The notes below the pieces were generated by a model, which did no database searches, was not told where the DNA came from, and was given only the letters and a program-made list of their open reading frames with translations. A DNA stretch of 64,000 bases. Source: Nocardia sp. CY41 (GTDB lineage Bacteria > Actinomycetota > Actinomycetes > Mycobacteriales > Mycobacteriaceae). Shown here in pieces: positions 1 to 64,000 of the stretch (position 1 is the stretch's first letter; every line of letters starts with the position of its first letter). The position numbers and the translations under genes are program-made. Location: contig NZ_VUOS01000005.1 of the NCBI RefSeq assembly GCF_009829325.1, positions 62,001-126,000 of the forward strand. The letters are read 5' to 3'.

Positions 1-219
1 CGAGGCCAGACGCTGAGCCGGGTGGTCGCCGGCTACAAGCGATGGCGGGCGCAGCTCGGCGACAACTGTTTCGAGCAGGGTCTGTTCGTTCCGGGCAGGG
101 CGCTGGCCGAGGGATTCGCCGCGGTCGAATCGAGTGAGGACGAGGCCAACGGCCCGCAGAAGGTGCTGGGTCGGTTGCTGGTGGTGATGTCGCGTGCGGC
201 GTTGCCGGACCGGCAATGA
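1..219 (+). CDS. 3' end of an unidentified protein (partial)
   Basis: The frame is open from the first base and stops with TGA at 217-219, so only the last 72 residues are visible. The tail is mixed helical (GRALAEGFAAVESSEDEA, VLGRLLVVMSRAALPDRQ) and shows no motif I recognise. It lies 153 nt upstream of the YbaB-like gene on the same strand. In Nocardia such positions often hold ESX-associated genes such as espG, but this C-terminus does not look like EspG, so I give no function. The coding call rests on frame continuity and G/C-rich third positions. Confidence 0.55.
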   Translation, partial: RGQTLSRVVAGYKRWRAQLGDNCFEQGLFVPGRALAEGFAAVESSEDEANGPQKVLGRLLVVMSRAALPDRQ

Positions 220-372
220 GACCCGTTACCGCTTGAGCGGACGGTGTCTGATTCTCCCCCCTTCCCACCAGCGGTGAAAGTTGCCACGCACCTGTCGGTC
301 ATCATTATGGGCACGTTCGGAGGTCCGCGGTCGACGCTGCCCGCTGACGATTTCGAGTCGGAAGGTTGTGGC

Positions 373-807
373 ATGGATCGATGGGAGCGCGAAGGCCTAC
401 GCTCGGCCAACAACGGCATGCGCAACCAGCTCGAACATCTCCTCGACTCCTTCGAACGTCAGCAGGGCCGGCTCGCCGATGTGTTCCGAGAATTGGAAAA
501 TGCGCGCACGCAGGCGAGTTCTCCCGACCAATCGGTAGAGGTGACCGTGGACGCCGCCGGCGTGCTGACGGACCTGCGCCTCACGGCCGCGGCAATGCGC
601 CAGACACCGGAGCAGTTGAGCAGGGCGATCGTGGACGCCACTCGGGCCGCGGCGCACCGGGCGCAGCAGCAGGCCGAGACCCTCGCCGCACCCCTCGACG
701 CCGACTTCGACGACCTGCCCGACCTGCCCGATATCTCCCCGGGTGCCCCCAGCCTCAACGAGATTCGCGCCTTCTTCCGCGGGGACAACAAAGACACCCC
801 GAGGTAG
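373..807 (+). CDS. YbaB/EbfC family nucleoid-associated-like protein
   Basis: A 144-residue protein. The ATG at 373 is preceded by GGAAGG at 360-365, a 7-nt spacing, and the open frame upstream (from 244) has no such signal. It shows the YbaB pattern: an N-terminal coiled helix (about 1-45), then a short beta region EVTVDAAGVLTDLRL (about 56-70), then a helix with Ala-rich heptads. An acidic Pro/Asp tail (DFDDLPDLPDISPG) extends past the usual ~100-residue family core. YbaB/EbfC proteins are small dimeric DNA-binding proteins. In actinobacteria divergent members recur beside ESX (type VII) substrates, and this one sits 163 nt upstream of the giant CpnT-like frame, so it may be a partner or chaperone-like factor for it; that role is inference. 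Confidence 0.8.
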   Translation: MDRWEREGLRSANNGMRNQLEHLLDSFERQQGRLADVFRELENARTQASSPDQSVEVTVDAAGVLTDLRLTAAAMRQTPEQLSRAIVDATRAAAHRAQQQAETLAAPLDADFDDLPDLPDISPGAPSLNEIRAFFRGDNKDTPR

Positions 808-970
808 CACCGGGGCGCGTAGTGCAGACGATGCTGCGTACCTGCCGACGACCGGAGTGGAACTTCCCCCCGGCGGAAGGGCATGGGATTCGGGTGCGAC
901 CGTGCGACGGCGGCAGCAGTAGCGTTCACGGAGCCGCTTGCCGGATACGCATCGACAGACGCGAGCACAC

Positions 971-1915
971 ATGACGCTGCGTTTGCCGGACTGGCTCCCC
1001 CCGGTCGTAGTGATGTGTGTCGCCGGGCACTTCCCGCTGGGCGACGAGGACGCGGAACGACGCGCCGCCGATGCCTGGTCGGATCAGGCCGAATGGTGTC
1101 GTGGGCAGGCCGAATATCACGAAGCCAAGGCAAAGCCGCCCGAGGGCCAACACGGCGCCACCGTCACCGCGATCGCCGACAAGCACCGGAGCACGGCCGA
1201 ACGCTTCCGACAGCTGGCCACCAATTGCGACAGCCTCGCCAGGCAGCTCTACGAGAGCGCCAACGCCACCGAGCTGCAGAAGATGGTCATCATCAGCATG
1301 GCCGTGATCCTGGCCATCCAGCTGGCCCGGTGCGCACTGATGTTCGCGGCCGGTGGTCCGATCCAGGCCGCCATAGCGCAGATGGCGACCCGAACCGCGG
1401 CGCAGCGCGCGTGGATGAGATTCGTGGCATTCCTTTCCGGACGCGGTGCGGAACTGGCCGCGGAACGCGGCTCGATGGTGCTGCTGCGCAACGGAATCGT
1501 GATGGGAGTGGCACTGGGCGGCGGCACCCAAGCCGGCGCCCAGGCGGTTCAGGTCGCCAAGGGCGACCGCGAACAGATGGATTGGACGTCGGTCGGCGTG
1601 GCGACGGCCGCCGGCGCTGTCGGTGGCTTGTTCGGCATGATGTTCGGACTCTGGGCAGGGCCGAAGGTCGCCACCATCGGCGCGAACGCCAACAGCGCCG
1701 CCGGACGGGTGGCCCTGCAGCTCGCCGGCACCACCATGGTCGGCGCCGGAGCCGGAGCCGTCGGCGCTCTCGGCGGCACCGCCGTCTCGCTTGCGCTGTC
1801 GGACCAGCCGTTCAGCCGCAAGGCCTTCACCGAGGGCCTGATCCCCGGTATCGGCAGCGGATTCATCGGCGCGGCAGGCTTCGCGGCACAGGGGATGCGC
1901 AGCCGGGCACCACTT
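971..1915 (+). other. Domain: CpnT/WXG100-like N-terminus with hydrophobic segments
   Basis: Residues ~1-315 of the giant protein. A helical start (LPDWLPPVVV, then DAWSDQAEWCRGQAEYHEAK) resembles the CpnT N-terminal WXG100-like fold used by ESX-exported toxins of Mycobacterium and Nocardia. A probable membrane helix, MVIISMAVILAIQLARCALM, lies at residues ~104-123. Several Gly/Ala-rich hydrophobic stretches follow, for example VGVATAAGAVGGLFGMMFGL and GAGAGAVGALGGTAVSLAL. There is no cleavable signal peptide. The family match is by pattern; export by ESX is inferred from it. Confidence 0.75.
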
Positions 1916-4900
1916 CCCGACACGACTGCCGCCCCCGCCGCCGCCCCGGATGTCACCGCGCCCGAAGCGTCGCCTGCTTCGCTCGTCGACGCACTGCGCT
2001 CGCATGGCATCGTCACCGCCGACTTCGATCCGAACAACCCCTCCCCCGCCCATCAGCAACAACAGATCGACAATCTTGTGGCGCTGCTGCGCCAAGCTGG
2101 GGCCACCGTGGACGCCCCGGCCCGTCCCACACTCCCAGTGAACAATGCCGACTGGCAGCCCACGAATCTGCCGAGTGTGTCGCCCGACAACTTCAGCCCG
2201 GTCAAGTCCGCCAAGCCCCCCTCCGATGCCATTGCCACACCCGCGGATCCGGCCCCCGCAGGGACAACGCCGAAAGCTGACGGAGGCGCTCAACCACCCC
2301 ATGTGTCGCCGCCGAAGGAGTACAAGCCGACTCCGGAGCAGCCGTTCTCCGTGCCGAACAACAGCATGGACTGGGAACCGCCCGCAGGCATGCCCGGCGC
2401 CCTGATCGACAACGTCAATCCCGTCAAGACCGTCACCTTCCCCGCGGCCGCCATCGCGTCCACCGTCAACCCGGTCGGCGTGCCGAGCATCGGGACGGAT
2501 CCGACGCCGGCGGAGACGCCCGGGTCACGGAATGCACCTGCCGCACAGACAGATTCCGAGATCAACGGTGCCGCGAAGGCTCCCGCCGACGGTGAACTGC
2601 CTCCAGCACCGCACGACTCGGATAACAGCACCGCCGAGAACGCGGGCACAGCACGGCAGACAACCGGACATGATCACCCGGCAGACGGGCCCGACCACTC
2701 GGCGCGGCGACACCCCACGGATACCGGCGAAAGCAGTGCTCGACCGGCCGATGCCGCGCCCGGGTCGGTTCACGGTAACCGGGTCGGGTCCGCAAACACC
2801 TCGTCGGCGCCGCATTCCACGCCGGAGCACGCCGCGGTGCCGGACAACGCCGCCGCGACGGCCCGACCGCACCCCGGCGGCCGGGACACAGCGGGTGAGG
2901 GGCAGGGCGGGCGAGGCCGCGCCGTCGCGGATGCCCGCGGCGACGATCCGGCGGCCGGGCCGTCGTCATCGGTACGGCATCGAGGTGTCGCAGCGGACGA
3001 GGAATCCGGTCCGCGACCCGCCACGACGGATCCGCACGACGCATCCGCGCAACAGAGCCCGACCGTGTCGGCGACCGAGGGCGAGGGGGCACAACGGGCT
3101 CCTGACGGCGCCACCGATCCCGAACCGGCCGTGCCCGAGCTGGTACCGGCGGCGCCGCACAAGGATTCGGCCGACGGCCGGTCATCGGACCACGACGTGT
3201 CCCCGAGTATGACGATCACCACCGACCTGCCGCCCGCTCCACAACGCGGTGATTCCGGTCCGCGCTCACCCGGCGGGGACAGGTTCGTGGACGCGGCCGG
3301 ACAGCAGCGGCAGACCGCGCAGCCGTCGGGCGGCTCGGCGCGACCGGCCGCAGGCGTCCAGCCCGGCACACCCGCTGCCGGTGGTTCGCCCGCTGCTGCC
3401 GGAGGCAGTCGGCCGCCACGTGTGTCGGCCCCGAAGACTGCTGCCGCGGAGCGCCCTCCTGCCGTCGAACCGGTCGAAGGAGCGCGCGGGCAGGCCGAGG
3501 ACGGCCATGCCCCGTCACGGTCGGCGACCACCCACGCAACCGACAATGACAACCGGACCGCACCGCCCGCTGCCGCCGAGCCGGAGTCGGAGCACGGTCG
3601 CGCGACAGGCGACGAGACCGCGCGACCCACGCAGCCGGATGAGGCGAATACAGCGGAGCACGCACGCGCGGACGACAGCGCGAATGGGCAACAGGCCGAG
3701 GGGCATCCCGATGTAGTCGACAAGGCGGGACCATCGCAACCGAAGCCCGGTGAGTCCGATACCACCGGAGACGATACCCCCGGCGGTCGTGCGGGTGACG
3801 ATGGCGCGAATGAGCAGCAAGCGAAGACGAAATCCGATAACGCCGACGACACGGACGCGCCATCACCCCAATCCGAACCCGTTCGTGCGCAGGAGGATTC
3901 GGATTCGCCGCTCACCGCTCGCGATGCCGACCCCACCGCGGACGCGCGTGCGAGGGCGAGAGCCGAAGTAGAGCAGCGTAATGCGGCGGAGCGGCAGCAG
4001 AACGAGCTGGTGCGCGAACACCACCGGCAGCGTGTCGAAGCCGCGGCCGAGCGCGAGCGCGCCGCCCATGCCGAGCTGCAGCGGCAGGAGAAGGCCGTAC
4101 GGGTGGCGGAGCAGCATGAGCGGGCCACGCGCGTCGGCTTCGGTGACAAGATACGCGATCTGCTCGGGCCGGGCACGGCGGAGGACCGGGTGGCCGTCGA
4201 AGCCGCGCGGGCCGCTCAGGAACAACTCCGCCAGGCTCAGGTGAAGTTGGCGGAGTGCCGGGATACGTACGAGGCGGCGGTAGCCCGGCATGACGCCGCA
4301 GCCCAGGCCAGAGCCCGTGACCTGGTCGAAATCTCGGACAACGCCGGTGTTTCGCTGATGAACGACTACGAGGCCGGGGTGCTCACCGATCGCGACGCCG
4401 TGTTCGACGTGGTTGCCCAGGAGCGGGTACGCACGGCCCTGGATGCCGGTCGCGCGATCGGGGAGTTGCGGAAGCCGGGCAGCACGGCCGACGGTACGAG
4501 CCCGTTGGCGCACGCATCACCGGAGTCGTTGGCCGACACGATGGCGCGGGGATCCCGGGAGGAGCGCGTCGCGGCGATGACGGAATGGATTCGCCGGGGT
4601 GACGACCGGCATCGGCTGGTGCGGGAGACGCAGGCCGCGGCGTTCCTGCTGCTCGAACACGGACCGGTCGATATGAAGACCGGTGAGGGCAAGACCATCG
4701 TCATGGTGATGAAGAAGGTGTCCGACGCCATTGATCACGGCACCGCACATGCATGGACCAGTAGCGATCTGCTCGCCGGTGAGCTGGCCGGTGAGTTGCA
4801 CGCATTCGTGGCGCGGCCGGATTCGGATACCGGGATCGATGTGGTCCGGATGGATCAGGACGGTCCGCTGCCGGAGCCGGTGCCGGGCCGTAGCCGGATC

Positions 4901-7900
4901 GTTGTGGGCACCAAAGAGGACTACCTGTTCCGCGCGTTGAAGGTCGCGGATTCGATGATGAACGAGCTCGCGGCCAGTGGCATGTCGCACCAGGAGGTGA
5001 CCGCACTGCGAGAATTCCTCAACACGAAACCGTCGATCGATCTGATCAAGGAACGGCTGGATACCGCGGCATCCGACCACGGACTTGACCTCCGGTACGA
5101 CCCGTTCCCGGCGGGCAAGCTCACCGTCGACGAATTCGACACCATCTTCGACGGCAATTCCGAGTGCGTGCTTTCCCCTGGAGCGGCGCAGGAGGCCACA
5201 CCCGAGGTGGTCGCCCAATTGCAGGGGATCTGGGATCGGCTGACGACCGCCGAGCGCGAACACGGTTTGACGCCAGCGGATTTCAACAGGCCGGAGAACA
5301 CCCGGGGAATGTGGGCCGCGGAAACAACCCCGGCGGCGGTCGCCAAGCTGGAGAAGGTGGCGGGTGGACCGGTCACCGACTCGGAGCTGAAGCTGTACGC
5401 CGATGCCGCCAACGCCCGCTGGGGGCTGGAGAAGGGCACGCACTACATCACCCGGGCGGACGACGGCGAGGGCGCGAAGATCGGCATCCTCGCTCACGAG
5501 ACCAACGACAAGGCGATGTGGGACAGAACGAAGTCGACCGAGGTGCGCTGGCAGGACGTCGGTCAGTTCGTCGACCTCAAAGAAGGGCTGCCGGTCCGGG
5601 CGAATCAGGAACATTCCCTGCGCATGTCGGATCAGCAGTTGATCGGCAGCAAATTGCTGTTCGAACCGTCCGGTTTGTCCGGGACCATGAAGGGCGTCGA
5701 GGGCATCACCTACGACCTGTACGGCGTGGGGCCGGTGCCGGAGCTTCCGACATTCTATACATCGCAACGGGTCGTGGAACCGCCGAAATTCTACGAGAAC
5801 ACGCACGCGAAACTCACGCAGCTGGCCCGTGACATCGTGCGGGATGCACATGTGGTCGACGGGGAGCAAACGGGCCGTGCGCAGTGGGTCGTGTGCATGG
5901 ACAACGGCGAGATCCGGGGAGACCCGGATGCCGGCCGGATCGGACTGGTCGACCTGCTCCGCACAGCGGCGAAGGAAGAACACGGCGCGGAATTCGAGCT
6001 GAAGTTCGAGGTGGTCGACGCGGAATTCTACGCCGAGCACGGCGGTAGCAATGCCGACGCCGAGGCCCTGGTCAGGCAGAAGATCGAGGAATTCGGGGAC
6101 AAGGGCACCATCTATATCACCAACAAGGACGGAGGCCGCGGCGCCGACCCGACACCGTCGCAGGAGGTGATCGATCTCGGCGGTGTCGACGTCAAGGTCA
6201 GCGGCGGGCCGTCGTATTCCGAGCGGGTGAACGACCAGGTCGACGGTCGTGGCGCCCGTGGCGGATCCGGCGACGACCGGGAGCACGGTGGCACCCCGGG
6301 TTCGGCGGTGCACTACGTCTCCCCCGAGGACTTTCTGGGCCGGGTCACCGACCACGGCGTCACGCAGCAGATCGTCCAGTACACGGAAGCCGTCAAGGCC
6401 CACCGGGCCGCCCAGGAACAGCACGAGGCCCGCAACACCGAGGCGACGCGCATCGAACTCAACAGGACCGAAACGGCGCTGCGAAACGCCGAGTCCGACC
6501 TGTGGAAGCATGCCGTCCCGGCGATGAAGGACGCCGTCGAGCAGAATCAGCTCGCCGCCAAATACGCGAGCGCCAATCAAGCCAACGCCCCACCCACGGA
6601 CGCACATAGCACCGCGACCCGGCAACCCCAGCACCCCCCTCCCCAATCCGCGGGGACCGCGGCTGCGCATGCGACCGGTTCACATGCGACCTCGCACGCC
6701 CCTACCGCCACCCACAACGGCACCGCCGTCCCGACCGCCGCAGGCCTCGCCGCCGGGGCAGCATCCAACCTGGCTTCCGGTAACCCACCGGTCGCAGCCA
6801 ACGTGCGTGAGGAGCACGGCGACAGCACCCTCCGCCACCTCCTGCAGGTGCTGGACGCACCCGGCGGACAGGCGGCCGCACCGTTGCTGCCGGTCGCGCA
6901 GGCCGTCCGCGACGCGGCACTCGATCAGGTCGAGTCCCAAGGGATCCCCATCGGCGCCGACGTCGCCGACCACGTGCGCGAGACCGCACGAAATCTGCTG
7001 CGCACCAGCCTGGATCAGCTCGATCCGGCGCAGCGTCAACTCGTCACCGACGCCGGGACGGCGTTGCAGCAAGGACGGCGGCTCGAAGACGCGCACACCG
7101 CAGCCGTCGCCCAGTTGGTCGCGCAGGTGCCGACCGCCCAGCCCGTCCTCGCGGCCGCTGCGGGCACCACCGTCCCGTTCGACCAGTTGCCCGCCGACGA
7201 CCGCACCCAGACATTGCAACGGGCGCAGCGGGGAGACCAATCCGCAGCGCAGACATTGGACCGCCATTTCGGCCCCGCCACCGCCCAGGCCATGTGTGCC
7301 GTACTCGGCGGGGATACGGAGCACGGCACCCCACCCACGCGGATCCAGCTCCTGGCGCACGCCGTCGCCCGGGCCACGCTCGGCGCCGCCGAAGCCGCCG
7401 GCTGGCAAGTCCCCCCGGGCGTCGACATCGGCGACTGGCTGCTCAGCCAGGCGCGGAACACGTGGCTCGACAGCCTCAATCACTTGAATCCCGCCGTACG
7501 CCGACTCGTCAACGAGGCGCTCGATCCCAGATCCCGCAGCGACGACCTCACCGACGCTCAAGTCACCCTGTTCGGGTGGGTCGCGCAGGAGATCGCAGTA
7601 CGGGCGGCCGATCCGACGGCCCGGCAACGGCAACCCTCGGCCGACAACCGTGACCGTGCGAATTCCGCGAGGACGGCCGAGGCCGATCGAAGAACCAAGC
7701 AGGCCATCGCCCGGCAGTTGTTCGAGACGTTCGACATCGAAGTGCTCGGCCTGGACAAGCCGGGGATCTCCGTCGACACGGCTCTGTCGATCAGGAATGC
7801 GATAGTCGACGGTTTCACGGCAGGGCAGGAGATCAAGCTCGACGTCGTACTGGTCGCCCCCATGGTCGGCAATACCGGTGCCTGTATCTGGACGCCCGAA

Positions 7901-10900
7901 GGCATCGAAAAGGACGCTCCGACCTTCATGGTCCTGAACGAGAACCTCTTCGGTGACCCGGAGAGATTCCGAAACGCCATGCGGAAGGCGGTGCAGGCAG
8001 GCCACCTGATGGCCCCGACCGGCGACCCCGCATACGACGCCGTCAGTCACGAGATGGGCCATCTGCAGGATCGAGCCGCGCGGCAGGGGCGCTACGACGA
8101 AAAGCCGATCGCCCATCTACGAGACGGAGCGGTCCAGGGGAAGGACTACGAAGACTCCAAAGAGGCACGAGCATTCGGATTCCTCTACACCCATTTCGCC
8201 GAGTTCAAAAAGGCCGGCATGCTGCCACCGGACCTCGATTTCGATGACTGGCTGGGCCAGCTCGATTCGTACAGCAGCAGCAGGAAGAAGCTGAAGGAGG
8301 CAGAGGAATACAACCGTAGACTTGCGGGTGAAGAGTCGCAGGCGACGGAAATAGGCACTTACGAGCCCAGAATGGGCGACCTCGCGGTATTCAATCCGGC
8401 AGAAGCACTGGCCGAGGCGAACAACGCGTTCGGCAGGACCGCACCGGCCGATCGCACACATCCCGCCTACGTCCTGCAAGCCCTGCTTCGAGACATCCCG
8501 TATTTCCAGGTGTTGCGGGAAGCCGAACAGCGCAATGCCCTGGTGCAAGCGGACTATCGCGGATCCGTCCCGGCGGCGTCCGAGTTCGGCACGAGCCTCG
8601 CCCCGAACGGCCCGTCCGCATCCCTGGCCGCGAGATGGCGCGCCATGTCCCCCACCGCCCGCGCCGACTACGCGCAACAGCAAATCGCATACTTGAACCC
8701 CGACACCGGTTTCGTGCTCGACGAGTTGGCCCGGCTCCAGGCGGAGCACCACGCCACGGTCGCATCGACCGCCGATCGCACCGCACAGACACCCGAAACG
8801 CCAGCGCCCCAGGATAATTCATCACAGGCGGAGCCCGGACGACCTGACGGCAGATCGGCTTTCCCACCCGAGTTCTGGCAACAGCACAGTCAGTCCCACG
8901 CGCGGGCAGCTGTCCCGGCCCCGATCCACCTCAGCGACCCCGACGAGCCAGGCAGCCGCAGAATCCCGGAAGCCGAAATGGATACCGCTCTCCCCGAGTT
9001 CGGCGGTTTGACCGGTCGAGAGCTCGATATCCTGCGCATGAGTGCGCGGGGTCTGTCGTACCGGGAAATCAGTACCGAGATGGGGATCCCGTATTCGCAG
9101 CTGTACCGCCACGCCGGAAGCGCCAGCGCCAAGCTCGGCCGGACCAGCCTGGTACGAGCCGTCTTCGCCGCAGATCAGGAAGGCTGGCTCGATGACGGCG
9201 CCGACGACACCGTTCCGCACGTCTCACTGACTCCGCCGGAAGTTGCCATCCTCCGCTTGGCGGCCGACGGGCTCTCCGCCCGTAACATCGCCACAAGACT
9301 CGGAATGAACAGATACCGAGTGAGAAACTTCCTGGCGGAACTGCCCGGCAGATTCAATACCACCGGACGCATCCCGGCCATGCTGGCGGCACACCGGCAA
9401 GGATCGCTCGAGAGCGGCCGCCACAACCCGTCCGTGGCACTGGATCGCGTCGTTTTGTCGCCACGCGAACGCCAGGTCCTCGATCTGATGGTGGTGGGCC
9501 TACCGGACCGCGCGATCGGTGACGAGTTGGGGATGCCGGTAACGACGGCACGGGGGCACCGATTCCGTCTGCAGGCCAAGCTCGGCACTTCCGATCTCGA
9601 GCAGATCAAGGTTCTGGCCGGCCTGCTGCCCGCCGCCGACGAGCCGCAGCCCTCCGCCTTGCCCGGCCACTTCCAGCCCGCTCTGCACAACGCCCTGACG
9701 CACGCCGCTCAGCCCGATCCACAGCAACTGCTGGAGCGCGCGACATCGCAGCAGTTGGACCACGCGTTCCATGGACTTACCACTGACGATTGGAATGCAC
9801 TGCGCTCGGTGAAAGCCGGAGCGGATACGCCCGAAGCTCGCGCGATAGCACTTGCGGCAGCTCACAGACTGGTTACTTCCATTGGCGCCGGACATAGCTC
9901 GGAGCAGGAAAGGCTGGCCGCCGCGCTGGCGGACGCGAGCCCGGTGAGCCTCCGGGAAGCACTCGACAGGCTCACCCCAACTCAAAGGGAACTCATTACC
10001 AGTCGGTATGCGCGCAACGTACCGCCCGCCCAGTTGGCACCGATACTCGGCTACGACGACGCAACGTTCGACTCCTGGGCTCTCAGCGTTGTCCGGCAGG
10101 TAGCCGTGCACATTGCGAACCGAGCCGACGAGTCTGCGGAGCATCCCGGCCGGGCGGAATCGGCAGCCACACCGGTGTATGCGGAAAACGAATGCCTGAA
10201 TGCGGTCACGCAGTGGCTGGACGACCACGCCCTGGCACGCCTCGCGGAGACCGGAACGCTCGACGACCATTCACCACAGGAACCGAGGGACACCGGTCCC
10301 TACACACCCACACAGCTGGACAGGCTGCGGAACATCCTGCATGCCGCCCTCGAGGGCACTGCGCCCACACCGGAAGATCTGCTGAACGAAGCAGACATCG
10401 AGCAGATCGATCGCGCGCTGCAGGCGCTCACCCCCAGCGACCGGTTGAACCTGCATCAGCTCGCGTCCGGCACGAACAGCAGGTCCGTCCGCGCGTCGGT
10501 TGTCATGTCGGCGCGCCGGATGGTGAATTACCTTGCAGCCGAATATGACATATCGCGGGAGATGCTGGCCGGCACGATAGCCGACGCGGGGCCCGCGGAT
10601 CTCCTGGACGCGTTGAGCGTACTCAGCTCGCAGCAACGGAAACATGTCACCGGTTTACTCGCTCGGCCGAAATCATCTGCCCCCGCGGCTTCCGCGACCG
10701 CGAACCGTGTCGACCCCGACGCCGAGGCGCAGACCGAGCGAGCCGCCCAGCGAATGGCTCGGTACCTAGTGGCCCGATCCGGGACCTCCACCCCGACGAC
10801 TACAGCCGCGGCGACGTCGGCCCGTCCGTCGGCCGACAGCACCGCCGAGTACACCAGCTCCGAACTGTTGCAGATCTTCTTGCCCTGGTTGGAGGAATAC

Positions 10901-13900
10901 AAGCGCTTGCAGGACGAGCGGCACCCCCGGTCCACTACGCGCACGAGGCCGGCACCGGATCGCGACGCCCTGCGAAAGGTCAAGGCCGCCTTTGCCGTCG
11001 CCGTCGAGGCGGCCGGGCGAGGCGACACGGGAGAACTCGACAGGCTGCGGACGGCGATCCGGCAGTTGGGCAATCACCGTCAGCAACAATGCCTCGAGCT
11101 TCGGTACCTGGAGGGCCGCTCGGTTCCTGAGATCGCCGCCGTACTGGACGAAAACCTCAGCCGCGGTGCCGCCGAACAGTTGCACCGCCGCGCCGTCCGG
11201 GCACTGGCCGCAGTCCTCGAGCAGGACGACACCCCGGACACGACGCCGGACGAGCCGACACCGCTACCAGCCACGCTCGCGCAGGCGCCGGAACGCGGAA
11301 TCGAGCCCGGTGCTCCGAGATCGAACGCACCGGAGGAATTCCCGGACCCCGACGACTTCGGATCAATAAACGAATGGTTTCGCGAACTTCGGCATCATTA
11401 CAGAATGACACAGCCCGAGTTCGCTGAATTGTGCGACAGGTCCGTCACGACGATCGTGAACTACGAAAAGGGACGCAGTAGGCCCGATATTACCCTGCTC
11501 CGGAGACTTCGTGACCGACTACGTTTCTCCAATGATTCACTGATTGCCGTACTACGATGTTTCCCGAAGCACTCGAATTCAGCGAGCCGGGAATCGGCCA
11601 CACATCCGCTGATTTGGGAATATATCGCAGCGCGAGTCGGTAGCGCGATCGAGGCCAAGGCCGAGAAGCTGATTGTGAAGGAATACTCGTGGATCGCAGA
11701 GCAGCTGGCAAGCGGCTGGGATATCTCAGCAGAGCACCGGGCCGAGCTCATGAAGGTTGGCGAAGAGGCGATCGCGGTGGCCTTGCGGAATTTTGTTCCG
11801 CCGGGCAACTTCGCTGCCGTGGCGCGGTCGTCAGCCCGATACGCTATGCTCAGATCCACCTACTACGCGCCGGAAAATCGTAACGTCGGCGAGCATCGCA
11901 ATACATCTAATCGCACCGATCCAGTCGCGATCGACCTCGATGGTACAGACGAGCCGGAAACTCCGAGTGCCGCCCTATCCGACAACGTCGAATCGCTGCG
12001 AAATCAGCACGGCGAGGCGATATTCCGGCACTTGCTCCGCGCACTGGGTGTATCCGCGGCAGCGGGTGTGCAGGTGCCTGCGTCGCAGGTCCGGCTGGCA
12101 CAGGAGGTCAACGGCGAAGTATTCCGGTACGCCGAAGCGCAAGGCCGGCCCGTTCCAGCGGGCGCGGGTATCCGCGAATGGCTGTACGACATCGCGGAGG
12201 ACATGCTGGCCCGCAGGCTATTACAGCGCATCCGCGTCGGGGTGCTCGCCGAATTGCGAGGCGAGCCTGCGACCGAAACCGGGCCTGTTGTCCGCCGGAT
12301 CGCCGCGGCACCTGCGGACCGGCTCGAGTGGGCCTTGAATCGGCTTTCCCTCAACCAAAGAGCCTGGTTGTACCGCAGATTCGGACTGGAGTTGGGCCGG
12401 GCGGAGGCCGCGTCCATACCGCCGTTCAAGAGCTACGGGCCCGAGTTGTTGGTCGACTTGGACCGGGCCGCGATCCGGCGGTTGGCACAGCTGGTCGGCG
12501 ACGTCGAGGCGCGCGGCGAGGAGCAACAAGGCGCGCCCTCCGAACTCCCGTCGGCCAGCGACGTCCACGGTACTCCGCGAGCATCGACAGAAAAGCCGCG
12601 ATCGGAAACGCCGCCTCGGGGCAAACGGCGATCCCGCGGCGAACAGCTGGTTAGGGTGCTCACCGACGCACACCGCGACAACCGGAAGGCCTTCGAAGCG
12701 GGCCTCGAGGTACTCGAGCCTGCCGATCAGGCGTTTGTCCGACTCCGGGTACAGCAGGGGCTGACCCTCGAAGAGTCCGCAGCGGCACTGGGAAAGACGA
12801 CTGCCAGAACGAGATCCATACAGTCCCGAGCCACGCGCCTACTGGCGCTGAAGCTCTTCGGGCACCTCCCGTCGGCCGGGGAACGACTGAGGCCCGCAGT
12901 GCTGGAAGACGACGAGCAGCGTCCGGCATCCACCGGGGCACCGGTGCAACGAGGCCGGATCGCACGGGGTGAGCAGCTGGTGCAGGTACTGCGGATCGCC
13001 CGCCGCGACAACCGGGAACTGTTCGACGCCTGCGTACGGGAGCGTCTCTCGCCTGCGGAAGGGCGACTCGTCGAACTCCGCGTCGGCCAACGGTTGCCGC
13101 TGTCCGAGATCGCGCCATTGATGGGCAATGCCGTCAGCACCGCGAAGAACCTGCAGTCGAGAGCCTTCCATCGATTGGCGAACGAGCTGTTCGGGCATCC
13201 GCCCGTGGTCGGGGAGAGATTGCCGGACGACGCCGCTGCCCCGAGCCCGCACCACGAGCCAACAGCAGTTCCCACAACGAATCCGGCGGCCAACGATGTT
13301 CGTTCGATTTCCACTGCCATGCCACCGAACTCGGAATCGAACGCGGCTCGGAACGCACTGGCCGACCGGCTCGGTCTGACTCCGGACCGGGTGAGCCGGG
13401 GATCGGTCCGTTTGGCGGTCGCCCTCCTGGCGGAGCAGATACAGGTCATGAGGCCTGCCGCGGTGGGCGCCGTCGACGGACGCGCAGTCGTGCGGTGGAC
13501 CGCAGCCCAACTCGAATTGCATTCCGATCAGGAGGCGGCGACCCGCCACAGTGCCGAGCTCGGGGCATCCGACGTCGACGAGTCGCATGGCCGAGCCTCG
13601 GATGATGCACCAGCGGACCCGCTGGGACAGCGGGATTTCGACGACCGTCGCCGCAGGCTCGACCACGACCTGCAGGAACTACTGGGGCTGCGGGAACTGA
13701 ACCCTCCCCGTCCGATGAGTACCGGCGAGGTACTGGCCGAACTGCATTGGGTCGCGGGCGTGACACATTCGCCGGAGTTCGGGGATCTGGTAGACGCGAT
13801 CGAGCTTTTCCTGGGCACGGGCGTTGAGCAGCAGGCACCCGTCCCCCTCGACGCGGTCCAAATACACGCTTTGCGCGGCCAATTGGCGCAGAACCTGGGG

Positions 13901-16900
13901 ATCGACCCGGACGAAGTGACCCCTGGGTATGCCGAAATCGTTGCTGCCGACGACACGATCGCACCGCAAACTCGCCGACTGGCTGCCCGTTATCGGAGGC
14001 TCGACCCGGACGAAGCCGCACGGAAACCCTCAGCGGCGGATGTAGCCCGGTTGGCGCGTGTGACAGCGTCAACCGTCGGCCGTGCGTTCAACGGACGATC
14101 CGACTCGAGAAAGCGGTGGCACAGCGAGTCCATGCAGGGCATCTTGGTCGCGGCCCAGTACTTGGGTGTCCTCCCCGATCGCGAAGACATGGCAGCGCTG
14201 ATCGATCCGACCTATGTCGAGCAGCGCCTGCGTCCCGCGCGGTGGGTCGGGGACGAATTCGTCCCGGCGAGCATCAGGCCACAACCGCGCCGCGACGAGG
14301 TGGCCGCGGCAGCAGGAACAGAGCAGGCCGTCGTCCGCGACGCAGAGAAGGGTGTCGGGGAGCCTGACGTCATCAGGCGGGTATGCCGGGCCGCCGACGA
14401 GGTCGGATACTGGTACCACCCGGACGGACCGATGGCAGTCGCCGCGGCGGCAGCCTCCGGCGCGCAGACGCCGGACGCTGATGGAAGCGAGACGGCCGCG
14501 CATACCGCCGCAGATGTCGCCACGGCCCTGCAGAACAGCCTGCCTGGCGCGGTCATGCAGGTACTCGACCAGATCGAGGTCGAACTGCGATCGATGACCG
14601 ACACCGAGCGCCGCGACGCCACCGGCCGAGCCGACCTCACCCGGCTCCCCGGCTGGGTGGTCGACCGCCTCGCCCACGAAGCCGAAGCCCAGCGACTCGC
14701 CCGCCAGCCAACCACCCCCGACCAGCGCGCCCAATGGCAAGGCCGGGCAGAACGACTCGACCACGAACTCGCTCACATCCTCGGCTTGCCCGAGCCGGGA
14801 ACCGGATGGACCGACCGCCTCAGCAGCGACCCGCTGCACCACCTCCGCGCACTCACGCACCGCCCGGACGCGCCCGCCGGACTCCGTCACCTGGTCGACA
14901 CCGCCACCCGATGCCTGAATCTGCAGGACATCGCCGCGGCTGTCGAACCGCTGCACCGGGCGCTGGCCGACTGGCCCATCGCCGAACACACCGACCGGGC
15001 CGCCGCCATCGCCTGGGAACTCGCGTTGCAAGCCCGCGCCGACGGCGGCGGAACACCCGAAATCTCCGCTGCCATCCACGGACAACCAGGTCGACGCTGG
15101 ATCGAGATCCACGTCAGCGACGGCAGCCGCACCCTGCCGGCGCGCGAGAGCGGCGACCGCCCCGGGTGGCGCGCCGTCGACCTCCTCGACACACACACCG
15201 AAACCTGGGGCTGGGCGCTCCCCCGCAACAGCGGAAAACGAGTCTGGTTCAAGCTCTTCGAAACCGCAGAAACCAGCGACCCCTCGCAACCACCCCACGA
15301 CCTCATCCTCGACCTGCCCATACCGCGGGACTCCTTGCAACAGGGCCCGAGCCTCGCGCGGCGAGCAGTACGACAGCGCTTGCGACAGGCCGGTCACCCT
15401 GATCCCTACGACCTGACGGTCCTCGTATCCGACCTCGTCCAAAACGTCTACCGCTACGCCGACCAAGGCGACGCCCGGGTACGAATCCGGCTCGCCGAAA
15501 ATACAATTCACGTCGGAATCAGCGATACCAGCCGTGGCCTACCCGCACGGCAAGAGGCGACCACCCAGGGCACCGTCAGCGCCGCCGCTTTCACCGATGA
15601 CCAAGCCGCCGAATGGGCCGAAACCGGGATCGTCGCCGACACCCACGGTTTCTTCCTCGGCATGCTCGAAGCAATGGCCTCGGCCTGGGGCGTGATCCTG
15701 GAACGCGCGGGCGGCAAAACCATCTGGTTCGAAGTGCCGATGCCGCCATCCGCAGCGCCCGGCACCACCACCGATCAACCACCGAACACACCCGCATCCG
15801 ATCCGGACACCCGCGGATCGATCGGCATCGACCTCACCGCCGCGGACCTGACCGGACGCGGCCCGGGCCCGTCGACCACCAGCTCGGACTCCGCTCCCAC
15901 CGACGCGAACGATGGGACGCGGAACCGGTCCACCACACCCACGGACACCGATCGCCAGTACCCGCCTACGCCCGGCAACCGAATCGACCCGGTCGCCCTC
16001 GCCCTCGACCCCGACGAACCCAACGCGCCGGACCCCGCCACACCGGAACCGCCGGAACAGCCGCCTTCCACCCACCCGGCGCCGACGGACCAGAACGACC
16101 GCGCCTCGGCCCCCCTGCCCACAATCTGGGAACTGGTCGCGGATTCGGGAAAACTGAAGATGCTGCGGCAGGAAGTCGAGGTACTGCGACGAGAGCTCCT
16201 CGAGCTCAGCAAGGGGCGGGCAGATCTATCGACCGCGGCCGCGGTGGACAGGTTGCTGAGGGCGCTGCTACATCTCGAGCGGGAAGGCAAGCTGAACTCC
16301 AGCCAGGCGCGCGCACTCCCGCTGGTCGAGGAGTATCGCGACAAGTCCGGTCTCCTCGACGACGCCGAACATGTCCGCGGCCAACACCGGGCACACAAGG
16401 CAAATGCCGCTCGCCAGACGGATCAGCCGGAAGGCGCCCGACCGACGCAACCCCGTGGACCCGACCCCGTCGCCATCGATCTCGACCCCGACGAACCAGA
16501 TGCGCCCGACCCCGTCACATCCGCAGAACCACAGGCGCCGAAGACCACACCTACATCCGAAGCGTCACGGATTCGTCCCGGTGACAATCTTGCTGGCGAC
16601 CGGCCCGCAAGCGGAGTCCCCGATTCCGGCGAGTCCAAGACGGCCGAGCCAGGCGCAAACACCAACCGACACGACCCGTCCGCGCAGACCGCGGCGGTCG
16701 CCGGGCGATCGGCGGCCGATCTCCGCACGCGAATAGCAGAGTTGGGCGCTCTGCGGCAGGCGGTCGACAGGTTGGGCTACGAACTGGCACAAGCCACGCA
16801 AAACGTCGCAGCCGCACGTATTCGGGCCGAAAACGAGTTGTTGAGCCGCGTGGGGTTGCCGATCCCGAAACGACCGGCGCCACAGGCGTGGAGTGTCGCG

Positions 16901-19900
16901 CGGTGCGAAGCGGAACTCACTGCGCTGCGGGCGGCTGTGCAGGAGGCACGATCGAAACCGGCCGACCCGTCGGAGCTGGATCGCATCCAACGCCGCGAGG
17001 ACGAGGTTCGGCTGTTGACCGGACCTCTCGAACGGTATCGGAATGCGCTGCAGAAGATGCGGGCCATGTCGGAGGAATTGCACGCACCGATGGCGCTGGC
17101 GTATTTCGAGGGCCGGTCGGCTGACGACGCCCGATTCGGCATCGAGAGATACCAAGCGAGTCCACATGTCGCGTTGAAGCGCGTGCGGGGCGTCTACAAC
17201 ACCCTGATCGTGGCGGCATCGAAAGGCAGCCATTCCCAGGTGCTGCGCGAATTCGTTCAGCTCCATCCGCAATTCCAGGACGTCTATCCGCCCCGGCGGC
17301 GGTTCGTAGTCGAGTTCGTCGAGGTGATACCCAAGCCGGACGGCACGGTGCATCACATCGCGTTGTACGAACGCCCGGCCGACTCGCACGATCCTCAGTT
17401 GGATGAGTTGCGCTATGACGAACCCGCGGCTGCGCTGCTCGAGGCTTATCTACGCGCTTCCTACCTGGAGCTACTGGGAGGCGTCACGTTCCCGGAGTGG
17501 CTCGCGGACCTCGGACCGGAAGCGTTCTACCAGCCGGACGAGATCCGCTACCGAGAGTTCGGCGTCGGTGAACTGAAGGTGGATGAGGTCGTCGAGATCG
17601 GAAAACGCCTGGCCGAGCGCGAAACGTCTTGGTACGAACAGTCTCTCGAGCAGGGAATCGCGTCACTGGTCGAAGAACAGGGACCGCTGTCCGCGCGGGA
17701 AGTCGCTCGTAGTCTGGCAACCCGGGAGTGGACCGCTGCCTCCACTACTTACCCCCGGCAGCCCGGCCGGATAATCGCGACCTGGATGCCCGACATCGTC
17801 GTCGGTGGCATGCGTGTCACCGTTCCGATCGCGAAGGACGCCACGGGGCGCTGGGTCATCGCCGAACCGAGCGATAGTGACGGCCTGAGTACTGAGAATA
17901 TCGTCGCATACTGGTTCTCCCATCTGAGCGCACGAACGTCGAAGGGCCTGCTCACCAGGGTCACCAGGGCGTTGACAGCGGGATCGACCACCTTCGCGAC
18001 ACCACGCGCCGTCTCCACCGAGCTCACCACCCGGCCCGACGACGGATGGGACGAACGATTCGCTCGCGAAATCGCCGCGACGGAGAAGGCCACCCTGGCG
18101 GAGTCCCCGACCGCCGCAGACGAACCCCGCGGACCCGACCCCGTCGCCATCGACTTCGACCCCGACGAACCGGAGACAGCGAGCACGCCCACACCCGGCG
18201 CTCCACGGATTCACCCCCACCAGCCGGTGAATTGGAGCGAGCGCCCCGCCACCGGTCACGGTGAAAGCCCACCCGCAGGCATTCAGCCCCACCACGCGGA
18301 ATTCCGTGAAGCCGAACAGTTGCGGACATTGCGTGATGCGGTCGCCGCGCGGCTGGTGGGCACACCGGAGTCTTCGAACGATCCCGTGCTGAATCGAGCA
18401 CCCGGTCTGATCGATGAACTGATGGCCGCGCGGCGCCGGCCGGATGCGCGGGTCCCGGCGGAACGGCTGCGGTTGCTGGAGCAGTTCGCGCACCAGATGT
18501 CGGCATGGTCGGCCCGCGCGGACGAAGTCGCCGAGGCGAACGCCGCCTACGAGCAGGGCCTGCGGGAAGAGACGTCGGCCGTCCTGCGGGCTCGGCAGGA
18601 CGCGGCGGAGATCCGGCTCGGATCGGCTCTCGCCGGCGTCGCCGAGGTCTGGGCGCGCGGCCGCCCGCAAACAGATACGCCGATCGTGACCCGGCCCGCG
18701 GACCACCTGCGGCCAGGAGAGACCGAACGGCTGCGCGTGGTGGCCGAAACGGTCTTCGGGGAGATGACGGACGCGGGGGCAGCGGTAGATGCGGTGCCCA
18801 CCACCGACCGCCAACAGCTCACCGAGGCCACGCGGCGCTATGACGCGCTGCGAGATATGTCGCAGTGGCTGGAGGAACTGCTGACCTTCGCCGAGCAATG
18901 GGGTACGCCCCGGATAGGCCGGGAGCGCCTCTCGTTCCTGCTCGATCACTTCCGCGCGGTCTCAGAGCTGTTGGCGGCGACCGAACTGCGCGACACTGCG
19001 GCCGCCGCCCTGGCCGGTGCGACCGATCGAGAACGACGACTCGCGCAAGCCGCCGAGAGCTACGGCATGGCCGCCCGCGCAGTCCGCAATATCGCGGAGA
19101 TGCTGGGCGAACCGCAGCATCGCGCGACGGCCGCTCCCCCGGCAGCGCAACCCGGCGCACCCGTCGTCTGGCCCGGCGCGAACGGACAACCCGACTTCGT
19201 CGCACCGACCCAGCCCCGGCAGCGCGATCACTTCGAGCCCGGTCCAGTCGAGTCGGCGTCGCCCGATCGAACCCCCGATGCCCCCGCAGCGCAGGCCGGA
19301 CCGGGACACCATGACGAGCAACCCCGCGGCTCCGATGAAACCGCACCGCGGCGCTATATCGAACAGAACCTGACGGTGGAGGATCTGGGCGCGGTTGCGG
19401 CAGCGAGCGATCGGGGCCGGCACGCGCACAACGAGGACGCCTTCGCCCTCATCCGAGTGAACGTCGGTGGCGAAGAGGTCACCGCACTGATCGTGAACGA
19501 CGGTCTGTCCCGGCCGAAAGGCGGCCACCGCGCCTCCGCGGCAGCCAAGGCAGCCGCCCACGATTTCGTGGTGGCGGCGCTGCGGCGGGCCGACCGCGAC
19601 GGCCGGATCGATCCGGTGGCCATAGTCGAGGGCGCCGTGGCCGCCGCCCAGGAGGCGGTACTCGCCTTGCCCCCGGAGTCTCCCGCAGACAAGCCGCCCG
19701 CCACCACGATCGTGGTCGCGTTGATGGAGTCGGGACGGCTCACCGTCGACTGGGTGGGCGACAGTCGCGCGTATTGGATTCCGCTGGACGGCGGCCCGCC
19801 GATCCTGCTGACCAGGGACGACTCGAAGGTCCAGGATGTGCTGGACGTCTTCGAGGACATCACTCGTGAAGAAGCCGAACACTCGGCGATCGGCGGGCCG

Positions 19901-22900
19901 GGTCTCACCCACAACCTGGGCCGGTCGCTGGACGGGCTGAAACCGCGCGAGAAGGCCCGAGACATACGCGGTGACGGTGTCGTCCTGGCGCTGACGGACG
20001 GTGTGTGGGAACCGATCAGCCCCGACGACCCCGAACCCGTCGCGGCCATCGTCCGGCAGTCGCTCGCCGAGGCCCCGGGCGATCTCGGCGCCGTCACGCG
20101 CGCACTGGTACGGGCAGGCATCGAAGCGGGCACAGCCGACGACGTGACCGCCGCGGCGGGATTCCTGTCGGCCGCGAACATCGACACCCCCGCGAGTACC
20201 GCGACGGACCACGACGGCCCCGCGACTCCGGCCGATCGAGGCGCTGACCCCGTCGCGATCGACCTCGGCACGGACGAAGCCGATCCCACACCGGTCGGGT
20301 CACGACAACCGGACACCGCACCGCCGCGGGACTCGTCGGATCGCGCTGGGCCACAGCACGACGGCACGACTCACGAGGCGAACACCGCCAGTAGGCTCGG
20401 CACGCCCTGGGACAGCGCACCGCGGCTGCGGCAGGTCCTCGAACAGCATGTCGCGAGCGGACGACCGGAGCTCGCGACCGCCCTGCTCCGGCGACGGTTC
20501 GAGACCTCGCTGCCGCGCCTCGTAGCTGATTTCGGGCAGCGGGCGGCGCACCACATTGCCGACGAGGTCTGCGCGACGGCAATCGCGCGCCTCGGCCAGG
20601 TCGGAAACCGAAATATCGAGTTGTGGTTGGACAACATTGCGCGAGAGGTGATCTCGAACCATCACAGTTTCGCGGGTCCCTGGCACAGCATCCGGAAGTT
20701 CGTTTCCGAGTGCGCGCAACTCGAGCAAACCGATCCGCTGGTCCGGCTGCTGGCCGAAGCCCGAACCACGGATGTACGGCGTATCCTGCAGGGGTTGCCG
20801 AGGCACCGGCGTGACCGTTTGGTCCGCGCCTTCTGGCCCGCGGGTCAGGGCACGCCGCCCACCGCGTCCGACGGCACCGAATCCGATCGTGATGCGCTCT
20901 GGGTCGCAGCCCGCCAATTGGCCACGGTGGTGGCGGCCGCCGCGAACTTCCGTGCCCAACTGCCGGTTCGGGCCGCAAGCAGCACACCTCGGATCGCCCG
21001 ACCCAGCAGCCCCACCGCGACGACGTCATCGCCCTGGCTCACCAGCAGGGAACTCGAGGTGCTCAACCTGATCTACCAGGGTTTGACCTACGCGGAGATC
21101 GGGCGACGGCTGGATGTCGACACGAAGGCGGTCACGAACTACCAGAGGAATGCGGCCAAGAAGTTCGGTACCGCCGGCCCCATCCGGACAGTCCTGGAGG
21201 CCAAGCGCCAGGGATTCATCCACGACGGGGATCGACCACCGGCTGGTACCGTCCAACTGTCCCGCGAGCAACGCCAACTTCTCCAGTTGACGGCCGACGG
21301 CCTCACGGATCAGGCCATCGCCAAAGTGCTGGGCGTCGCCACGCTCACCGTCAAGCGCCGCCGAGCCCGGATCGGTGACGTACTCGGCGAGGCGAAGCGA
21401 ATTCCGATGCTGATGAAAGCCGTGCGGCTCGGAGCCCTCGACGAGCCTGCGAGCGAAGACACCGCGCCGAGCGCACCCCGCAGACCGGACACCGTCGCCA
21501 TCGATCTCGGCGACCCCGACAAATCTGCGCCCGTCACACCCCAACCGTCGCGCGCCGCTGGACCGGCGGAGCAATCAGCGCAGGGCGCCGCGACGCCCGG
21601 CGCCACCCCGTGGGCTCGACCCGGACAGAGCAAGACACCGCCGGGAACCGCAGCGCTGGATGCGAGCGTTTCACGGCCCGGTCCAGTGCTGCATCGAGTC
21701 GGCTGGACACCCTGGAAGGCCAGAGCGTCCCTCCTCGAGGCCGCGCGGAACGCAGGCAGCACTCGCAAAGAGGACGTTCCACACGCTCGGTCGGGTCCGC
21801 AGACACCGCTGATCACCGCGCGCACCAAGTCGTCAGACGAATGGATCCGGGAGCTCCGGGACCTGGGAATCGACACCGAACAGATGATGTCGGATCTGAC
21901 GGAAATCTGGGACTACCTGCGCCTCGACCTGAAAGTACATTTTCTCCGCTACGGCCTGCCCGACATGACCGGACGGGAACTCTTGTCCGCCATCGCGAAC
22001 GAGGTGCGAGGACTCATCGAGACATCGGCGATGGGACACATCGTCGAGCGAGAAATACCGGATAACGTTCGCATCGCCTACCAGAAACTGGCCGGGACGC
22101 TCGAACTCGCCCGAATCGGGTCGACCCGGCAAGAGTTCCGGGTGCTCACGGGACTCGTGCAAGGCAAGACCTATAAAGAAATCGCAGCCGAACTCGAAAT
22201 AACGCCGTGGGCGGTGCAGAGGCAAGCCACATCGATCTACGCCGAATTCGGCATCGAGGGGCGCAACGAGCTGGAAGCAGCAATCCGAGCCCGCCACGCC
22301 GCAAGCACCGCCACGGACGCCCCGCGCAATCCTGCCGCGCCGACCGAGACCACCGATCAGACGCCGCGGACCGACGAATCAGCGCGCCGTCCCGGGGGCA
22401 TCGACCCCGTGGCGATCGACCTCGACGATGACACCGAGCCCGAGCATCACCCACCCACGCAGTCGAACACGCACGCAGCCCGGGACGACGCGAACATCCC
22501 CGAGCGGTGGCGCCGGGAACGTGCCTGGGATCAAGAGCTGATCACCGCAGTTCGCGCGGGCGACCCCGGCGCTTACCGCCAGCTGTATGAGCGGTACTAC
22601 GGGTGGGGTATCGGTACCGCCATGGAGATTCTCGGCGACCGGTCCGACGCCGAGGACATCGTGGCCGACTGCTTCGCCGACCTGCTCGTGAGGATCCGCC
22701 GCGGTGACGGTCCACAATTGAGTTTCGGCGCCTACCTGCGTACAGCCGTTCGTCACCGGGCGTACGCCGCCGGCGCTCGCGCCAGCCGACTAGTCCCCAC
22801 CGACGATATGGCCGCACTCGATCGAATCCAGCTGGGCGATGTGCGAACACCGGAGATCTCCGAGGAAACCCCCATTGGTCTGGCATTCGAATCGATGCCC

Positions 22901-25900
22901 GAAGAATTTCGCACGGTGCTCTGGCTCACTGTGGTCGAAGGCTATTCTCCGGACGAGGTAGCTGACCACCTAGGGTCTGCGCGGGGTGAAGTGACCAAGC
23001 TGATCGCTCGCGCACGTGCCGAGCTGGGCCGGAAATTCGCGGCGGAAATGCCGCAGCACGGCCCGCTGGTCAGGGCATTGACCGCACTCGCGGCCGATGC
23101 AGAAGGCCTCACCTCGGTGCTTGCCGAGGGCGGCGAAACGCTTGCAATGGATGACGAACGCCTGGCCCCGGATGTGGCCGTGATTCGAACAGCTCAGCAT
23201 GAGCGGCTCGAACTGCTCGGCAGCGTAGTTCGACGCCTTCGCCCCGGACCGCGCGAATACTTCGTCCGCTGGTTCATGGGGCAGACGGTGGCCGACATTG
23301 CGGCCGCCACGGGGCGTAAGAAGGACCTCATCCGCAAGCGGCTGCACAACGCGGTTCGCACCGTGTCGATGGCGTTGTCCCACATCGACTCTCCCGCCCT
23401 GCAACGCTCCGAACCGCATCCCAGCGGACTCACCGATGAGGAGATGCTGCTGCTGGTCGAGGCGGTCTGGGCGCACGACCGAGATCTGCTGGAACCGGCC
23501 ACGGGGCCGGCGCCCGAGGCCGAGCATACAGTTGTCGAGTCATATTTCCAGCAGGGTCGGACAGTGCCCCAAATCGCGACGGCGCTGGGCTGGAGGCCGA
23601 AACGAGTTCGCCGCATGCTGCACCGCATCGCACGGCGCATGACCTCGACGCTCTCGCCGGAGGTCGTGGAGCGGTACCTGAGTGGCGGACCGCTCCGCCG
23701 GGCCACCCAGGCCGATGTCGCCAGGGAAACGGGAGTCAGCACGGCAACTGTGAAACGCATTCTCGCTGGTCATCCGGATGCCGGACCAGAGACGATCGAG
23801 CGGGTCCGGGCGGCCGCGCGTCGCCTAGGTGTGCGACGTGGACGGACCGGAATTGTCGCGGATGGCGACGAACAGACGTCGAATTCACCGGTTCCCGTGA
23901 TACGCACCGATCACGATCGAGTGCCGTACCAGCAGCGAGGTAAGGAACTGCAGCTCGTCCGCGCGACGTCGAAGGACGAGTTGCGGCGCCTGATCCCGTT
24001 CCTCTCCGAGGGAGACCAGAACATCGCAACGCTGCTGCTCCTGGAGGGACTGCCCGTATCCGTCACGGCGGAAAGACTGAGCCGCCCGGCAGGCTCGGTG
24101 CGACAACGCCAACATGACATCGCAGACCTGCTGGCGGCGATGCTGTTGTCGGAGAATTGGGAACTACTGCTGGTCGAGGCGGTCCACGCGCACGAGCCGG
24201 CGATATTGGCACTGTGTTTCCCACGACTCACCCGTCTCCAGCAGCAGTATGCCGATCAGTATTTGGCACAGGCGCTTTCGACACGTGACATAGCGAGTAC
24301 CCGGGGCATCCAGCAGACGACAGTCAACAAGCTGCTGCGACGAATCGCCCACATACTGGCGCGGGAACTTCCACCCACATTGGTGCGGCGTTATCTGAGG
24401 GCGGGCCCACTTCGTCGCGTGACGCTGATGGACATAGCCGTTCGGGCCGGAGTGACCGAGGGGACGGCGCGCCGGGTACTTGGTGGCGGACACGCCGATC
24501 CGAAGACGGAGCAGCAGATTCGGACGGAGGCCGCCCGGCTCGGATGGGCAAGTAGGCGACCCGGCGTCGTGGTGGACCATCCCGACGAGAAGTCACCGGT
24601 CCCGGCGGTCCATGAGGGCACCGCCGACTATCCGCGCCGCGGCAGAGCATTTCGAATCATCCGATCAGCACCACCGGAAGTGCTGACAGAATGCATCGGT
24701 CAACTTCCGCCGGGACTGCAAACAGGCGGCGCCCTGTTGTACTCCGACGAGCTGACCGTCGAGGAGAAGTCGAAGGCGCTGGGTTTGTCGCCGGCGCGGG
24801 TCGCCGCGCTGCGGCAGGCCGCAGCGCCACGGTTGGCGACGTTGCTGTCCGTCGGTGTGTTGCTGACCGACGGCTCGGCGATGTTCCTGATCGAGGCGAT
24901 CGCGGCGCACTACCCGGATGTGCTGGGGAGGTGCTACTCGCAGCTTTCGCGCACCGAGTGGGAATACGCCGATCTGTATTTGGTGCAGGGTCTCTCGCAA
25001 CCCGAAGTCGCTCGAGCGACGGGCCGCAGCCAGAGCACCGTCAAGGGCGCGCTGTATCGGATCGCGCACGTGTTGGCCGGGGAACTCCCACCAGAGTTGA
25101 TGTCGCGGGTGCTGAGCCGAGGCCCGCTCCGGCGCGTAACGCTCGACGATGTGGCCACTCGGGCGCAGGTAAGCAAAGCACAGGCAGATCGCGTGCTCAA
25201 CGGCCGCGGTGGAGTGAATCCCGAGGCGGCGAACCGGGTACAGTCGGCCGCCACCGAGCTCGGCTGGACGCAGCAGCGGCGCGGCATCGTGGTCGTGACC
25301 GAGACGGGTGTCGAGCCGATCGAACCAGCGAGCGTGACGCCGGCGACGCGATCCACTACCTCCGATACGCAGCCGACGTCGACCGTTGATCGCATCGACC
25401 CGGTCGCCATCGACCTTGGCGATGGCACCGAGTCCGAGCATCCCGCACCCGCGCAGCCGAACACGCACGAACCCCGTGAGCTTGCGCCCAGTGCGCGCCG
25501 AGCATTGGAGTGGGCAGAGGACGAGGCCGCCGAAGTGGTTGCCGAAGTGTTGCGTCAGGCAGATCGGCTCGGGGTCGATGCCGCTGACCTGCACCGGAAG
25601 AACGCAGACCAGATCGCCGAGGGAATAGCGCGGCTGAAAGACATCCAGGCCCGACGACTGAATGCTGTGCTACGCTGGCGCGTCCTCGATCACCTGGCGG
25701 TCAAGGTACTCCTCGACGACGAGGCGCTCCCCGCGATCAACGATAGATTCCAGCAGGTCAGGCCGCAGATCGAAGCCTGGCACGAGTACGTGGGCGAGGT
25801 GCGTGAGGCGTTGGCGGTGCTCGCGGCCGAAGATTTCTTGGCGGCAGCGGGTGCGCGCAAACTCGGCAGAGGTGTAGGGGTCGTCCATGGCGAGGACGGA

Positions 25901-28900
25901 ACCATGCGGATCGTGGTTGCCTCACCATTGCGCGGGCAGCAGCACCTGCTCGATCTGGCGGATCCCATCCTCCGGGAGATGGCAGCCCAAGACCAGATTC
26001 CCATCGATTACTGGCGCGTACAGGTCGGCACGGATGGCCGGGTTACCGTCGGGACGGTGTCCGGAGTCCATGACGAACCGGAATCAGCGCTGAAGTTCTA
26101 CGACGATCCCGACGCAATCGCGTGGATGAAAGACCTCGTCGACAAGCGGTCCTTCGCTGACAAAGTGGCTGAGGCAGAAGCCTCCGGTGTGCGCGAACGC
26201 AAGACCCTCAAGGGCGACTCGGGTGATACGACGATGTCGGAGCAGGTGGTGCTGATCACCTATCGCAACGGTTTCCGCGCAATCGAGAAGACGGTCCGCG
26301 ACCTCGATCAGGCGGATGCCGAGGAGCTGGGCAGCCTGATAACCAGAATTATCGGGGTGCCTGCGCCGCAGATGCTGCGGCGTGACAAACGCGGTCTCGT
26401 CCTGCTGGTGGAATATGCGTCGGAAGTCGTCGATAATCCGACAGACAGCTCCTCCATGGCTCGTTTCAGGCACACACCGGTCTGGCGGCGACTGGTACTG
26501 GCCGAACGACTGCTACGAACGTGGGATCGATTCGAAGGCGCGAACCTGGGGGTCGACCACGGTGTTCGGTTGATTCCGATCGATTTCAGCAATTCGTTTC
26601 TCGAGCCGCACCTCGACCCCTCGATGGCAAGGCTGCTGGCGGGCGATCTGGAATTTCCACCGGCCGAACTCGAATCGATCCGAGAAGGTATCGACGACGC
26701 GGACTCTGTATTCGAGTCCATGAACCGGCGGCAAACGTGGTACGAGGACGTTGTCCGCATCTTCAGAGAGTTCCTGGCCTCCAGAGGCGCTTCGGAACCG
26801 CCACACACCACGTTGGCCGACACCCTTGACCTGCTCGTGCGACTCCGGGATGACCTGGCGTACCGATTCGGGGTCGGTCCCGAACAGGAAGACCCACGCG
26901 CGTGGCGCGCCGTAGTCGCAGAACTGCGGCGGACATTCTCCAACCGACGCGACGAATCCATGCTCGCCTACGTCGACGCCCTGGACGGACTGATCAAGCT
27001 CCTTCTGGACGGGCAGCTGCTACAGGTCGGGGCCGACGAACTCGACGACGACGTCTGGCCGGGCCTGATCGACGCCTACCTGGACGGCCTGTCGGTGCGA
27101 ATCGCCGATCTGTCCGACGGCGCACACTACCCGATGCCGAACGGTGAATCCGATGCCGAGTGGCAGGCCCGCTTCGACCGCGAAATAGCGCGGACCGTCG
27201 AGCAACGTTCGCCCGGCGAACCGGGCGAACAGTCACGACCGGCCGACCCCGTCGCGATCGATCTCGGCGACAGCGAGCACGAACCCGAACTACCGATCGG
27301 CAATGCCGGGCCCGACATGCATCGGTCCGAGCCGGGTACGCCTGGGGATCCCGAGCGACAGCCGAGGGCGGACGGCGGCGCGACGCCGGGGCGGCCCGGC
27401 GACGTACCGCCGGAACAGCTGCGACGGCAGCTCGAACAGCTACTCGCGCAGCGTCGTACCGAACAGGCCGTCGCCTTGCTCCGGGAGCGCTTCGCGCACA
27501 ACGTATTCCCCTGGATTCAGGCAAACCTGCGAATGCCGCGAGTAGCTCGGGAAGTCTTCGGCGAGGCGTGTGCACACGCGGTGGGACAGTTCGGCCGGAT
27601 CGGGCAGCGCGACGTCGAGGAATGGGTTGTCCTCAACGCCAGAAATATCATGGCGCAGCACCGTGAGATCGCCGAAATTTGGCAGCGCATCCAGGATTTC
27701 GTGCTCCGCGGTGCACGATTGCGCGCTTCGGATCCGCTGGTCGCGGTGTTGGCCGCGGCGGATACCGTGCAGGTGCGGCAACACATGCGCGGGCTCACCC
27801 CGACCCAGCAGCAGGAGCTACGCCGATTCGCGCCGAGGCGTACGGGGCCCGATGCACGGTTCGCGATGCCCGGCGACCCCGCCGCCGAGCCCCCCTCACT
27901 GTGGCATGCGGTCTGCGAACTGGCCACGGCGGTTGCTGACGAGGGCGGCGTGCAGGCGTCACTCCCGGACACACCGAGGCCGCAGCGTACGAAGTCCCGC
28001 AACACCCCCGAGCCGACCCCTGCGTCCCGGGCCGAACCCGGAGACGATTCGCCCACATCGGATTATCGTTCAGAGCCTGCGGACAATGCGGCCGCCCTAC
28101 CGGATATCCCCGCCGAAACGACGGCCGCGGAATTGGTGGCGGCGCTGGCCCGCAACGCAAACGCCCGGCACCTGCCACCGATCGTTCGGGAGGCGCTGAA
28201 GACCGACCAGCAGGCGCTGGAGGGCTGCATCGAGCAACTCGCCCCGTCGCAGCGACGGATCCTCCAGCTTCGCTTCGAACTCGAGATGTCACCCGACCGG
28301 ACCGCGGATTGGCTGGATCGCACTCCAGGGGCGGTCCGCACCGCACAGCACGCCACCTTCGCTCGTCTGGCTCGTCTGCTGCAGGAGCATGCGGGCAATC
28401 AAGCCTTGTCGGTGGTCGAGGAGGCTTGGGAACAAGATCTCGACGCATTCCACCGCTGTATGGCCGCCCTCGGCGCGAAGCAGCGCGCCGTCATCACGGA
28501 CCGGCTCGTACTCGGGCATGCCGGTCCCGAACTGGCCGCAGCGCACGGAAAGGACCACCGCAATACGTTTTATCGTGGCATCCAACGACTTTCGGCGCTG
28601 CTGCTCGGCGATGCACAAGCACGTCCCGGGGCACAAGCCGATCGGGAACTGGTTCAGCAGACCACACAGGAAGCACTCGTACTCGCCCTCCCCGGACTCA
28701 CCAACGCCACGCATCGACAGACGCTGATATTGCGGTTCGTGCGCAGCCTGCCACCCGCGGAGGCGGCGGAGGCAGCCGGCGTCGGCACTCACGCGTTCGA
28801 GATGCGGGAGTTCCGCGCGATTCGCGCCGTCGCCGAACTACTGCGCCCGACCACCGATGCACCGGCAAGGACCGAGCCGCAGCCACGCCCGGTGGCGCTG

Positions 28901-31900
28901 TCCGATCGTGAGACCGAGATCCTCCGAATGATCGTGGCGGACATGTACTACACGGAGATTGCCGCAGCGCTGGCGATCACTCCGGCAGCCGCCCGCACGC
29001 ACGCCCAACACATCTACCGCAAGCTTCGGGTAGGCAACCGGGCACAGCTCGCGCAGGCGGCACGGTCCGCCGGGATCGATCTCCGCTTCCCCGACGAGCA
29101 ACCGGAAGCAGCCGCGAGAGAACACCGTCCAGCAACGAGATCTACTACATCGGAGGTGACTCCGCCATCATCTGGCAACCACATCGACCCCGTGGCCATC
29201 TACCTCGACGACGGCGATGAGTCCGAGCCGAGGACGGCCTCATCCTCAGGGACGAGCCGATCCACCTACGAAACAATGCCATTGCCGGAAATTCCGCTCG
29301 AGCCCGCGGACGACATCGAGCTGGTATGGCCTGAGGTTGATTCGCGCGGCTGGTTCGTGGTGCCCGGGACGGGGCCAGACAAGCAGCCTTATCACACCAG
29401 TGACCCCGAAAACGGCGACCCTTTCATCCTGCTCGCCAACGGAAAGTTCGTCACCGCCGACGCCTCGCACGAAGATCTGCTCAGCGCGCTCCTCGCGCAG
29501 GGCGTATCACTGGATGAGATCAGCGGCTTCGGATGGTGGCGGATCAGTGGCCGCGTGAAGGGTCTCGATGCGTTCAGCCAAGGTTTCGAGGAATGGAACG
29601 GGGATCCGATGAACCCCGCTCAGATCCTCGACGCCTTGGAGAACAGCAGAGCCGATCTCAGCGTGTGCGAATTCGACGAACAGTTCGGTTCCGAGCACCA
29701 GGGCCTGATGTGGCGAGGTGCGGCAGCCGAGATGCCCGTCGGACAGATACTCAGCCACGAAGGCGACGCATACAAGCTGCTGTCCGGCTACTCGTCCGCC
29801 GACGACGGCGCGGGTAACCGCCTCATCTTCTGGACCGACCTTGTCGCCTGGGAAGCGACCGCCGAGGGCCAGTCGTTCACCATCCGGGTCAACGCCGCGC
29901 GAAGTGAACCGGCCGAGGGCACGTTCACCGTGCGCGCCGACAGTGACTCTGTCGAAGCGCAGTACACCGCCGTCCGGTTCGGACAGGATCGAGCGCGAGC
30001 ATCTCTCGCGTGGTCGGTCGTGCACGACAAGCTCACCTCCTGGCTCACCGATTCCGGCGCGTCCTGGGCGATGGGCAGCGAGACGGCTCCGACCGAAGAC
30101 ATTTCCGTCGCGGCCGGTCGACCCGCGACAGCGACGGAGTCGGCCCAGCGGTCCGAGCTGATCATTCGTGCCGAGCCCGAGGGGCGATACAGCCCGAACG
30201 CGGCGTCGGAAGCCGCGTCCTGGCTGGCCGAACAGCTCGACGGCCGGCCCACCGAACAAGTGAGCCTCGCGTGCGCCGAACTCACGGCCATGGTGACCGA
30301 CGCCGCCGAACACCGCCGCGGCAGAGTCCACCTCATGGCGGAGACAACCGATGACCGGTTGCACGTGACGCTGCTCGACACGCACGCCGCCTCGATGCCG
30401 CGGAACGCGCGAGGCGGTATCCCGACCCGGTCCGGTCTCGCTGTCCTTCCCGGCCGTGCTGTCGCAGTGGATGATTCGACGCCGATACGCTCCGGCGTCG
30501 AGCTGTTCAAACGCCATGAGGACGGCTGGCACCAAGCCGTATGGTTCGAACTGCGCAAGCCTTACCCGGACCAGAACACAGGGCTGGCCGAAGCACCGCA
30601 ATCGGCGGACGAAACTCTCGGCCCGATCCCGGATATCACCCAGGCGGGACAGCCGGGCCGCAAACCCATTACGCCGCAGCCACGGACCGGAGCCGAGAAC
30701 CTCAGCTCAGCGGAATCCGACAGCCTTTCCGGCCCGGAACAGAACCGGTCCGCACCGACGAACAACCCGCAGGTCGGCAACCGCATCGAACCAGTCGCCA
30801 TCGACCTGCTCCCCGAGCCGCAGCCTGACCAGGCGGGCGACGGGCATCCAGCCGACGCGAATGCACTCCGAGCGAGGCTGGAGTGGTTCCGGCGGAATGC
30901 CGTCGAAGGCGATGCGGCCCTCGCGCGCATCCGGAACGGCATGGGCCGGGCGCATCTGGCACATGACCCGACGGGAAATCGGGCGGACGAGATCATCGAC
31001 GCGTTCCGGGAATACACCAAATTCGCCGGGCCCAACATGCCACTACGCGCAATGGGCCGAAACCTGACGCCGCATCAGCAAGTCGAACTAGCACGGCGGG
31101 AGGTGACTCGGGAGGAGGTCCTCGCGGCCGGAGCAAGCCTCGGTTGGCCGGCAGCTCGGTTCCGGGAGGAAGCCGGCATCATTGCCGCCCAGATCAACCG
31201 GATGGACTGGGCATTCCGGAACGCCCTTCCATCCACCGGACCGGTCACGATGATTCGAAAGCTGGACGATCTCGTGCGGGTCTTCGGTCGCACCGACAAC
31301 TTGCTCGGTTACCGATCGACCAACTCCGGTTACACGTCGCTTTCACTGTCGGATGAGGTGTTCGCGGACCAGGATGTCGAGGTCATCGTCTACGCGGATG
31401 CCGGATCGGCGCTGATCGCCGTGGAGTCGGTTTCGGCAATGGATACCGCGCACGAGGGTGAGTACCGCGAACGAGAAATCATCGCCCCGCGGGGATCGAC
31501 TCTCGTATTGCTCACCGAGCCGACCGAAGTCGACGGCAAAATAAGACTCGAAGCCGAACTGGTCACCGGGTTCCACAAGGATGCGCCCCAACCACGCCCG
31601 TATCCGACGGAATTTCAACCCGCCACAGTCGAACCGACTCCCGACTCCCGCTGGGCCTTCGGCACCGACGAGGGCGAGGAAGGATCCACGCTTCCAGCTG
31701 ATCCACACCCCACCCCACCGGAGAACGAGCACGCGGCGCGGGCAATCGACGCACTGCGCCATCAGTTCGGGGAGCACGCGACACTGTCGTCGCTGGTCGA
31801 GCGCGTCGACCCCGATGAGGTAGTCGATGCCGCCCGGGCCCGCGCCAGAAGGAATGCGCGCTGGTGGTTCTCGCTGTCCACCGAAGAGCAGGCGGGGATG

Positions 31901-34900
31901 GTGGCTGTACATCCCGCCCTGATCGGCAATACCGACGGCATCCCGTACTCGGTACGTGATTACGCCAATCGCCGGTCGATCACCCGGCAGCTCACGCAAC
32001 TGCGCCGGAACACCGGGAATCGCGAACTCACCACCGCGGAGAAGGCGCGTCTGCTCAACCTGGAGACCACTCGGGATCAACTGGCCGAAATCGACCGCCG
32101 CGTCGAGGACTTCGGATCGCCGCCGGTACAACTCCTCGCCTACGACGCCGAGAAGTACGACGGCAACGGCCGGATCTCCGTCTCCATCGGAGACGCCGAC
32201 GAAGCGACGAACGTCACCCGCCATGTCGGCGGCTTCGGTACCACGCTGCGGTCACTGCTGTACCGATACGGGTTCGCGGGTGCGCAATACGAGATGACCT
32301 CACGGTATGCACCCGAAGAGACCGTGGCGGCCATCATCGATATCGGCTACGAACACCCGACCAAACTGCTGAAGGGAACGGTGCCGGTTCTCCCGTTCGA
32401 TCCCGTCTATCACCGGTTCGCCGAAGTCGGTGGCTATGTCGTGGCGCGAGATACCGCGTCATACAACAGCACTCGCGAGGCATTGGCCGAACATCGGGGC
32501 AGCGCGCTGCCACGGCTGCACACTCTGCTCGGACACAGCTACGGCTCCACGACCGTGTGCTACGCGGGCCGGGACGCTCGGCTGGCCGGCGAGATCGATC
32601 AGGTGGTTCTGACGGCCTCCCCGGGCGCGGGCCCGATGACTCGGGCTACCGACTTCGGTATCGGGGCCGAGGACGTCTACGTGCTGACGGCGACCCGTGA
32701 TCCCATCACCTGGCTCGGCGCCACCACTCCCGACCGGCGCGGCCGATTCCTCAACCGCGGTCTGGGACCGGATCCGGCCGGCGAGTCCTGGGGAGCGGTG
32801 CGGGTCACCGCGGAGCCACCGAAGACACCGGAGTTCCGCACGCGCATGCAGGTCCATCAGGGTTACAACTCGTATGCCGATATCGAGGCCCGGGTGCCGA
32901 CCGAGTCGCTGGACAATATCGGCCTGATCACCGCGGGCCGTGGCGCCGAGGCCACCCGCGCCGAACATCGACCGGCCGATGCGGGCCGCGGTCCGGCGCT
33001 TCATGTCACCGATCCGGAACGCCGGCGGGCCGCCCGCACCCGCGCACTGAACGATGGCTTCGCTCCGGCGGAGGCTGCCGAAATCGAGCAGCTCATCGCC
33101 GAACTGCTGACCTACCGCGACAAGTACGGTAATCGTCCGTTCGCCTACCTCGAGAACATGCCGATTCCCAGCGCCGCCGAACCGTCCGGGCCGGATTGGG
33201 TCGCCAACCGCGGGCCGTGGTTCCGGGCGCTGCGCAAGGGCGACCTCGCCGCGCTGCGAACCATAGAACTCACCGCCAAGGATCTCTTCGAACTGAAGCG
33301 CTTGCTGCGACGTTCCCCCATCTACCTGACGCTCGCGCTGGTCGTCGCTACCGGTTTGAAAGCCGAACAGCTGCTGGGTATTTCCGACCCGGGGCCGCTG
33401 TTGTTCAAGCAGGAGAAGCGAATACAGGGCAACGAGACGATCGTCGTCTGGAAGTTCCGAACCATGCCGGAGGACGAGCCGGAAGGCCCCACCAGCAGCG
33501 CCGCCATCGATCGGGCCATGCCGTTCCAGCGGTACCTGCGTGACACATCGCTCGATGAGCTGCCGCAACTGCTGTCGATCGCGACGGGAACCATGTCCTA
33601 CCTGGCGGGCAGACCGATGCTCGACGGCGACCGTGTCCAGATGCGGAAAGTGCTCACACCCGAGGAATACGAATTCTGGGAGCAGCACCGCAAGAACGAT
33701 TTGTGGTCGGCGCTGCACTTCCCCGGCTGCCGCGGTTTCGACCGCGAGTCGCCGGAGTATCTGCGCACCAGATATCTCGCGGCCCGACTCTATTCGATGA
33801 TCGGAAGCCGGTCGGTCGACGAGTACATGCTCGGGGTGATCGACCGGTACCTGCTCGGCATGGTCGGCAGCCAGGGCCGAGTACTGATACAGAAGCTCGC
33901 CGCCCACCTGCATGGCCGTTTCCTCTCCAGCCCCGGCGCAAGTACGGAGACGACCGATGCCGCGGCACAACCGTCGCCCGACGCCGAACCCACGCACTCC
34001 CCTGATGGTGACACCGATCGACCGGCCGTGGACAGCGGCGCGGCGCAACCGTCACCCACCGCGGCGGAGCCCGCGCCCGACGACCCGCTGCTCGAGCGGA
34101 TCCGCGGCATCAACCCACTGCGCAAAGGGGACAACAGCGCCGAGTGCACCATCGCCGCAGACCTCCGGCTCAGCGGCCGGCCCGACATCGTCGCCGAACC
34201 GTCGACCACAGGACGAGCACCCGGTGACGACAACCGATCCCGCATCCGGTTCGTCCAGGCCCACTATGACACGACGTTCCAGCACGTCGAGAGCTGGAAC
34301 GACCTCGAACAGCAACTCCTCGACGCCGGCCACCTGGCACGCGGCATCATCGCCTACCGCCACCAACCTTTCGGAGGTCCGCAAGGCCACACCGTCAACG
34401 TCGTCAACTACCACGGCAGCATCCGCTATGTCGACGGACAATCCGGCCGAGACGTCACCAAGACCATCCACGCACTGACCAACCGACTCACGTTACCCGC
34501 GAGCCATCGCAACCGACCTCCGGATATCGACGCCCACTTCCTCCGCACCGACGGCCACTACACCGGGTCCCGACCGGGCGCACCTGGCGTAGCGACGCCC
34601 GTCCCTGGCCCGCCCACGGTCGATGAGCCCGCCCGCGGGCCCGGGGACTCCGACCGGGACCCGCAAGGTTCGCCGGGATCCCGAATTTCCTCGAGCACGT
34701 CGAGCACCCGCGGTAACACAAAGACCCCCGGCAACAGCGTCGACCCCGTCGCGATCGACCTCGACGACGAAGACACCGAGGACGATAATTCTGCCGAAGG
34801 TCCGCCGGCCGACGGTCCGGTGAATCCGCTCGACGGCGCTCAGGTGGTACGGCTGATCCTCGATGGCCCGTCGGTACCGGTGCAATGGCAACCGGCCACC

Positions 34901-37900
34901 CAGCTGCCGGACAGTGTGCTGCTCGCCTCGGCCGTCGAGCAGGATGTCGACCTCGACGCGATCCGTCGGAGGTGGGAAGAACTCCTGGAGGAGTATCCGG
35001 GATCGGGGTGGCGTATGGGCGGAGGGCTGTTGTTCCGTGGCGACACACGTCCGCGCAGGGACCTGTGGGCGGACGGGTTCCTACCGCTGTCACAGCGCGA
35101 CGGCAGGGTTGTCTACACGACGGTGCGGGTGAATCGGTCTGCCGATTACGGCGAATCGGTGCTGGTGGACGACGACACCTCGGAGTGGACCCTCGTCCAT
35201 CAGATCTACGTCATCGACGCGCCCGGCGGATTCGGAGTGGTGGACGAGAACGGCGGTGTCGTCTCCGTGCACTGGCCGGGAGGCCTGCGTAGCGATCGCG
35301 TCATGGGCTGTTTCGAGATCCCCGCGCAAATCTGGCGGGGCGATTTCGCCGCCCTTGCCGACGAATTACCGCGGTACTGGCGCCCCAACCCTGGATACTT
35401 GCCGGACGGCCCCACCGATACAGGGACGACTCCCGGCACCCCCCAAGATCCCGTCGCGATCGACCTCGGCCCCTACGACGACGACTCCGCGGGCCACGAT
35501 GTCGTCGTTCCCGGGCACGCCACCGGTACCCCGGCCGGGGTTGCCGAGCTGGTGGGCGAGGATCTGTCGTTTCGCGGTGATGTCGCAGAACGGCTTTTCG
35601 CACAGCACATCCCGGACGGTGAGCCGCCGGTGACGACGACTCGTGCCGCTTGGGAACGGGATGTCCGCCGTGCGGTGCGCGGTGCGGAGGCGAGACTCGC
35701 GGGCCTACGCCCCGGCCCGGGGCCCGAATCGGGATCGGGCTTGCTCGGCCTGCCGCCGTTGTCCGAGATGTTCTGGTCACGAGAAGATCCGGTGGACGAC
35801 GGCGCGCAGCCTGTCGGCCTGTACAGCCCGCCGATACTCGACGGCCACGTCCGGGACAGCGCACAGGCGGGATCGCATGGCAATCACACCGCATTCGGCC
35901 CACCCGCCTGGGTGTACGCGGCATTCGCCGTCCGCAATCCCTGGCCGCCCGAGGTACGGCCGCAGGTGCTCAACTGGTGCATGCAGCAGATTCGGCAACG
36001 GCACTACGGCGCTGCGGAAGCCGACTTCCACCGCTACCTTGCGGTCGAAGCACGAATCGCGGCCATCCGCCAGGCACTCCACGCGCCCACGGACATCGCT
36101 ACCGACCCCGGCCGGTCCACCGATCTGGTGTCGGCGTTTTCCACGAACCTCGCCTTCGTGCGCCGCGAAGCGGCCATCGGCCGGGCCCTCCTGAATCGTG
36201 GGAAGCTCAGCGCCGGGTCCGCGTACGTGGACGCCCTGCGTCGGACAACGGCACATCGACCGGTACCCGAGGACGAAGGTCAGCGTGTGCTCGAAGCCTT
36301 CGCGAGCCACCTGTCCCGGGGACGGCCGTCGAACCTCTACGCCTATATGACACCGGCACTCGATGAGCCGCTCCCACCGCGGCTCGGGTCTTCGATTCGA
36401 AGATTGCTGGAAAACCGACAGCAGGTCGAGTTGAGCATCGCTATCCGGCCTCCGGCGACACAGACACAGCGCAGAACACACAGACTGAACGTGACCGGCG
36501 CCGCCTACGAGCCGGACCCCGCCCGCGAGGGGGCGGTACGCCTCCGCATGCACGCCGCGGTAATGATCGATCAAGCTGAATTCGGCGATATAGAACTTAT
36601 TTTTGGGCTCGATGCCTCCGGAATCGTTACGGCTTACGTCGAGCCCGGCCCGGCCGGCGACTTCCTACCGGAGTATCGGTCCGCTCGGGGCGACACAGGA
36701 CGAGGGTCGTTCCTCGACTTGGTTCGGCACTTCGTGCGCGGCGCCGGCGCCGATGTGCTGCAGGTGAAGGTGGCCGACGACGCGGGCGCCGCGGAACTGC
36801 ACGGTCGCGACCTGCTGTCGCGAGCGGGCCTCGCACCGGTCGAGAACGCGCCGCAGTGGCTGAGCGAACGCTGTGGACCACCGGCGGTCGCGGCCGACCC
36901 TGTCCCGTCGGGCCTGGATCGACGACTCACTCGCGAGCAGGTGCTCGGGTTGATGGAACAGGTCCGTGTGACCTCGCCGCACGAATCCGAAAACCAATGC
37001 GGTGTCTGGCATCTGCCGCTACCCGCCGGACCGGGTGCGACCTCGGTACCGATGGTGACGGTCCGGGTGTACCTGGACGAGGCGGAGCGTTTGGGCTTCG
37101 ATCTGGACTCGCTGGCCGTGCCGGCGGCGGAAGCGTCGGACCTGTTCCACCAGGCCGGGGTGCGGGGCCCGCGGCTGCTCTATGACTCCGAGTCGTCGCC
37201 GATGGCGATGGATTTCAAGACCCGCGTGACGATTCACGAGCACATCGCGGGCGATGAAGTCCTGCCGGACGAGGGTTGGGACCGCACAACCGAGGACGTC
37301 TTCCTCGAGTTGTCTCGACTACATGGCTTGTCCTCCACTCCCCACACGAAGTATCGATGGGACCGGGAGCAAGGACACCGTGTGCTGGAACTGGAGCGCG
37401 GCGACTTCGACCACAGGCTGGACACGCTGATCGGCGGCGTCCCGCTCTTCGTCTTGTGGCAGCCGACGCTCCTCAACGAGGGCAGCGAGCTGATGGGCTT
37501 CACGCACGGCAACCCGATCCGCCGCAAGATGCGGCGCGGCGCCGACGGCCGCATCGGGTTCACCGATTCGAAACTCGCGCAATACGCGCCCATCGCATGG
37601 GATTGGGCCCGGTATTACCTCGTCAACGACTGGGCCGACGACGCCGAACGACGTGCTGTGCACTCCGAAATCCGCACGATTCTGCAATACCGATACGGAG
37701 ACGGTGTCGGTGACGAATTGGTAGCGGACTTCGAGCGCTACGTGCTGCTGGAGGCGCGCAAGTCGATCATCGGCGACGCCTACCGGCTACCCAAGAAGAT
37801 CGCCACAGGGTTCGCGACCATCGAGGAGGTGCTTCCGGACTTCTACCGGAACGTCGCCCTCGTCCGCCGCGCCGCCGGGCAGGACCCCATCTCCGAGGAG

Positions 37901-40900
37901 GCGGTTTACGATCTGCTGGCGGAATGGGCGCTACGTGAGCTGGAATTGCTGGACACGCCCGCCACCGCGGCGACTACCTGGGAGATTCCGCCCGTTCACG
38001 CGACGGAACCACGCCGGTGGATGCGGCGGATGCTGCACGCGGCTGTCAGGGAGCTCGGTGCCGGTTACCACGATGTGGACGAGTCGGCGGCACTGGCCGC
38101 CGTCCAACGCTGGGACGGACCGCCACGGCTGGAGCCGGTCAGGCTGCGGTGGCTGGGCTCTTCGGACAGCGTCATGGCCGTCGTCACAGCTGCGGTCGTG
38201 GAAGGCACGCGCGTCCGCGGCGAGGTCTATTTCACCTTTTCCTGGGATGCTTCCAACCGGCTCGTCGCAGACTGCGTCGGCGACCTCGGCCAGAAGGTCG
38301 AACCTCTCGTGCTCGACTTCGTTCGTGACGCGGGCGCGGACCGGCTCCGGGTGACGTTGGTCAGCGACTGGCCGGCTGCGGCTCGGGCCGGATTCGACTG
38401 GAATAGGGAGCATCTCGGCGAGAAGGAAGCGATCCGCAACGCCCTGTGCGACGCCATAGACGACCTCGAACGGCGCGAGCCGACCGTCCCGCCCGGCGTC
38501 GCAGAAATAGGCCGAAGGTTGCGGGCAGGTGACCTCCCTACGCCGAAGGAACTGTGGGATGCCGGGCTGATCGAGGCCGGTGTGCCGCTAGAGGAGATCG
38601 CCGCGCCGTGGGCCGGGTGCATCGACCTGGCCGACGCACCCGCTGCCACGGACCTCGGATGGAGCCAACCCGAAGCGCGGCCGGTCGTAGCCATCCCCAC
38701 GGACCCGCCCGCACAGGAAACCTTGCTGGACAACATGAAGCGCGAAGGCCGCGGCACACTGAACTCGAAGGTTGCCGCCAGGCAGATCCTGCGGGCCCGA
38801 CTCCGAGCACCCGACTACGAGGGAAACAACAAGCGGGCGTGGCGCTACCGAGACGACAACGGCAACCGGATAGTCGTGCACCAGATTCTGCCGACGACCA
38901 CAGGTGAAAAAGACCTCACCCGCAACCCCGATCCGTCGCATCGGAATGTCCGCTGGTTCCATTGGCTTCCGTTCGATGCACCCGATGCCGTGCAGCTTGC
39001 CGGAACTGTGACCGATGTCCCGGCGCGGGTATACCGGTGGCGCGATTACTACGTGGAGGAGTATGCCGACGGACGCACCCCGGAGCCGGATGATCCGAAC
39101 TGGGAGCTGATCTTGAACAAGATGTTCGAGGCGAAGCGACGTCTGCTGAATGTGCAGCTACCCCCGCATCTGCAGGTGCGGCCGGTGACCGAACACCTCC
39201 ACCTCTATCTGGATCAGCAGCGCCGCAACTACCGTCGCCGCGCGCCCTGGCTGGATCGGCTGTTCCGCCTCGCCCCGCATCAGGCTTGGTCGCCGGAGAC
39301 CGACGACGCGATTTGGCGGCCGAGCCTCAATCACAACGACATGACGCTCAGCAACCTGCGAATCGACGACGAGAACGACACCGCGACGCTGATCGATTGG
39401 GACAATGCCGCCGTCACCCATCCGCTGTGGGATTACGTGACGATGCTGTGGTCGAACTGGCCGCCGGAGATCGCCGAGCAGGTCGAGAACAAGATCAGAG
39501 CCGAGGTCCGCGACCTCGAGGCCAACGGGCTGGTCGGACCGGGCGCCGAAGCGGAACTGGATCGGCTGCTGACAATGGGATGCCTCGACTCGCTCTACGC
39601 CGATTCGCGCAATTTCGTCCAGCAGATCGCGGAGGATGCCGGCAAGGCCGACCGGCTCACCGGAAGGTTCTACTCCGACTATCGACGGCTGTGCCGCCTG
39701 CGCGGATGGGAGCCGGAGTCGCCGGATGTCGTTCGCACGCTGATGCTGGAAGCGGTGAACGAGGTGCGCACGAGGCAGGGGCTGCCGCCGCTGCCGAATG
39801 AGCCTGCGGCGCAGCCGAGTCGGCAGGCCCCCTCATCCGCGGAACGTCCGGAGGCTGTCGCATCCACGGCACGCCCGCATGCGGTTCTGCCGGCCGCCGA
39901 GGTCGCAGGCGACACCGAACTGCGGGCTGTCGTGAACGGTCTGCTGGATCGACGGTACGGTCCTCGCGACTACGCCGTGACACCGACCGCCGCACGGTAC
40001 ACCGACAACGCCGGGAATCGGTGCCTGACCGTATCGGCCACCATTGTCGCCGGGGGCACGTGGCGCGTCGGCGAATCGGGCGACATGCGTTTCCATGTCA
40101 GCCAGGGCGGAGTCGCCGAGGGCCTACCGGGCGTCGATGAAGCGGGCGATATGCGTTTCCATGTTCGCCGAGACGAAGATGGCCAGTTCACGGTGACTTT
40201 CGACCACCTGGTGGTCGATCCGGCCTTCGCGGGCGGGCACTTCGCGCAGCACTTCGTTCCGCAACTGCGCCAGTGTGTCGGCACGGATGGCCGGGTCATC
40301 GTGCCCGTCAACGGCCCGACCGGCTTCACAATCGCGGCACAGCACAGTCTTCGGCTGGATTCCGATCCGGACCATCTGGCCGAATCGCGGGAGAGCACGG
40401 CGCACCTGCTGAGCACCGACCCGCGGGAACTCATCGCCGACCCGATGCTCGACCGGTTCGACCGGCCCGCCGAGGCACGACCGACCTTCCCGGAGCTGGC
40501 CGCGTATCTCGAGCCGTCCGCACAGCAGTGGCCGCAAGACCGCCGGTGGTGGGGCGTGCTGGACGGTGCGTCCACGGACGCTTCCGATCCACTCCCCGGC
40601 GCGGCTCCGCGACCGACAGCCCGGATGGCGTCCCTCGGTGCCGAGACCGAGGATCCCGCATTGACCGGAACCGACATCGAACTTCTCACCACGCTGTTCC
40701 GCAATCGAGCCCACTTCGCCGGGAATCATCACGGGGTCTGGATCTTCGAGCTCAACGGCCGGAAGGTTGTCATCCGGGCGTCGATCAATACGCCGAATCC
40801 CAATTTCGATCCCCGGATCGGCCTCACGTTCGGGGAATCCGCCGCGGTCCGGCTGTGCCGGAAGGCCGGTGTCCGGGTACCGGCGCTGTATCACGTCGGC

Positions 40901-43900
40901 GCCCAGGAGTCCTATCCCGAGCATTACCTGTTCCACGAGTACCTCGACGGGGAACACCCCACACCGGATGATCCGTGGCAAGACGTCGCGGAGGCCCTGT
41001 TCCCGGCGCTCGACCGCCTGCACGCCCTGCACGCCGAGCACTGGGCCGAGGCCGAACCCGAGCAACAAGTACCCACCACCCGCGTCGAATGGGAGCGGCG
41101 ACTGGTTCGCGAGGTGGCACGGATCCCCCTGGAGTTCGACACCGATGATCGGCTGCACGGCGAACTGGGTCTGCCCGACCTGTACGAGATCTTCGACGTG
41201 CGGCCCGCAACGGACGACGATATCCAGCTCGGTGTGCTGCACGGCGATCCGACCTTCCTCAATATGAAGCTGGGCCCCGATGGGGCCGGGTTGCTCGACC
41301 TGGAACTGACCCAGCCGGGATCGCCGGTGTGGGATTACGTGGCGTTCGCGACAAGGAACCCGTGGCCTACCCCCACCGTCCGGAACGAGGTCATGAACTG
41401 GTGCCGGGCGCGACTGCGGCGCGACCACGGCGCGGACGCTGCTGCGGACTTCGACCGATATCTGGTGCTGGAAGCATGGAAATCGGTCGCCGGAGACAGC
41501 TTCCGGTTGCCGCTGCTGATCGCCCGCGACCCGAGTTTCCTCGCCGACGCGACGGATGCGTTGCACCGCAACCTGAAGGTCGTGTTCGCGGCCGCGGGTC
41601 GACGGGCACCGGATGAGACCCAGGTGCGTACCCTCTTGCAGCGATGGTCTCGCCAATTCGTACGGCAACGCGAAAACCACCTGACGGCTGCGGATTCGGC
41701 TGCCGATCGATCGGCAGCCGTCGAACCGGCTACCCAGGCGACGGATCCGGACACATCCTGGCTGCCGCGGCTGTCGGTGCGCGAGTTGCTGGTACGGGGC
41801 ACGATCGGGCACGACAGCGCCGCAGCGGAGGCCGGCCTGTCCGAAGCCATCGCCACCCTGCGGTGTACCGACGGACCTGCCAGGCTGGAAGCTCTCGCGG
41901 CGGAGTACGAGCCACTCGACGACGCTGACCCGGGCGTGGTGAGCCGCATTCGGCTGCGCACCGTGCTGATGGACGGCACCCGCGAATACGGCGAAATCGC
42001 GGTGCGTTTCAACCTCGACGAGTACGGACGAGTCACCGCACGTCCGGAACCGATCGGCGCCGACCTCGATCGCCTCGCCGCCGACTACGGCGGCCCGTAC
42101 CTCCTCGGACCGGCCGAAGACCTGGCCCGGCGGATGGGCGCCGATGCGATCGAGGTCGAGGTTTCGCGCAAAGACGGCGTCCGAGCGGCGCGGTGCGGCT
42201 ACAGCTGGGTCGCCGAGCCCGGCGGGCAGGCCGGGCCAGGTGCGTGGTTCGCCCGACGATGGGCGTACAAAGACCTCACCGATTCTGCGCTGCCGACCAC
42301 CCCGATCACATTCCGCCCTGCCCTGCGCCGCCCGCAGGGCACCGATTACCTGCTCGACATCGCCGAACCGGTCCACGACGGCGGCTTGGAGCTCGACGAT
42401 GCGGCCCGCATGCTGATCACCGTCGTGACGAATTCCCCCGATGTCGCCGGCCATTACACGGAGGTCTGGTGCGTCACCGACGGCGGCGGAAAGCCGGTGA
42501 AGGTGCGGCGCATCGTCGCCACGCCTGGAGACAAGGATCTGGCCGCCAATCCCACGCATCCGAAACTGCTCGCCGGAGACCGGCTCGTCGACCAGGTCCC
42601 CCTGGACGATGAACGCGCGGAAGGTCTGGCCCGGCAGGCAGGTGTCGACGTGCCGACGACGATGGCCCACTCCGACGACTACTCGTTCCGCGAAATGGGC
42701 CCCGGCCGCGTCCCCACGACCGGTGACCCGGACTGGCCACGGACTTTGCGCGCCCTGCTCCGACAGCTGCGGCGGTTGCAGGCGGTCGAGCTGCCCGACG
42801 ATCTGTCGGTCCGCACCGTAGCCGACCAGGAACAGCTGTACCTGAGCATGCAGCGGATCAAGCAGGAACAATCTCATCCGTTCCTGCACAGGATGCGAGT
42901 ACCGCTGCCGCACGAGATCTGGGTGCCGGGCGACACCACCTGGACGGCCGGGCTGAGCCACGGCAACGCCACCTTCCGCAACCTGTGGGTCCGGCCCGAC
43001 GGCGAAGTACGCCTCGACAACTGGAATCTCACCGGCGTCCGGCACCGGTTGTGGGACTACGTCACCGTCTTCTGGAACTCATGGCCGCCGGAGGCCCTGG
43101 GCCGGGTGACGACCATGGTGGAGGACGAAATTCGCGACCAGCACGGTGAACCCGGAGTTCGGGAGTTCCGGCGGCTGCGCGCCATGGCCGCCCTCGACTC
43201 GCTGTACACCGACTCCCGATACTTCGTACACAAGATCAGCGTCGACCCCGCCACAGCCGGCCCCCTGACACGTCGCTTCTACTCCGACTACCTCGCCCTG
43301 TGGAGCTACGCCGAGACGACCGGGCAGTGGCCGTCACGGGGGACGCGACTGACCTATCAGCAGGTCCGCGACCTCATGCTGCATGCCGCCGACCCGAGCC
43401 GGCCCCGCCCCGACCTGCCCAGCACAGGTTTCGACGCCACGCCGCACTCGACTCGGCGGACCACCGTCGCACCGGACCCGAATCTGTCGGAGGTGCCGGC
43501 CATACCGGATCTGCTCGCCGAACCCCCTGCCGAAAGCGAGTTGCTACCGAGATTGTCCGGCCTGCAACGGGAGTACGGCCTCGAGCTCGAGCTCCGGCTG
43601 ACCCGCGTCAACTATCTGCCCACCGACGACGAGTCCATCTCGGGAATACGGATCCGCGGCGTGTTCGTCAGCCGTGGCGAGAATCCGGCCGAGGCGGGCG
43701 ATCTGGATCTCTCCATCGAGTTCGACGAAAACGGCCGGCTCACCGCACGATTCGACAAGCTGTGGATAGAACCGTGGCAAGCCCACACCAGAGCCGTTGA
43801 TCAGGTCGTCACCTCACTCCTCGCTTACCTCCGCCGGTCCGAGGTGGAAGATGTGACCTTCACGGTGCACGGTCGCCGCGGGGCTCGCGCCGCGATCAGG

Positions 43901-44179: not shown

Positions 44180-44185
44180 GATCGG

Positions 44186-45214
44186 TCAGGGTTGCCCCGG
44201 CTCCTCGCCCGGTCGTTCTACGAGCGTTTCCACGAGGGCCGAGGCTATGGCCGCCACGGCGCGATCCTCATCGCAGGACAGTTGCCGCAGGGTATCCAGC
44301 GCGATGGTCCCCGGCATTTCAGCGAGCGCCTGGGTCAGTCGGATTCGCACCGCCGAGTCCGCCGCATATGCGGTGAGCTGTTCGACCAGCGCACTGATGA
44401 TCCGATCCGCCCACTCCGCGTCCTGCGCCAGCGTTCCCAAGAGTTCGGCCGCCTCGACGTCGTTCGGGCCTTCGACCACCGTGCCGACAAGCGCGGGCAC
44501 GGCCCGGGTCACGCCCCGCGCACCAAGTGCCAGAGCGGCATGTCTGCGGACCGTCGCGTCCTCGTCGTCGAGCGCGTCCGTGAGCACCGCGGTCGCCTCG
44601 TCGCCCGGTAGCTCGGCGAGCGCGAGCACCGCGCGCCGCCGGACGTCGATGTCAGCCGAGCCCATGCCGGATGCCACGCTCGCCACGCCGTCACCGCCGG
44701 ACCGCGCGAGTGCCCACCGCAAAGCCCCGGCCACATACGGATCGGATTCGGTGAGCACCGCCTCGGCCAGCAGTTCGGCAGGCACCGCTACGTCCTCGGC
44801 CGGGGCCAGGACGGCCTGCTGCCGCCGGGCGGGGCTCTGCGAACCGAGTCCGTGCAGCAGTTCGACGATGCGCAGGACGTCTTGCCAGTCCGAGGGTTCG
44901 GCCGAATCGACCGTACGAAGCCGCTCCAGAAGTTCTCGCTCCCGGTTCAGTCGTTCTTCGGTCTTCCGAATGAGGTCGCCGACCAGCGCGGACGGGGTGA
45001 ACGCGGCATCATCGAGAGCGCGTCCGATCTGGCTCAGTGACAGCCCCAGGGAGCGCAGGCCCTCGACGTGGAAGATCCGCCGGATGTCTTCCGGAGAGTA
45101 TTCCCGGTAACCGCCCACGGTGCGGCCGGTCGGTCGCACCAGCCCGAGTGCGTCGTAGTGCCTGAGCATGCGGGCGCTCACTCCCGAGCGGCGCGCCACC
45201 TCACCGATCAGCAC
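44186..45214 (-). CDS. MerR-family regulator with C-terminal HEAT repeats
   Basis: 342 residues. The start is GTG 45214, overlapping the stop of the upstream HEAT gene by 7 nt. Residues 1-75 are a MerR HTH with wing and helix: GEVARRSGVSARMLRHYDAL, GLVRPTGRTVGGYREYS. A dimerisation coiled coil follows to about 110. HEAT-like helical pairs from about 130 to the end (DIDVRRRAVLALAELPGDEA, DATVRRHAALALGARGVTRA) replace the small effector domain. It probably controls its own operon through the MerR-type promoter near 45920. It converges on the giant frame, with 6 nt between the two stops. Confidence 0.87.
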   Translation of the reverse strand: MLIGEVARRSGVSARMLRHYDALGLVRPTGRTVGGYREYSPEDIRRIFHVEGLRSLGLSLSQIGRALDDAAFTPSALVGDLIRKTEERLNRERELLERLRTVDSAEPSDWQDVLRIVELLHGLGSQSPARRQQAVLAPAEDVAVPAELLAEAVLTESDPYVAGALRWALARSGGDGVASVASGMGSADIDVRRRAVLALAELPGDEATAVLTDALDDEDATVRRHAALALGARGVTRAVPALVGTVVEGPNDVEAAELLGTLAQDAEWADRIISALVEQLTAYAADSAVRIRLTQALAEMPGTIALDTLRQLSCDEDRAVAAIASALVETLVERPGEEPGQP

Positions 45215-45894
45215 GCAGTCGTCTCCTCCCGATCCGGGCCGAGCGCGACGACCCGCCGCGCCTCATCGATGGCCATGTCGAATCCGGCGTCCGGATCGCG
45301 TAGGAGCCGCTCCGTGGCGCGCGCATGCGCCCGCACCGTCGGGTCGGAATTCGCCATCGCGGTCCGGAGGACCGGCTCGATCACCTCCCCGAGCGCGACG
45401 AGAGCGCGGCTCAGGCTCAACCGTACCTCCCGGTCTCCCCGGCCGAATTGCCCTGCCAGTTCCGCGCCCAGCCATTCTTTCGTTTCGTCGGGCACGAGAA
45501 CGACGGCAGCGCGCCAGGCACTCCGCGCGACTTCATCGTCGGCATCGTGCAGCAACGAGCGCGTGATCGCCGGCCACGCGCTCGGATCCCCGATCTTCGA
45601 CAGCGTGTGCAACGCTTGGCTGCGGGCCTGCGCCCGCTCGGAACGCACCTCCGTGAGCAGTTTCGGCACCGTGAGCTCCGCCGGGAGCCGAGTCAGCGCC
45701 CAGGTGAGCATGTCCCGTACGAAGAAGTCCGGCTCGATCGCGGACCGCTCTAGCAGGGCATCGATGAAACCGGGTTCGGGATGCGTGCCTACCGCCAGCG
45801 CCGCCTGCAGCCGCGTCGACGAGTTCGCGGCCGCCAATGCGTCGAGCAGCCGGGTGTGCTGTGTATTGCTGTGTGTCGAATTGATGGGGACCAC
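45208..45894 (-). CDS. HEAT repeat protein
   Basis: 228 residues from GTG 45894 (VVPINSTHSNTQH). The in-frame open stretch continues upstream over radC, but the promoter at 45906-45936 places the transcript start only a few nt before this GTG. Repeated helical pairs, such as NSSTRLQAALAVGTHPEPGF and ERAQARSQALHTLSKIGDPS, read as HEAT repeats, a scaffold fold for protein contact. It overlaps the MerR-HEAT gene by 7 nt, so the two are translationally coupled and probably work together. The exact start is uncertain. Confidence 0.75.
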   Translation of the reverse strand: MVPINSTHSNTQHTRLLDALAAANSSTRLQAALAVGTHPEPGFIDALLERSAIEPDFFVRDMLTWALTRLPAELTVPKLLTEVRSERAQARSQALHTLSKIGDPSAWPAITRSLLHDADDEVARSAWRAAVVLVPDETKEWLGAELAGQFGRGDREVRLSLSRALVALGEVIEPVLRTAMANSDPTVRAHARATERLLRDPDAGFDMAIDEARRVVALGPDREETTAC

Positions 45895-45905
45895 CTCCGA
45901 CAGCC

Positions 45906-45936
45906 AGTGAAGGCCTTCACACAGTGAGAAGGTCAA
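45906..45936 (-). promoter_or_regulatory. MerR-type promoter with 19-bp dyad
   Basis: On the minus strand, -35 TTGACC (45936-45931) and -10 TTCACT (45911-45906) are 19 bp apart, the long spacing of MerR-activated promoters. A palindrome in the spacer, CCTTCTCACTGTGTGAAGG (45932-45914), matches at 8 of 9 positions around its centre. A perfect 12-bp palindrome, TGAAGGCCTTCA, overlaps at 45908-45919. The -35 overlaps the radC stop codon. Confidence 0.75.
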
Positions 45937-46604
45937 GCGAAGCCGGGGGCACTCGTCCACCTCTCCCCCGCGATCACCACGTGGTCGAGGAAGCGGAGGC
46001 CTACGGTGTGGGCGGCTTCGGTGAGCATGGTGGTGGTGCGACGGTCGTCTGAGCTGGGGGTCGGGTCTCCGGAGGGGTGGTTGTGCACGATGGCGAAGGC
46101 TCGGCCGTCGTGGCGCAGGACGGTGTTCAGGATTTCCCGGACGGGGACCGCGACCTGGTCGATGGCGCCCTCGGCGACGAAAACCTTCTGGCGCAGGCGG
46201 TTCTGCGCGTCGCAGACGAGCACGAGCAGGCGTTCGACCCGGCAGCCCACGAACAGCGGGAGGGCGCTGGCGGCCACGTCGGCGGAGCAGGCGAGCCGGA
46301 TCGACGTGTCCGGCCTGCCGCGCGCTCGCGCGCCGAGGTGGAAGGCGGCGATGATCGCGGCGGCCTTCGCCACGCCGATGCCCGCCCTGCGCGACAACTC
46401 CTCCGGACGCGCGGACGCCAGCCCGGCGAGCCCGCCGTGCTCGACCAGCAGCTCCACCGCCAGGTCCAGCGCGCTCGCACCGCGCCTGCCCTGCCGTAAC
46501 AGCAGGGCCAGCAACTCCGCGTCGCTCAGCGCGTGCGGCCCGAGTGCCAGCAACCGTTCGCGCGGCCGCTGCGTCACCGGCACGTCGACTAGAGAGACCG
46601 CCAT
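45933..46604 (-). CDS. radC: RadC-like JAB-domain protein
   Basis: 223 residues from ATG 46604 (MAVSLVDVPVTQRPRERLLA), preceded on its strand by a GGGG-rich purine run. It has an N-terminal UPF0758 helix set, helix-hairpin-helix GIGVAKAAAIIAAF and the JAB metal motif HNHPSGDPTPSSDD (HxHx7D pattern). These are the hallmarks of RadC, a conserved protein of uncertain role often linked to mobile DNA or repair. An upstream in-frame ATG (46658) exists but is less likely as the start. Confidence 0.92.
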   Translation of the reverse strand: MAVSLVDVPVTQRPRERLLALGPHALSDAELLALLLRQGRRGASALDLAVELLVEHGGLAGLASARPEELSRRAGIGVAKAAAIIAAFHLGARARGRPDTSIRLACSADVAASALPLFVGCRVERLLVLVCDAQNRLRQKVFVAEGAIDQVAVPVREILNTVLRHDGRAFAIVHNHPSGDPTPSSDDRRTTTMLTEAAHTVGLRFLDHVVIAGERWTSAPGFA

Positions 46605-46856
46605 GAACCCCACCCCTCGCCTCACGCCAACAGTGCCCGGGATTCTGCCAGCGGCCACCGACAGTTCGGCCGGGACCGGCCCGGCCTGGCCGGTTCCTCG
46701 GCGTACCGACCCGAGCGCTCAGCAGCAGAACGCCGATTCTCGCCCCGAGGCCCGCGCGCCGGCGAACCGTACGGACGACTCGGCAGCGGGACGCCGCGCC
46801 CATATGCTGGCTGATGTGCGGTTCGGTAACCGAGTCGGTCGCGAGCTGGGGAGCTG
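46605..46856. other. Divergent intergenic region
   Basis: 252 nt between radC (minus) and the DUF6881 gene (plus). It contains several partial A/T patches near 46800 (CATATGCT) that could be promoters, but no convincing operator, terminator or RNA. Confidence 0.4.
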
Positions 46857-47162
46857 ATGGCGATGTGGTACCTGAAGGCGCAATGGCACCACGATTTCGA
46901 CGACGAACCGGTCGAGCTGTACAGCGAGATCGGTGACGACGGCTTCGAGGTGCGCAAGGTCGAAGTCTTCCGCGACGGGCACCGCGACTGGGCCGATTCC
47001 GATCGCGGCACCGGCACCACCGAACTCGGGCAGATCCCGGTTCCGACCCCGGAGGAGCTGAGCGAGGAGACCGAATTCACCGCACTACAGATCGACGCCG
47101 CGGAGTTCGACGCGGTCTGGCGGCGCGCTCTCGACGAGCGACGGGCTACCTCCCCCCGATAG
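46857..47162 (+). CDS. DUF6881 domain-containing protein
   Basis: 101 residues from ATG 46857, with GGGGAG just upstream; a second ATG at 46863 is also possible. The sequence WYLKAQWHHDFDDEPVELYS then DDGFEVRKVEVFRDG is the standard DUF6881 core. Such small proteins are frequent in Actinobacteria and resemble immunity-type or orphan proteins, but I cannot assign a role. It converges on the VapB-like gene, with 18 nt between them. Confidence 0.8.
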   Translation: MAMWYLKAQWHHDFDDEPVELYSEIGDDGFEVRKVEVFRDGHRDWADSDRGTGTTELGQIPVPTPEELSEETEFTALQIDAAEFDAVWRRALDERRATSPR

Positions 47163-47180
47163 CCCGCTCGATCGAAGGGT

Positions 47181-47378
47181 CTAGCGGTCCACCACCGCGA
47201 CGTCCGGTAGCCCGACGAACGCCTTCGCGGCGAGCCGCGCCAGATTGTGCAGCTGGCGCTCGTGCACGACGATCCGGCGCAAGGCCTCGTTGATCGTGGC
47301 GTCGCTGGTCGCCGTGCCCATGATGGCGGCGGCCGCGGCGAGTAAGTCCTGGTCGAGATCGATCCGCACGGATTTCAT
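47181..47378 (-). CDS. VapB-type antitoxin (orphan)
   Basis: 65 residues from ATG 47378, behind a strong GGAGGG (minus strand, 6-nt spacing). The frame MKSVRIDLDQDLLAAAAAIM, then TINEALRRIVVHERQLHNLA is a ribbon-helix-helix VapB (DUF2191) antitoxin. No VapC PIN toxin follows: the next gene downstream is DUF6881 on the opposite strand. It is either a solitary antitoxin or one whose toxin was lost. Confidence 0.8.
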   Translation of the reverse strand: MKSVRIDLDQDLLAAAAAIMGTATSDATINEALRRIVVHERQLHNLARLAAKAFVGLPDVAVVDR

Positions 47379-47450
47379 GCGCCCTCCTTCGTACTTTCGC
47401 CATCTTGCGGCATGGCGCCCGCTCATGTCCGGCAAATCAGGAACTCGGGC

Positions 47451-47478
47451 TTGCGTTGATACCTTACGGGGGTATAGT
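47451..47478 (+). promoter_or_regulatory. Promoter with ATACC/GGTAT dyad, likely leaderless
   Basis: -35 TTGCGT (47451-47456), 16-nt spacer and -10 TATAGT (47473-47478), with the DUF4396 ATG at 47486. Transcription would begin at or next to the start codon. A 17-bp dyad, ATACCTTACGGGGGTAT (47459-47475), overlaps the spacer and -10, a layout used by metal-sensing repressors such as the CsoR/RcnR family. Confidence 0.65.
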
Positions 47479-47485
47479 TCACCGC

Positions 47486-48007
47486 ATGGAACACAGGCAC
47501 CACCCGTCGGCCGAGCACACCTCGCACGCCACGCACACCGCACAGCACGCCGGACACCACGCCCCCGCTACCTGGCGGATGGCGGCCATGGCGACGCTGC
47601 ACTGCCTCACCGGCTGTGCCATCGGCGAGATCCTCGGCATGGTGATCGGCACCGCGCTGGGCTGGAACAACGCCTCGACGATGGTGCTGGCCATCGTGCT
47701 GGCGTTCGTGTTCGGCTACGCGTTCACCATGCGCGGCGTGCTGCGGGCGGGCCTGCCGTTGGCCGCCGCGATCGGCACCGCACTGGCCGCCGACACGGTG
47801 TCCATCACGGTCATGGAGATCGTGGACAACGCCGTGATCCTGGCGGTCCCGGGTGCGATGGACGCCCACCTGGACACGGTGCTGTTCTGGGCCACCCTCG
47901 CCGTCGCCTTCGCGGTGGCCTTCGTGGTGACCACGCCGGTCAACAAGTGGATGATCGGCCGCGGCAAAGGCCACGCGGTGGTGCATTCGCTGCACGGCGG
48001 CCACTGA
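47486..48007 (+). CDS. DUF4396 membrane protein with His-rich N-terminus
   Basis: 173 residues from ATG 47486, directly after the -10 element. The first 30 residues hold many histidines (MEHRHHPSAEHTSHATHTAQ, HAGHHAP), likely a metal-binding tail. Four membrane helices follow, including CLTGCAIGEILGMVIGTAL, MVLAIVLAFVFGYAFTM and TVLFWATLAVAFAVAFVV. The TGCAIGE segment is a DUF4396 signature. Function is not established. The metal-type promoter and His tail suggest metal stress. Confidence 0.85.
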   Translation: MEHRHHPSAEHTSHATHTAQHAGHHAPATWRMAAMATLHCLTGCAIGEILGMVIGTALGWNNASTMVLAIVLAFVFGYAFTMRGVLRAGLPLAAAIGTALAADTVSITVMEIVDNAVILAVPGAMDAHLDTVLFWATLAVAFAVAFVVTTPVNKWMIGRGKGHAVVHSLHGGH

Positions 48008-48058
48008 TCAGCACGCCGCCGGATCCGCGCCTTCCAGTGCCGGGATTGTCGGCCGCTG

Positions 48059-48099
48059 GCCCGTTCAGCTAGGCAGTTTGCTCAGCTGAACGGGCTTTT
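48059..48099 (+). terminator. Rho-independent terminator
   Basis: A perfect 12-bp stem (GCCCGTTCAGCT at 48059-48070 paired with AGCTGAACGGGC at 48084-48095) encloses a 13-nt loop and is followed by TTTTGTT. It closes the DUF4396 transcript before the phenylalanine hydroxylase gene. Confidence 0.92.
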
Positions 48100-48135
48100 G
48101 TTGTCGGCGGGTTCGGGCGGTGCTTGCATCGAGAT

Positions 48136-49035
48136 ATGTTCACCGAGGCGCAGCTGTACTCGCCGGTGACCCGCACCGGCGACGGCGACGTGACCGTGCA
48201 CCTGAGCGAGGAGCACCCCGGCGTGCACGACCCGGTATACCGGGCCCGGCGCAACGCCATCGCGGCGCTGGCGCTGGACTACGCGCCGGGAAAGCCGCTC
48301 CCCCACATCGCCTACACCGACGAAGAGCAGCAGGTGTGGCGAATCGTGTCGGCCGAACTCGCCCGCAAACATCGCAGCTATGCCAGCGCGGAGGTACTCG
48401 CGGCCGCCGAGGCGCTCGCGTTGCCCACCGATCACATCCCGCAACTGGACGAGGTCTCCGCCGCGCTGGCACCACTGACCGGGTTCCGTTACGCGCCGGC
48501 CGCGGGCCTGGTGCCGCTGCGGGAGTTCTTCGGCTCGTTCGCCGATCGGATCTTCCACTCCACGCAGTACATCCGGCATCACTCCGCGCCGTTGTACACC
48601 CCTGAGCCGGACGCCATCCACGAGATCATCGGTCACGCCAACCAGATCGCCAGCCCGCGCTTCGCGGCGATCTACGCGACGGTCGGTGCGGCGGTCGCGC
48701 GCCTGACCACCGACCGCGCCTTGAAATTCCTCGCCGACGTCTTCTGGTTCTCGATGGAGTTCGGCGTCGTCCGGGAACGCGGCGAGGTCCGCTGTTACGG
48801 CGCGGGCCTGCTGTCGTCCTACGGGGAGATCGAGGAGTTCCGGCACGCCGAGCTGCGCCCGCTCGACATCGCCCAGATGGGCACCGCGACCTACGACATC
48901 ACGCACTACCAGCCGATTCTGCACTGCGCGGACTCGATCGCCGAGATCGAGGACGTGATCGGCGGCTTCTTCGCGACCATGGACGACGAAACACCGGATC
49001 GCTTGCGGCACGCGCGCACCGCCACGGCGCGCTAG
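48136..49035 (+). CDS. phhA: Phenylalanine 4-monooxygenase
   Basis: 299 residues from ATG 48136 (MFTEAQLYSPVTR); an in-frame TTG at 48124 is the alternative. The enzyme hydroxylates phenylalanine to tyrosine using tetrahydropterin, O2 and Fe(II). The iron ligands are visible: the His pair in PDAIHEIIGHANQIA and the Glu in FWFSMEFGVVRERGE, with conserved IRHHSAPLYTPEPD ahead of them. Length fits bacterial enzymes. It stands alone after the terminator and converges on the tetR/MFS operon. Confidence 0.92.
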   Translation: MFTEAQLYSPVTRTGDGDVTVHLSEEHPGVHDPVYRARRNAIAALALDYAPGKPLPHIAYTDEEQQVWRIVSAELARKHRSYASAEVLAAAEALALPTDHIPQLDEVSAALAPLTGFRYAPAAGLVPLREFFGSFADRIFHSTQYIRHHSAPLYTPEPDAIHEIIGHANQIASPRFAAIYATVGAAVARLTTDRALKFLADVFWFSMEFGVVRERGEVRCYGAGLLSSYGEIEEFRHAELRPLDIAQMGTATYDITHYQPILHCADSIAEIEDVIGGFFATMDDETPDRLRHARTATAR

Positions 49036-49050
49036 CGCCGGGTCACGACC

Positions 49051-49662
49051 TCAGGACTCGGTCCGCGGGCCGAGCGGCATGCCCGCGTCCAGGAAATCCA
49101 GGGTGCGGGTGATGTTCTCGACGTTCAACGGCGTCATCGTCGCCATGCCGAGGGCCGCGCCCGCCATCGCGCCCGCCGCCACCCGCACCTCGAAGTCGTC
49201 GGCGGCCCGGCCCAGATGATCGGCCAGCAGGGTCGCGATGAGGTCGATGCTGCGGATGATCTCCAAGCCGATGGCCGACCGCAGCTCCGGCACGTGATAC
49301 AGCAGCGCCTGCCGCTCCTGCTCGAACGCCAGCTCGGCGGCGGGCAGATTGCCGAAGACCTCGAGCACGGCGTTGCGGAAAGCCGCCATCGGCCCGATAT
49401 GCCGCGGCTGACGCCGCAGCGCTTCGATCAGCGCCGGATCCAGGTCGTCGGCGAGCACCAACTGTTCCTTGGACGGGAAGTAGCGGAAGAAGGTGCTCGG
49501 CGAGACATCGGCGGCCGCGGCGATCTGCTCGACGGTCGTCTCGTTGTAACCCTGCTCGCGGAACAGCCGGAAAGCCTCGAGACGAATCGTCCGGCGGGTC
49601 CGTTCCTTCTTCCGCTCGCGCAAACCCTGCGCCGTCCCGTTCGCGGGTAGCTCAACCGACAT
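49051..49662 (-). CDS. TetR-family regulator of the adjacent exporter
   Basis: 203 residues from ATG 49662 (MSVELPANGTAQGLRERKKE). The TetR HTH is plain: RTRRTIRLEAFRLFREQGYN, TTVEQIAAAADVSPSTFFRY, FPSKEQLV. The C-terminal domain is ligand-binding. It overlaps the end of the MFS gene by 11 nt, so it is in one operon with it and likely represses it through the operator at 51178-51215. Confidence 0.92.
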   Translation of the reverse strand: MSVELPANGTAQGLRERKKERTRRTIRLEAFRLFREQGYNETTVEQIAAAADVSPSTFFRYFPSKEQLVLADDLDPALIEALRRQPRHIGPMAAFRNAVLEVFGNLPAAELAFEQERQALLYHVPELRSAIGLEIIRSIDLIATLLADHLGRAADDFEVRVAAGAMAGAALGMATMTPLNVENITRTLDFLDAGMPLGPRTES

Positions 49663-51166
49663 GTATTGATTCTGCCGCACCCGGCTCCGGCGCCCCGGCG
49701 GGTTGCCGCGCACGCATCACGGTCGCCGCGAGCACGGCCGCCAGCAGGCACAGCCCCGCGCAGGCCCAGAGCATCGCGCTCATGCCACCGAGAAAGGCCA
49801 CCTGCACGTGGTGCAGCATCGACGGATCTCCTAGCTTGCGTGCGGTGGCGACGCCCGCGTTCACACCGTCGTCGATCGGTTCGCGGTTCAGCGCGCCGAG
49901 TCCGGATCGGTACCGGGTGGACAGCACGGTGCCCAGCACCGCGACGCCGATGGTGCCGCCCGCCTGGCGCAGCGCCTGTAGCAGCGCGGAACCCGAGCCG
50001 GAGCGCTCCGCGTCCAGTTCACCCATCGCCATGCCCATCGCGGCGGGCATCACCAACCCCATTCCGGCGCCGAGCAGCGTCAGCCACACCGCGGTGAAGC
50101 CGTAGCCGCTGTCCACCGTGGTGAGCGCGCCCAGCACCAGCGAACCGGCCAACAGGGTGAACCCTGCGGTGATCACGATGCGAAGGCCCAGTTTCGGCAG
50201 CACCTTGTCGACCAGTCTGCTGCCGACCAGCAACCCACCGATCAGCGGAAGCAATCGCAGGCCGCTGCCCAGCGCGTCCACGCCGAGCACCGCTTGGAAG
50301 TACTGCGGAACGGTGAAGAACATGCCGAACATGGCGAAGTTCACCACGATGGAAAATGCTGTGCCCCAGCGGAATCCGTCCGTCGCGAACAACGCGAGGT
50401 CGACCAGCGGATGCGCGGCCTTGCGCTGCCAGGCCAGGAACGCGCCGAGCAGCAGCACACCGGCCGCGACGGTCGCCCAGGCCGGGCCGTCGCTCCAGCC
50501 CTGCTCACCGATCCGGATGAAGCCGTAGGTGAGCCCGAGCATGCCCGCCGCGGACAGTGCCACTCCGGGCAGATCGATCCGGAAGCGCTGCGCGCTCCGC
50601 GATTCGGGCACGAGTACGGCGACGGCCAGCGCGCCGATCACGACCATCGGCACGTTGATCAGGAACACCGACCCCCACCAGAAGTTGCGCAGCAGCCAGC
50701 CGCCCACGATCGGACCCAGCGGCAAGCCGATCGCGGTCGAGGTGATCCAGATGGTGAGCGCTCGCTGGAGATCGGCCGGTTCGGGGAACATCGCCGGCAG
50801 CACCGACATCGACAGCGGCATCATCGCCGCCGCCGCGATACCGAGCACGACCCGCGCCGCGATGAGCTCGCCGGGGGAGCCGGCCACGGCACAAGCGACG
50901 GACGCGACGCCGAACAACGCCAGGGCGGCCAGTAGGAACTTTTTTCGGCCGTAGCGGTCGCCGAGCGCGCCCGCGGGCAGCATCACGGCGGCCAGCGCCA
51001 GCGTGTAGGCGCTGCTGAACCATTGCAGCGCGGCGGTATTCGCGTTCAGGTCGATCGCGAGCGTGGGCAGCGCCACGGTCAGCACGGTGACATCGAGCCC
51101 GATCGTCAACATCGCCACGGCCAGCGGGCCGAGGGCGAGCCAGCGCCGGGGCGAGTCGTTCTTCAT
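49652..51166 (-). CDS. DHA2-family MFS drug exporter
   Basis: 504 residues from ATG 51166, with GGAGG 6 nt upstream on the minus strand. Fourteen membrane helices are expected, with MFS motif A in AGALGDRYGRKKFLLA and motif C-like GLPLGPIVGGWLL; LDVTVLTVALPTLAIDL is the DHA2 motif D1. It is a proton-driven exporter of small toxic compounds. The substrate is unknown. Control is probably by the cotranscribed TetR. Confidence 0.9.
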   Translation of the reverse strand: MKNDSPRRWLALGPLAVAMLTIGLDVTVLTVALPTLAIDLNANTAALQWFSSAYTLALAAVMLPAGALGDRYGRKKFLLAALALFGVASVACAVAGSPGELIAARVVLGIAAAAMMPLSMSVLPAMFPEPADLQRALTIWITSTAIGLPLGPIVGGWLLRNFWWGSVFLINVPMVVIGALAVAVLVPESRSAQRFRIDLPGVALSAAGMLGLTYGFIRIGEQGWSDGPAWATVAAGVLLLGAFLAWQRKAAHPLVDLALFATDGFRWGTAFSIVVNFAMFGMFFTVPQYFQAVLGVDALGSGLRLLPLIGGLLVGSRLVDKVLPKLGLRIVITAGFTLLAGSLVLGALTTVDSGYGFTAVWLTLLGAGMGLVMPAAMGMAMGELDAERSGSGSALLQALRQAGGTIGVAVLGTVLSTRYRSGLGALNREPIDDGVNAGVATARKLGDPSMLHHVQVAFLGGMSAMLWACAGLCLLAAVLAATVMRARQPAGAPEPGAAESIHVG

Positions 51167-51177
51167 GGTGCCTCCAT

Positions 51178-51215
51178 AAATGGTAGTTGCAACTATTTGA
51201 TAGTAACTGCCATTT
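51178..51215. promoter_or_regulatory. TetR-type operator upstream of the MFS gene
   Basis: A 38-bp imperfect dyad runs from AAATGG (51178) to CCATTT (51215) and contains the perfect 12-bp palindrome TAGTTGCAACTA (51184-51195) and a related half, TAGTAACT. It lies 12 nt upstream of the MFS start. Confidence 0.75.
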
Positions 51216-51294
51216 AGTAGAGTCTGTCAATATCTGGTTCGGACGCGCAAGCGTGTGCGGCCGATCACCGGCTCGCTCGCTAGGCTCATCGGCG

Positions 51295-52596
51295 ATGAAG
51301 ATCACTCGCCGTGCCTTGCTCTGCGTGGGCGTCGTGCTGGCCGTCGCCGCGATCGGAGCGACGGCCGCGCCGTCGCTCGCCGAGCCCGGCACCACTACGC
51401 CGTTCACCACCCCGAACACCGACGGCTGCCCGCAGAAGACGTTGCCGCCCGCGCCGATCGACGCCTCCGAAGTGCCCGCGCCCGGACAGCCGACCCCGAC
51501 CCCGCTGCCGATCCCCTCCCCGCCGATCGGCGGCGCGCGCCTCGGCGAATGCGGTGTGGTGCTTCCCAAAGCCGCGCCGCCCGCCCCGCAGGACATTTCG
51601 GCGACGGCTTGGCTGGTCGCGGATCTGGACAGCGGCGAAGTGCTGGCCGCGAAGGACCCGCACGGGCGTTACCGGCCCGCCAGCACGATCAAAGTGCTGC
51701 TGGCCACACTGGCGCTGCGCACGCTGAAGCTGGACAAGGTGGTGGTCGGCACGCAGGCCGACGCCGATGTCGACGGCACCCGCGTCGGCATCGGCCCCGG
51801 CGGCCGGTATACGAACCGGCAGCTCATGCAGGCGCTGATCATGGCTTCGGGCAACGACGCGGCGCATGCCATCGCCGCGCAGCTCGGCGGTGACGCCGCG
51901 ACCGTCGCGAAGATGAACGACTTGGCGAAGTCCTTGCGCGCCATGGACACTCGCACGGCCACGCCGTCGGGGCTGGACGGACCCGGGATGAGCACGTCGG
52001 CCTACGACCTCGCCGTGCTGTTCCGCGAGGCCATGACCATCCCGTTGTTCGCCGAACTGATCCACACCGAGCAGGTCGACTTCCCGGGCTACCCGGCCGA
52101 CCCGGCGATTCCCGGCGACACCGACCGTCCCGGCTACCCGATCGGCAACGACAACCAGTTGCTCTACAACTACGACGGCGCGCTCGGCGGCAAGACCGGC
52201 TTCACCGACGACGCGCGCCAGACCTTCGTCGCCGCCGCCCAGCGGGGCGGCCGCAGACTCGCCGTCACCCTGCTCAAGGCCGACGTGCAGCCGTTGCGGC
52301 CCTGGGAACAGGCCGCCCACCTGCTCGATTACGGATTCGCACTGCCCCGCGGCGCCTCCATCGGCAACCTGCCCGGTGCGGTGGTGCCGCAGCGGGACCA
52401 GAGCGCGGTCACGTTGGCCGCGCCGCCCACGGCGGACAGCGACCGGGCCACTCCGTCGGTGCCGGGCAGCGACCCGTCCGCGATGCCCGCGGCCGAGGAT
52501 CGCCGCGCCGGCGCCAGGACCGTGCTGATCATCGGCGGTGTCCTCGTGGTCGCCGCGCTGCTGCTAGCCGCACGGCAGGCCAACCGGCGACGCTGA
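51295..52596 (+). CDS. dacB: D-alanyl-D-alanine carboxypeptidase (low-molecular-weight PBP)
   Basis: 433 residues from ATG 51295 ([20 protein letters not shown]), with a signal peptide ending near PSLAEPG. The serine-peptidase motifs are visible: STIK in [15 protein letters not shown] in [10 protein letters not shown], and KTG in [12 protein letters not shown]-terminal membrane helix ([18 protein letters not shown]) anchors it. It trims the terminal D-alanine of peptidoglycan stem peptides. Position before brkB and trpS resembles dacB1 (Rv3330) of M. tuberculosis. The upstream frame from 51187 is unlikely to be the start. Confidence 0.9.
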
Positions 52597-52632
52597 TCGA
52601 ACCCGCGCACGAACACTGGCGCGGCGGACAGA

Positions 52633-53667
52633 TCAACGACGGCCGGGCAACTTACGTAGGCCGGAAAGCGCCAGGGCGGCAAGGGCGCCCGCGCCGAAGT
52701 AGGCGGCGCCCACGCCCGCCGATATCTCGCCTGCCCTGACCCGCGGCGCTATCACAGCGGGTCCGGGTGCGGGAATCTCCGCTTCCGGCTCGTTCTCCGT
52801 CGCGGTGGCGGCCCATGCGGTGGCGAACAGGACGATGCGGTAGGTGACGTAACTGAACACCATCAGTCCGATGATCGAGCCGAATGTGGCGCCCGCGGGG
52901 CTGCTCAGCACCGATCGCAGATAGATCGACGCGACGATCTTGAACACCTCGAACACCAGCGCGGCCATGGCAGCCGCCTTGGCGGCGCTGGCCAGCGTCA
53001 CCGGCTCCCGGGGCAACCGGGCGATGACCCACGCGAACACCGCCCAGGAGGCGAGGAACCCGAGCGAAGTGGACAACAGCCACAGCAGCACGCCCGCGCC
53101 GGGGGCTTCGTCGAGGCCGATGCTCTCGAGCAACCGGCTGCCGAGGGTGCTCGACGCCAACGCCGACAACCCGAGCGACACGGCGAAGGCGAGCCCGAGA
53201 CCGATCAGCGCCCCCAGATCGGACAGCTTGGTCATCAGCCAATTGCCGTCCGGAGACTTCTGCTCCCATTGCTCGGTGAGCGCGGCGCGCAGGTTGGCCA
53301 TCCAACCGAGCCCGCTGTAGATGCCGGTGAGCAAACCCAGGGTGCCGACTGTGCCGCGGGAATCGACCGCCTGATTCACCAGGTCGTTCAGCTGAGTGCC
53401 GAATGAACCGGGAACGTTCTCGATGATTTTGGCCTGTAACTCCTGGAGCAGTTCCGGATTACTGGACAAGACCACGCCCGCGACCGAGAAGGCGATCATG
53501 AGCAGCGGAAACAACGACAGCACAGTGAAATACGTGATGCCCGCCGCGTAGTAGTCCCCGCGTTGCCGCTGATAGCGTCCCGCGGTACGGACCAAGTGGT
53601 CCAGCCACGGCTGCGCCTGAATCCGCCGTTCGATCCCGGCTTTGACGTTGTCGATCACCTGCACCAT
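52633..53667 (-). CDS. YihY/BrkB-family membrane protein
   Basis: 344 residues from ATG 53667, behind GAAGGGG. Membrane helices include YYAAGITYFTVLSLFPLLMI, VGTLGLLTGIYSGLGWMANL and LIGLGLAFAVSLGLSALAS; the YYAAGITYF.vLSLFP segment is the family hallmark. It sits between dacB and trpS as in M. tuberculosis (Rv3335c). Family members are inner-membrane proteins of poorly known function. Confidence 0.9.
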   Translation of the reverse strand: MVQVIDNVKAGIERRIQAQPWLDHLVRTAGRYQRQRGDYYAAGITYFTVLSLFPLLMIAFSVAGVVLSSNPELLQELQAKIIENVPGSFGTQLNDLVNQAVDSRGTVGTLGLLTGIYSGLGWMANLRAALTEQWEQKSPDGNWLMTKLSDLGALIGLGLAFAVSLGLSALASSTLGSRLLESIGLDEAPGAGVLLWLLSTSLGFLASWAVFAWVIARLPREPVTLASAAKAAAMAALVFEVFKIVASIYLRSVLSSPAGATFGSIIGLMVFSYVTYRIVLFATAWAATATENEPEAEIPAPGPAVIAPRVRAGEISAGVGAAYFGAGALAALALSGLRKLPGRR

Positions 53668-53746
53668 TCGCCCCTTCGACCGAGAGACCTCACACCGGTG
53701 TTACCCGGGCGGGCGCGCGACAACCGCCCGGCGAAGACTCGGCAGC

Positions 53747-54799
<1,053 letters not shown>

Positions 54800-55732
54800 T
54801 CAAGCCGAATTTCGCTGCACCCAGTTGCGCGGGTCCACCCCGGGCATGCTCGGCTTGCCGCCGCTGACCAGTTCGTGCTCACGCCGGGACAGCATTTTGT
54901 AGACCGGCGCGCTGGGGCCGGCGAGCGTGTCCCGCAGCACCGGGGGCACCAGCGGAACCGACACGTGCGCGGTGCGGACCGCCTGGGAAAGACCCCGGTA
55001 GGCGACCTCCTCGACCGCACCCCAGCGCATGCCGTACATCCGCCGGATGCGGGCCGGCAGACTGCCCTGCACCAGCAGGTAGAACGCGGAGGTGACCTGC
55101 TGCATCGGCACGCCCTGCGCATACGGGACGCGCTGTCCGGCCAGGTAGGCACCGACCAGCCGCGCCTCGTCGGTCAGGAACAGTTGGTCGGAGGCGAGAT
55201 AGTCGTCGAAGTAGGCCCGGAACCCGGGGTAATCGGCCGGTGCGGCGTCCGCGGGCATTCCGAACAGCTCGGCCCAGCGCACGTAGTCCTGGTAGAGCCC
55301 CTCCCGCTCGCCGTCGGTCATGGTGCGCACCAGCAGGTCGTACATCACCTCGGCGGAGTCGAACGTGAAGGCCATCGTCATGAACATCAGGTGCGGGTCG
55401 AGCGCGGAATATCCCGTCCCCGCCGGATGGTGGGCTCCGGCGTCCTCCGGTAGCGCGCCACGCACCTTGACGTGCTGTTTCCTGGTGAATGCCAGCGCGC
55501 GGTCGGCCTCGGCTCTGCTGCCGAGGAACACCGCCTCGAACAGGCGGCCGGTCAGCGCGAGCCGAGTGTAGGGCGTCATCCGGTGCTCGGTGTTCTCCGC
55601 GGTGCCGACGTAGAGCAGCGGATGCACCGCGCCGATCACCAGCGCGCGCAAGCCGTAGGTCAGCCCGACCACGCGCTTGCTCATCACCCGCCGGACCATC
55701 GAGTGGTCACTGAAATAGCCGGGCTCGGACAT
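54800..55732 (-). CDS. MpaB/DUF2236-family oxygenase
   Basis: 310 residues from ATG 55732 (MSEPGYFSDHSMVRRVMSKR), with GAGGAGG upstream. The DUF2236 pattern HRMTPYTRLALTGRLFEAVF, FDSAEVMYDLLVRTM and DPHLMFMTMAFTF resembles MpaB/Lcp heme-dependent oxygenases. The histidines in the family could bind heme, but activity is not shown. The longer open frame upstream to 56464 crosses the operator and is rejected. It is divergent from a TetR gene, its likely regulator. Confidence 0.85.
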   Translation of the reverse strand: MSEPGYFSDHSMVRRVMSKRVVGLTYGLRALVIGAVHPLLYVGTAENTEHRMTPYTRLALTGRLFEAVFLGSRAEADRALAFTRKQHVKVRGALPEDAGAHHPAGTGYSALDPHLMFMTMAFTFDSAEVMYDLLVRTMTDGEREGLYQDYVRWAELFGMPADAAPADYPGFRAYFDDYLASDQLFLTDEARLVGAYLAGQRVPYAQGVPMQQVTSAFYLLVQGSLPARIRRMYGMRWGAVEEVAYRGLSQAVRTAHVSVPLVPPVLRDTLAGPSAPVYKMLSRREHELVSGGKPSMPGVDPRNWVQRNSA

Positions 55733-55753
55733 CGCCGCCTCCTCGTCGAGAAC

Positions 55754-55809
55754 ATCTGGCAATAGCATCCACCAGAATCCAATATTCTGGCAAGAGATAC
55801 CTCCAGAAT
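55754..55809. promoter_or_regulatory. Operator cluster with CCAGAAT/ATTCTGG half-sites
   Basis: A strong 19-bp dyad, CCAGAAT-N5-ATTCTGG (55772-55790), is followed by another CCAGAAT at 55803-55809 in the same orientation as the first half. An ATTCTGG-N12-CCAGAAT pairing (55784-55809) is therefore also possible. CTGG near 55756 is a weaker half. This intergenic region separates the mpaB-like gene from its TetR. Confidence 0.82.
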
Positions 55810-55882
55810 GTTGCCGAGCCGCGTCGGGCAGCGTGACAGCAAGGCAGCCGCCGGTACATCCGACGCCTGTAAGAATCGAACT

Positions 55883-56518
55883 GTGACGGCGCAACGAACC
55901 TATGGAGGCATATCCGCCGAAGAGCGCCGGGCGCAGCGGCGCGGCGCGTTGCTCGAGGCCGCGCTCGACATCATCGGCACGGAAGGGCTGGGGAAACTCA
56001 CCGTGTCGGGTTTGTGCGCGCGGGCCGGTCTCAACGAGCGGTACTACTATGAGAACTTCGACAGCCGCGACGCCGTGCTCACCGCCCTGATCGACGGGAT
56101 CGCCGAAGAACTGGCGGCGGCCATTCTCGCGGCCGTGCGCACCGCCGCGCCGGACACGCGCGCCACCGCGCACGCCGCGATCACCGCGGGCGTGCACCTG
56201 CTCACCGACGACCCGCGCAAGGCGAAGGCAGCGTTGATCGCGGGCATGGCGACGCCCGACCTGCGCGCCCGCACCACCGACACCGTTCGCGGGTTCGCGC
56301 GGATGGTGGCCGCGGAGGGCACCGACTTCTATCGGATGCCCGATTCGGCCCCCGCCTCGGCGGTCGACTTCCGCGCCCTCTACCTGGTCGGGGGGCTGGT
56401 GCAGACGCTGACCGCTTGGCTGCAGGGCGATCTGAATCTCACACGCGACGAACTGATCGAGCACACGGTCGACGTCTTCGTCCTGCTCGGCGAGGACCTG
56501 GCCGACAAATTGCGGTAA
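55883..56518 (+). CDS. TetR-family regulator divergent from MpaB-like gene
   Basis: 211 residues from GTG 55883 (VTAQRTYGGISAEERRAQRR); TAAGAAT at 55870-55876 lies 6 nt before it, so it may be leaderless. An ATG at 55808 adds 25 residues that overlap the operator. The HTH is evident: LLEAALDIIGTEGLGKLTVS, GLCARAGLNERYYYENFDSR. It probably represses the mpaB-like gene and itself through the CCAGAAT sites. Confidence 0.85.
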   Translation: MTAQRTYGGISAEERRAQRRGALLEAALDIIGTEGLGKLTVSGLCARAGLNERYYYENFDSRDAVLTALIDGIAEELAAAILAAVRTAAPDTRATAHAAITAGVHLLTDDPRKAKAALIAGMATPDLRARTTDTVRGFARMVAAEGTDFYRMPDSAPASAVDFRALYLVGGLVQTLTAWLQGDLNLTRDELIEHTVDVFVLLGEDLADKLR

Positions 56519-56527
56519 CGGCCCCGC

Positions 56528-57022
56528 TCACAGCCGCAGCGACACATCCTGCAGGTCGGGCGCGTCGCCTTGCAGCACGACCCGGAAGAGCACGTCCCGC
56601 CGCGACCAGTAGGCGGCGCAGTCGCGCATGGCCTCGGCGAACCAGTCGCGCTCGATCGGCTCCTCGGCCAGCAATTCGGCCGACTCGCGCACCACGGCAA
56701 CGTATCCGGCGCCCTCGCCGACAAAATCGTCCAGGTCACGCAGGCATTCGTCGAACGCGTCCTTGTTCTCCCCGAAGTAGTACGGAAACTGGAACGCGGC
56801 GGCGAACTCGTCGAACAGCCGGGCGGTGGTCGGCATCTTCGCGCCGCGCAGCTCGCGCACCAGATAGCCGGAAGGCGCCTTGTCCCGCACCGCGCTGAAC
56901 TCGGCGGCGTCGACCGCGAGGGCGCCGAACGTGACGCCCGGCGGTGCGAGTTCGGCGCTGGGTGGCGCGTCGTCCGCGTCGGGCCGGGCAAGGAACTGCG
57001 ACAGCGTGACGGTCTTTGTCAT
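56528..57022 (-). CDS. Barstar-family RNase inhibitor
   Basis: 164 residues from ATG 57022 (MTKTVTLSQFLARPDADDAP). The barstar core is visible in MPTTARLFDEFAAAFQFPYY, FGENKDAFDECLRDLDDFVG, where the acidic helix normally blocks the RNase active site. It is longer than the ~90-residue barstar, with an extra N-terminal segment. Its start codon shares one base with the stop of the RNase gene (TGATG), so translation is coupled. Confidence 0.9.
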   Translation of the reverse strand: MTKTVTLSQFLARPDADDAPPSAELAPPGVTFGALAVDAAEFSAVRDKAPSGYLVRELRGAKMPTTARLFDEFAAAFQFPYYFGENKDAFDECLRDLDDFVGEGAGYVAVVRESAELLAEEPIERDWFAEAMRDCAAYWSRRDVLFRVVLQGDAPDLQDVSLRL

Positions 57023-57504
57023 CAGCGCATCCTCGTGAAGGTCTGGTAGTGGTCGCCGGTGTACCAGGCCGAGCCGTCGCTGCCGGTGACGATGCGTTCG
57101 GCGTCGCGGGATCGGCCGGGCTGCTTGGGATTGACGTCCCATTCCTGATAGGTGATCGGTTTACCTGAGCCGTCGGTGGTAGGCAGGTCGCGGCCGCGGT
57201 TCTGCCATCGCTCGCCCCCCTTGGTGCCCGGGGCGTTCGCCGAGTCCGGCCACCGTCCCGCATCGATCTCCCGGAGGGTGACGTACGCGCGCTCCGGGAC
57301 GCCGGCCGCCTGGGTGACCGGCGAAGCGGTGTCCCCACCGCGCGGGGCGGCGGCGGTCGTGGTCACCGCGACGGTCGTCGCGCGACTCGTCGGCGCGGCC
57401 GTGGTGGTATCGCCACCGTCGTGCAGCGCGAGCACCGCGGCCAGCAGCACCAGAGCGACCGCGCCCAGGACGCCGAGACCACGCATCCATCGCGCCCGGT
57501 TCAT
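57022..57504 (-). CDS. Secreted ribonuclease, barnase/RNase Sa-like
   Basis: 160 residues from ATG 57504. A membrane or signal segment (GLGVLGAVALVLLAAVLAL) is followed by a Thr/Ala-rich spacer, then the catalytic domain. Active-site residues are in place: Glu in ITYQEWDVN, Arg in RDAERIV, His in GDHYQTF. It cleaves RNA after guanine by family rule. It overlaps the exonuclease III gene by 4 nt (ATGA) and the barstar gene by one base. A barstar encoded next to it protects the cytoplasm. Confidence 0.88.
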   Translation of the reverse strand: MNRARWMRGLGVLGAVALVLLAAVLALHDGGDTTTAAPTSRATTVAVTTTAAAPRGGDTASPVTQAAGVPERAYVTLREIDAGRWPDSANAPGTKGGERWQNRGRDLPTTDGSGKPITYQEWDVNPKQPGRSRDAERIVTGSDGSAWYTGDHYQTFTRMR

Positions 57505-58277
57505 CGGTACTGCACCGTGACGGGAGCGTGGTCGGACCAGCGCTGGTCGTAGGCGGCGGCGCGCTCCACCACCGCGGCTTTGGCGCGGGTGGCCAGATCG
57601 CCTCGGGCCAGGTGATAGTCGATGCGCCAGCCGCTGTCGTTGTCGAACGCGCGGCCACGGTAGGACCACCAGCTGTACGGACCGTCGACCTCGGGATGCA
57701 GCCTGCGCACCACGTCGACGTATCCGGCGGCCAGCAGTTCGTCGATCCACGCCCGCTCCTGCGGCAGGAATCCGGCCGACTTCAGGTTGCCCTTCCAGTT
57801 CTTCAGGTCCCGCTCGGTGTGCGCGATGTTCCAGTCCCCGGCGACCACGAAATCCCCCGTTCGAGCCGCGAGGTACGCGCCGAGCTCGGCCATGAAACGA
57901 TACTTCTCTTCTTGGCGAACCGTGCCCGCGTCGCCGGAGTGCACGTAGACGCTGGCCACGGTGAACTCGCCGAAATCGGCCTCGACATAGCGTCCGGCAG
58001 CCGCGAATTCACCGCTGCCGAAGCCGACTCGCACCGCGCTCGGCGCCCGCCGGGACAGGATGCCGACACCGGCGCGCCCCTTGGACTCCGGCTCGGCATG
58101 CGACAGCTGCCATCCCGCGTCGAGCGCGGGCGCCAGCGCGGCCCTGACCTGCTCGTCGGTGGCGCGGGTCTCCTGCACGCAGACGAAGTCCGCCTCGGTG
58201 GCCGTGAGCCAGGCCAGCAGCCCCTTGCCCGCGGCCGCGCGGACACCGTTCACGTTCACTGTCGAGATATACGGCAC
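57501..58277 (-). CDS. xthA: Exodeoxyribonuclease III
   Basis: 258 residues from GTG 58277 (VPYISTVNVNGVRAAAGKGL); an upstream in-frame TTG at 58292 is less likely. The AP-endonuclease fold motifs are visible: NVNGVR, VQETRA, DWNIAHTERD, and DHAPVTVQY at the end. It trims DNA 3' ends and cleaves at abasic sites. It is the first gene of an overlapping set with the secreted RNase and barstar, an odd functional combination. Confidence 0.93.
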   Translation of the reverse strand: MPYISTVNVNGVRAAAGKGLLAWLTATEADFVCVQETRATDEQVRAALAPALDAGWQLSHAEPESKGRAGVGILSRRAPSAVRVGFGSGEFAAAGRYVEADFGEFTVASVYVHSGDAGTVRQEEKYRFMAELGAYLAARTGDFVVAGDWNIAHTERDLKNWKGNLKSAGFLPQERAWIDELLAAGYVDVVRRLHPEVDGPYSWWSYRGRAFDNDSGWRIDYHLARGDLATRAKAAVVERAAAYDQRWSDHAPVTVQYR

Positions 58278-58339
58278 CCCACGACCGTACAATGCTGGTC
58301 AGATGAAGTCCCCCGGACACTGCCGTCCAGGAAGGGGTG

Positions 58340-59230
58340 ATGACGATGTCGTCCGACACCTCCCAGTCCTCCTCCGCCGCCGCGCGCGGATCCACCCGGG
58401 CGAAACAGCCCCAGCCGATCAAGGCATTGCATGTGGGTTCCGGCGACCCGCTGCTGTTGCTGCACGGATTCATGATGTCGCCGCACTGCTGGGAGCAGAC
58501 CGCCGCGCGACTGTCGACACACTGCGAAGTGTTCGCGCCCGCGTTCGCGGGCCACTGGGGCGGCGCGCCCGCCGAGGGACCGGCGGTGAACGTGTCGACG
58601 CTGGCCGACCGGATCTGCGAACAGCTCGACGAACTGGGTTGGCGCACCTGCCATATCGCGGGCAACTCGCTCGGCGGCTTGGTCGGCGTCGAACTCGCCC
58701 GCCGCGGACGAGCCCGCACCCTGACGCTCATCGCGCCCGCGGGCGGCTGGCACGCGCCCTCGCTGACGCAGTGGCGGGTCAACCTGAAATTCCTGTCCCT
58801 GGTCCCGATCGTCGAAATCGGCAAGCGCTTGGGCGGATTCGCGATCGGCAACCCGCTCGCCCAGCGGATCGCGCTGCTCGCCCTGAGCAAGCATGCCTCC
58901 GCGGTGCCACGGCGCGACGCGGCCGCCGCCCTCGCCGCCGCACTGCACTGCCCGGCGATGGTGCCGATGATTCTCGGCGCGATGCGGGCGCCGGCCCAAG
59001 AAGACCTGTCCACCCTCCGCACGCCGGTCCGGCTGCTGCTCTCGGAGTACGACCGGGTCATCCCCAACCGTGTGTACGCCCGCCGCTACCTGAAGGAACT
59101 GCCCGAATCCGCCGACCGCATCCTGGTCAACGGCGTCGGCCATGTACCGATGCTGGAAGCGCCCGACCGCATCGCCACCCTCATCGCCGAGCACGTGTAC
59201 GCCAGCCGCACCCGGTTACGCGCTGTGTAG
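58340..59230 (+). CDS. Alpha/beta hydrolase
   Basis: 296 residues from ATG 58340; GTG 58337 and ATG 58346 are alternatives, all behind the GGAAGGGG at 58330-58337. The nucleophile elbow GNSLGG sits in CHIAGNSLGGLVGVELARRG, the acid in LLSEYDRVIP and the base in GVGHVPMLEAP, a full triad. The oxyanion motif HGF follows DPLLLLHGFMMS. The substrate is unknown. It is divergent from the exonuclease gene. Confidence 0.92.
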   Translation: MTMSSDTSQSSSAAARGSTRAKQPQPIKALHVGSGDPLLLLHGFMMSPHCWEQTAARLSTHCEVFAPAFAGHWGGAPAEGPAVNVSTLADRICEQLDELGWRTCHIAGNSLGGLVGVELARRGRARTLTLIAPAGGWHAPSLTQWRVNLKFLSLVPIVEIGKRLGGFAIGNPLAQRIALLALSKHASAVPRRDAAAALAAALHCPAMVPMILGAMRAPAQEDLSTLRTPVRLLLSEYDRVIPNRVYARRYLKELPESADRILVNGVGHVPMLEAPDRIATLIAEHVYASRTRLRAV

Positions 59231-59579
59231 ATTGGCCGCGACTTCGTCGCGGCGTGTTCGCGGCCCCCTTGTGGCTCGTGTGTGCGCGACCGCCGCTTGC
59301 TCCGTCGTCGCGGACGCGGCGGCCGCGCGCACGCGAGCCGGGCCGCGAACGGGCGATGCTCGGTCTCGCTTCGCTCGAAAGACGTGGTCGAGGTGCGCTG
59401 GACGCGTCAGGGGCCGAGCGCTACGGCCCGTGGTTCGCCGTTTCGGGAGACTTCTCCGGGTGACCGCCAAGCGGAGTGGACATCGCTTCACTCGGCCCGC
59501 AGGTGAGACGAGGTGGTCGCGTCCAGGGATAGTCGCACCTGAAGGCGCCACCGCGTCCACGGCGAGCGAAGTTGTCGGG
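59231..59579. other. Intergenic stretch without a recognised gene
   Basis: About 350 nt between the hydrolase stop and the stop of the acyl-CoA dehydrogenase on the other strand. High GC and open frames on both strands run through it, but none begins with a plausible start and ribosome-binding site or resembles a family. I see no terminator hairpin with a T-run, no repeat and no RNA. Confidence 0.5.
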
Positions 59580-60824
59580 TTACTGCGCCAGCAATCCCTT
59601 CGCGATGTGGGTCACCTGGATCTCGTTGCTGCCCGCGTAGATCATCAGCGACTTGGCGTCGCGGGCGAGCTGCTCCACGCGGTACTCGGTCATGTAACCG
59701 TTGCCGCCGAAGAGCTGGACCGCTTCCATGGCGACTTCGGTGGCGGCCTCGGAGGCGTACAACTTCATCGCGGAGGCCTCGGCCAGCGTCGGGGGTTTGC
59801 CCGCCCGGCCGCGCTCGAGCGTGTTGAACACCATGTTCTGCACGTTGATCCGCGCGATCTCCATCTTCGCCAGCTTCAACTGGACCAGCTGGAACCGCCC
59901 GATCTCCTGGCCCCAGAGCTTGCGGGTCTTGGCGTACTCGACGCACAGCCGATGACACTCGTTGATGATGCCCAGCGCCATGAACGCCACGCCGACGCGC
60001 TCGGCGGTGAAGCTGGAGCGCGCGCTCTCCCGCCCGTCCCCGCCCTTGTGCTCCTCGGTCTCGCCGAGCAGCCGGTCCCGGCCGACGCGCACGTTGTCGA
60101 AGAACAGCTCACCGGTCGGCGAGGAGTGCAAGCCCATCTTCTTGAACGGCTTGCCCTGGGTGAGGCCGGGCATGCCCTTCTCCAGCACGAACGCGAGCAC
60201 CTTGCGGTCGCGCTTGTCGCCACCCGCGCCGTCGTCGAGCTTCGCGTAGACGATCATCACGTCGGCGTACGGGCCGTTGGTGATGAAGGTCTTCTGACCG
60301 TTGAGCAGGTAGTCCTCCCCGTCGCGCTTGACGTAGGTTTTCATGCCGCCGAACGCGTCGGAACCGGAGTCCGGCTCGGTGATCGCCCAGGACGCCACCT
60401 TGCGCATGGTGACGATGTCCTCCAGCCAGCGCTGCTTCTGCGCCAGGGTGCCTCGCGACATGATCGTGGTGGCGCCGAGACCGATGCTCACCCCCATCGC
60501 GGAGACCAAGCCCATGCACACCCCGGACAGCTCGCCGATGAGCACCGCCATCAGCGATTCCTGTCCCGCGAACGGGCTCGCGCCGGAGGCCTTCTTCTCC
60601 TGCTTCGGCTCCCCCGCCGCGCGCGCCTCCTGCTTGGCCAGCATCTTTTGCACAGCCTCGCCGCCCATTACGTCGATCCCGAACTCGCGGAACAGCTTCC
60701 GGATGACGGGGTAGGGCGGCAATTCGCCGCTGTCGAGCGCGTCCAGATTCGGGCGGATCTCCCGGTCGATGAACGCCCGGACGGCGTCGCGGATCAGCAG
60801 ATCGGTCTCGGACCATTCGAACAT
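59580..60824 (-). CDS. Acyl-CoA dehydrogenase
   Basis: 414 residues from ATG 60824 (MFEWSETDLLIRDAVRAFID). ACAD motifs are present: WAITEPDSGSDA for FAD contact, NGQKTFITNG, FNTLERGRAG and QLFGGNGYMTEYRVEQLARD near the C-terminus. The enzyme removes two hydrogens from an acyl-CoA. It also has a long Lys/Ala insert (KQEARAAGEPKQEKKASGAS) near residue 70. It is last in the minus-strand operon with a short-chain dehydrogenase and a MaoC-type hydratase. Confidence 0.93.
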   Translation of the reverse strand: MFEWSETDLLIRDAVRAFIDREIRPNLDALDSGELPPYPVIRKLFREFGIDVMGGEAVQKMLAKQEARAAGEPKQEKKASGASPFAGQESLMAVLIGELSGVCMGLVSAMGVSIGLGATTIMSRGTLAQKQRWLEDIVTMRKVASWAITEPDSGSDAFGGMKTYVKRDGEDYLLNGQKTFITNGPYADVMIVYAKLDDGAGGDKRDRKVLAFVLEKGMPGLTQGKPFKKMGLHSSPTGELFFDNVRVGRDRLLGETEEHKGGDGRESARSSFTAERVGVAFMALGIINECHRLCVEYAKTRKLWGQEIGRFQLVQLKLAKMEIARINVQNMVFNTLERGRAGKPPTLAEASAMKLYASEAATEVAMEAVQLFGGNGYMTEYRVEQLARDAKSLMIYAGSNEIQVTHIAKGLLAQ

Positions 60825-60850
60825 CGTCGTTCTCCTCACGTTCCCCGAGA

Positions 60851-61726
60851 TCAGGGCAGCCGGGCGGCGATGTCGTCGATCAGCCAGGGGCCCTCGGTCT
60901 CGATGGTCTTCACATCGTGCCAACCGGCCAGCTCGGAGATCGCGCCGCCCTGCACCGCGAACACCTTCCCGGTGATCGGGCACGTCTCCGCGGCCAGGTA
61001 GGCGACCAGCGGCGCGATATTGGCCGGCGCGAAGGCGTCGAACCCGCCCTCGGACGACTCCGCCTCGGCCGCCAGCATCTCCCCCATACCGGGCGTGGCC
61101 AGGGTGAGCCGGGTGCGCGCGATCGGCGCGATCGCGTTGACCCGCACGCCGTAGCGCGCCAGTTCGTCGGCGGCCACCAGGGTCAGCGCGGCGATCCCGG
61201 CCTTCGCTGCGCCGTAATTGGCCTGACCGGGATTGGGCAGCGTGGTGCCCGACGCCGAGGCGGTGTTGATCACCGCGGCCTTGGGCTGGTTGCCCGCCTT
61301 GGACTGCTGCTTCCAGTACGCGGCGGCGTGATGCAGCACCGCTGCGTGGCCCTTGAGATGCACAGCGATCACCGCGTCCCATTGTGCCTCGGACATGCCC
61401 GCGAGGAAGGCGTCGCGCAGGATGCCCGCGTTGTTGACCACGACGTCGAGCCCGCCGAACTCGGCGACCGCCTGGTCGACCAGCTTCTGCGCGCCGTCCC
61501 AGGTGGCGACGTCGTCGGTGTTGGCCACCGCCTTGCCGCCGGCGGCGACGATCTCGCGCACCACCTCCTGGGCGGGGCCGGTGTCGGTCCCCTCGCCCGC
61601 GTTGCTGCCGCCGAGATCGTTGACGACCACCGCGGCCCCTTCCTTCGCGAACAGCAGTGCGTGCTCGCGGCCGATGCCGCGACCCGCGCCGGTGATGACG
61701 GCGACCCGTCCGGCCAGTACGCCCAT
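60851..61726 (-). CDS. Short-chain dehydrogenase, FabG/HSD17B4-like
   Basis: 291 residues from ATG 61726. The Rossmann motif GAGRGIGRE, VVNNAGILRD and catalytic INTASASG...YGAAKAG (Ser, Tyr, Lys) are visible. The extended C-terminal part (ISELAGWHDVKTIETEGPWL) is typical of multifunctional beta-oxidation dehydrogenases. It probably oxidises a 3-hydroxyacyl-CoA. The gap to the acyl-CoA dehydrogenase is 26 nt, consistent with one operon. Confidence 0.92.
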   Translation of the reverse strand: MGVLAGRVAVITGAGRGIGREHALLFAKEGAAVVVNDLGGSNAGEGTDTGPAQEVVREIVAAGGKAVANTDDVATWDGAQKLVDQAVAEFGGLDVVVNNAGILRDAFLAGMSEAQWDAVIAVHLKGHAAVLHHAAAYWKQQSKAGNQPKAAVINTASASGTTLPNPGQANYGAAKAGIAALTLVAADELARYGVRVNAIAPIARTRLTLATPGMGEMLAAEAESSEGGFDAFAPANIAPLVAYLAAETCPITGKVFAVQGGAISELAGWHDVKTIETEGPWLIDDIAARLP

Positions 61727-61800
61727 GTGTTGTCTCCTGAAGTCGCGCCTATTCCGGCGATGAGAAAGAACGCGGCGGTGTCGGTGCCGCCGCGCGAGGG

Positions 61801-62682
61801 TCAGTCGGCGATCTCGGCCAGTCCGTCGCTGAGCACGACATCGTCGCCGCGCACGGTCTCGAAGGCGTAGCGGGTGACGCCGTCGGCGGAGCCCGCCTTC
61901 CAGATGCGGGTCTGCAGATCGTCGCCGGGGAAGACGAGTTTGGCGAAGCGCACCGCGAAGCGCCGGAGCCGGTGCACATCCGACGCCGCGACCTCGGTGA
62001 GCACCGCCCAGGACGCGAACGCCATGGTGCACAACCCGTGCGCGATGATGCCGGGCAACCCGGCATCCTTGGCGACCTGCTCGTCCAGGTGCAGCGGCAC
62101 CGGATCACCGGACGCGGGTGCGTAGCGGAAGGTCTGGTCGTGGTCCACGTGCTGCGCCACCACGGCGACCGGATCCTGCTCGCGCAGCCGCTCGTCGAAC
62201 TTGTGTGGCGGAGCGGCCGCGCCGACCGTGGCGCCGGCATCGATGTTGCGGAAGAAGGCGGTCAGGTACTGGTCGTTGACCGGTTCGCCCGCATCGGTGC
62301 GGCATTCGATGCGGATGGTGATGGCCGTCCCGTTCGGACGGCTGGCGTAGCCGATCGCCTTCGCCCGCGACACCAGCCGATCGCCGGGCCGGATCGCGCG
62401 GTGGAAATGGAAGTCCTGCTCCCCGTGCACGACCCGGCCGAAGATGTCCATCGGCGCGACATCGATGACGGGCATCATCATGGCCTCGAAGACCGGCACG
62501 ATGGCGAAGACCGGCCCGGCCACCGTACCGGCCAGATGCGCGGCGATCGGATCGTTCGTCGCGGCGGCGTATTCCGCGACGCGCTCGGCAGTGACCTCGA
62601 AACGCTCCTCGTCGGACCAGGTCTCCAAGCCGCTGTCGTCGAACTCGACCACCCGGGCGGTCCCCGGGGCCGGACCGCTCAT
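61801..62682 (-). CDS. MaoC-type enoyl-CoA hydratase 2
   Basis: 293 residues from ATG 62682. Two hotdog halves; the catalytic pattern is in YAPASGDPVPLHLDEQVAKD then AGLPGIIAHGLCTM (Asp and His of the hydratase-2 motif). The first half keeps the fold (GPVFAIVPVFEAMMMPVIDV). It hydrates trans-2-enoyl-CoA, which fits between the dehydrogenases in a beta-oxidation route. Confidence 0.9.
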   Translation of the reverse strand: MSGPAPGTARVVEFDDSGLETWSDEERFEVTAERVAEYAAATNDPIAAHLAGTVAGPVFAIVPVFEAMMMPVIDVAPMDIFGRVVHGEQDFHFHRAIRPGDRLVSRAKAIGYASRPNGTAITIRIECRTDAGEPVNDQYLTAFFRNIDAGATVGAAAPPHKFDERLREQDPVAVVAQHVDHDQTFRYAPASGDPVPLHLDEQVAKDAGLPGIIAHGLCTMAFASWAVLTEVAASDVHRLRRFAVRFAKLVFPGDDLQTRIWKAGSADGVTRYAFETVRGDDVVLSDGLAEIAD

Positions 62683-62752
62683 GCTCTGTGCCTTCCGGCA
62701 TGAGCGGGGCCCTGCGTGGTCACGCTGCGCTGCCGCCTCCGGGCCTGACCGC

Positions 62753-63190
62753 TCATGCCGCTACCGCCAGGGCGTCGAGTTGTTCGAGAGATCGGTCCAG
62801 CTGTTTGATGCCGTCCTTCTCCACGGCTTTGCCGAGCGCGCCCTTGATCAGAGCGCCTTCGAAGTCGCCGGACACCAGGACGGTGCTTCCCTCGCCGTTG
62901 GGCCGGATGTCGAAGGTGAATTCGGTCTTCACCCCGGCCATGCCGGTGCCGCCGAGGGTCAGCTTGTGCGGCGCGTCCACCGCGACGATGGTCCACTCCA
63001 GCTTGTTCGCCATGCCGAGCATCACGATCTTGGCGACCAGCTTGGCGCCTTCGCTCAGCACGGCGGGCGGCTCCTCCATGAAGCGTTCGTGGATGGTGAA
63101 CCACTTGTCCCAGGTCTGCGGGTCGGAGACGACCGCCCACAAAGCCTCCGGGGCGGCGTTGACGTCTTTGGTGGCTTCGATGTGTCCCAT
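62753..63190 (-). CDS. SRPBCC family protein
   Basis: 145 residues from ATG 63190 (MGHIEATKDVNAAPEALWAV). The polyketide-cyclase/START-like pattern is clear: VVSDPQTWDKWFTIHERF, MANKLEWTIVAVDAPHKLTL and the long terminal helix LIKGALGKAVEKDGIKQLDR. Such proteins bind lipids or hydrophobic compounds. It stands between the thiolase and the MaoC gene, suggesting a carrier or cyclase role in the same pathway. Confidence 0.88.
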   Translation of the reverse strand: MGHIEATKDVNAAPEALWAVVSDPQTWDKWFTIHERFMEEPPAVLSEGAKLVAKIVMLGMANKLEWTIVAVDAPHKLTLGGTGMAGVKTEFTFDIRPNGEGSTVLVSGDFEGALIKGALGKAVEKDGIKQLDRSLEQLDALAVAA

Positions 63191-63231
63191 GTGTCGACTC
63201 CTCGTCGAGTTCGTCCGGGGCCGGTTCGCGT

Positions 63232-64000
63232 TCAGCGATCGGCGCGCTGGTAGGCGGTGACGACGGCCGCGCCGCCGAGGCCGATGTTGTGTTGCAGGGC
63301 GGCGGTGACGCCTTCCACCTGTCGCTTGTCCGCGGTGCCGCGCAGCTGCCAGGTCAGCTCCGAGCACTGCGCGAGACCCGTCGCGCCGAGCGGATGCCCC
63401 TTGGAGATCAGGCCGCCGGACGGGTTGACCACCCAGGTGCCGCCGTAGGTGGTCCGGCCGTCGTCCACCAGTTGCCCGGCCTCGCCCTCGCCACACAGCC
63501 CGAGCGCTTCGTAGAGCAGTAGTTCGTTGGCCGAGAAGCAGTCGTGCAGTTCGATGACCTGGAAGTCCTCCGGGCCCAACCCCGACTGCTGGTAGACCTT
63601 CCGGGCGGCCTGGACGTTCATGTCGTAGCCGATCAGGTTCTTGGCGGTCTGGTCGAAGGTCGAGGCGAAGTCGGTGGTCATCGCCTGGCCGACGATCTCC
63701 ACCGCCTGTCCGGCGAGGTCGTGGGCGTCGACGAAAGCCTCGCTCGCCAGGATCACCGCACCGGATCCGTCCGAGGTCGGCGAGCACTGCAGTTTGGTGA
63801 GCGGGTCGTAGATCATCCGCGAGGCGAGGATGTCGTCGAGGGTGTACTCGTCTTGGAACTGCGAGTACGGGTTGTTCACCGAGTGCTTGTGGTTCTTGTA
63901 GCCGATCCTGGCGAAGTGCTCGGCGGTGGTGCCGTACTGCTTCATGTGCTCGCGCCCCGCCGCGCCGAACATCCACGGCGCCACCGGGAAGAGCACCTCG
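63232..64000 (-). CDS. SCP-x/lipid-transfer type thiolase (C-terminal part)
   Basis: At least 256 residues are visible; the gene begins beyond the window end. The thiolase C-half is complete: [20 protein letters not shown] carries the conserved HDCFS motif, and [20 protein letters not shown] holds the catalytic His. The sequence ends [20 protein letters not shown]. It is the SCP-x/Ltp class, typical of sterol side-chain or long acyl-chain degradation in Actinobacteria. It lies upstream of the SRPBCC gene in the operon. Confidence 0.92.

Follow-up and report, generated by a model that had tools for sequence, protein, structure and literature searches.

A 14,402-residue single-frame protein of Nocardia, with an ESX-type N-terminus, a SecA-like motor and a repeated DPVAIDL tag, belongs to a genus-wide class of giants

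The closest known systems to the protein studied here are SACTE_5178 of Streptomyces and CpnT of M. tuberculosis. Giant actinobacterial multi-toxin proteins were described in 2012, including SACTE_5178 of 13,652 residues (Zhang et al., 2012, PMC3482391), and in the accessible text of that paper proteins of this type contain lethal-factor-like, caspase, ADP-ribosyltransferase and MCF1-SHE domains. The same text already counts a helix-turn-helix type among the polymorphic toxin domains, presents autoproteolytic release by built-in peptidases as a known theme, and names HEAT proteins as an immunity type. CpnT is a substrate of ESX-5 whose N-terminal part is needed for secretion and is ESX-substrate-like by prediction (accessible part of PMC8092274), and the neighboring Esx (WXG100) genes are required for release of its toxin (accessible part of PMC7810871). 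EspL, for which a YbaB-type domain is predicted, acts like a chaperone of ESX-1 (accessible part of PMC6319747).

We have analyzed a window of 64,000 nucleotides (C76:62001-126000) from a Nocardia genome (a 7.86-Mb draft in 144 contigs), most of which is taken up by one giant gene (Table 1). The giant resembles SACTE_5178 in its length, its actinobacterial origin and its many effector-type domains on one chain. By description only, it differs in its motor, its numerous transcription regulators and its joint tag, which go unmentioned for SACTE_5178 in the accessible text (PMC3482391). As in CpnT, an ESX-substrate-like N-terminal part is followed by an enzyme domain, and WXG100 (Esx) genes lie nearby; however, the accessible descriptions give CpnT a YxxxE motif, one toxin domain and a mass of about 100 kDa, whereas the giant has no YxxxD/E and carries many modules together with a motor and an HExxH block. 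Huge bacterial NRPS/PKS and surface proteins fall into the same length class (PMC11573180, accessible part). Unlike the NRPS/PKS giants, this protein is a chain of regulators and enzymes; an NRPS/PKS megasynthase was rejected, as no condensation, adenylation, ketosynthase or carrier domain is found among the Pfam families shown (12, at least 25 and 5), in line with the non-PKS/NRPS character claimed in a preliminary description of this DNA.

Table 1. Positions of the features in the window, with the evidence for each
Feature	Position	Strand	Evidence
Gene 1 end: WXG100 domain, Pro-rich spacer, C-terminal HExxH-related domain	1..219	+	PF06013 7.8e-7
Gene 2, YbaB-family protein	373..807	+	PF02575 4.4e-12
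Giant gene	971..44179	+	14,402 residues, ATG at 971
WXG100_2 domain (residues 8-146)	992..1408	+	PF25547 1.8e-10
Hydrophobic stretch (residues 101-131)	1271..1363	+	hydropathy
Disordered-type spacer (residues 330-1040)	1958..4090	+	75% P/A/T/S/G/D/E/Q
SecA-like motor (residues 1091-1813)	4241..6409	+	SecA_DEAD and profile match
HExxH (zincin-like) block of head (residues 2233-2490)	7667..8440	+	conservation; HEMGH at 8048-8062
Three LuxR-type helix-turn-helix stretches	9002..9613	+	PF00196
Sigma region 4	11042..11206	+	PF08281
XRE-type helix-turn-helix	11381..11521	+	PF01381 2.5e-9
Tag 1	11918..11938	+	
HATPase-like module, below Pfam cut-off	15401..15745	+	PF02518 7.3e-5
Tag 2 (variant DPVALAL)	15986..16006	+	
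Tag 3	16463..16483	+	
Tag 4 (variant DPVAIDF)	18137..18157	+	
PP2C phosphatase-like module	19406..20056	+	PF13672 6.1e-7
Tag 5	20246..20266	+	
Tag 6 (variant DTVAIDL)	21488..21508	+	
Tag 7	22403..22423	+	
ECF sigma-factor-like module, regions 2 and 4	22583..23026	+	PF04542 4.5e-7, PF08281, TIGR02937
Sigma-region-4 and LacI helix-turn-helix array	23432..25321	+	PF00356, 2 stretches
Tag 8	25397..25417	+	
Tag 9	27245..27265	+	
LuxR-type helix-turn-helix	28895..29059	+	PF00196
Tag 10 (variant DPVAIYL)	29186..29206	+	
Tag 11 (variant EPVAIDL)	30788..30808	+	
Alpha/beta hydrolase module (Abhydrolase_8)	32165..32713	+	PF06259 1.1e-11
Sugar-transferase module	33368..33631	+	PF02397 4.5e-16
Papain-fold glutamine deamidase-type toxin module (Gln_amidase)	34133..34447	+	PF15644 1e-10
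Tag 12	34742..34762	+	
ADP-ribosyltransferase-like stretch, weak	34994..35311	+	NF041482 2.7e-6, 27 bits vs cut-off 250
Tag 13	35447..35467	+	
Tag-free C-terminal part with APH-type phosphotransferase modules	35468..44176	+	PF01636 1.2e-12, 2 stretches; best 39020-39502

The giant frame contains no stop, where about 324 are predicted from its composition (log10 P(no stop) = -142), and the other five frames across the same interval contain 100-297 stops with no stop-free run longer than 984 codons; a chance open frame was therefore rejected. Codon usage, scored against a training set of six neighboring genes, was best for frame +0 in 129 of 143 windows. Thirteen of the 14 dissenting windows preferred the mirror frame -0 and one preferred -2, mostly by margins of 0.00-0.02, with larger margins found only in the low-complexity head. 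All eight blocks aligned with N. arthritidis (G212), spanning 7,276 residues, gave dN/dS below 1 (0.30-0.66, overall 0.43), two of them (2753-2892 and 8756-9017) being paralogous matches at 36-37%. Strong Shine-Dalgarno-type internal starts are rarer than expected (4 against 12.5 ± 3.5). Restarts after the tags described below were rejected, there being no such start within 60 residues after any tag. Judged from the sequence, the giant is, as the preliminary description had held, a real single coding frame, and it is under purifying selection where it can be compared.

Two genes precede the giant on the same strand, in the order gene 1 (WXG100), gene 2 (YbaB), giant. Gene 1 is a frame of 664 codons that starts 1,775 bases before the window; its WXG100 domain scores 29.7 bits against a PF06013 cut-off of 27.3, placing a WXG100 partner gene near the giant. 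Its C-terminal domain (L094:1482-2216) is related to the HExxH block of the giant by hhalign (probability 95.9%, E = 5e-9); hmmsearch with this domain against the giant and three relatives detected no relation to the block. The first histidine of HExxH is lost in all 12 copies of the domain and the second is kept in two, and gene 1 is predicted to end in a dead copy of the block. In the abscessus, speluncae and jiangxiensis groups, 11 related loci have a counterpart of gene 1 upstream of the giant; for two related loci (L059 and L066) membership in the YbaB family was confirmed with Pfam. The ORF listing of loci L068-L071 and L073 showed a counterpart of neither gene.

The head of the giant runs from the WXG100_2 domain (41.4 bits against a PF25547 cut-off of 27) through the hydrophobic stretch, a Gly/Ala-rich part reaching to about residue 310, the spacer, the motor and a further part to the HExxH block. 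One related head (L060) has no PF25547 match and another (L065) falls under the cut-off. The YxxxD/E export motif is absent from gene 1, gene 2 and the head of the giant, and 18 related heads lack it in their first 200 residues. We therefore regard the giant as working in the manner of an ESX substrate but do not class it among the canonical ones. Two matches to EccD over the cut-off indicate two ESX systems or loci in the source genome. We infer that the giant is likely exported by an ESX route, and infer in the same manner its cleavage and its targets.

The SecA_DEAD model scored 27.1 bits on the giant in the genome search, over the cut-off, and 23.1 bits in a second Pfam scan, just under it. 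When compared with known structures, the motor profile matched SecA/SecA2 at 1.7e-15. Segments that we take to be the Walker A, DExD, SGT and C-terminal motor motifs are invariant or nearly so in sets of 10 and 15 sequences, the larger set reaching as low as 37% identity. AlphaFold gave a motor model of middling quality (pLDDT 66.4, pTM 0.37), and the first 33 rows of a Foldseek search with it were SecA or SecA2, yet with TM-scores of about 0.2 and rmsd > 20 Å, so that superposition gives no confirmation of the SecA fold. The motor shares conserved motifs with SecA and SecA2; in contrast to these, it is embedded beside possible cargo. In another genome four motor matches lie in one frame of 16,290 codons (G360:C24:38898-49034), i.e., tandem SecA-like motors in one protein.

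The HExxH motif is invariant across 11 aligned copies of its block, whereas the glutamates that are candidates for the third zinc ligand differ between these copies. The block matched no Pfam family and no PDB sequence, and its structure model (pLDDT 47.7) is too poor for use. All 17 tag-bearing giants examined have the block in the head (the window giant, G212, G310, G302, G395, G398, G365, G346, G341, G244, G109, G283, G408, G369 and G417, with the partial frames L054 and L058); G412 and G413, with one tag-pattern match each on a giant-bearing contig, stand outside this count. Tag and block are both kept even in G408, G369 and G417, whose motors are down to 25-28% identity. No block of comparable score was found in the tag-less giants G082, G174, G258, G289, G277, G184, G229, C11 and C121 (the G184 frame was scanned from about codon 500 on, since in slices L087 and L091 the longest frame proved to lie outside the G184 and G229 giants), nor in the tag-less L113-L115 and L117-L120 and the partial frames L065-L073. 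The tails of some tag-less giants (C11, G184, G229, L119 and L120) contain weak relatives of the block, scoring 4-33 bits. The co-occurrence of tag and block may be due in part to shared descent; it speaks for the block as the tag's reader but does not prove it.

Modules of the tail were called with Pfam and NCBIfam. The helix-turn-helix stretches number at most about 19 (seven LuxR-type, up to nine of sigma-region-4 type, two LacI and one XRE), an upper figure, since LuxR and sigma models may match one segment; the remaining regulators are one sigma region 2, one HATPase and one PP2C. An array 62% identical to the sigma-region-4/LacI array is found in G408. The ESX-type N-terminus, SecA-like ATPase, peptidase-like block and regulator and toxin-type modules of the preliminary description are supported by the sequence. 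Its dozens of regulatory domains come down to the above count, the presence of regulators being correct, and its kinase array proves to consist of aminoglycoside-phosphotransferase-like modules, not protein kinases.

The deamidase-type module provides the toxin-type domain characteristic of polymorphic toxins. No immunity gene lies directly downstream on the same strand, the next genes (44186-46803) running the opposite way. These are two minus-strand HEAT-repeat genes, one with a MerR domain, convergent to the giant. HEAT genes also stand beside the giants of G398 and G365, which have other last modules, and a role for the adjoining pair as module-specific immunity was rejected; the examined flank of the G212 giant has none, and the flank at hand for other relatives often did not reach far enough for a judgment. 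We would guess that the targets are absent from the producer, or that the modules are inactive until cut; either would fit a missing immunity gene. The interval 48124-49035, further on, encodes a biopterin-dependent aromatic amino acid hydroxylase (PF00351 4e-73); nothing evident connects it with the giant.

The tail contains 13 copies of a heptad tag, DPVAIDL or a close variant followed by acidic residues. Blocks between tags measure 159-1,356 residues, and the tags sit in hydrophobic-poor stretches. The tag is absent from the last 2,909 residues and from the joints near 4484-4520, 6876-6934 and 10212. Its core is nearly invariant over 102 copies from 11 giants; that pattern itself imposes the Val and Ala, and the free test is therefore the count with both positions left free, in which each is retained in 94 of 95. 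The Ala codon is scrambled (47/37/10/8) and the Pro codons vary too while the residues hold, so that selection on the tag appears to act at the peptide level. The Leu codon is CTC in 93 of 97 copies, unlike the usual choice of the giant gene, which counts against a purely peptide-level view. The tag as a pure DNA recombination site was rejected because its codons vary, though the Leu codon is unexplained.

When the window giant was compared with eight relatives (matches above 150 bits and 65% identity kept), 32 of 66 breakpoints fell within 20 residues of a tag against 5.9% expected, where two of the 66 (G346 at 6700 and G395 at 4743) are slice edges and breakpoints common to several species are non-independent. 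After collapsing, the figure was 12 of 28. Tag-led segments (113 from 12 giants) formed 29 clusters, and 11 of the 26 clusters having a successor had more than one.

One tag does not serve all giants. Motif discovery in 17 giants gave a DPVAIDL-type tag in six and an IGxRP-type in C11, and detected neither in the remainder; direct pattern search added three DPVAIDL-type copies in G109 and one in G283 that motif discovery had missed. The C11 giant, from the same genome as the window (C11:58857-77192; L077, L078), has 6,112 codons, its own SecA-like motor and nine copies of [FLYT]IG[SNR]RP between modules. The use of private tags may be more widespread. On reading, three pattern matches in L113/L114 were dismissed as chance, as were stray matches outside joints (e.g., at residue 13289 of the window giant, and one in G082).

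Contrary to what the preliminary description had supposed, the giant does not stand alone. The motor profile matched in 87 of 150 Nocardia genomes; among the matches listed there are 124 distinct frames, 108 with at least 4,000 codons and 54 with at least 10,000, the largest having 33,513. A phylum-wide draw of 396 genomes gave two matches, both in Nocardia, and a family-wide draw with a single-sequence query matched 18 of 301 genomes, of which 17 are from Nocardia; the exception, G014 (66% complete), belongs to a different genus. Alignment of the motor against named genomes yielded 20 loci, all from Nocardia, with those of the N. abscessus group nearest. Relatives in the databases bear single-domain names, e.g., a 7,180-residue 'LuxR C-terminal-related transcriptional regulator' of N. 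abscessus, and multi-toxin giants were on record in 2012 (PMC3482391, accessible text). The sequence supports the architecture given in the preliminary description, apart from the corrections above, but not its uniqueness; the 13-copy tag and the two upstream genes had gone unmentioned there.

At least one of eight close relatives has a counterpart (≥65% identity) for 12,837 of the 14,402 residues; none was found there at this identity for residues 2,660-3,634 and 8,163-8,751. N. amamiensis (G310) matches residues 10,212-14,402 at 89% identity, and N. abscessus (G302) matches 10,212-11,023 and 11,249-14,402 at 87-89%. Among the eight relatives the head is constant and the tail is exchanged between species, with frames ending after different modules. 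This is the layout of a polymorphic toxin, i.e., a constant N-terminus with variable C-terminal effector-type modules.

The 33,513-codon frame (G082:C1:2509813-2610351; L044-L049) lies in a single-contig genome of 6.42 Mb and keeps one phase across six slices; to our knowledge it is among the longest bacterial frames. Pfam over 15,000 of its codons, plus 4,999 in another scan, revealed LuxR, sigma, LacI, PP2C and deamidase modules and a HATPase below cut-off, slice L048 giving one weak sigma match only. In the G277 giant, a 5,000-codon stretch matched no Pfam family. The genome of the window has a third giant of 8,506 codons (C121:46288-71805; L075, L076), with a related head and no SecA-like motor found, which shares LuxR, PP2C, hydrolase and sugar-transferase modules with the window giant at 28-33% identity.

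The explanation that we prefer, held with about as much doubt as confidence, is that the giant would be a polymorphic precursor of many effectors, targeted to ESX, and that the HExxH block of its own head would cut it at the DPVAIDL tags. The WXG100 partner and the YbaB-family protein would bring the head to the ESX system, and the SecA-like motor would thread or hold the chain. Separation of the modules at the tags would fall to the HExxH block, on which the dead copy in the partner may act as a restraint, and the released modules would act in a target cell. This reading draws on the WXG100_2 head, the upstream WXG100 and YbaB genes and the two EccD loci; on the constant head and exchanged tail, with breakpoints at tags and segment clusters with several successors; on the tag kept as a peptide, its association with the block in 17 of 17 giants and the depletion of internal starts; and on analogy with the N-terminal part of CpnT and the chaperone EspL (accessible parts of PMC8092274 and PMC6319747). 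Against it stand the missing YxxxD/E motif and same-strand downstream gene, the tag-free joints and last 2,909 residues, the unsettled third zinc ligand, the poor model of the block and its lack of a structure match. The possible shared descent of tag and block, the weak relatives of the block in tag-less tails and the PF25547 results for L060 and L065 also weigh against it. Autoproteolytic release would take a new form here, with the peptidase near the front and reading a repeated tag.

An intracellular regulatory mega-scaffold, with a membrane-anchored head, the sigma, LuxR, LacI, HATPase and PP2C modules acting in the producer and tags serving as docking strands, is in our judgment rather unlikely. 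It would accommodate the many modules that are bacterial regulators, the absence of YxxxD/E and the lack of a same-strand immunity gene, but not so readily the WXG100_2 head with WXG100 and YbaB genes upstream, the toxin-type deamidase module, or the polymorphic-toxin pattern of head and tail.

The tag could instead be a putative docking strand for a secretion chaperone, keeping the chain export-ready and not being cut. The DNA pattern of the tag was found in 40 of 150 Nocardia genomes, and outside giants it corresponds in 24 genomes, including that of the window, to the N-terminal strand of an EspG ortholog. The EspG of the source genome (C70:14949-15770, L121; second ESX locus), of sequence DPVAIDLNVDAALL, starts with DPVAIDL; it was identified by PF14011 (4.5e-55) and by structure matches to EspG1/EspG3, with a similar strand aligning in EspG3. 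If the tag equals this strand, each tag would bind an ESX partner. However, EspG has the strand also in genomes without tag-bearing giants, and about a dozen pattern hits fall outside giants and EspG (the one read, L122, showed no convincing gene). The match was moreover found after the fact and is therefore only a lead. That the tag imitates the EspG strand and binds an ESX partner might be so; a docking strand in place of a cut site seems to us improbable.

Decidedly improbable, too, is a cassette bank, a recombining store of modules of which only parts are made or used and in which the tag is a recombination address. The concentration of breakpoints at tags would suit it, and the constancy of the Leu codon hints at a memory at the DNA level, but dN/dS below 1 in every aligned block, tag residues that hold while the Ala and Pro codons vary, and the depletion of internal starts all speak against it. 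An artefact of assembly or annotation, fusing several normal genes in silico, is scarcely credible even for a draft source genome, given that the same layout recurs on G395 and G398, the single-contig genomes among the eight relatives (on which ground an assembly chimera was rejected), that giant frames of the class lie also on G174 and G082, that no motor match among the matches listed contains an internal stop, and that dN/dS is below 1 in all eight blocks.

Returning to the ESX-targeted precursor, a bolder version is possible but doubtful. Nocardia would make self-processing effector trains, chains of 10,000-33,000 residues targeted to ESX with their own motor and peptidase, the peptidase being held in check by the dead copy in the partner and cutting a private tag. 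One export would release a dozen regulators and toxins that reprogram another cell, and the tag would be the joint at which cargo is swapped.

We found no description of the Nocardia giant class in the literature, preprints and most subscription journals aside. Beyond the preliminary description there are now the class, the companion genes, the constancy of the head and the grammar of the tags; the mechanism is a reasoned proposal. Public annotation hides such giants under names like the LuxR-related one above. The setting is a genus of soil bacteria and opportunistic pathogens, and apart from NRPS/PKS and surface proteins hardly any protein of such length has been described. It becomes testable whether the head block cuts at DPVAIDL, whether a fused SecA-like motor moves cargo, and whether the regulators work in a recipient. 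If the proposal is true, many effectors, bacterial transcription regulators included, would be delivered as one chain with a built-in motor and built-in processing.
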